In this document: positions 1 to 29,156 of the stretch, piece by piece
Position numbering within the stretch: position 1 is the stretch's first letter
How the letters are laid out: each line of letters opens with the position of its first letter
Source of the DNA: a virus
DNA: 29,156 nt
Reading direction: 5' to 3' (one strand)
IMG/VR virus record: IMGVR_UViG_3300031952_005190
Location: 1-29,156 of that record
Program-made: the position numbers and the translations under genes
The notes under the pieces: model-generated
Database searches by the model: none
What the model was told of the DNA's origin: nothing
The model's input: the letters and a program-made list of their open reading frames with translations, nothing else

Positions 1-522
1 ATGGAAACGACTCTGGACACCGCGGCCGAACTGGCGGCCCTGGAGAAGATGGCCGCCGGCGGGCTTCGGGAGCGGTACCGGGAACTCTTCGGCGAGGAGT
101 CGCGGAGCGGGAACCGGCAGTGGCTCTTCCGCCGGTGCGCGTGGCGCCTCCAGGCCCTCGCCGGGGGCGACCTTTCCGAACGGGCCCGGCGGCGGGCCCA
201 GGAACTGGCCCGCGACGTGGACCTGCGGGTCCGGCCGCCGGGGGGCACGGACATGCCGCCGCCCACGCGCCTTCCGCACGTGGTGCGGCCGGCCAAGGCG
301 CACGTGCCGCGGACGCGCGATGCCCGCCTGCCCATGCCGGGCGCCCGGCTCAGGCGGTCCTACAGGGGCCACGTCTACGAGGTAGAGGTCCTGGACCAGG
401 GGTTCCTGTACGACGGCGAGGTCTACCGCAGCCTCTCGGCCATCGCCTACGCCATCTCGGGCAGCCACTGGAACGGATACCTCTTCTTCGGTATCGCCGA
501 CCCGCGGAAGGAGCCGGAATGA
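1..522 (+). CDS. DUF2924 family protein
   Basis: A 173-residue protein of the DUF2924 family, which is repeatedly found directly upstream of large serine recombinases in prophages and integrative elements. Its molecular role is not established; an accessory role in recombination or DNA binding is inference from that pairing. The N-terminal half is charged and Arg-rich (about residues 20-75). A Pro/Arg-rich linker follows, then a compact C-terminal module (about 120-165) with the family-like pattern YRGHVYEVEVL, DGEVYRSLSAIA and GSHWNGYLFFG. The gene begins exactly at the window edge, so its ribosome site cannot be seen and an earlier start is possible. Its TGA overlaps the recombinase ATG (ATGA at 519-522), so the two are probably translationally coupled. 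Family call is fairly sure, function unknown. Confidence 0.8.
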   Translation: METTLDTAAELAALEKMAAGGLRERYRELFGEESRSGNRQWLFRRCAWRLQALAGGDLSERARRRAQELARDVDLRVRPPGGTDMPPPTRLPHVVRPAKAHVPRTRDARLPMPGARLRRSYRGHVYEVEVLDQGFLYDGEVYRSLSAIAYAISGSHWNGYLFFGIADPRKEPE

Positions 523-2081
523 GCAACGACGCCCGCACCGTGCGCTGCGCCGTCTACACCCGCAAGTCCACCGAGGAGGGGCTCGAGCAGGACTTCAACT
601 CGCTCGACGCCCAGCGGGAGTCGGCCGAGGCCTACATCGCCAGCCAGAAGCACGAGGGCTGGGCCTGCCTGCCGGACCGGTACGACGACGGCGGCTTCTC
701 GGGCGGCACCACCGACCGGCCCGCCTTCCAGCAGTTGATGGACCACGTCGAGGCCGGGCGGGTCGACTGCATCGTCGTCTACAAGATCGACCGCCTCTCG
801 CGCAGCCTGATGGACTTCGCCAGGATCATGGAGACCCTCGATCGGCACGGCGTCAGCCTGGTCAGCGTCACCCAGCAGTTCAACACCACCTCGTCCATGG
901 GCCGCCTGACGCTGAACATCCTCCTCTCGTTCGCCCAATTCGAGCGGGAGATCATCTCGGAGCGGACCCGCGACAAGATGGCGGCCGCGCGGCGGAAAGG
1001 CAAGTGGACCGGCGGCGCGCCGGTCCTTGGCTACGACATCGCGCGCGACCGCACCGGCAGCCGGCTGGTCGTGAACCGCGAGGAGGCCGAGCGCGTGCGG
1101 GCCATCTTCCGTTTGTACCTCGAAGAGGGTTCGCTGCTGCCGACGCTCCTGGCCCTCCGCGAGAAGGGCTGGAAGACGAAGCGGTACCTGAACCGCAAGG
1201 GCGGGTGGCGCGGCGGGGGCAAGTTCGACAAGTCGACCCTCCAGAAGCTGCTGACCAACGTCCTCTACCTCGGCAAGGCGACCTACAGAGGCGAGGTCTT
1301 CGAGGGCGAGCAGGAGGCCATCGTCGACGAGGACCTCTTCGGGCGGGTCCAGGGCCTCCTGCGCCACAACCGCAGCTCGGGCGGCAAGCACCTGCGGAAC
1401 AAGCACGGGGCGCTCCTCAAGGGCCTGGTGCGGTGCAAGCACTGTGGCTGCGCGATGGGCCACCACTTCGCCACGCGGGGCGTGAAGCGTTACCGCTACT
1501 ACGTCTGCATGAAGGCGCAGAAGGGCGGGTGGGACACTTGCCCCGCCCCGTCCCTCCCGGCGAAGGAACTGGAGGACTTCGTCCTCGGTGAGATTCGCGC
1601 CCTGGGGCGCGACGGCCGTGTCCTGGAAGCCGCGCTCGTGGCCGCGCAGGCCCACCTCCAGGCCGACATCGGCGCCATCGAGCGGCAGCGGAAGGTCGTC
1701 GAAAGCCGCATCCGGGGCCTGGGCCGCGACATTGGCACGCTGGCCCCGCGGGCCGGCTACGACGAGGCGGCGACGCGGGACCTCGCCCGGCTTCAGGACC
1801 AGATGCGCGAGGAAGAAGAGGCGGTGACCGGGTTCAACGATCGCATCGAGAAGATACGCCGCCGGATGCTCGACCCGGATGAACTCGCCGGGGCCGTGGA
1901 GGCCTTTGACCCGTTGTGGGACGCCCTCTCGCCTACCGACCGGGCCCGGCTCGTGCACCTGCTGGTGGACCGAATCGAATACGACGGCGAGGCAGAGGCC
2001 ATTTCCATCACCTTCCACCCCACCGGCATCAGCACGCTCGCCTGCGAGCCCGAGGAGGACAAGGTATGCCAGCCGGCCTGA
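519..2081 (+). CDS. Large serine recombinase (site-specific integrase)
   Basis: A 520-residue large serine recombinase, the likely integrase/excisionase of this prophage. The N-terminal resolvase domain (about residues 8-160) carries the nucleophile motif VYTRKSTEE (Ser17), the YKIDRLSRS arginine motif and the long helix with FAQFEREIISERTRDKM. The recombinase domain follows (about 165-290, from PVLGYD to LLRHN). Next comes a zinc ribbon (CKHC near 305, later Cys pair near 335-345) and a C-terminal coiled-coil-like segment rich in Glu/Arg (about 380-450), the usual large-serine-integrase order. I chose the start at 519 because it overlaps the upstream stop as ATGA and leads straight into the catalytic domain. 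The flanking attachment sites were not identified. Family assignment is strong; its target site is unknown. Confidence 0.95.
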   Translation: MSNDARTVRCAVYTRKSTEEGLEQDFNSLDAQRESAEAYIASQKHEGWACLPDRYDDGGFSGGTTDRPAFQQLMDHVEAGRVDCIVVYKIDRLSRSLMDFARIMETLDRHGVSLVSVTQQFNTTSSMGRLTLNILLSFAQFEREIISERTRDKMAAARRKGKWTGGAPVLGYDIARDRTGSRLVVNREEAERVRAIFRLYLEEGSLLPTLLALREKGWKTKRYLNRKGGWRGGGKFDKSTLQKLLTNVLYLGKATYRGEVFEGEQEAIVDEDLFGRVQGLLRHNRSSGGKHLRNKHGALLKGLVRCKHCGCAMGHHFATRGVKRYRYYVCMKAQKGGWDTCPAPSLPAKELEDFVLGEIRALGRDGRVLEAALVAAQAHLQADIGAIERQRKVVESRIRGLGRDIGTLAPRAGYDEAATRDLARLQDQMREEEEAVTGFNDRIEKIRRRMLDPDELAGAVEAFDPLWDALSPTDRARLVHLLVDRIEYDGEAEAISITFHPTGISTLACEPEEDKVCQPA

Positions 2082-2482
2082 CCGTGACGAAGAATATCCA
2101 CTTCTCGATGGCCGACAAAGGCCACCGGGAGATGAGGCCGGGCCCTGCGCCCGTTCGAGACAGCCCCGAGGGGCGCGTCCCGCGCGTCGCGCGCCTCATG
2201 GCCCTGGCCATCAAGTTCGAGAGCCTCCTGGCGACCGGTGCCGTCCGCGACCAGGCGGAACTGGCTGAACTGGGGCACGTGACGCGGGCGCGGGTGACGC
2301 AGATCATGAACCTCCTGCACCTCGCGCCCGACATCCAGGAGGCCATCCTCTACCTGCCGCGTTCTACCCGGGGGCGGGACCCGGTTACGGAGCGCGACGT
2401 GCGCGCCGTGGTGGCGGAGACCGACTGGCGGAAGCAGCGGCGGCTGTGGTGGGCACTCGCGGCGCCCAGCATGTCCAGATGA
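2066..2482 (+). CDS. Small ParB-like helix-turn-helix protein
   Basis: A 138-residue protein whose centre (about residues 50-95) reads as a helix-turn-helix: DQAELAELGHVTRARVTQIM followed by NLLHLAPDIQEAILYLP. This resembles the HTH core of ParB/KorB-type DNA-binding proteins, without the ParB nuclease-like N-terminal domain. A likely role is sequence-specific DNA binding, as a recombination directionality factor or regulator of the integrase module, but that is inference from position. The start at 2066 overlaps the last 16 bases of the recombinase gene and has a GAGGAGG-like ribosome site (about 2051-2058), so the three genes look like one coupled unit. The C-terminus is basic and Trp-rich. 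No close named family is recognised. Confidence 0.7.
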   Translation: MPAGLTVTKNIHFSMADKGHREMRPGPAPVRDSPEGRVPRVARLMALAIKFESLLATGAVRDQAELAELGHVTRARVTQIMNLLHLAPDIQEAILYLPRSTRGRDPVTERDVRAVVAETDWRKQRRLWWALAAPSMSR

Positions 2483-2726
2483 TAGAAGGGTGTAGGCATA
2501 GATATGGCCGCAGGTTGTCTTGGCCACAGGCCAGCCCTGACGCGCCGTTGGTCCACCGGATTTCAACATCCTGCCGTCCGCGGTGGAAAAGAATTCCGGT
2601 CGCCCAAGCCCTTGCCACCACAGGACTTAGCGACTCCCGCGGCCGCCAGAGGGATTTCTCCGTTGCATGCCTTTGGGCCACGGGTATACCATGCGCGCGT
2701 TAGGAGCGTGTTAGGGCTTTGTTGCT
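2483..2726. other. Intergenic region after the integration module
   Basis: About 240 bases of clearly lower GC than the flanking genes, with no convincing gene. Two short open frames run through it, but they lack ribosome sites and overlap one another. A promoter-like pair sits near its end and is listed separately. Such a gap next to an integrase could hold regulatory or attachment sequence, but I see no repeat proving it. Confidence 0.5.
2663..2690 (+). promoter_or_regulatory. Possible promoter for the 2727 gene
   Basis: TTGCAT (2663-2668) and TATACC (2685-2690) are separated by 16 bases, a sigma-70-like arrangement in a low-GC stretch just upstream of the 2727 gene. The -10 matches four of six consensus positions and the -35 only the TTG. 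It is a weak prediction supported mainly by position. Confidence 0.35.
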
Positions 2727-3500
2727 GTGGTACGGAATCGAATCGCTCTTCGGAGCGTTAAGCGCACGGAATTCTTTCTGAGCCTGGTCGTCAACGGTGA
2801 TTCTTCCGCAGGCCGGGTCTGTTTCTACTCGGTCTGGGACGCCGAGGACGCACCGCTCGCGAGCCGCCTCTGCGCGCTGTTCAGACGCAAGTACGCCACG
2901 CCCACCCTGAGCGCCATCTTCCCGCCCGAGTTCGAGTACGCGCCAGCCCAGGCCCTGGGCGACGACGACGCCTTCCTCATCCGGGACGAGATCGAGCGGC
3001 TGCGAGAGGTGGCATTGAAGGGAAAGGCCCGATTGGGCGACCCCGGCCACCTCCACCGGCTGCTCCTCCTGGGCGAGGCCGGGCGGACGCAGGTGGCGTC
3101 GTTCTGTTTCCACCAGGCGGCCGTCTGGGAGGCCAAACTCCGCCAGGGGATGGCCCGCGAGACCGGCGCGACCCCGAAGTCGGGGGCCGAGCGCCCCCCT
3201 CGCGCCCCGCGCCGCCTGCCCGCGCCGGCCAAGAAGAAGCGGGCGGAACGGGCCGCCGGCATCGAGGCCCTGAAGAAGGAACTCGTCGAGCACGTCCGGG
3301 CCGCCCGCGACAACGCCCAGGAGGCCGTGGATCGCGACGTGAAGCCGGCGCTCCTGCCGCGCCCGCGGAAGCAGGAACTGGCCCGCCGCGCGGGCGTCGG
3401 GCCCCACACCGTCACGCGATGCTTCCAGGACTCGCCCGACCTCCAGCGGCTGTGGTCCCTCGCCGCCGACCTTGACGCCATCCTGAAGTACGCCAGGTAG
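2727..3500 (+). CDS. Hypothetical protein with C-terminal HTH-like segment
   Basis: A 257-residue protein I do not recognise. The GTG at 2727 is the only usable start after an in-frame stop at 2712, and no strong ribosome site precedes it, so initiation is uncertain. The N-terminal half (1-145) is a mixed globular region with many Leu/Ala/Arg. Residues about 150-180 are a Pro/Lys/Arg-rich linker (PRAPRRLPAPAKKKRAER). The C-terminal part contains KQELARRAGVGPHTVTRCF (about 215-233), which looks like a helix-turn-helix, so DNA binding is plausible. It lies between the integration module and a CTTGCA repeat cluster, so it could be a regulator acting on those repeats. That is speculation from proximity. 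Confidence 0.55.
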   Translation: MVRNRIALRSVKRTEFFLSLVVNGDSSAGRVCFYSVWDAEDAPLASRLCALFRRKYATPTLSAIFPPEFEYAPAQALGDDDAFLIRDEIERLREVALKGKARLGDPGHLHRLLLLGEAGRTQVASFCFHQAAVWEAKLRQGMARETGATPKSGAERPPRAPRRLPAPAKKKRAERAAGIEALKKELVEHVRAARDNAQEAVDRDVKPALLPRPRKQELARRAGVGPHTVTRCFQDSPDLQRLWSLAADLDAILKYAR

Positions 3501-3722
3501 AGCCCTCCCGCCGTCCCCCCGCTTGCATTTGCACTTGCACTTGCACTTGCAGTTGTTTGCTGCAAGTGCAAGAAGGGAATTCTCTGCGCGCACGTCGTTG
3601 GCCCCGCTGGACTTGCGCGCTTGCAGTTTCCGTCGCCACCCCGTTTGGTGCAAGAACGCCGGAGGGTGACGGGCGCGCAAGACGGCGCCCGACACGAACC
3701 CTCTGGTTAAGGAGACCTGACT
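3501..3722. other. Intergenic region holding the CTTGCA cluster
   Basis: This 222-base gap separates two unrecognised genes. Besides the tandem hexamers and hairpin it contains scattered CTTGCA-type words to about 3681, and near its end the ribosome site AAGGAG serving the 3723 gene. I see no additional open frame with a ribosome site. Confidence 0.5.
3522..3572. repeat. CTTGCA tandem array ending in a perfect 13-bp hairpin
   Basis: Five head-to-tail hexamers (CTTGCA, TTTGCA, then CTTGCA three times) fill 3522-3551. The last copies form the left arm of a perfect inverted repeat: CTTGCACTTGCAG at 3540-3552 pairs with CTGCAAGTGCAAG at 3560-3572 around a 7-base loop. Further CTTGCA-like words follow at 3612 (CTTGCG), 3620 and, inverted, 3649. 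No T-run follows, so this is not a classic terminator. An operator or protein-binding array is more likely. Confidence 0.75.
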
Positions 3723-4079
3723 ATGGCGACCCCCCAAGGTCCCGCCTGTCGTGCGCTGCGGAAGGGCGGGCTTTTCCCCTCGCGGCGACGACTGCTCGAG
3801 TTGATGCAGCGCATCGCTTTCGGCCGCATCGAGGGGCTCGCCGTGCGCGGCGGCGAGCCCTGCTTCGACCCGCCGCCGCGCGTCGTCCGGAAGGTGAAGA
3901 TCGGCGGGGAGAACGGGCCCCGCCCCGAGGCAGTGTCCCCGGACTTTCTCCTGAAGCACGAGGTGCTGGAACTCTTCGAGCACCTCACCGAACTCGGCGA
4001 CGGCACCGTGCGGTGCCTGGAAGTCAAGGGCGGGGTGCCGTTCAGCCTGGATGTTGAAGAAGAACCGGCCGCGGCATAG
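3723..4079 (+). CDS. Hypothetical protein
   Basis: A 118-residue protein of unrecognised family. It starts at ATG 3723 behind a clear AAGGAG ribosome site (about 3709-3714). The sequence has an N-terminal basic helix (RKGGLFPSRRRLLELMQRIA), a middle segment with RVVRKVKIGGENGPRPE, and a C-terminal acidic helix-strand region (LLKHEVLELFEHLTEL, then VRCLEVKGGVPFSLDVEEE). There is no signal peptide or membrane segment, so it is probably a small cytoplasmic protein. It sits upstream of the sigma-like gene and may be cotranscribed with it. No function can be assigned. Confidence 0.6.
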   Translation: MATPQGPACRALRKGGLFPSRRRLLELMQRIAFGRIEGLAVRGGEPCFDPPPRVVRKVKIGGENGPRPEAVSPDFLLKHEVLELFEHLTELGDGTVRCLEVKGGVPFSLDVEEEPAAA

Positions 4080-4232
4080 GGCCTCGGCCGCAGAAGCGCA
4101 CCAGACAACAGACTGGCCGCCAAGCGGAGGTCGTTGTGGGTGCCGGAGAACCGGCAACCTCACAGCGGCCTCCGCTCTTGTTTCGGTCCTCCGAGCGCCC
4201 ACGCGACCTCCCCGGCCACGAGGAGATCGCGA

Positions 4233-4841
4233 ATGTCGGCTATCACAGCTGTACCCATCCCCTCTTCTACCCTCACCAAGAACCCGCTCGACGGCTACGT
4301 CCTCGGGCGCATCGATTTCCGGGCACGGCACTTGGCCCGGACCCTCGGCCTCTCGGACGAGGAGCGGGACGACGTCCGTCACGACATGACGGTCGAGGTC
4401 CTGAAGGCCGCCCGGCGGTTCGACCCCGCCCAGGCCACCTGGCACACGTTCGTCTGCCGGGTTCTGAACCGCTTCACCAGGCAGTACGGCCGCGACGAGG
4501 GCGTCCGGCGCAAGCACGAGGTCGCCCCTCCTGCGTGCGACGCGGCGACGGACGGCGATTCGGCCGCGTCGGTCTTCGACTCGGTGCCGGACCAGCACGA
4601 CGACCTCGGCGACCTCGAACGGCGGCTCGACACGCAGGCCGTCCTGGCGTCCCTGCCTTGGCGGCTGCGGAAGGTCTGTGAACTCCTGAAGCACAAGTCC
4701 CCGCCCGAGGTCGCCGCCGCGCTGGGCATCCACCGCAGCGCGATCTACCCCCTGATTGCCCGTGCCCGCCGCCATTTCGCGGCCGCGGGACTCGATATTT
4801 CAGAAACCGGCGCGGCAAATTGCGACCATCCGCAGATGTAG
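4233..4841 (+). CDS. Sigma-70-like (ECF-type) phage regulator
   Basis: A 202-residue protein with the two-domain plan of small sigma factors. Residues about 20-90 resemble region 2 (YVLGRIDFRARHLARTLGL, DDVRHDMTVEVLKAARRFDP, TFVCRVLNRFTRQYGR). Residues about 139-190 resemble the region 4 helix-turn-helix (LPWRLRKVCELLKHKSPPEV, AAALGIHRSAIYPLIARARR). The domains are joined by an Asp-rich linker. The start at 4233 has AGGAG eight bases upstream; an open frame extends further upstream but lacks such a site. Sigma-like proteins redirect RNA polymerase, and here it would likely drive phage operons. The last 32 bases of its coding sequence belong to a 40-bp repeat found again before the head operon. 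It could instead be a late transcription activator without full sigma activity. Confidence 0.75.
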   Translation: MSAITAVPIPSSTLTKNPLDGYVLGRIDFRARHLARTLGLSDEERDDVRHDMTVEVLKAARRFDPAQATWHTFVCRVLNRFTRQYGRDEGVRRKHEVAPPACDAATDGDSAASVFDSVPDQHDDLGDLERRLDTQAVLASLPWRLRKVCELLKHKSPPEVAAALGIHRSAIYPLIARARRHFAAAGLDISETGAANCDHPQM

Positions 4842-4849
4842 TGGGCAGC
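4810..4849 (+). promoter_or_regulatory. 40-bp repeat, copy 1 (candidate phage promoter)
   Basis: This segment matches 24205-24244 at 32 of 40 positions with no gap. Two blocks are invariant: GCGCGGCAAA, and TCCGCAGATGTAGTGGG nine bases later. It spans the end of the sigma-like gene and lies just before the recombination/replication operon, whose first ATG is at 4870. The two-block layout and position suggest a promoter read by the phage's own sigma-like protein. That role is inferred. Confidence 0.55.
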
Positions 4850-4869
4850 CAGCACACGCGAGGTGAGAC

Positions 4870-5679
4870 ATGGACGACATCCACATCGACCTGGACGTCC
4901 TCGGCGTCGAAACCGAGGGAGCCTACCACGCCAAGGCCGGCGAGTACCTGTCCAGCCACCAACTCCTGGACTTCATGAAGTGCCCGTGGCTGCACCACAA
5001 GAAGGCGAGCGGCCTCCTGGAGGACAGGGACTCGCCGGCCTACCTCGTCGGCCGGGCGGCCCACGTGCGCATCCTCGAAGGCCGCGACGCCTACGAGGCC
5101 CGGTTCGCCCTCGGCGGCCCAATCAACGAGAAGACCGGCCGGCCCTACGGGGCCAACACGAAGGCCTTCGCCGAGTGGGCCGTGGCCCAGGGCAAGCCGG
5201 TCCTCAGCCAGGACCAGGTCGACCTCATCGAGCAGATGGCCAGCGGCGTGGCGATGAACGACGAGGCGGTGGACCTGCTGCTCTACGGCCGGGCCGAGGG
5301 GGTCGTCCGGGCGCCGTACCGTGACACGCCGTGCCAGATCCGCATCGATTGGACCCACCCTCACCGCGGCATCGTCGACCTCAAGACCTGCGACGAGCTG
5401 GACTGGTTCGAGGCCGACGCCCGGCGCTACCGCTACGCCAACCAGATGGCGTTCTACCAGTCGGTCCTGGCCGTGGCGATCGGCGAGGCCGTGCCTGTCC
5501 ACATCGTGGCCGTGGAGAAGCGCGAGCCGTTCCGTTGCGGCGTCTGGCGCGTGAGCGACGACGCCCTGGCCGTGGCCCGCCAGGTGAACGAGGCGGCCAT
5601 CCGGCGCCTCAAGGCCTGCCGCGAGGTGGGCCGCTGGCCGACCGGCTACGAGGCGGTCCGCATCCTGGACGTGGCGTAG
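4870..5679 (+). CDS. RecE/Cas4-like PD-(D/E)XK exonuclease (DUF3799-like)
   Basis: A 269-residue protein with the signature of phage RecB-family exonucleases that resect double-stranded DNA for single-strand annealing recombination. The visible motifs are GRAAHVRILEG (residues 61-71, the helix with conserved His), RIDW (158-161, Asp160), IVDLKT (168-173, the D-L-K core that binds metal) and YANQMAFYQSV (189-199, the Q/Y motif). The length fits PDDEXK_1/DUF3799 proteins. The start at 4870 follows GAGGTGAG. It opens a long operon whose next products (AAA ATPase, DUF669 protein) are the usual companions of such nucleases. An annealing protein of the RecT/Erf type is not recognisable, so the ATPase/DUF669 pair may fill that role. 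Confidence 0.82.
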   Translation: MDDIHIDLDVLGVETEGAYHAKAGEYLSSHQLLDFMKCPWLHHKKASGLLEDRDSPAYLVGRAAHVRILEGRDAYEARFALGGPINEKTGRPYGANTKAFAEWAVAQGKPVLSQDQVDLIEQMASGVAMNDEAVDLLLYGRAEGVVRAPYRDTPCQIRIDWTHPHRGIVDLKTCDELDWFEADARRYRYANQMAFYQSVLAVAIGEAVPVHIVAVEKREPFRCGVWRVSDDALAVARQVNEAAIRRLKACREVGRWPTGYEAVRILDVA

Positions 5680-5689
5680 GGCAGGTCCC

Positions 5690-5730
5690 GCGCCCGGGCG
5701 GGCGGCACGCACGGCCGTCCGCCCGGGCGC
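5690..5730 (+). terminator. Strong GC hairpin between nuclease and ATPase genes
   Basis: GCGCCCGGGCGG (5690-5701) pairs perfectly with CCGCCCGGGCGC (5719-5730). Five further pairs, one of them G-U, continue inward to a 7-base loop, giving about 17 bp of stem. It is followed by CTTCCTCGG rather than a T-run, so it could be an attenuator, an mRNA-stabilising or processing hairpin, or a weak terminator inside the operon. Confidence 0.6.
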
Positions 5731-5774
5731 CTTCCTCGGAACATGAACCCGTAACCCAGCAGAAAGGAACCGTG

Positions 5775-6563
5775 ATGAGCCTCCTGAAACAGATTCACAG
5801 CGGCCGACGCCCGTCGCCGCCCCGCCTGATGCTCTACGGCACCGAGGGGATCGGCAAGTCGACCACCGCCGCCGGCGCCCCGAAACCCATCTTCATCCCG
5901 ACCGAGGACGGCCTTGACCAGATCGACTGCGACTCGTTCCCCCTGGCCGCCGCCCTGGCGGACGTCGAGGCGGCCCTGGGGGTGCTGGCCAACGAGCCCC
6001 ACGGCTACGAGACCGTCGTCCTCGACTCGTGCGACTGGCTCGAGCGCCTCATCTGGGACGCCCTGTGCCAGCAGTACGGCGTCTCCTGCGTCGAGAAGGT
6101 CGACGGCGGCTACGCCCGGGGCTACACGCACGCCCTGACCCACTGGCGGCGCATCCTGGACGGCCTCGGCACCCTCCGGACCCGGCGCGGGATGTGCGTC
6201 ATTCTGGTGGCGCACGCGAAGGTCGAGAAGTTCGAGGACCCCGAGCACGCCGCCTACGACCGCTACAGCCCCCGCCTGCACAAGCACGCCACCGCCCTCC
6301 TCACCGAGTGGGCCGACGCCGTCCTCTTCGCCACCCGCAAGATCATCACCCAGACCGAGGAGGGCGGCTTCGGCCGCGAGCGGACCATCGCCGCGGGCCT
6401 CGGTGCGGACGGAGGCGAACGCATCCTCCGCTGCGTCGGGAGCCCGGCCTGCGTGGCGAAGAACCGGTACGGCCTGCCGGCCGAACTGCCCCTTTCGTGG
6501 CCTGCCCTCATGCAGGCCCTCGTCAACGACCCCAACACCAGCACCAACGGCAAGGAGATCTGA
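5775..6563 (+). CDS. Phage AAA ATPase (AAA_24 / RecA-like NTP-binding)
   Basis: A 262-residue nucleotide-binding protein of the AAA_24 type that commonly accompanies phage recombination nucleases and DUF669 proteins. The Walker A motif is GTEGIGKST (residues 22-30) and a Walker B strand is TVVLDSCDW (80-88). A sensor-like strand MCVILVAHAKVEKF follows near 140-155, as in RecA/Sak4-type proteins. The start at 5775 has AAAGGAA upstream (about 5763-5769). By analogy with Sak4, an ATP-dependent single-strand annealing or strand-exchange role on phage DNA is likely, but that is inference. The product should be cytoplasmic. It is separated from the nuclease gene by the 5690-5730 hairpin and from the next gene by only three bases. 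Confidence 0.82.
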   Translation: MSLLKQIHSGRRPSPPRLMLYGTEGIGKSTTAAGAPKPIFIPTEDGLDQIDCDSFPLAAALADVEAALGVLANEPHGYETVVLDSCDWLERLIWDALCQQYGVSCVEKVDGGYARGYTHALTHWRRILDGLGTLRTRRGMCVILVAHAKVEKFEDPEHAAYDRYSPRLHKHATALLTEWADAVLFATRKIITQTEEGGFGRERTIAAGLGADGGERILRCVGSPACVAKNRYGLPAELPLSWPALMQALVNDPNTSTNGKEI

Positions 6564-6566
6564 CCC

Positions 6567-7025
6567 GTGGCGAACCTGAACGGATTCGATGCGAACACCG
6601 TGGAACCGAGCACCCCCTTCGACCCGGTCCCGGCCGGGAAGTACCTGGCGGCCGTCACCGGCAGCCAGATGAAGCCCACCAAGTCGGGCGACGGCAGTTA
6701 CCTGGAGCTCGAGTTCACCATCCTCGAGGGTCCCTGCAAGGGCCGGAAGGTCTGGGACCGGCTGTGCCTGGTCCACACGAACCAGCAGACCGTGAAGATT
6801 GCCCGCGCGAACCTGTCGGCCCTCTGCCGGGCGGTCGGCGTCATGCAGCCGAAGGACTCGGTCGAGCTTCACAACCTGCCGCTCCTCGTGACCGTGAAGT
6901 GCAAGAAGCGCGAGGACACCGGCGACCTCGCGAACGAGGTCAAGGGGTACGCCAGGAAGGAGGCCGCTGCCGGGCAGCCGCAGCAGGCCCCGGCCGGCGA
7001 CAACACGCCGCCGTGGAAGCGCTGA
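6567..7025 (+). CDS. DUF669 family protein
   Basis: A 152-residue DUF669 protein, starting with GTG at 6567 and preceded by AAGGAG inside the end of the upstream gene. DUF669 proteins occur beside phage AAA/Sak4-like ATPases and nucleases, and are thought to act with single-stranded DNA during recombination. The sequence fits: N-terminal FDPVPAGKYLAAVTGSQMKP, then LELEFTILEGPCKGRKVWDR (about 52-71), a strand and loop typical of OB-like folds. A long helix-rich segment with ARANLSALCRAVGV follows. The C-terminal tail is flexible and ends PPWKR, the acidic/proline-type tail position used by SSB-like proteins, though it is basic here. An SSB-like role is likely but unproven. Confidence 0.8.
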   Translation: MANLNGFDANTVEPSTPFDPVPAGKYLAAVTGSQMKPTKSGDGSYLELEFTILEGPCKGRKVWDRLCLVHTNQQTVKIARANLSALCRAVGVMQPKDSVELHNLPLLVTVKCKKREDTGDLANEVKGYARKEAAAGQPQQAPAGDNTPPWKR

Positions 7026-7039
7026 GGGAGGCGTAGGCC

Positions 7040-7240
7040 GTGGCGGTCAACTGCGAAATGTGCGGGAGCGCCCTGGCCAACCGGAAGAACCGGTACTGCC
7101 CGGAATGCACGAAGATCGTGCGCCGCCGGATGCGCGAGTCCGGTTACCTCCAGAGCGCCTACGTGCAGCCCTACTTCAGCGACGAACGGGGGCGTAAGGG
7201 CATGCGCGACACGCGAGTCCTGGGAGGGGTGCCCCACTGA
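7040..7240 (+). CDS. Small zinc-ribbon protein
   Basis: A 66-residue protein starting at GTG 7040 with GAGGGAGG just upstream. Two CxxC pairs, CEMC (5-8) and CPEC (20-23), make a compact treble-clef or zinc-ribbon at the N-terminus, followed by a basic helix (KIVRRRMRE) and an unstructured tail. A nucleic-acid-binding accessory role in the recombination operon is plausible. Its stop overlaps the RusA start by one base (TGATG at 7238-7242), so the two are probably coupled. No named family is recognised. Confidence 0.65.
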   Translation: MAVNCEMCGSALANRKNRYCPECTKIVRRRMRESGYLQSAYVQPYFSDERGRKGMRDTRVLGGVPH

Positions 7241-7638
7241 TGACCACGTTGCTTCCCTGGCCACCCAGCATGAACCACTACTGGCGCCGCGTGGGGCCGC
7301 GGACGCTGATATCCCGGGAGGGCCGGACGTTCCGCACGAGCGTCTGCGCCCTCCTGGGCGCGGGCGGGCCGAGGAGACCCCCAGCCGGCGGCCGCGTCGC
7401 CTTGGCGATGGAGGCCTTCCCGCCGGACCGGCGGCGCCGTGACCTCGACAATCTCCTGAAGCCAACACTGGACGCCCTTCAGCACGCCGGGGTGTACGAG
7501 GATGACAGCCAAATCGACCTCCTCGTGGTCCGCCGGCGCAGACCCGACAGGCCGCACGGGCACGTTGCCATCCGCGTCGATCCGTTGCCGCTCGGGCGAT
7601 GCCCGCTCTGCGGCGCTCCCATGCACAGCGAGAACTGA
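7240..7638 (+). CDS. rusA: RusA-family Holliday junction resolvase
   Basis: A 132-residue RusA-type endonuclease, which cuts four-way DNA junctions during recombination or before packaging. The diagnostic N-terminal PPSMNHYWR (residues 8-16) is present. The catalytic stretch RRRDLDNLLKPTLDALQ (about 65-81) supplies the paired Asp residues (68, 70) and Lys74, and GVYEDDSQID (84-93) gives the third acidic site. An unusual feature is a C-terminal CPLCGAPM extension (about 120-127), a lone CxxC knuckle beyond the normal RusA end. The start overlaps the zinc-ribbon stop. Family assignment is strong. Confidence 0.92.
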   Translation: MTTLLPWPPSMNHYWRRVGPRTLISREGRTFRTSVCALLGAGGPRRPPAGGRVALAMEAFPPDRRRRDLDNLLKPTLDALQHAGVYEDDSQIDLLVVRRRRPDRPHGHVAIRVDPLPLGRCPLCGAPMHSEN

Positions 7639-7641
7639 ACC

Positions 7642-8271
7642 ATGACCGCCACCAGGCGAATCTACATCGCGGGGCCGATGACCGGCCACGAGGACCACAA
7701 CTTCCCCGCCTTCCACGCGGCCGCCGACCGGTTCCGCCAGGCCGGGTGGGAGGTGGCCAACCCGGCCGAGAACTTCGGCGGCCGGACGGACCTTCCGCGC
7801 GAGACGTACCTGCGGGCCGACGTGGCCCTCCTCTCGCGGTGCGATGCCATGGCGATGCTCCCCGGCTGGGAACGGTCGCACGGTGCGACGCTTGAGGTCG
7901 TCCTTGCTGTCGAACTTGGGCTCCGGTTCTTCGACGCACGCTCCGGCATGCAGATGGAGGAGCCGCCCAGGACGACCTACAGCGCCGAGAACGGTACGGC
8001 CTCCGTCCTCGACACGGCCAAGCGCATCACGGCGGGTTCGCGGCGGGCCGACTACGGACACCCGGCCGACGACTTCGCCCGGACGGCCGCCATGTGGACG
8101 GGCATCCTGGCGGACCGTCTGTGCGAGGGCGAGGCCATCACGGCGATGGACGTCCCGCTGTGCCTGATCGCCGTCAAACTCGCCCGCCAGGTCCACCGGC
8201 ACAAGCGCGACAACCTGGTGGACATCGCCGGCTACGCCCGGACGGCGTCGATGGTCGCCGGGGACGAATGA
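7642..8271 (+). CDS. DUF4406-DUF6378 fusion protein
   Basis: A 209-residue protein in which two phage domains appear fused. Residues 1-100 match DUF4406, which resembles nucleoside 2-deoxyribosyltransferases: RIYIAGPMTG (6-15), NFPAFHAAADRFRQAGWEV, then the glycine/histidine region LPGWERSHGATLEV. Residues about 115-209 look like DUF6378, an all-helical domain with RRADYGHPADDFARTAAMW and LIAVKLARQVHRHKRDNLVD. Both domains are found in phage genomes and are suspected to act on nucleotides, but the substrate is unknown. The start at 7642 lies three bases after RusA. Its stop overlaps the next start as ATGA. The 10741 gene also carries a helical nucleotide-associated domain, hinting at altered nucleotide pools. 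Confidence 0.75.
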   Translation: MTATRRIYIAGPMTGHEDHNFPAFHAAADRFRQAGWEVANPAENFGGRTDLPRETYLRADVALLSRCDAMAMLPGWERSHGATLEVVLAVELGLRFFDARSGMQMEEPPRTTYSAENGTASVLDTAKRITAGSRRADYGHPADDFARTAAMWTGILADRLCEGEAITAMDVPLCLIAVKLARQVHRHKRDNLVDIAGYARTASMVAGDE

Positions 8272-9041
8272 TGGCCAAGGCCCACTCGAAGACCATCCTG
8301 GCCTTCGGCGACGTCCACGTCCCCCACCAGCACGACGGGGCCGTGGAGGTATTCTGCCGCGCGGCCGAACGCCTGCGGCCGGACCTCATCGTGTGCCTGG
8401 GCGACCTCCTGGACTGCGGCCAGTTCTCCCTGCACCCGCCGACGTTCGGGATGCCGGAGACGGAGTACGCGGACGACCTGGCCGCGGCCAACGCCCTCCT
8501 GGACCGCCTGGCGGCCGTCTGCGGGCGCCTCGTCGTCATCGAGGGGAACCACGAGTACCGCCTCGACCGGTGGGCCGCTGCGACGGCCGAGGGGCGGGGC
8601 GCCTACTCGCTGCTCGCGCCGCGCATACGGCTCACCCAGAGGCGGTCGCGCTGCACCTACGTGCGTTACGGCTCGGCCGGCGGGCGGTATCCGCACTACC
8701 GGCTGAACGGCCGGGTCATCGCGGTGCACGGCTGGTCCTACGCGCGCAACGCCACCAAAGAGCACCTGGCCATCAGCCAAGGGAAGAGCGTCATCCACGG
8801 TCACACCCACCGGGCCGACGCGAGCATCGTCCAGGACGTCTGGTCGCCCGGCAAGGTCGTCCAGGCCCGAAGCGCCGGCTGCCTCTGCAAGACCATCCCC
8901 CTCTACGGCACCGGGCGGCCCGTCGAGTGGGTCAACGCCTTCATCCTCGGGTATCTGGGCCGCCGCAGCGACACGCTCTACACCATCCCGGTCCTGGACG
9001 GCCGGTGCATCCTGCCCGACGGGGCGGAGGTGCGGGCATGA
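8268..9041 (+). CDS. Calcineurin-like metallophosphoesterase
   Basis: A 257-residue metallophosphoesterase with the full metal-binding set: GDVH (residues 14-17), GDLLD (45-49), GNHE (93-96) and the late HGHTH (about 180-185). These residues hold two metal ions that hydrolyse phosphoesters. In phages such enzymes may act on nucleic-acid ends, nucleotides or RNA, and the substrate cannot be read here. Two adjacent in-frame starts exist (8268 and 8271). I chose 8268 because it overlaps the preceding stop as ATGA, the pattern used throughout this operon. The gene is coupled in the same way to the downstream helicase. Family call is strong, role open. Confidence 0.85.
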   Translation: MMAKAHSKTILAFGDVHVPHQHDGAVEVFCRAAERLRPDLIVCLGDLLDCGQFSLHPPTFGMPETEYADDLAAANALLDRLAAVCGRLVVIEGNHEYRLDRWAAATAEGRGAYSLLAPRIRLTQRRSRCTYVRYGSAGGRYPHYRLNGRVIAVHGWSYARNATKEHLAISQGKSVIHGHTHRADASIVQDVWSPGKVVQARSAGCLCKTIPLYGTGRPVEWVNAFILGYLGRRSDTLYTIPVLDGRCILPDGAEVRA

Positions 9042-10729
9042 TCCGCCTGCGCCCCTACCAGGAGGAGGCCGTCGCGGCGGTCTACGACCACCTGCGCCGC
9101 CGGGACGACAATCCGTGCGTCGTGCTGCCCACGGCCAGCGGGAAGACCCCCGTGATGGCCGCGATGTGCCGCGACACCGTCGAACGCTGGGGTGGGCGGG
9201 TGCTCGTCCTGGCACACGTGAAGGAACTGCTGGAGCAGGCCGTCGAGAAACTCCACGCCATGGCGCCGGACCTCTGGATGCGGGTCGGCGTCTACTCGGC
9301 GGGCCTCGGGAGCCGCGACACCGAGCATCCCATCATCGTCGCCGGCATCCAGAGCGTCTACCGCCGCGCGGCCGAACTCGACCGGTTCGACCTGATCCTT
9401 CTGGATGAAGCGCACATGCTGCCGCCCGACGGCGAGGGCATGTACCGGACGTTCCTCGCCGAGGCGAAGGTCGTGAACCCCCAGGTGCGCCTCGTGGGCC
9501 TGACGGCTACGCCGTACCGCATGACCACCGGGATGATCTGCGGCCCGGAGAACCTTCTGAACGAGGTCTGCTACGAGGTGGGCGTTCGGGAACTCATCGT
9601 CCAGGGCTACCTCTGCCCCCTGAGGACGAAGGCCGGCAAGCAGAAGGTCGACACGGGGGGCCTGCACATCAGGGGCGGCGAGTTCGTCGCCGGGGAGGTC
9701 GAGGCCCTGATGGACGACGAGGCCTTGGTGCGCGACGCCTGCGCCGAGATCGTGGCCCACACGCAGGACCGCCACTCGGTCCTCATCTTCGCGGCCGGCA
9801 TCCAGCACGCCCAGCACGTCCAGCGCGTCCTAGGCGAGATGGGGGCCGAGTGCGGGTTCGTCTGCGGCGACACGCCGTCCGCGGAGCGGGCCGCGGCGCT
9901 CGCGCGGTTCCGCGAGGGGGCCCTCAAGTACCTCGTGAACGTCAACGTTCTCACCACCGGCTTCGACGCCCCCAACATCGACTGCGTGGCGCTCCTGCGG
10001 CCGACCAACTCGCCGGGACTTTTCTATCAGTGCTGTGGTCGGGGCTTCCGCATCGACGCAGGCAAAGCAGACTGCCTCATCCTCGACTTCGGCGGGAACA
10101 TCCTGCGGCACGGGCCGGTCGATGCGCTCCAGGTCAAAGAGCACGCCGGCGGCTCCGGCGAGGCGCCGGCCAAGGAGTGCCCCCAGTGCCAGGCGGTCAT
10201 CCACGCCGCCTACGCGACCTGCCCGGAGTGCGGATACGAGTTCCCGCCGCCCGAGCGCGAGAAGCACGACCGCCGGGCCAGCGACGCGGCCATCCTCTCG
10301 GGGCAGGCCACGGTCACCGAGTATGACGTCCGCGAGGTCTCCTACGGCGTCCACGCGAAGCACGACGCCCCGCCGGACGCCCCCAAGACCATGCGCGTGC
10401 AGTATCGCCTCGGCTGGAACACCTGGCGCAGCGAATGGGTCTGCTTCGAGCACGCCGGCTGGGCCCGCGCGAGGGCGGAAGCCTGGTGGCGCCGGCGCAC
10501 CGACCGGCCGGTCCCTGACACGGCCGCCGACGCTGTCGCGGTTGCCACCGATGGGGAGCTTGCCGAACCTGTCGCCATCACCATCCGGAGCGTGGCCGGC
10601 GAGAAGTACGACCAGATCGTCGGCTACCGCTTCGCCGGTGAACCGCCGCCGGACGCCGCGTTCGCACCCGAGCCTTCCGTTGAAGCCGTCGACGACTTGG
10701 ACCTCGACGAGGCGGCCGTCCCGTTCTGA
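9038..10729 (+). CDS. SF2 DEAD/DEAH-box helicase with C-terminal zinc ribbon
   Basis: A 563-residue superfamily 2 helicase. The motifs in order are RLRPYQEEAV (Q-like, 3-12), PTASGKT (Walker A, 31-37), DEAH (123-126), LTATP (motif III), TTGFDAPN (motif V) and QCCGRGFR (motif VI). A zinc ribbon follows the helicase core (CPQCQ, then CPECGYEF), and the protein ends with an acidic tail. This plan resembles RadD/YejH-type and phage UvsW-like helicases, which remodel recombination and replication intermediates. That fits its place after the nuclease, RusA and phosphoesterase genes. Motif VI carries a Cys-Cys where many relatives have other residues. The start overlaps the upstream stop as ATGA. 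Confidence 0.9.
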   Translation: MIRLRPYQEEAVAAVYDHLRRRDDNPCVVLPTASGKTPVMAAMCRDTVERWGGRVLVLAHVKELLEQAVEKLHAMAPDLWMRVGVYSAGLGSRDTEHPIIVAGIQSVYRRAAELDRFDLILLDEAHMLPPDGEGMYRTFLAEAKVVNPQVRLVGLTATPYRMTTGMICGPENLLNEVCYEVGVRELIVQGYLCPLRTKAGKQKVDTGGLHIRGGEFVAGEVEALMDDEALVRDACAEIVAHTQDRHSVLIFAAGIQHAQHVQRVLGEMGAECGFVCGDTPSAERAAALARFREGALKYLVNVNVLTTGFDAPNIDCVALLRPTNSPGLFYQCCGRGFRIDAGKADCLILDFGGNILRHGPVDALQVKEHAGGSGEAPAKECPQCQAVIHAAYATCPECGYEFPPPEREKHDRRASDAAILSGQATVTEYDVREVSYGVHAKHDAPPDAPKTMRVQYRLGWNTWRSEWVCFEHAGWARARAEAWWRRRTDRPVPDTAADAVAVATDGELAEPVAITIRSVAGEKYDQIVGYRFAGEPPPDAAFAPEPSVEAVDDLDLDEAAVPF

Positions 10730-10740
10730 AAGGGAATCCC

Positions 10741-11151
10741 ATGAACCCGACCGACGTGCAGGCGGCGATCGCGCAGGTCTGCGACGAGATAAAGCAGACG
10801 CTCCTCGAGAAGAACAAGGCCTACGGGAACTCCGCGCTCGACCCGCTTCGCATCTTCTCCCGCGCTGACCCCGTCGAGCAGATCAACGTTCGCATCGACG
10901 ACAAGCTGTCGCGCATCGCGCGGGGCAGCGAGTTCGCCGGCGACGACACGGAACTGGACCTCATCGGTTACCTCGTCCTGCACCGGGTGGCCCGTATTAT
11001 GGGCCTCTCAGACGGAAAGGAAACTCTATGTGTCGGACCAACGAGCCATACACCGTCGGGTCGCACGTATTCCCGACGCAGAAAGCACTCATCGAACATG
11101 TGCGGGGAATCCTGCGACGGACACCCTCAGGAACTGCCCTGGCGGAGGTAG
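10741..11151 (+). CDS. Nucleotide-modification-associated (DUF1599/Nmad1-like) protein
   Basis: A 136-residue reading frame whose first 90 residues match the DUF1599 / nucleotide modification associated domain 1 pattern: LLEKNKAYGNSALDPLRIFS, ADPVEQINVRIDDKLSRIAR, then TELDLIGYLVLHRVARI. Such all-helical domains are associated with phage nucleotide or DNA-base modification pathways. It starts at 10741 behind AAAGGGA. The frame continues about 40 residues past the normal domain end, overlapping the next gene by 124 bases in another frame. That tail is Ser/Arg/Cys-rich and unlike the family, so it is probably an extension caused by loss of the original stop near 11028. Confidence 0.72.
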   Translation: MNPTDVQAAIAQVCDEIKQTLLEKNKAYGNSALDPLRIFSRADPVEQINVRIDDKLSRIARGSEFAGDDTELDLIGYLVLHRVARIMGLSDGKETLCVGPTSHTPSGRTYSRRRKHSSNMCGESCDGHPQELPWRR

Positions 11152-11711
11152 ACATGGCCTTTATGAGGGCGCTTCTGGCTCGCCACCCGCGCGCGGCCGA
11201 GAAGATCGGGCTCGGCGTCCGAGCCATCCGCGTCGATGCGAACAGCGTCTGGGGCGGTAGCCCCATGCTCACCATCGTGCGCACCGACGGCACGACCACC
11301 GATTTCAGCTACATGAAGTGCATCTGCACCCCCTCGGCAAGAGGCAGATTGCAGGCCGCCTGTCGTAGGGCAGTCGTAGAGGACGTCCTTGCTTTCAAGC
11401 GTGAGTACTTCCGGTGTCATGCCGACGAGGCCAACCGCGTGCTGTGCCCACTCTCGGGCAAGCGTCTCGGGTGGACCGAAGTTCATGTGGACCACGCGCC
11501 GCCGTGGGCGTTCCGCAGGATCGTCGATGCCTTCGTTGAACGTCACGACATGCAGCCGAGCGCGGTTGCGATCCTGGGCGCGGCGGACGGCCAGGTCGAA
11601 CCCCGCTTGGCGGACAGGGAACTTGCAGACCAGTTCCGTTGCTTCCATGCCTCGGTGGCGCACCTGCGTGTGGTTGCCGTCACAGAGAATCTGAGGGCCT
11701 CTCGCCAATGA
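11028..11711 (+). CDS. DUF3223 (DCL-like) protein with HNH-like C-terminus
   Basis: A 227-residue protein. The N-terminal part (about 1-110) matches DUF3223, named after plant DCL proteins: FPTQKALIEHVRGIL, ALLARHPRAAEKIGLGV, RTDGTTTDFSYMKCI. The C-terminal part contains VLCPLSGKRLGWTEVHVDHA followed by PPWAF (about 155-180). This resembles an HNH-type metal site in which the VDHAPP segment provides the His, although the second Cys pair of a standard HNH is not evident. A nucleic-acid-binding or nuclease role is possible. The start at 11028 has AAAGGAAA upstream and lies inside the preceding reading frame. Its stop overlaps the primase start as ATGA. Confidence 0.72.
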   Translation: MCRTNEPYTVGSHVFPTQKALIEHVRGILRRTPSGTALAEVDMAFMRALLARHPRAAEKIGLGVRAIRVDANSVWGGSPMLTIVRTDGTTTDFSYMKCICTPSARGRLQAACRRAVVEDVLAFKREYFRCHADEANRVLCPLSGKRLGWTEVHVDHAPPWAFRRIVDAFVERHDMQPSAVAILGAADGQVEPRLADRELADQFRCFHASVAHLRVVAVTENLRASRQ

Positions 11712-13987
11712 GCGCGGAACTGTACGACGTCGCCCTTGGTTATCTGCGCGCCGGGCTGTGCGTTCTGCCGGCCCGGCGGGACCAGAAGCGGCCGACCATC
11801 TCGTGGAAGCCGTATCAGAAGCGGCTGCCGACCGAGAACGAGGTTCAGGCCTGGTTCTCGAACGCGCCGTCCGCGCTGTGCGTTCTTGCCGGCGAGGTCT
11901 CCGGCCACCTCGAGCTCATCGACTTCGACCTCGGCGGGGAACGGTTCGATCCGTGGCGCGACAAGGTCCGGGCGGCGGCGCCGGGACTCCTTGAGCGTCT
12001 GGTTGTCTCCGAGACCCAGTCCGGCGGTCGGCACGTGGCCTACCGCTGCCCGTCGGGCATCTCCGGGAACCTCAAACTCGCCCAGCGGCGCCTGCCTGAC
12101 GGCCAGACGGTCACGCTTATCGAGACGCGCGGCGAGGGCGGCCTCTTCCTCTGCGCCCCGACCGCCGGCTACCGGCTCATCCAGGGCGACCTCTGCGACC
12201 CGCCCGTCGTGTCCGAAGACGAGAGGGACGCCCTCCTGGCCTGTGCGTGGGAACTGAACGAGTGTCCGCCCGAGGTGGTTGACGGGCCACCCAAAGGCGA
12301 CCCGTTGCCCAAGAACGCCGAGATCTCGGCCCACGGGGCCACCGGGGCGGCCACGGGGCCAACGGGTAGCCTCTTACCGGGCGAGGACTTCACCGCGCGC
12401 GGCGACGTGCGGGCCGTCCTGCAGAAGCACGGGTGGACGCTGGCGAAACCCGGTGAGAACGAATACTGGCGCCGGCCCGGCAAAGCGACGGGCACGTCGG
12501 CCACGCTCAAAGACCGCGTCTTCTACGTCTTCTCGTCGAACGCTGCCCCGTTCGAGCCGCAGAAGGCCTATTCGCCGTTCGCCGTCTATGCCGCGCTTGA
12601 GCATGCCGGAAAGTACCCCGATGCCGCCCGGGCGCTCCGGCTTGAGGGCTACGGCAGCGATGCCGTTGATCCCGGCGTCGACATCTCGGCCATCGTCGCC
12701 GGGTCGGCCGGGCCCGGAGGTTCGGCCCCGCGCAGGGCCGGGCCGCCCGATCCCGGCCCCGTGCCGGACTCGCTCCTCTACGTCCCCGGCTTCGTCGGGG
12801 AGATGATCGACTTCGCCATGGCCGGCGCGCCGTATCCCAGCCGCGGCATGGCGTTCTGCGGCGCCATGGCGATGCAGGGCCACCTGTGCGGACGAAAGGT
12901 GCGCGAGCCGGGCGACCTGCGGACGAACCTCTACCTGCTCGCCTTGGGCAGTTCTTCCGCAGGCAAGAACTACCCCCGCTACCTCAACTCGCAACTGGCC
13001 ATCGCCGCCAACATGACCGAGACCCTTCGGGGCCGGTTCATCTCCGGCGAAGGGATTGAGGACCGCCTGGAGGCCCAGCCAAGCACGCTGTACCAGACGG
13101 ACGAGATCGACGGGCTCCTCCAGTCGGTCAACAAGGCCAAGGACGCCCGCTACGAGTCCATCGTGACGACGCTCCTGACCATGTACTCGTCGGCCAACAT
13201 GATGTACCCCATGCGGTCCAAGGCGGGGAAGCAGGAAACGAGCATCATCCACCAGCCGCACCTCACGGTCTTCGGCACCGCGACGTCGTTCCACTACTAC
13301 GAGGCCCTGTCGCAGCGGATGCTCACCAACGGCTTCTTCGCCCGCATGATCATCGTCGACACCGGCAAGCGGGCCGAAGGCCAGGACGCCGTCCCGGCCG
13401 ACAACATGCCGAAGCGCCTCATCGAGACGGCCGTCTGGTGGGCCAACTTCCAGCCGGGCGAACACCGCGGCAACCTCAGCGGCTTCTTTCCGAAGCCTGT
13501 CATCGTGCCCTACAGCGACGAGGGCAAGCGGGCCGCCGACGACTTCCGCCGCTATGCCGACGACGAGTACGGCAAGGCCGAGGATGCGCGCGACGAGGTG
13601 GCGACGACCGTCTGGGGCCGCGCCAACGAGAACGCCAGGAAGTTGGCGCTCATCTACGCCTGCAGCGAGAACCACACAACCCCCCTCATCGGCCACCAGG
13701 CCGTCGAATGGGCGACGGCGTTCGTCCAGCACCAGACCCGGCGGATGCTCTTCATGGCGTTCCAGCACGTGGCCGAGAACCCGTTCCACGGCGAGTGCCT
13801 GAAGCTCCTCCGGAAACTGCGCGCCGCGCCCGACGGCAGGATGTCCCGGCGGGAACTCATGAGGGCCATGCACTGCAAGGTGAACGACTTCGACCAGCTC
13901 GTCGCCACGCTGATGCTCCAGGGGGACATTGAGCCCGTCGACATCCCCACGCGAACGAAGCCGGCCCAGGGGTTCCAACTGGCATGA
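11708..13987 (+). CDS. Bifunctional primase-polymerase / helicase-like replication protein
   Basis: A 759-residue replication protein. Residues about 8-185 form a prim-pol (archaeo-eukaryotic primase type) domain with catalytic IDFDLGG (Asp72, Asp74) and SGGRHVAYRC (His109). A middle domain (about 228-312, DVRAVLQKHGW to PDAARALR) is of the type that links primases to their helicases. The C-terminal half has a DUF3987-like ATPase: GSSSAGK (414-420, Walker A), LYQTDEIDGLLQ as the Walker B region, then a conserved helical part. It would prime and unwind phage DNA at the origin. It is immediately followed by an iteron-rich non-coding region, a typical place for a phage origin. The start overlaps the upstream stop as ATGA. 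Confidence 0.85.
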   Translation: MSAELYDVALGYLRAGLCVLPARRDQKRPTISWKPYQKRLPTENEVQAWFSNAPSALCVLAGEVSGHLELIDFDLGGERFDPWRDKVRAAAPGLLERLVVSETQSGGRHVAYRCPSGISGNLKLAQRRLPDGQTVTLIETRGEGGLFLCAPTAGYRLIQGDLCDPPVVSEDERDALLACAWELNECPPEVVDGPPKGDPLPKNAEISAHGATGAATGPTGSLLPGEDFTARGDVRAVLQKHGWTLAKPGENEYWRRPGKATGTSATLKDRVFYVFSSNAAPFEPQKAYSPFAVYAALEHAGKYPDAARALRLEGYGSDAVDPGVDISAIVAGSAGPGGSAPRRAGPPDPGPVPDSLLYVPGFVGEMIDFAMAGAPYPSRGMAFCGAMAMQGHLCGRKVREPGDLRTNLYLLALGSSSAGKNYPRYLNSQLAIAANMTETLRGRFISGEGIEDRLEAQPSTLYQTDEIDGLLQSVNKAKDARYESIVTTLLTMYSSANMMYPMRSKAGKQETSIIHQPHLTVFGTATSFHYYEALSQRMLTNGFFARMIIVDTGKRAEGQDAVPADNMPKRLIETAVWWANFQPGEHRGNLSGFFPKPVIVPYSDEGKRAADDFRRYADDEYGKAEDARDEVATTVWGRANENARKLALIYACSENHTTPLIGHQAVEWATAFVQHQTRRMLFMAFQHVAENPFHGECLKLLRKLRAAPDGRMSRRELMRAMHCKVNDFDQLVATLMLQGDIEPVDIPTRTKPAQGFQLA

Positions 13988-14001
13988 CCCCACCCGACTG
14001 C

Positions 14002-14269
14002 AATGCGTCACGAATCCGTCGCAATCCGTCACACGCCTGTGACGGATTCGGCGTGGGCCGGTGCGACCCCCGCCTCCGCGGGAGTCCAGCCGTCGAATCC
14101 GTCACGAATCCGTCACGCCTTGTCTGTGACGGATTTCGGGGGCGTAAGTCCAGGAATAATAAGATAATACACACTCTCTCTCCCTCTATATGTAATCCGT
14201 CACACCCACCCGCCCCCGCGCGTATGTGCGTGCGCGCGAGGAGGGTGCGACGGTTTTCCGTGACGGATT
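14002..14269. repeat. Nine-copy AATCCGTCAC iteron region, candidate replication origin
   Basis: Direct copies of AATCCGTCAC (two with one mismatch) lie at 14002, 14013, 14023, 14096, 14107 and 14194. Inverted copies (GTGACGGATT) lie at 14039, 14126 and 14260. Direct copies in clusters are 10-11 bases apart, one helical turn. The 14023 and 14039 copies make an 11-bp hairpin with a CGCC loop. Between copies, 14152-14195 is markedly AT-rich in a GC-rich genome, like a DNA-unwinding element. Position after the primase gene favours an origin; an operator is the alternative. Confidence 0.7.
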
Positions 14270-14408
14270 CAAGTCGCCAAGGCCAAGCGGGGCAAGACAG
14301 GCAAGATGGGTAGGTACTTCCACGCCGTCGGACCTTCGCGAGGCTACGCGGAGCAGTCGCGGGCAAGGTTTGTGTTTGTTGCCAGCGGGATACACGCAAG
14401 GAGAGCAT
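14270..14408. other. Non-coding spacer between iterons and IS element
   Basis: No gene is supported here. There is a short run of three GGCAAG-like words at about 10-base spacing (14279-14305). Near the end, AAGGAG (about 14398-14404) may be a ribosome site orphaned when the insertion sequence landed. Confidence 0.4.
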
Positions 14409-14504
14409 ATGAAACAGGGCTGAGGCCGTGAGGATGCTTCCTCGCGGGACGGCCGGGGTAGAATCGGGCCGTCGAGGGGTCGCGAGCGAGGGAGGAGGTG
14501 GGTC

Positions 14505-15566
14505 ATGGCTCAGCCGGTGCGGGCGTTGGTGGACGGGGTGGACGAGTTCATCGGGATCGACCACCACAAGAAGCGATGCCAGGTGATGGTCAAGGACCGC
14601 CAGGGCCACGTGCTTCGGCGGGGGAACATCCCGACGCAGCGAGAGGCCTTGGAGCGGTTCCTGGGGGATCGCAACGGGGCCGTGCGGCTGGCGGTGTTCG
14701 AGGCCGGGCCGCGGTACCGGCCGCTGTACCGGTGGCTCGCGGGCCTGGCGGACCAGGTGGTGATGGCGAATCCGGGCCGGCTGAAGATCATCTCGGAGAC
14801 GGCGTACAAGGACGACGCGATCGACGCGGAGAAGTTGGCGGACTTCGGGATGCTGGGGATGGTGCCGGAGGCGTACGTGTGCGGCGACGAGGCGTGGGAC
14901 CGCCGGCAAGGGCTTCGGCAGCGGGCGGCGTTGGTGAAGATGCAGACGTCGGTGAAAAACCGGGTGCACGCCCTGGTGGACCAGCACCCGAACGCGCTTC
15001 CGGCGCGGCCGGAGGCGACGGACCTGTTCGGGTCGCTGGGGATGCAGTGGCTGCGTGAGGTCGTGCTGCCGGAGACGGACCGCGGGCGGCTGGACCAACT
15101 GCTGGAGGTGTACACGTTCCTCCATGATCAGGTACGGCAAAGCGATGCCCAGGTGCGGCAGATGGTGAAGGCGGACGTGCGGTGCGGGTACCTGGCGACG
15201 ATGCCGGGGATCGGAGACTTCTTCGCGGCGCTCATCCTGGCCGAGGTGGACGACATCCGGCGGTTCCCGACCTCGAAGGACTTCGTGTCGTACACGGGGC
15301 TGGTGCCGGGGCGGGACCGCTCCGACGAGGTGGACAAGCCGCGGCGGATGCACAAGCGAGGGAGCAAGTGGCTGCGGTGGGCGCTGGTAGAGGCGGCCAT
15401 CCCGGCGACGCGGTCGAATCTGGCCCTGAAGAACCTCTACGACCGCGTGGTACGCAAGAAGGGCCCGAAGGCGGGGCCGAACGTGGCGAAGGTGGCGGTG
15501 GCGCGGAAACTGGCAGAGATCGTGTACCGGATCCTGGTGGAGGAACGCCCCTATGAGGTCCGGTAG
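14505..15566 (+). CDS. IS110-family DEDD transposase
   Basis: A 353-residue transposase (recombinase) of the IS110 family. The N-terminal RuvC-like DEDD domain has Asp19 (FIGIDHHKK), Glu66 (AVFEAGPRY) and the YKDDAIDAEKLADF pair (Asp104, Asp107). A coiled middle region follows. The C-terminal Transposase_20 domain has MPGIGDFFAALILAEV (233-248), FVSYTGLVPGRDRSDEV with the probable nucleophile Ser273, and KRGSKWLRWALVEAA. It starts at 14505 behind GGAGGAGG. IS110 enzymes use a bridge RNA from the element to choose target and donor, and a candidate for that RNA lies just downstream. All key residues are intact, so the element may be active. Confidence 0.93.
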   Translation: MAQPVRALVDGVDEFIGIDHHKKRCQVMVKDRQGHVLRRGNIPTQREALERFLGDRNGAVRLAVFEAGPRYRPLYRWLAGLADQVVMANPGRLKIISETAYKDDAIDAEKLADFGMLGMVPEAYVCGDEAWDRRQGLRQRAALVKMQTSVKNRVHALVDQHPNALPARPEATDLFGSLGMQWLREVVLPETDRGRLDQLLEVYTFLHDQVRQSDAQVRQMVKADVRCGYLATMPGIGDFFAALILAEVDDIRRFPTSKDFVSYTGLVPGRDRSDEVDKPRRMHKRGSKWLRWALVEAAIPATRSNLALKNLYDRVVRKKGPKAGPNVAKVAVARKLAEIVYRILVEERPYEVR

Positions 15567-15639
15567 CGTGCGGTCAAGCCGCAGCAGGCTTGCCCTGCCA
15601 AGATGGAGAAAACTCGGACATCCGGCCGCCCTGATGTCC

Positions 15640-15850
15640 TGCTGGGCGATCCCGCGGCTCGCGGGATAGGCGACCCGTCAAGGAGAGTGGGGAGCCGGAG
15701 GCCCGACAAGGTCTTGGGATCCCGCAGGTGCGGGGTCCCGTATGGGAGTTTGGTCTACGGACCTCGCCGCTCCGGGGGAGCGGCCGGAAAATCGTGCCGC
15801 CTGGCTCGCCTGAGCCGGTCAAGGGGCTCTGCTCGCCAGGCGGCAGAAAG
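15640..15850 (+). ncRNA. Candidate bridge (guide) RNA of the IS1111-type element
   Basis: The non-coding 3' part of the element folds into four hairpins in a row. Hairpin 1 is 15649-15667 (8 bp, loop GCT). Hairpin 2 is 15716-15739 (10 bp with one G-U). Hairpin 3 is 15767-15783 (7 bp, loop GGG). Hairpin 4 is 15796-15844: a 10-bp outer stem, an internal loop (TCGCCT/TGCTC), then a 5-bp stem GAGCC/GGCTC. A stem with an internal loop is how bridge RNAs present target- and donor-binding sequence. IS1111 members are known to carry theirs between the transposase gene and the right end. RNA boundaries are approximate. Confidence 0.62.
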
Positions 15851-15896
15851 GGAAACGGGCGACCCCTTGACACGCCCTGTTTCATGGGAGGCGGAC

Positions 15897-17240
15897 ATGC
15901 AGGTCGAGCTGAGGCCCATCGAGACCGTCAAGCCGTACCCGGGGAATCCTCGCCAGAACGATGCCGCCGTGGAGGCCGTGGCCAAGTCGCTACGGGAGTT
16001 CGGGTTCCGCCAGCCCATCGTGGTGGACCCCGAGGGCGTCATCATCGTGGGGCACACCCGCTGGAAGGCCGCCCAGAAACTGGGCCTGAAGCAGGTGCCG
16101 GTCCACGTGGCCACCGACCTGACGCCCGCGCAGGTGAAGGCCTACCGCCTGGCCGACAACCAGACGGCGACGCTGGCCGAGTGGAACTACGACCTCCTGC
16201 CCCTGGAACTCAAGGACCTCCAGGGCATGGACTTCGACATCAGCCTTCTGGGGTTCTCGGCAGAGGACCTCGGGGCACTGCTCGCCCCGCCCGGCAACGA
16301 GGGGTTGACCGATCCGGATGCCGTGCCGGCGCCGCCGGACGAGGCCACCACGAAGCCCGGCGACCTGTGGATACTCGGCAACCACCGGCTCCTCTGTGGC
16401 GACAGCAGCAAGGCCGAGGACGTCGACCGACTCCTGGCGGGCGCCCCGATTCACCTCGTCAACACCGACCCGCCATACAACGTCAAGGTCGAGCCCAGGT
16501 CGAACAACGCCATCGCGGCCGGCCTGTCGTCGTTCCCCGCGTCGGACGCCCACAGGGGCCTGATGCACCACCAGTCGTTCGATGTGGCCCGCCAGGGTGT
16601 CAAGCACGCCACGACTGAGAAGTTGCGGCCGAAGGACCGGCCCCTCGCCAACGACTTCGTCTCGGACGAGGAGTTCGGCCGGATGCTCCACGCCTGGTTC
16701 GGGAACATGGCCCGGGTGCTGGTGCCCGGCCGCTGCTTCTACATCTGGGGCGGGTACGCCAACCTCGGGAACTACCCGCCGGTCCTGAAGGCCTGCGAAC
16801 TCTACTTCAGCCAGGGCATCGTCTGGGACAAGGAGCACCCGGTCCTGACGCGGAAGGACTTCATGGGTGCGTTTGAGATCGCGTTCTATGGCTGGCGGGA
16901 GGGGGCCGGACACCAGTACTTCGGCCCGAACAACGCGACGGACCTCTGGCACGTCAAGAAGGTGAACCCCGCCAGCATGATTCACTTGACCGAGAAGCCC
17001 GTGGAACTGGCCGTGCGGGCCATCGAGTACTCCTCGCGGCCGGGCGAGAACGTGCTGGACCTCTTCGGCGGGTCGGGGAGCACACTCATCGCGGCCGAGA
17101 AGACCGGTCGCCGAGCCTACCTGATGGAACTCGACGCCCTGTACTCGGACGTCATCGTCCAGCGCTGGGAGCAGTTCACGGGCAAGAAGGCCGAGCGGCA
17201 TCCGGCAGAGCAGCAGGCGTTGACGGAGTCGACGGCATGA
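15897..17240 (+). CDS. ParB-domain / DNA (adenine-N6 or cytosine-N4) methyltransferase
   Basis: A 447-residue fusion. Residues about 1-95 are a ParB/Srx-like nuclease-fold domain (VKPYPGNPRQND, FGFRQPIVVDPEG, VGHTRWKAAQKLG, YRLADNQTA). Residues about 153-430 are an amino-methyltransferase of the N6_N4_Mtase type with motif IV NTDPPYN (189-195) before motif I LDLFGGSGST (387-396), the beta-class order. It uses S-adenosylmethionine to methylate an adenine or cytosine amino group. ParB-MTase fusions are common in phages and usually lack a partner restriction enzyme, suggesting self-protection. The start at 15897 follows GGGAGG immediately beyond the IS end. The stop overlaps the next start as ATGA. 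The sequence target is unknown. Confidence 0.9.
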   Translation: MQVELRPIETVKPYPGNPRQNDAAVEAVAKSLREFGFRQPIVVDPEGVIIVGHTRWKAAQKLGLKQVPVHVATDLTPAQVKAYRLADNQTATLAEWNYDLLPLELKDLQGMDFDISLLGFSAEDLGALLAPPGNEGLTDPDAVPAPPDEATTKPGDLWILGNHRLLCGDSSKAEDVDRLLAGAPIHLVNTDPPYNVKVEPRSNNAIAAGLSSFPASDAHRGLMHHQSFDVARQGVKHATTEKLRPKDRPLANDFVSDEEFGRMLHAWFGNMARVLVPGRCFYIWGGYANLGNYPPVLKACELYFSQGIVWDKEHPVLTRKDFMGAFEIAFYGWREGAGHQYFGPNNATDLWHVKKVNPASMIHLTEKPVELAVRAIEYSSRPGENVLDLFGGSGSTLIAAEKTGRRAYLMELDALYSDVIVQRWEQFTGKKAERHPAEQQALTESTA

Positions 17241-17416
17241 GGTGCCCGCTGTGCAAACGACCGAGCGACGCCGACTGGCCGCTGGCGATGCCCGACGGGA
17301 GCATCCAGGGCGGCGGCTGCCAGGAGTGCTGGGAGAAGCAGACGGCAGACGAGTGGTGGCAGATGGTCGCGGACCTGAAGCGAGGCACCGGAAGGAAGGA
17401 CTCGACCGCGCTATGA
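17237..17416 (+). CDS. Com-like Cys4 zinc-ribbon protein
   Basis: A 59-residue protein with two pairs, CPLC (residues 3-6) and CQEC (28-31), separated by 21 residues, then a Trp-rich acidic stretch (DEWWQMVADL) and a basic tail. The gene overlaps the methyltransferase stop (ATGA at 17237-17240), and its own stop overlaps the start of the Mom-like gene (ATGA at 17413-17416). In phage Mu, com encodes a 62-residue Cys4 zinc-finger protein placed directly before mom and needed for mom translation. Size, Cys pattern and position match that plan. I propose the same role by analogy; no sequence relationship to Com is claimed. Confidence 0.6.
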   Translation: MRCPLCKRPSDADWPLAMPDGSIQGGGCQECWEKQTADEWWQMVADLKRGTGRKDSTAL

Positions 17417-18174
17417 CGTACCACGTGGACCCCATCCCGCGAAGCCTGATGGCCGCGTTCGTGGCGGCGCACCACTACGCCGTGCGCGTGCCGCCGCACT
17501 GCCTGCTGTCGCTGGGGTGCTTCGCGGGCCGCGACCTGGTGGGCGTGGCGTCGTGGGGCTTCGGCGTGAGGCCGCGGCATACCATCCAGCGGCTGTTCCC
17601 GTCGCTGGGCACGGCAGACTACTACGAGTTGAACCGGCTGTGCATGCTCGACTCGGAACCCCGGAACGGCGAGAGCCAATTCCTCAGGCTCTGCCGGGAG
17701 TACATCCGCCAGCGCGAGCCCGGCCGCGTGGTCCTCTTCTCGTGGGCCGACGGCATGCGCGGGAAGCCCGGCTACGTGTACCAGGCCGACAACTGGCTTT
17801 ACGGCGGCTTCATCCGCACGGAATTCTACGTCACGGTCGCCAACGAGGTGGTCCATCCGCGGCAGGTCATAACCCGCTGCGGCCGACGCGACCGGGCCTT
17901 CACACGCAGCGTGGGCCTCAGGCGGGTCCGGGGCCGCCAGTTCCGGTACTGCCATTTCCTGTGCGGGCACGGCATGAGGAAGCGGCTCCTCCGGGAGTCG
18001 CCGTTCCGGTGGGGCCAGGATTACCCGAAGAAAGATGACTGCGTCTGGACGTTCGAGGGCGACGGCGAAACGCGAGCGGCGGAAGTGTCAAGAGAGACAC
18101 GCGAACCACCCAGGTTCGAGGGCTCGGGGCAGTTCCGAGACGCCGCTCCACTTTTCGACGTCCAGGCCAATTGA
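17413..18174 (+). CDS. Mom-like DNA adenine modification protein
   Basis: A 253-residue protein resembling the Mom family, GNAT-fold phage enzymes that change DNA adenine to a methylcarbamoyl derivative and so block many restriction enzymes. The matching stretches are AAHHYAVRVPP (18-28), CFAGRDLVGVASWGFGV (36-52), YELNRLCMLDSEPRNGESQF (71-90) and VVLFSWADG (106-114). YVYQADNWLYGG (121-132) is the most typical segment. The C-terminal quarter is basic, then acidic and variable. The start at 17413 overlaps the stop of the small ribbon gene. With the methyltransferase it forms a three-gene modification cassette. A generic acyltransferase is the alternative, and substrate and chemistry are not proven here. 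Confidence 0.72.
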   Translation: MTYHVDPIPRSLMAAFVAAHHYAVRVPPHCLLSLGCFAGRDLVGVASWGFGVRPRHTIQRLFPSLGTADYYELNRLCMLDSEPRNGESQFLRLCREYIRQREPGRVVLFSWADGMRGKPGYVYQADNWLYGGFIRTEFYVTVANEVVHPRQVITRCGRRDRAFTRSVGLRRVRGRQFRYCHFLCGHGMRKRLLRESPFRWGQDYPKKDDCVWTFEGDGETRAAEVSRETREPPRFEGSGQFRDAAPLFDVQAN

Positions 18175-18182
18175 GGTCCACG

Positions 18183-18401
18183 ATGGAGAACCTGGCCCAG
18201 GATGCAAAGGCGACGCTCAACCCCTCGGCCCTCTCCCTGGCCGACGCCGCGCGGATCCTCTCGGCCGCCGGCGGCCAGCGGGTGACGATCGAGATGCTCG
18301 AGGAGGACGTCGCCGCCGGCGCCCCGACCAACGCCGACGGCACCCTCAACCTCCTGCACTACGCCGCCTGGCTGAACGCGAAGGACGCGCATGGCGATTG
18401 A
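18183..18401 (+). CDS. Small HTH-like protein, possible small-terminase component
   Basis: A 72-residue protein starting at ATG 18183 behind GAGG (18173-18176). Its second half reads VTIEMLEEDVAAGAPTNADG, then LNLLHYAAWLNAK. The last part resembles the N-terminal region of the terminase that follows (AGYRVGDGRHVDLVRYVAWL). It overlaps the terminase start by 11 bases. A helical DNA-recognition module like those in small terminase subunits would fit both its place and this similarity. I recognise no named family, so that role is inference. Confidence 0.6.
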   Translation: MENLAQDAKATLNPSALSLADAARILSAAGGQRVTIEMLEEDVAAGAPTNADGTLNLLHYAAWLNAKDAHGD

Positions 18402-20694
18402 CACCCGCAACCTGAAGCCGTCGGAACTGGTGCGGCTCCTCAACTCGACGCCGCTGGGCGCGGTCACGAGCGCCGCGCGCCTCTCGCGCCAGATGAACGA
18501 GGCGGGGTACCGCGTCGGCGACGGCCGGCACGTGGACCTGGTGCGGTACGTGGCGTGGCTCGCGCACCGGCGGCGGCTGCCCCGGCCGGCGCCCCTCACC
18601 TACGACGAAAAGAAGGCCAGGCAGGCCGAGCGGAACCGCCGCGAGACGGCCGCCGCCCAGGACATCGGCCCGCTGCCGGACGTCGCGGACATGGAACGGC
18701 GGCAGCAGGCGTGCGCCGGGTTCCGGTTCTTCTCGGAGACGTACTTCCCCAAGGCGTTCTACCGCGCGTGGTCCGACGACCACCTGCGGGTCATCGCCAA
18801 GATCGAGCGGGCGGTGCTCCAGGGCGGCCTCTTCGCCTTCGCCATGCCGCGCGGGAGCGGGAAGACGACGCTGGCGCGCCTGGCGGGCCTGTGGGCCATC
18901 CTGACGGGGGCGCGGGCCTACGTCTGCCTCATCGGCGGGTCGCAGGACCGTGCGCTGGACCTCTTGGCGCCCCTCAAGAAGGAAATCCTCGGCAACGCCC
19001 TGCTCCGTGCCGACTTCCCCGAGGCCATCTATCCCCTATGGATGCTGCACAACAATGCCCGCCGGCAGATCGGCCAGCACATCGGCGGCGAGCCGACCTA
19101 CGTCACCTGGGCGGCCGACAAACTCGTCTTCCCCACGGTCGTGGGCGACACACTCTCGCCGTCGCTCCGGAGCGCTGGTCTGGAGCAGTCGCCCGCCAGC
19201 GGTTCAATCATCACCGTCACCAGCCTCGACTCGAACATGCGCGGCCAGCAGCACACGAAAATGGGCGGACAGGTCGTGCGGCCGTCGCTGGTCATCCTCG
19301 ACGACCCGCAGACCCGGGAATCCGCCCGGTCGCCGACGCAGACGAAGTACCGCATGGAACTCCTCAATGGCGACGTCCTCGGCATGGCGGGGCCGGGCGA
19401 GAAGATCGCCGCGTTCCTCACGTGCACGAAGATGTACGACGGCGACCTCGCGGACCAGGTCCTCGACCTGGAGAAGAACCCCGAGTGGCAGGGCGAATGC
19501 ACGAAGATGGTGTACGCCTTCCCCACGGATACGAAACTCTGGGACGAGTACGCCCAGGTCCGGGCGTCGGGCCTGCGGGCGGGCCGGGGCATCAAGGACG
19601 CCACAGCGTTCTACCGCCAGCACCGTGAGGAGATGGACGCCGGCGCCCGGGTCGCCTGGCCCGACCGGTTCAACAAGGACGAACTGTCGGCCCTCCAACA
19701 CGCGATGAACCTCAAACTCCGCGACGAGGAGGCCTTCCGGGCCGAGTACCAGAACGAGCCGGTCGCCGAGCAGATGGCCGAGAACGTCCTTACGCCCGAC
19801 GACGTGGCCGCGCGCTTCAGCGGCCGCCGGCGCGGGGAGGCGCCGCTGGCGTGTTCCACGGTCACGATGTTCGTCGACGTGCACGACAAGGTCCTCTTCT
19901 ACTGCGTGGCGGCCTGGCAGGAAAACTTCACCGGCTTCGTCGTCGATTACGGCACACTGCCCGACCAGAAACGCCCCTGGTTCACGCTCGATAACGCCAC
20001 CCGCACCCTCGGCCGGACGTTCCCTGGCATGGGGACCGACGCCGCCATCCAGGCGGGCCTCGAGCGTCTGGTGGGTGAGTTCCTCGCCCGCGAGTGGCCC
20101 CGGACGGGCGGCGGCGTCCTCAGGATCGAGAGGTGCCTGGTGGACATGGGCTACAAGCCCGGCCTGGTCGCCGCCGTCAAGCACAAGGTCGGCGGCGCGG
20201 CGATGGTGCTCTCGAAGGGCGTTGGTATCCGCGCCGGGTCCAAGCCCATGACCACCTATCGCCGCCGCCCCGGCGAGGTCCACGGGCACCACTGGTACAT
20301 GCCGAACGTCCGGGGCACGCAGGAGTTCCCGCACGTGGCGGTGGACGTGAACTGGTGGAAGACGTTCGTCCACGCGCGACTGTCGATCGCGCCGGGCGAT
20401 CCGAGCGCGCTGACGCTCTTCGGCAGGAGCGCTGACGAGCATCGCCTGTTCTCTGAGCACATCGCCGGCTCGGAGACTTGGACGCTGACGCACGGCCACG
20501 GGCGGGACGTCCAGGAGTGGAAACTCCGCCCCACGCGGCCGGACAACCACTGGCTGGACTGCCTGGTGGGCTGCGCGGTGGCGGCGTCGATGTGCGGCGT
20601 GGCGCTGGAGGGGATGGACAGGAAGGTGGTCAAGGACCGCGGCGGCCAGCGGCTGAGGCTCTCGGACCTCCAGAGGGGGCGGCGGCATGAGTAA
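18391..20694 (+). CDS. Phage terminase large subunit
   Basis: A 767-residue packaging motor. An N-terminal helical region (1-65) resembles the small protein encoded just upstream. The ATPase has Walker A MPRGSGKTT (152-160) and Walker B LVILDD (300-305), followed by a coupling-like motif AAFLTCTKM (340-348). The RNase H-like nuclease has acidic residues at VTMFVDVHD (Asp496), RCLVDMGYK (Asp585) and NHWLDCLVG (Asp723). The domain plan is close to the lambda gpA-like group. It cuts concatemeric DNA and pumps it into the prohead through the portal. The start at 18391 lies inside the end of the 18183 gene. Unusually, 3.8 kb of other genes separate it from the portal gene. Confidence 0.92.
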   Translation: MAIDTRNLKPSELVRLLNSTPLGAVTSAARLSRQMNEAGYRVGDGRHVDLVRYVAWLAHRRRLPRPAPLTYDEKKARQAERNRRETAAAQDIGPLPDVADMERRQQACAGFRFFSETYFPKAFYRAWSDDHLRVIAKIERAVLQGGLFAFAMPRGSGKTTLARLAGLWAILTGARAYVCLIGGSQDRALDLLAPLKKEILGNALLRADFPEAIYPLWMLHNNARRQIGQHIGGEPTYVTWAADKLVFPTVVGDTLSPSLRSAGLEQSPASGSIITVTSLDSNMRGQQHTKMGGQVVRPSLVILDDPQTRESARSPTQTKYRMELLNGDVLGMAGPGEKIAAFLTCTKMYDGDLADQVLDLEKNPEWQGECTKMVYAFPTDTKLWDEYAQVRASGLRAGRGIKDATAFYRQHREEMDAGARVAWPDRFNKDELSALQHAMNLKLRDEEAFRAEYQNEPVAEQMAENVLTPDDVAARFSGRRRGEAPLACSTVTMFVDVHDKVLFYCVAAWQENFTGFVVDYGTLPDQKRPWFTLDNATRTLGRTFPGMGTDAAIQAGLERLVGEFLAREWPRTGGGVLRIERCLVDMGYKPGLVAAVKHKVGGAAMVLSKGVGIRAGSKPMTTYRRRPGEVHGHHWYMPNVRGTQEFPHVAVDVNWWKTFVHARLSIAPGDPSALTLFGRSADEHRLFSEHIAGSETWTLTHGHGRDVQEWKLRPTRPDNHWLDCLVGCAVAASMCGVALEGMDRKVVKDRGGQRLRLSDLQRGRRHE

Positions 20695-20737
20695 CGTTCC
20701 TGACGGCGGCGCCCCGCTGCGGCTGTCGGACCTTCAG
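20650..20737 (+). repeat. 24-bp direct repeat encoding RLSDLQ twice
   Basis: Positions 20650-20673 and 20714-20737 match at 20 of 24 bases, 64 bases apart. One ends the terminase gene and the other begins the next gene. Both are read in the frame giving LRLSDLQ. Confidence 0.6.
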
Positions 20738-20887
20738 CATCGGGACGACCGGGGCCTGGTGTGTCGCAAGTGCGGAGGCCGGCACTTCTACACCCTCTAC
20801 ACGCGCCCCAAGCCTGGCTGCATCGTGCGCCTGAAGGAGTGTCGCCACTGCGGCGCGCGGATGGTCACGCGCGAGCGGGCGGGTTGA
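20687..20887 (+). CDS. Small zinc-ribbon protein after terminase
   Basis: A 66-residue protein with CRKC (26-29) and CRHC (52-55) pairs making a zinc ribbon with the segments GRHFYTLYTRPK and IVRLKECRHCG, reminiscent of Ogr/NrdR-type ribbons. Its N-terminus carries LRLSDLQ, also present at the end of the terminase, from a 24-bp imperfect DNA repeat. It overlaps the terminase end by 8 bases and is probably cotranslated. A nucleic-acid-binding or late regulatory role is possible. Family unknown. Confidence 0.7.
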   Translation: MSNVPDGGAPLRLSDLQHRDDRGLVCRKCGGRHFYTLYTRPKPGCIVRLKECRHCGARMVTRERAG

Positions 20888-20942
20888 AGGCCGCCGTAAG
20901 GCTTCTGCTAGGCCCCCAGGAAATTATGCATCTTCCTCCATT

Positions 20943-20979
20943 ATTCGCCTTGCTTCAGGGCGAAAAGCATGCCCTGATC
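20943..20979 (+). promoter_or_regulatory. 37-bp intergenic element, copy A
   Basis: This element, from ATTCGCCTTGC to GCCCTGATC, recurs at 22583-22619 with the same length and spacing. It includes a perfect 7-bp inverted repeat TCAGGGC (20955-20961) / GCCCTGA (20971-20977) with a 9-base loop. It lies about 40 bases before the ATG at 21019, as copy B does before 22662. An operator, promoter-linked site or mRNA leader hairpin is likely. Confidence 0.55.
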
Positions 20980-21018
20980 CACGTGGAAGGGCGAACACGA
21001 AACGCAAAGGAGAGCCAG

Positions 21019-21213
21019 ATGAAGACCAGGCCCGAGACCTACGAGTGGCTGATGGCGAAGACGCGGCTGGGCCGCCGCATCGAGCGGCTGGGATGGCGGC
21101 GGCTGGCCCGCATCTACTGGGCATCCGGCGCGAAGGTCCGCGGGGCGATTCGCGGCGAGGCCCGCCGGTGCGGGTACACGCCGAGCACCATCCTGGCCAT
21201 CCATGCCAGGTAA
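21019..21213 (+). CDS. Small basic hypothetical protein
   Basis: A 64-residue, strongly basic and helical protein starting at ATG 21019 behind AAAGGAG. It contains YEWLMAKTRLGRRIERLGWR, then IYWASGAKVRGAIRGEARRC, with many Arg residues that suggest nucleic-acid contact. I do not recognise the family. It is the first of a row of small genes placed between terminase and portal, and copy A of a repeated 37-bp element lies directly upstream. Confidence 0.6.
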   Translation: MKTRPETYEWLMAKTRLGRRIERLGWRRLARIYWASGAKVRGAIRGEARRCGYTPSTILAIHAR

Positions 21214-21231
21214 CCGAAAGGAGCGAGAACC

Positions 21232-21501
21232 ATGAGAACGACGCGAATCGACATCGAGGGGCGGCGTGGCCGGTACGCCACGGTCAGCCGCCGCGAGGGC
21301 GCGAGGGTCATCGAGATCGTGGTCCTCACGCCCGACCGGCCGGGGCCGCTGGGCGGCGGCGAGACCTTCAACGCCGACGCCACCAACGAGGACAGCCAGC
21401 GCTACGCGGCCGCGCTTCTCCAGAAGCGGCTCGATGGCTACCAGGGCACCGCCGGCGACGTGGCCGACTACCTGCGGGTCATCCAGAACTTCGCCGACTG
21501 A
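21232..21501 (+). CDS. Small hypothetical protein
   Basis: An 89-residue protein with AAAGGAG nine or so bases before ATG 21232. The first half looks like beta strands (TTRIDIEGRRGRYATVSRRE, then VIEIVVLTPDRPGP). The second half is helical (DSQRYAAALLQKRLDGYQG, then DVADYLRVIQNFAD). There is no signal peptide, membrane segment or metal motif. No family recognised; likely cytoplasmic and expressed with its neighbours. Confidence 0.6.
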   Translation: MRTTRIDIEGRRGRYATVSRREGARVIEIVVLTPDRPGPLGGGETFNADATNEDSQRYAAALLQKRLDGYQGTAGDVADYLRVIQNFAD

Positions 21502-21525
21502 GGCGACCAGCACAAGGAGCCAACG

Positions 21526-21795
21526 ATGGAGACGCGAAGCGGCAAGGTGATTCGGCTGGCGGATGGGACGGTTTGGGGCATTGGCGATGCGGCGTTCTGG
21601 TTCGGCCGCGACGGGCACATTCGCCAGGGCATGGTGGTCGACGTGTGGAGCGACGAGCACGGCGCCTACCTCTGCATCCGCGTCAAGGGCGACCCCCACC
21701 CGAAGGTCATCCCGGCTTGGAGCGGCATCAAGACGCTCGAGGCGGCCACGAAGGCCAGGGCGGCGGCGGTGGCCAAGGGCCTGGTCGACGCATAG
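21526..21795 (+). CDS. Small beta-rich hypothetical protein
   Basis: An 89-residue protein with AAGGAG before ATG 21526. Strand-rich segments (SGKVIRLADGTVWGIGDAAF, QGMVVDVWSDEHGAYLCIRV) suggest a small barrel, followed by a C-terminal Ala/Lys helix (LEAATKARAAAVAKGLVDA). The IRLADGTVW stretch resembles ARLANGTRV near the start of the 22320 product, so the two may share a fold. Function unknown. Confidence 0.6.
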   Translation: METRSGKVIRLADGTVWGIGDAAFWFGRDGHIRQGMVVDVWSDEHGAYLCIRVKGDPHPKVIPAWSGIKTLEAATKARAAAVAKGLVDA

Positions 21796-21823
21796 GACGG
21801 CAACCCAACGAAAGGAGCCTGCT

Positions 21824-22252
21824 ATGGGCACGGCGGCACGCAGAACCGAGAACGTGATGGGTAAGCGCCTGCGGGTGGGCGACGTGGTCATCCGGGGCGG
21901 GTACGAGTGGGTCATCGACCGGATCACCTTCGAGCCGGACTTCCCGCGCTACGCCTGCACCTGCCACTGGTCGGGCAACGGCCCGGACCCGCAGTTCTTC
22001 AACAACAACTTCGACACCGCTCAGCGGGACGACATCCCCTGGACGCGGGTGGTCAGGCCCCGGCCCCGGCGCCTGGTCTGCCGCACCGAGGTCCCCGCGT
22101 GGTACGCGACCCAGGCCGGCCGCAAGGTGGAACTCCGCCAGACGGGCACCGACGAGGTCCTGGCAACCATCCGTCCGCCTGCCGCCTGGGGCGACGCGTG
22201 GGGCTGGAACCTGATCGACGGCGGGGTCCTGGTCGAACGCACGAGCAGGTAG
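21824..22252 (+). CDS. Hypothetical protein
   Basis: A 142-residue protein with AAAGGAG before ATG 21824. The first part has RLRVGDVVIRGGYEWVIDRI and YACTCHWSGNGPDPQFFNNN, a strand-rich region like small SH3-type barrels. Residues about 95-140 (EVPAWYATQAGRKVELRQTG, then WGWNLIDGGVLVERTSR) form a second strand-rich part. No known family recognised. It is followed by a perfect 18-bp palindrome. Confidence 0.58.
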   Translation: MGTAARRTENVMGKRLRVGDVVIRGGYEWVIDRITFEPDFPRYACTCHWSGNGPDPQFFNNNFDTAQRDDIPWTRVVRPRPRRLVCRTEVPAWYATQAGRKVELRQTGTDEVLATIRPPAAWGDAWGWNLIDGGVLVERTSR

Positions 22253-22267
22253 GAGGTGCCCGGCGAC

Positions 22268-22285
22268 GGGTCGCCTAGGCGACCC
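22268..22285. promoter_or_regulatory. Perfect 18-bp palindrome
   Basis: GGGTCGCCTAGGCGACCC is identical to its reverse complement and sits in the gap between two small genes. It could be a dimer-protein operator, or a tight hairpin in the transcript. There is no T-run, so termination is less likely. Confidence 0.6.
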
Positions 22286-22319
22286 CCAGCCCGGCAATTC
22301 CGCCGCAGGGAGACATGCG

Positions 22320-22556
22320 ATGGTCACGAAAGCCAAACGCCCCGCCCGCCTGGCCAACGGGACGCGGGTCCACGTCAAGAGCGACCACTTCGCTGAGGAG
22401 TGCGACGGCATCGTCACCAAGGCCGAGTACGACGCCGGGTGGCTGTACCGCGTCCGGCCGACGCGCGGCGACGCGCCGTCCGTCGCCAGGAACAAGGAGG
22501 CCGAGTACTGGTTCTGGGACTTCGAGGTCGCGCCCCTGGGCGGCAGAAAGGGGTAG
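22320..22556 (+). CDS. Small hypothetical protein, possible SH3-like fold
   Basis: A 78-residue protein starting at ATG 22320 with AGGGAG upstream. It reads ARLANGTRVHVKSDHFAEEC, GIVTKAEYDAGWLYRVRPT, then YWFWDFEVAPLG. The alternation of Val/Thr strands with Gly/Asp turns and the closing WFWDFEV strand are typical of SH3- or KOW-like barrels, but no family is identified. It may be a small nucleic-acid- or protein-binding accessory factor. Confidence 0.55.
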   Translation: MVTKAKRPARLANGTRVHVKSDHFAEECDGIVTKAEYDAGWLYRVRPTRGDAPSVARNKEAEYWFWDFEVAPLGGRKG

Positions 22557-22567
22557 GCGGGCGGCGG

Positions 22568-22581
22568 CCGGAATATTCCGG
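22568..22581. promoter_or_regulatory. 14-bp palindrome upstream of element copy B
   Basis: CCGGAATATTCCGG is a perfect palindrome ending two bases before copy B of the 37-bp element and 80 bases before ATG 22662. It has an AT core in GC-rich surroundings and may be an operator. Confidence 0.45.
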
Positions 22582-22582
22582 A

Positions 22583-22619
22583 ATCCGCCTTGCCTGGGGG
22601 CGATTCCCATGCCCTGATC
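22583..22619 (+). promoter_or_regulatory. 37-bp intergenic element, copy B
   Basis: This segment corresponds to 20943-20979 without gaps. CGCCTTGC, GGGCGA and CATGCCCTGATC are conserved. The inverted repeat is weakened here, with GGGC/GCCC retained. It precedes the 22662 gene as copy A precedes the 21019 gene, and both are followed by an AAAGGAG ribosome site. Confidence 0.55.
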
Positions 22620-22661
22620 AGCATAGACGCATGGGCATGCGAACCAGGAAAGGAGATGACG

Positions 22662-23201
22662 ATGGCAAAGGTTCTAACGATTCGCGAGGCGAACCGCCTG
22701 GCCAGGGGCCGGGCGACGGTGACGGTCGACCCCGAGGACGGCCGCCTGTGGCAGGTCGAACGGCCCGGCAGCGTCGAGGCCCACGAGCCGATGACGCGCG
22801 AGGCGTGGCTGGCCTTCCTCAAGACGGGCATGGCCGCGCCGACGAAAGACGGGCAGACCGCCGCCGAGGTCTACGCCGAGCGCCGGCGCGACGTCGAGCG
22901 CCTGCTGGCCTGGCTCGGCCAGGAGCTCCGCAAGCACGAGAAGCAGGCCAAGGCCGATCCCAGGAACTGGGGCGCGGCGGGCGACCTGTACCGGGTCCGC
23001 AGCGGCCTCCTGGAGATCCTCGCCGGCCTGCGCGGCGTCGAGGTCGAGAGCATCGAGGACCACCTCGACACCGACGTGCCCAAGGTCGCCGGGTGCCCGC
23101 GGTGCGGCGAGCGGTGCCTGGACAAGCTGGTCTGGCAGGACGACGGCGAGACGGTGCGGTGCGCCACCTGCGGCAAGCTGTACGCGCCGCCCACGAGGTA
23201 G
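22662..23201 (+). CDS. Hypothetical protein with C-terminal zinc ribbon
   Basis: A 179-residue protein. The ATG at 22662 is chosen over the in-frame ATG at 22656 because AGGAG (22651-22655) is best spaced for it. Residues about 1-50 are mixed (LTIREANRLARGRATVTVDP). Residues about 60-130 are helical and charged (TAAEVYAERRRDVERLLAWL, GQELRKHEKQAKAD). The C-terminus is a zinc ribbon with CPRCGERC and CATCG (about 145-170). It could bind DNA or another phage protein. Family not recognised. Copy B of the 37-bp element lies immediately upstream. Confidence 0.6.
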   Translation: MAKVLTIREANRLARGRATVTVDPEDGRLWQVERPGSVEAHEPMTREAWLAFLKTGMAAPTKDGQTAAEVYAERRRDVERLLAWLGQELRKHEKQAKADPRNWGAAGDLYRVRSGLLEILAGLRGVEVESIEDHLDTDVPKVAGCPRCGERCLDKLVWQDDGETVRCATCGKLYAPPTR

Positions 23202-23210
23202 GAGGTTGCC

Positions 23211-24101
23211 ATGTTGACCCTGAAACAGAGACAGGAGCGGGCCGCACGTCGCGCCGCGCGGATCGCGGCAACGCACGAGGCCATCCGGCAAGCGGCCCCG
23301 GAACACGGTGAAGCACAGAGCGAAGGGAGCACGGTCATGAAGAAGAACGAGGTGAAGGTCGGCAGCCAGTACGTTGCCAAGGTGTCGGGCAAGTTGGCCC
23401 AGGTCCGTATCGACCGCGAGAACCCGCACGGCGGGTGGGACGCGACGAACCTGGCCACGAAGAAGGCCGTCCGCATCAAGTCCGCCCAGCGGCTGCGGGC
23501 GCCGGCCGGACTGACCAAGGCCGAGGTCCAGGCCGCCAAGGCCGCCGTGGCGGCCCACGTTGGCGCAGGGGCCAAACCGGCCGCCGGGTCAGCCAAGGAT
23601 ACCAAGGCCCTGCCCGCGGCCGCCGGGGGCGAACCCGCCAACCCCCTGGAAGCCCACTACCGGGGGCAGAAGGACGCCGCCAAGGCGGAGAAGGCCGCCA
23701 AGGTCGCTGCGTGGCGGAAGGAGGTGGCCGCCAAGGCATCCAAGCCCGACCCGGAACTCGACAAGGCCATCAAGGACGCCGACGCCAAGGGCCGCCAGAA
23801 GAAGGCCAAGGCGAAGGCCGAGAGGAAGCCCGGCTGCCTCGACGCCGCCGTCCGCGTCCTGCGGGAGGCCGGCAAGCCCATGGGGTGCCAGGACATCGTG
23901 AAGGCGGCCTTGGCGAAGGGGTACTGGCAGACGAAGGGCGCGACGCCCGCGGCCACGCTTTATGCCGCGATCATCCGCGAGTGCGCCGCGAAGGGCAAGG
24001 ACGCCCGGTTCCGCCGCGCTGAGGTCAAGGAGACGAAGGACGGCAAGGCCGTCAGCCTGCGGGGCTACTTCGAACTGACCGACGCCGCCAGGGGCCGGTA
24101 G
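23211..24101 (+). CDS. HARE-HTH domain protein
   Basis: A 296-residue protein. The C-terminal part (about 208-292) matches the HARE-HTH winged-helix pattern: LDAAVRVLREAGKPMGCQDI, KAALAKGYWQTKGATPAATL, then AAIIRECAAKGKDARFRRAE. HARE-HTH domains have been proposed to recognise DNA or its modification state. Before it lies a strand-rich N-terminal region (EVKVGSQYVAKVSGKLAQVR) and a long Ala/Lys linker (about 120-200). Two in-frame starts have ribosome sites: 23211 (AGGAGG, 23200-23205) and 23337 (GAAGGGAG). The latter begins right at the folded region, so either or both may be used. The phage also encodes DNA-modifying enzymes, so a link is tempting but unproven. Confidence 0.72.
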   Translation: MLTLKQRQERAARRAARIAATHEAIRQAAPEHGEAQSEGSTVMKKNEVKVGSQYVAKVSGKLAQVRIDRENPHGGWDATNLATKKAVRIKSAQRLRAPAGLTKAEVQAAKAAVAAHVGAGAKPAAGSAKDTKALPAAAGGEPANPLEAHYRGQKDAAKAEKAAKVAAWRKEVAAKASKPDPELDKAIKDADAKGRQKKAKAKAERKPGCLDAAVRVLREAGKPMGCQDIVKAALAKGYWQTKGATPAATLYAAIIRECAAKGKDARFRRAEVKETKDGKAVSLRGYFELTDAARGR

Positions 24102-24120
24102 GAGCAACCCGCCTCCGCAC

Positions 24121-24149
24121 CACGCCCGGGCGCGTCCCGCCTGGGCGTG
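24121..24149 (+). terminator. Terminator-like hairpin after the small-gene cassette
   Basis: CACGCCC (24121-24127) pairs with GGGCGTG (24143-24149). One G-U and GGCG/CGCC inside give about 12 bp of stem around a CGTCC loop, followed by TCTTCGG. It stands 20 bases after the HARE-HTH gene and before the head-operon control region. It lacks a long T-run, so strength is uncertain. Confidence 0.55.
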
Positions 24150-24204
24150 TCTTCGGCCCCAGCCTGCCCGCCCCGAAAATTGTTACACATCTGGAACGCC
24201 TCCC

Positions 24205-24244
24205 GCGCGGCAAACCCGTCCCTTCCGCAGATGTAGTGGGTAGC
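24205..24244 (+). promoter_or_regulatory. 40-bp repeat, copy 2 (candidate late promoter)
   Basis: This is the second copy of the 4810-4849 element (32 of 40 identical). It sits in a 247-base gene-free stretch between a terminator-like hairpin and the head operon. The first copy overlaps a coding sequence but this one does not, so conservation here points to a DNA-level role such as a promoter for the phage sigma-like protein. The frame matching copy 1 also ends PQM-stop, so a gene remnant is a less likely alternative. Confidence 0.55.
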
Positions 24245-24348
24245 GGCGGGGGCCGCAGCTTTCCACGCAAAGATCGCGGGCCTTCCGCAAAAAGACAAAG
24301 GTGGGAGGAGGCGGAGTCTCGTCCCTCCCGCGCGCCAAGGGGCCGGCA

Positions 24349-24546
24349 ATGGCCGACGAACTCGATGACGCGATCCGGACGAACGCCGAGGGGCCGGCGG
24401 AGGCCCACGGCGATTCGGGCGGCATGAAGCAGCACCCGCTCCAGGACCAGATCGCGGCCGACCGGTATCTCGAGTCGAAGCGGGCCAGCCGGGCGAAGGG
24501 CCTGGGCCTCAAGATGACCAAGGTGGTTCCACCGGGAGCAGCGTGA
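24349..24546 (+). CDS. Small pre-portal head protein
   Basis: A 65-residue acidic-then-basic protein starting at ATG 24349 with AAGGGG upstream. It reads ADELDDAIRTNAEGPAEAHG, SVEQ-like MKQHPLQDQIAADRYLESKR, then GLGLKMTKVVPPGAA. Short proteins of this kind directly precede lambda-type portal genes, where gpW-like joining proteins are also encoded, though similarity to gpW is not evident. Its stop overlaps the portal start by one base, so the genes are coupled. A head-assembly role is inferred from position. Confidence 0.6.
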   Translation: MADELDDAIRTNAEGPAEAHGDSGGMKQHPLQDQIAADRYLESKRASRAKGLGLKMTKVVPPGAA

Positions 24547-26024
24547 TGCTGGGTTGGCTCAAGCGCATCCGGGCGTTCGCCGGCTCCGCCCCGAAGGGCG
24601 GGCAGCGGCTGGCGGTGCGCTTCGTCCGCGCGCGGTACGACGCGGCCCAGACGACCGACGCGAACCGCCGCCACTGGGCCGCCGCCGACGGCCTCTCGGC
24701 CGACGCGGCCGCGAGCGCCGAGGTCCGCCGCATCCTCCGGAACCGGGCCCGGTACGAGGTTGCCAACAACGCCTACGCCCGCGGCATCGTGCTGACGCTC
24801 GCCAACGACGTCATCGGCACGGGGCCCCGCCTCCAGATGCTCAGCGACAGCCCCGAGGTCAACCGCCAGGTCGAGCGCGAGTTCATGGGGTGGGCCGGGC
24901 GCATCGGCCTCGCCGCCAAACTTCGCACCATGCGGATGGCCCGGGCCCAGGACGGGGAGACCTTCGCCCTCCTCATCTCGAACGAGAACCTCGGCGCGCC
25001 CGTGACGCTGGACATCCGGCTCATCGAGGCCGACCAGGTCGCCGCCCCGGACTTCTCGAAGACGACCTTCGCCGATCCCGCGGCCGTCGACGGCATCACG
25101 TTCGACCCGTTCGGGAACCCGGTGGCCTACTACGTCCTGAAGACCCACCCGGGCGCCAAGGTGTCCACGGGCCTCGACTACGACCGGGTCCCGGCCGAAT
25201 CGGTCCTGCACTGGTTCCGCGCCGACCGGCCGGGCCAGCACCGGGGGATTCCGGACCTGACGCCCGCCCTGCCGATCTTCGCGCAGCTTCGGCGCTTCAC
25301 GTCGGCCGTGCTGGATGCCGCGGAGACGGCGGCCAACATCTCGGGCACCGTGGAGACCGACGCCCCGCCGAACGGCGAGGCCGAGGCCGTCGAGCCGATG
25401 GACACCATCGAACTCGAGCGGAACATGCTCCTGACGCTCCCGGGCGGCTGGAAGATGAGCCAGGTCCGGCCCGAGCAGCCGGCGACGACCTACGTGGAGT
25501 TCGTCCGCGAAAAACTCAACGAGGCCGCACGGTGCCTCAATGTGCCGCGGAACATCGCCCTGTGCGATTCCTCAGCCTACAACTATGCCTCGGGCCGCCT
25601 GGACCACCAGACCTACTTCAAGAGCATCCGCGTCGAGCAGTCGCACCTGGAGGAGGTCGTCCTGGACCGGCTGCTGGAGGCCTGGATGCGGGAGGCGGTC
25701 CGGGTGCCGGGCCTCCTGCCGGTGGCGGTGCGTGCCCTCGCGGACCATCCCCACCAGTGGTTCTGGGACGGCGTGGAGCACGTCGACCCGGCGAAAGAGG
25801 CGAACGCGCAGGAAACGCGCCTGCGGAACCACACGACGACGCTGGCGCACGAGTACGCCCGGGAGGGGAAGGACTGGGAGACGGAACTCCGGCAGCGGGC
25901 GAAGGAAGCGGCCCTCATGAAGGAACTGGGCCTCACGGTGGCCGAGGCGCTGCCGAAGGCCGAGCGCAAGGACGAGGACGACGATGACGCCGAACGCAAA
26001 GACCGACGCGCACGCGCCGCGTGA
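24546..26024 (+). CDS. Phage portal protein (lambda family)
   Basis: A 492-residue lambda-type portal protein. It forms the ring at one capsid vertex through which terminase pumps DNA. The typical segments are N-terminal RYDAAQTTDANRRHWAAAD (about 30-48), RNRARYEVANNAYARGIVLT (about 66-85), NDVIGTGPRLQM, and ARAQDGETFALLI. Later come ADQVAAPDF, VLHWFRADRPGQHRGIPDLT and the conserved NVPRNIALCDSSAYNYASGR followed by LDHQTYF. The length fits the family. ATG 24546 is preferred over the adjacent in-frame GTG at 24543 because of the TGATG overlap with the gene before. The 3' end overlaps the capsid-protease gene by 41 bases. Confidence 0.93.
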   Translation: MLGWLKRIRAFAGSAPKGGQRLAVRFVRARYDAAQTTDANRRHWAAADGLSADAAASAEVRRILRNRARYEVANNAYARGIVLTLANDVIGTGPRLQMLSDSPEVNRQVEREFMGWAGRIGLAAKLRTMRMARAQDGETFALLISNENLGAPVTLDIRLIEADQVAAPDFSKTTFADPAAVDGITFDPFGNPVAYYVLKTHPGAKVSTGLDYDRVPAESVLHWFRADRPGQHRGIPDLTPALPIFAQLRRFTSAVLDAAETAANISGTVETDAPPNGEAEAVEPMDTIELERNMLLTLPGGWKMSQVRPEQPATTYVEFVREKLNEAARCLNVPRNIALCDSSAYNYASGRLDHQTYFKSIRVEQSHLEEVVLDRLLEAWMREAVRVPGLLPVAVRALADHPHQWFWDGVEHVDPAKEANAQETRLRNHTTTLAHEYAREGKDWETELRQRAKEAALMKELGLTVAEALPKAERKDEDDDDAERKDRRARAA

Positions 26025-27876
26025 AATCCGCCTCACGGCGCCGCTGAACCTGGAGGCGGCGGCCGGCCCCGACGGCCAGGGCCAGCGGCCCCGCAGGTTC
26101 CACATGGACGCCTACTCCGGCGCGCCGATGGCGGTCGCCGGCTGGCGGTTCCCGGTGGTCGTGGACCTCAACGGCCTGACGGTCCGCGGCGGTGCCAAGG
26201 TGTACCTGGATCACGATCGGGCGGCGCGGGTCGGCCACATCGAGGGCCTTCAGGTCGAGCATGGGGCCCTGCGGGTGTCGGGCGTCATCTCCTCGACGAG
26301 CGTTGCCGCCAAGGAAGTCGTGGCGGACGCCGACAACGGCTACCCGTGGCAGGCCTCGATCGGCGCCACGGTGGTCGACGCCGAGTTCGTCGGCGAGGGG
26401 AAGACGGTGAACGTCAACGGCCGGGAGGTCGCCGGGCCCGTGAACGTCGCGCGGCGGGCGGTCCTCTCGGAGGTGAGCTTCGTGGGAAGCGGCGCGGACG
26501 ACCACACCAGCGCCAGCATCGCGGCGGGATCCGCCAAGGAGAACACGGCAATGGACGGCAAAGAGAAGACCGAGACGGTGGAGACGACTACGGGCACGCA
26601 GGCGCCGCCGGCGGCCCCCGAGGTGAAGGCCCAGGCTCCGGGCGCGACGGTGCCCGAGGGGGGCGCCGCGGTGGTCGCCGCCGACCCTGCCGGCGGCGAG
26701 CCCGGTCGAGCCGTGGCCGGCCAGCTCGACGGCCTCGTGGCGGGCATGCGGGCCAAGGCCGCGGCCGAGGAGGAGCGGATCGGGGCCGTCCGCAAGGTCT
26801 GCGGCAGTGCCCACGCCGACATTGCCGCGCGGGCCATCCGTGAGGCGTGGGACGTGACGCGGACGGAACTGGAGGTCCTTCGGGCCGACCGGCCCAAGGC
26901 CCCGGCCGCCCACGTCGTCGACCAGACGGTCACCGGCACCATCCTCGAGGCGGCGTGCCTCCTGTCGGCGGGTCTGGCCGGCGTGGAGAAGGCGTACGAG
27001 GAGAAGACGCTCAACGCGGCCAGCAAGCGCTTCCGCGGCGGCATCGGCCTTCAGGAGTTGCTGCTCGAGGCCGCGTGGGCCAACGGCTACACCGGCCGCA
27101 ACTTCCGCGACTCGCGCGAGGTCCTCCGGTTCGCCTTCGGGAAGGACCTCCAGGCCGGCTTCAGCACCGTGGACATCGGCGGCATTCTGTCGAACGTCGC
27201 CAACAAGTTCCTCCTGGAGGGCTTCTTCAGCGTCGAGCGCGCGTGGCGCTCGATCTGCGCCGTCCGGAACGTCTCGGACTTCAAGACGGTGACGTCCTAC
27301 CGCCTCATCGGCAAGGACCAGTACGAGCCGGTCGCCCCCGGCGGGGAACTCAAGCACGGGACCCTCGGCGAGGAGCAGTACACGAACAAGGCCGACACGT
27401 TCGGCCTGCTCCTCTCCATCGACCGGCGGGACATGATCAACGACGACCTCGGCGCCATCACCACGGTGCCGAGGAAGCTCGGCCGCGGCTCGGGCCTGGC
27501 CATCAACGACGTCTTCTGGACGGTGTTCCTCGCCAACAGCGCCTTCTTCAAGACGGCGAACAAGAACTACCTGGAGGGCGCCGACACGGCCCTGACCATC
27601 GACGGCCTGACGAAGGCCGAGAAGACGTTCCTGGACCAGGTGGACGGCGACGGCAAGCCCATCGGCGTCATGCCGGTCATCATGCTGGTCCCGACGGCCC
27701 TCTCGGCCATGGCGACGCAGCTCTTCAAGTCCGTCGAGGTCCGCGACACGACCGCGAGCACGAAGTACCCCGTCGCCAACCCGCACCAGGGCAAGTTCCG
27801 GGCCGAGGTCTCGCGCTACCTCTCGAACTCGCGGTACACGGGGCACAGCGAGAAGGCGTGGTATCTGCTAGTGTAG
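25984..27876 (+). CDS. Prohead protease-major capsid fusion, 3' end cut by IS630
   Basis: A 630-residue frame fusing a HK97-type prohead serine protease to the major capsid protein. Protease residues about 1-180 show VYLDHDRAARVGHI with His77, and NGYPWQASIGA with probable nucleophile Ser125. Residues 185-260 are an Ala/Glu-rich, scaffold-like delta region. From about 300 on it is capsid: GIGLQELLLEAAWANGYTGR, STVDIGGILSNVANKFLLEG, LLLSIDRRDMINDDLGAITT, NPHQGKFRAEVSRYL, then AWYLL. Relatives continue past this point, typically AWYLLADP, for some tens of residues. Here the IS630 end at 27869 supplies an early stop, so the last residues come from the IS. An internal ATG at 26551 (Met190) with AAGGAG could express the capsid part alone. 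Confidence 0.9.
   Translation: MTPNAKTDAHAPREIRLTAPLNLEAAAGPDGQGQRPRRFHMDAYSGAPMAVAGWRFPVVVDLNGLTVRGGAKVYLDHDRAARVGHIEGLQVEHGALRVSGVISSTSVAAKEVVADADNGYPWQASIGATVVDAEFVGEGKTVNVNGREVAGPVNVARRAVLSEVSFVGSGADDHTSASIAAGSAKENTAMDGKEKTETVETTTGTQAPPAAPEVKAQAPGATVPEGGAAVVAADPAGGEPGRAVAGQLDGLVAGMRAKAAAEEERIGAVRKVCGSAHADIAARAIREAWDVTRTELEVLRADRPKAPAAHVVDQTVTGTILEAACLLSAGLAGVEKAYEEKTLNAASKRFRGGIGLQELLLEAAWANGYTGRNFRDSREVLRFAFGKDLQAGFSTVDIGGILSNVANKFLLEGFFSVERAWRSICAVRNVSDFKTVTSYRLIGKDQYEPVAPGGELKHGTLGEEQYTNKADTFGLLLSIDRRDMINDDLGAITTVPRKLGRGSGLAINDVFWTVFLANSAFFKTANKNYLEGADTALTIDGLTKAEKTFLDQVDGDGKPIGVMPVIMLVPTALSAMATQLFKSVEVRDTTASTKYPVANPHQGKFRAEVSRYLSNSRYTGHSEKAWYLLV
26536..26553 (+). promoter_or_regulatory. 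Internal ribosome site and start within the protease-capsid gene
   Basis: AAGGAG (26536-26541) stands nine bases before an in-frame ATG (26551) at the junction between protease and scaffold/capsid parts. This would give a 441-residue product (to 27876) without the protease, similar in logic to the nested C/Nu3 starts of lambda. Confidence 0.45.
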
Positions 27877-27892
27877 TGCGTCAGAATTAGTA

Positions 27893-27921
27893 TTGCTTAT
27901 GTTCGGGGCATCGGTTATACT
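27893..27921 (+). promoter_or_regulatory. Transposase promoter in the IS630 left end
   Basis: TTGCTT (27893-27898) and TATACT (27916-27921) are 17 bases apart, a good sigma-70 pair inside the IS end. Transcription would begin near 27928, right before the ribosome site. Confidence 0.7.
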
Positions 27922-27934
27922 CCTCCGCAGGAGG
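27922..27934 (+). promoter_or_regulatory. Hairpin that can hide the transposase ribosome site
   Basis: CCTCC (27922-27926) pairs with GGAGG (27930-27934), the ribosome site for ATG 27943, around the loop GCA. RNA from the element's own promoter should start inside or after the left arm and stay open. Read-through RNA from outside would form the hairpin. Confidence 0.5.
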
Positions 27935-27942
27935 TGAAACCG

Positions 27943-29028
27943 ATGCGAGTCGCTTGCCCGATCCTATTGACCGATGAAGAACGCCAGACCCTGGAACGCT
28001 GGTCTCGCGGACGCAGTACCCCGACACGGCAGGTGCTGCGAGCGAAGATCGTCCTGTGGGCGGCCGACGGCATGAAAAACAAAGACATCGCGCCCCGCGT
28101 GGGAACCGACCGCCTGACCGTGGCACGCTGGCGCTCGCGCTTCGCCCAGAAGCGACTGGCAGGCATCGCCAAGGACGCCCCGCGCAGCGGGCGGAAGCCC
28201 ACGCGCCGCAATCAGGTCGCCCGTCTCATCGTCGAGCGGACCACCCAGACCCGACCGGCCAACGCCACGCATTGGACCACCCGAACGCTGGCCGACGAAC
28301 TGGGCGTCAGCCCCTCGATGGTCCTGCGGGTCTGGCAGGCCAATAACCTCAAACCGCATCTGACCCGCACCTTCAAACTCAGCAACGACCCCGCCTTCGT
28401 CGAGAAGCTGGTCGATGTCGTCGGGCTGTACCTGAATCCGCCCGAGCACGCCCTCGTCCTGTGCGCCGACGAGAAGAGCCAGATTCAGGCCCTGGACCGC
28501 ACCCAGCCGAGCCTGCCGATGTATCCCGGCCGGTGCGGCACGATGACGCACGACTACCGCCGTCATGGGACGACCACGCTCTTTGCCGCACTGGAAATGG
28601 CCGAGGGGCGGCTGATCGGCACGTGCATGCCCCGACACCGGCATCAGGAGTGGATCCGCTTTCTGGATCTGCTGGACCGCGAGACACCGGGAGACCCGAA
28701 CCTGCACCTGATCGTGGACAACTACGCCACGCACAAACACCCCAAGGTCAAACGCTGGCTGAGCCGTCATCCCCGGTTTCATGTGCACTTCACCCCGACC
28801 AGCAGTTCGTGGCTGAACTTGATCGAACGCTGGTTCCGCGAGATTACGGACAAACGCATCCGACGCGGCACGTTCACCAGCGTGGCGGAACTGATCCGGG
28901 CCATCATGGACTACGTCGCCGAACATAACCACGATCCTGAATCCTTCAGTTGGACAGCCAAGGCCGACGACATCCTCGCCAAAGTCGCTCGCGCCCGGGC
29001 CGTCCTGAATAAGATATCATCTGAGTGA
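27943..29028 (+). CDS. IS630-family DDE transposase
   Basis: A 361-residue transposase. The N-terminal helix-turn-helix region (about 28-75) has [20 protein letters not shown] then [14 protein letters not shown], and a second HTH (about 105-135) has [16 protein letters not shown]. The DDE catalytic core follows: VLCADEKSQ (Asp176), [10 protein letters not shown] (Asp259) and [12 protein letters not shown] (Glu295), in the spacing of IS630/Tc1-mariner enzymes. I chose ATG 27943 because GGAGG ends eight bases before it; the GTG at 27934 overlaps that site. All catalytic residues are present, so the protein is probably functional. It lies within intact inverted repeats. Confidence 0.95.
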
Positions 29029-29042
29029 AGCACTACACTAGC

Positions 29043-29156
29043 GAGGTTCGCGGCGGCGTGGTCACGTTCCTGACGCTGTCCTACATCCTCTTCGTCCAGC
29101 CCGCCGTGCTGCACGACGCCGGCATGCCGCGCGGCGACGTCTTCTTCGCCACGTGC
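29043..29156 (+). pseudogene. AzgA/NCS2-family purine permease fragment
   Basis: The last 114 bases read in one frame as a stretch typical of the N-terminal part of AzgA-type adenine/guanine/hypoxanthine permeases: EVRGGVVTFLTLSYILFVQP followed by AVLHDAGMPRGDVFFATC. This includes the first membrane helix. Relatives such as E. coli AdeP have the same E-V-x-x-G-x-x-T-F-L-T and AGM spacing. Roughly the first 20 residues are missing because the IS630 element abuts the gene. The gene continues beyond the window. It is a chromosomal housekeeping gene, not a phage gene. Confidence 0.75.

Follow-up and report, generated by a model that had tools for sequence, protein, structure and literature searches.

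What would read a 40-bp element that stands once before the recombination operon and once before the portal/capsid operon of a virus, next to a gene for a sigma-like protein? The window, by which we mean the whole IMG/VR record analyzed here (29,156 bases), carries two such copies. Comparison with relatives makes it very probable that they are promoters for the ECF-like sigma which the phage itself encodes, and that sigma-promoter pairs of this kind have co-diversified across a large group of Planctomycetota phages.

Two copies of a two-block element

Counted by hand, copy 1 (from 4810, GCGCGGCAAATTGCGACCATCCGCAGATGTAGTGGGCAGC) and copy 2 (from 24205, GCGCGGCAAACCCGTCCCTTCCGCAGATGTAGTGGGTAGC) are identical at 32 of 40 positions. 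They have the structure that the original prediction had given them, with two blocks that are the same in both copies and a 9-base variable spacer, in which two bases match. Across the window, the two-block pattern has exactly these two occurrences, against none expected from 100 dinucleotide shuffles. The placement proposed for the copies, one before each operon with the first overlapping the 3' end of the sigma-like gene, is likewise as claimed (Table 1): copy 1 runs through the stop codon of the sigma-like ORF (TAG, 4839-4841), its second block ending 24 nt before the exonuclease ATG (4870), and copy 2 is noncoding, lying between a HARE-HTH ORF that ends at 24101 and the small ORF (ATG at 24349) that stands ahead of the portal gene. 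Less remains of the terminator-like hairpin said to precede copy 2, for which a 12-bp stem is present (24121-24132 pairing with 24138-24149) but no U-tract follows the stem, and a scan for intrinsic terminators around copy 2 found none. A scan of the same surroundings for housekeeping sigma-70 promoters returned no matches.

Elsewhere in the window, neither Pfam nor PHROG gives a match for the ORF ahead of the sigma gene (3723-4079), and transposase-like genes lie inside the record (14505-15566, PHROG 2199 transposase) and at its right end (27934-29028, IS630-like by eye).

Table 1. Coordinates of genes and candidate promoter elements in the window
Feature	Position	Strand	Basis or remark
Small gene at left record edge, serine recombinase	1..2081	+	Operon homologous to those of L016 and G046 (L220)
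Predicted ECF-like sigma-70 family factor, 202 aa, regions 2 and 4	4233..4841	+	Pfam, PHROG 1740, PDB profiles, model
Type-A element, copy 1	4810..4849	+	Predicted promoter of the exonuclease/recombination operon; overlaps sigma 3' end
Copy 1, -35-like block	4810-4819	+	Within type-A element
Copy 1, -10-like block	4829-4845	+	Within type-A element
Exonuclease VIII-like PD-(D/E)XK (DUF3799), first gene of recombination operon	4870..5679	+	Pfam, PHROG
Sak4-like ssDNA annealing protein, recombination operon	5775..6563	+	PHROG
Type-A element, copy 2	24205..24244	+	Predicted head-operon promoter; equivalents before portal gene in relatives
Type-B element, CACGCAAA-N-GCAAAAAGACAAAGGTGG, next after copy 2	24263..24304	+	Scores, sigma clade B
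Small gene opening head operon (MADELDDAIRTNAEGP...)	24349..24546	+	Kept directly upstream of portal gene in relatives
Portal protein (lambda family)	24543..26024	+	Pfam
Major capsid protein (Phage_capsid_4 / Mu gpT-like domain)	25984..27876	+	Pfam

An ECF-like sigma beside copy 1

The product of the gene beside copy 1 is, by its domain matches and its predicted fold, an ECF-like sigma. Taken alone, the window protein falls slightly short of the Pfam thresholds, matching Sigma70_r2 with an E value of 5.7e-05 (0.7 bits under the gathering score) and Sigma70_r4_2 with 3.5e-05 (1.9 bits under the cut-off); it matches PHROG 1740, "RNA polymerase sigma factor," at 7.9e-11. In an alignment of 30 family members, Sigma70_r2 is matched by 24 (best E 4.6e-09) and Sigma70_r4_2 by 10, and the family profile finds SigH, CnrH, FliA, and SigE in the PDB. 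The predicted model (pLDDT 83.8) consists of two helical domains and, between them, a linker of low confidence; the region 4 helices lie at 157-164/168-184, and the sigma-4 crystal structure 3hug aligns to it with a TMt of 0.70. The top Foldseek matches are the ECF sigmas SigE, SigH, SigL, and RpoE in RNAP complexes (best E 5.4e-05); their global TM is low (0.26-0.33), which we ascribe to the flexible linker. The protein thus shows what characterizes ECF (group IV) sigmas, namely region 2, region 4 without another large domain, and a two-domain fold, and the several lines of evidence agree on the sigma-like identity that had been proposed for the gene.

The element in relatives

Relatives were gathered through the linked exonuclease and portal genes (80 and 56 viral loci, respectively), in a set that includes near-identical phages and metagenome contigs, which can be chimeric. 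A protein search of IMG/VR with the single sigma sequence gave no matches, and searching the portal-derived contigs for the exonuclease linked almost none of them; a sigma HMM found 72 matches in the exonuclease and portal viral loci. The sigma gene adjoins the exonuclease in most viral loci, on the same or the opposite strand. Among bacterial genomes, it is those of Planctomycetota, chiefly Phycisphaerae, that carry the sigma-exonuclease pair; the sigma is present in 70 of 80 loci, and the complete chromosome CP087563 holds at least 11 such prophages. Judging by these homologues, the window is a phage whose relatives are Planctomycetota prophages, mostly of Phycisphaerae. Some phages have a second, divergent sigma homologue (L023, 5196-5834, - strand; L054, 7741-8487, + strand; L037, 1765-2439, - strand).

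When each contig was compared with its own 200-220 bp stretch upstream of the exonuclease, the exonuclease-side element was found to recur in most phages about 250-370 bp before the portal gene, on the same strand and directly ahead of the small first gene of the head operon. Some relatives have a third copy, placed before the serine recombinase operon in L016 and G046/L220 and before the tyrosine integrase operon in G048/L212 and L204. The window starts inside a homologous serine-recombinase operon, so a third copy, missed in the original prediction, is to be expected here too and probably lies just beyond the left end of the record.

From 49 aligned cores, of which a few are probably chance matches, the consensus of the window's type of element (type A) reads gcGcgaCA-N-TGCAGATgTAGagg. 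An exact 17-mer scan of IMG/VR gave matches in unrelated contexts only. A degenerate pattern matched 23 IMG/VR stretches and, when reversed, 4; nearly all matches of the forward pattern lie ahead of exonuclease, head, or integrase genes. The element is restricted to phage loci, 12 of the 13 matches in a 7.4-Mb chromosome (at most 3 mismatches) falling within prophage loci or prophage-like remnants. Of 73 non-redundant regions upstream of head genes, 33 contain a recognized element type, compared with 1 of 73 after sequence reversal. A conserved element on the same strand upstream of several phage operons is what a regulon would present.

Element type tracks the sigma

A regulon should also change its element with its sigma, and this is what the relatives display. 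Element types were set by eye and by regex after inspection, and the regex left 56 of 128 elements untyped and 41 of 120 sigmas without a type; the main tests were therefore run on ungapped local scores without typing. At a score of 15 or more, the exonuclease-side stretch matched the portal side of the same phage in 28 of 39 phages, compared with 80 of 1,482 cross-phage comparisons. The mean own-match score was 20.5, against a permutation maximum of 13.5 and a cross-phage mean of 10.3. No strong own match was found in the other 11 phages (e.g., G056, G068, G071, G080, L243, L256, and L303), and the head operon of G056 is preceded by the element type of another clade.

Sharing between the two locations in different phages rises with sigma identity, from about 1% or fewer of the pairs below 30% to 100% at 70% or above. 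In a partial Mantel test, element and sigma similarity remained correlated given exonuclease identity (0.37; 0 of 2,000 permutations), while the partial correlation of element with exonuclease given sigma was 0.14. Pairs whose exonucleases are 82-87% identical and whose sigmas are less than 30% identical have no common element. L006 is a natural swap, with an exonuclease 94% identical to that of the window, a clade B sigma only 28% identical, and a type-B element. When seven regex-defined types were placed on a tree of 117 sigma sequences, six changes sufficed, which is the minimum. By these comparisons, the element follows the identity of the sigma rather than that of the neighboring genes. 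The scan of related phages that had been suggested as a check has, then, turned up type-specific elements before both operons, on the coding strand, that co-vary with the sigma protein.

Where the sigma gene is divergent, the -35 half of the element types concerned can be delimited only poorly. Three relatives with this arrangement (L073, L074, and L301) have direct repeats (ACAGGGTCACGCCAGTCACATATGACCCCACG...) between sigma and exonuclease that look operator- or iteron-like.

Promoter, operator, leader, or gene remnant

The same comparisons bear on what else the element might be. It could be an operator for a phage repressor or activator, an HTH protein or possibly the sigma-like protein acting as activator, with no promoter function, as might be suggested by several family members that fit generic HTH models in addition to region 4 of sigma and by a palindrome-like site close to the head element. 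We regard this as improbable: the protein has sigma region 2 besides region 4, the orientation of the element toward the downstream gene is constant, its two-block layout is of promoter-like length, and the dyad symmetry of type-A cores is no greater than in column-shuffled controls. The palindrome-like site itself (24182-24197, GTTACA-N4-TGKAAC), just upstream of the head-operon element, is a possible operator in its own right; the same site occurs in L090 and L097, where the latter has it in perfect form (GTTACACACCTGTAAC).

Even less probable is an action as leader RNA, whether as a put/nut-like antitermination site, an attenuator, or an RNA switch. Such a function would suit an element on the coding strand shortly ahead of genes, and some exonuclease-side type-D copies do lie within an inverted repeat. 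Yet the start codon of the exonuclease is just about 25 nt from the element, RNA folding of 49 type-A cores is on a par with that of shuffles (mean z 0.13), the portal copy of G050 has not retained the type-D inverted repeat, and the type of the element tracks the sigma protein. Models of type A as an RNA hairpin or as a dyad were dropped, there being no excess over shuffles or shuffled columns. The type-D repeat is seen in L014, L025, and L042 (e.g., CGTTTTCCCCTG...CAGGGGAAAACG), and it is the right arm that is missing in the G050 portal copy.

The original prediction had itself named a decayed second sigma-like gene, with copy 2 as its 3' end, as the alternative that might overturn it; despite the PQM-stop in both frames of the window, there is next to no chance of this, since three relatives (L007, L021, and L035) read the element at the sigma gene in another frame (ADVE... 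versus ...QM-stop), sigmas with other element types end before the tail, the model shows this tail as disordered (pLDDT 39-49), and many types have head-operon copies that stand without a sigma remnant. With the same bases read in two frames and other sigmas stopping earlier, it is the DNA that is conserved here, not a protein tail.

Proposed mechanism

Promoters for the phage's own sigma thus remain the preferred reading, and the two-part promoter that had been envisioned before the two operons gains support from position, strand, and co-variation. Host core RNA polymerase with the phage ECF-like sigma would recognize both 40-bp copies, so that production of the sigma would turn on the recombination/replication operon through copy 1 and the head operon through copy 2, and in relatives the integrase/excision operon as well. 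Sigma region 4 would read the left block as a -35 element (GCGCGRCA), and region 2 would read the TGCAGATGTAG block as a -10 element (GATGTAG), at a distance of about 15-17 nt. The same frame of two blocks seems to suit other types (e.g., GACAGTTTT...TATGTAATAAG). Binding of the sigma to the elements, the sites of transcription start, and the assignment of the blocks are what we infer from these patterns.

The locus had further been described as a self-contained transcription switch, and this holds in part: elements for the phage's own sigma stand before two operons, but none stands ahead of the sigma gene, as both copies in the window lie elsewhere. Expression of the sigma would therefore be controlled in some other way.

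Across the family, sigma and promoters would diversify jointly into several largely non-overlapping specificities, of which a single host chromosome would have at least five or six; the sigma-promoter pairs of prophages that share a chromosome differ and are probably separate. If so, these phages offer a large natural series of sigma-promoter pairs, sequenced on both sides, and rules of promoter recognition might be drawn from it and from the natural swaps that it includes. The elements would predict each phage's sigma regulon straight from sequence, and it would become testable how the lytic programs of a dozen related prophages are kept apart within one chromosome.

Relation to known phage and cellular sigma factors

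Phage sigmas that redirect host polymerase to phage operons are familiar from lytic phages, such as gp55 of T4 and gp28 of SPO1; these belong to other sigma subfamilies, with one specificity per phage. In Bacillus subtilis, the late operon of prophage PBSX is driven by Xpf. This protein (also Pcf), a group IV sigma of about 20 kDa that has no sigma regions other than 2 and 4, is tied to prophage induction (PMC10141391). By description, the sigma of the window is similar, being prophage-encoded, of like size, and with regions 2 and 4. Unlike Xpf, which serves one prophage and one late promoter, it would belong to a large co-diversifying set that addresses recombination, head, and some integrase operons, with several types per host.

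Each subgroup of cellular ECF sigmas has -35/-10 promoters of its own, with little crosstalk to the others, and autoregulation is usual among these sigmas, although not universal (Rhodius et al. 2013, PMC3817407). The phage factors share with them the two-domain architecture and, as predicted here, type-specific promoters; they differ in that the sigma gene has no element ahead of it and that the regulon consists of phage operons.

Among isolated phage records, the sole matches to the sigma are sigma-70-domain proteins of Wolbachia phage WO, a temperate phage, which are distant relatives (20-22% identity over 82-89% of the protein, E down to 2e-7) from a very different host. To our knowledge, control in Planctomycetota phages is almost unstudied. 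Our search, of limited literature coverage, found no work on sigma factors of these phages or on a co-diversified set of this kind, and what appears to be new here is this multi-type set of sigma-promoter pairs.

Tandem elements and mixed types

A second, different element, overlooked in the original prediction, stands directly downstream of copy 2. It is of type B, like the elements that precede the exonuclease in L006, L040, and L048, phages with sigmas of a separate clade, and it scores 21-23.5 against the exonuclease-upstream elements of G059/G066, compared with the cross-phage mean given above. Head-operon tandems occur in several combinations: A then B in the window and in L090/L198, C then A in L206, and B then A in L222. 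In CP087563, several types occur together in decayed regions resembling prophages, with no sigma gene within 16-kb stretches.

Such tandems may be the trace of replacement of the sigma cassette, or they may be a response to the sigmas of other phages. Extending the latter, head operons with tandem promoters and sigma-less remnants might also answer to the sigma of a co-resident or superinfecting phage, so that mostly insulated switches would be cross-linked; we offer this tentatively, as rather unlikely. Were it true, induction of one phage would switch on another or be exploited by it.

Two of the sigma-less loci in CP087563, L327 and L328 (at about 3.006 and 3.039 Mb), hold tandem arrays of several types with no sigma gene in 16 kb. 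They look like decayed prophages or satellites, and downstream of the array L328 has retained a primase-like and ParB-like/methylase operon.
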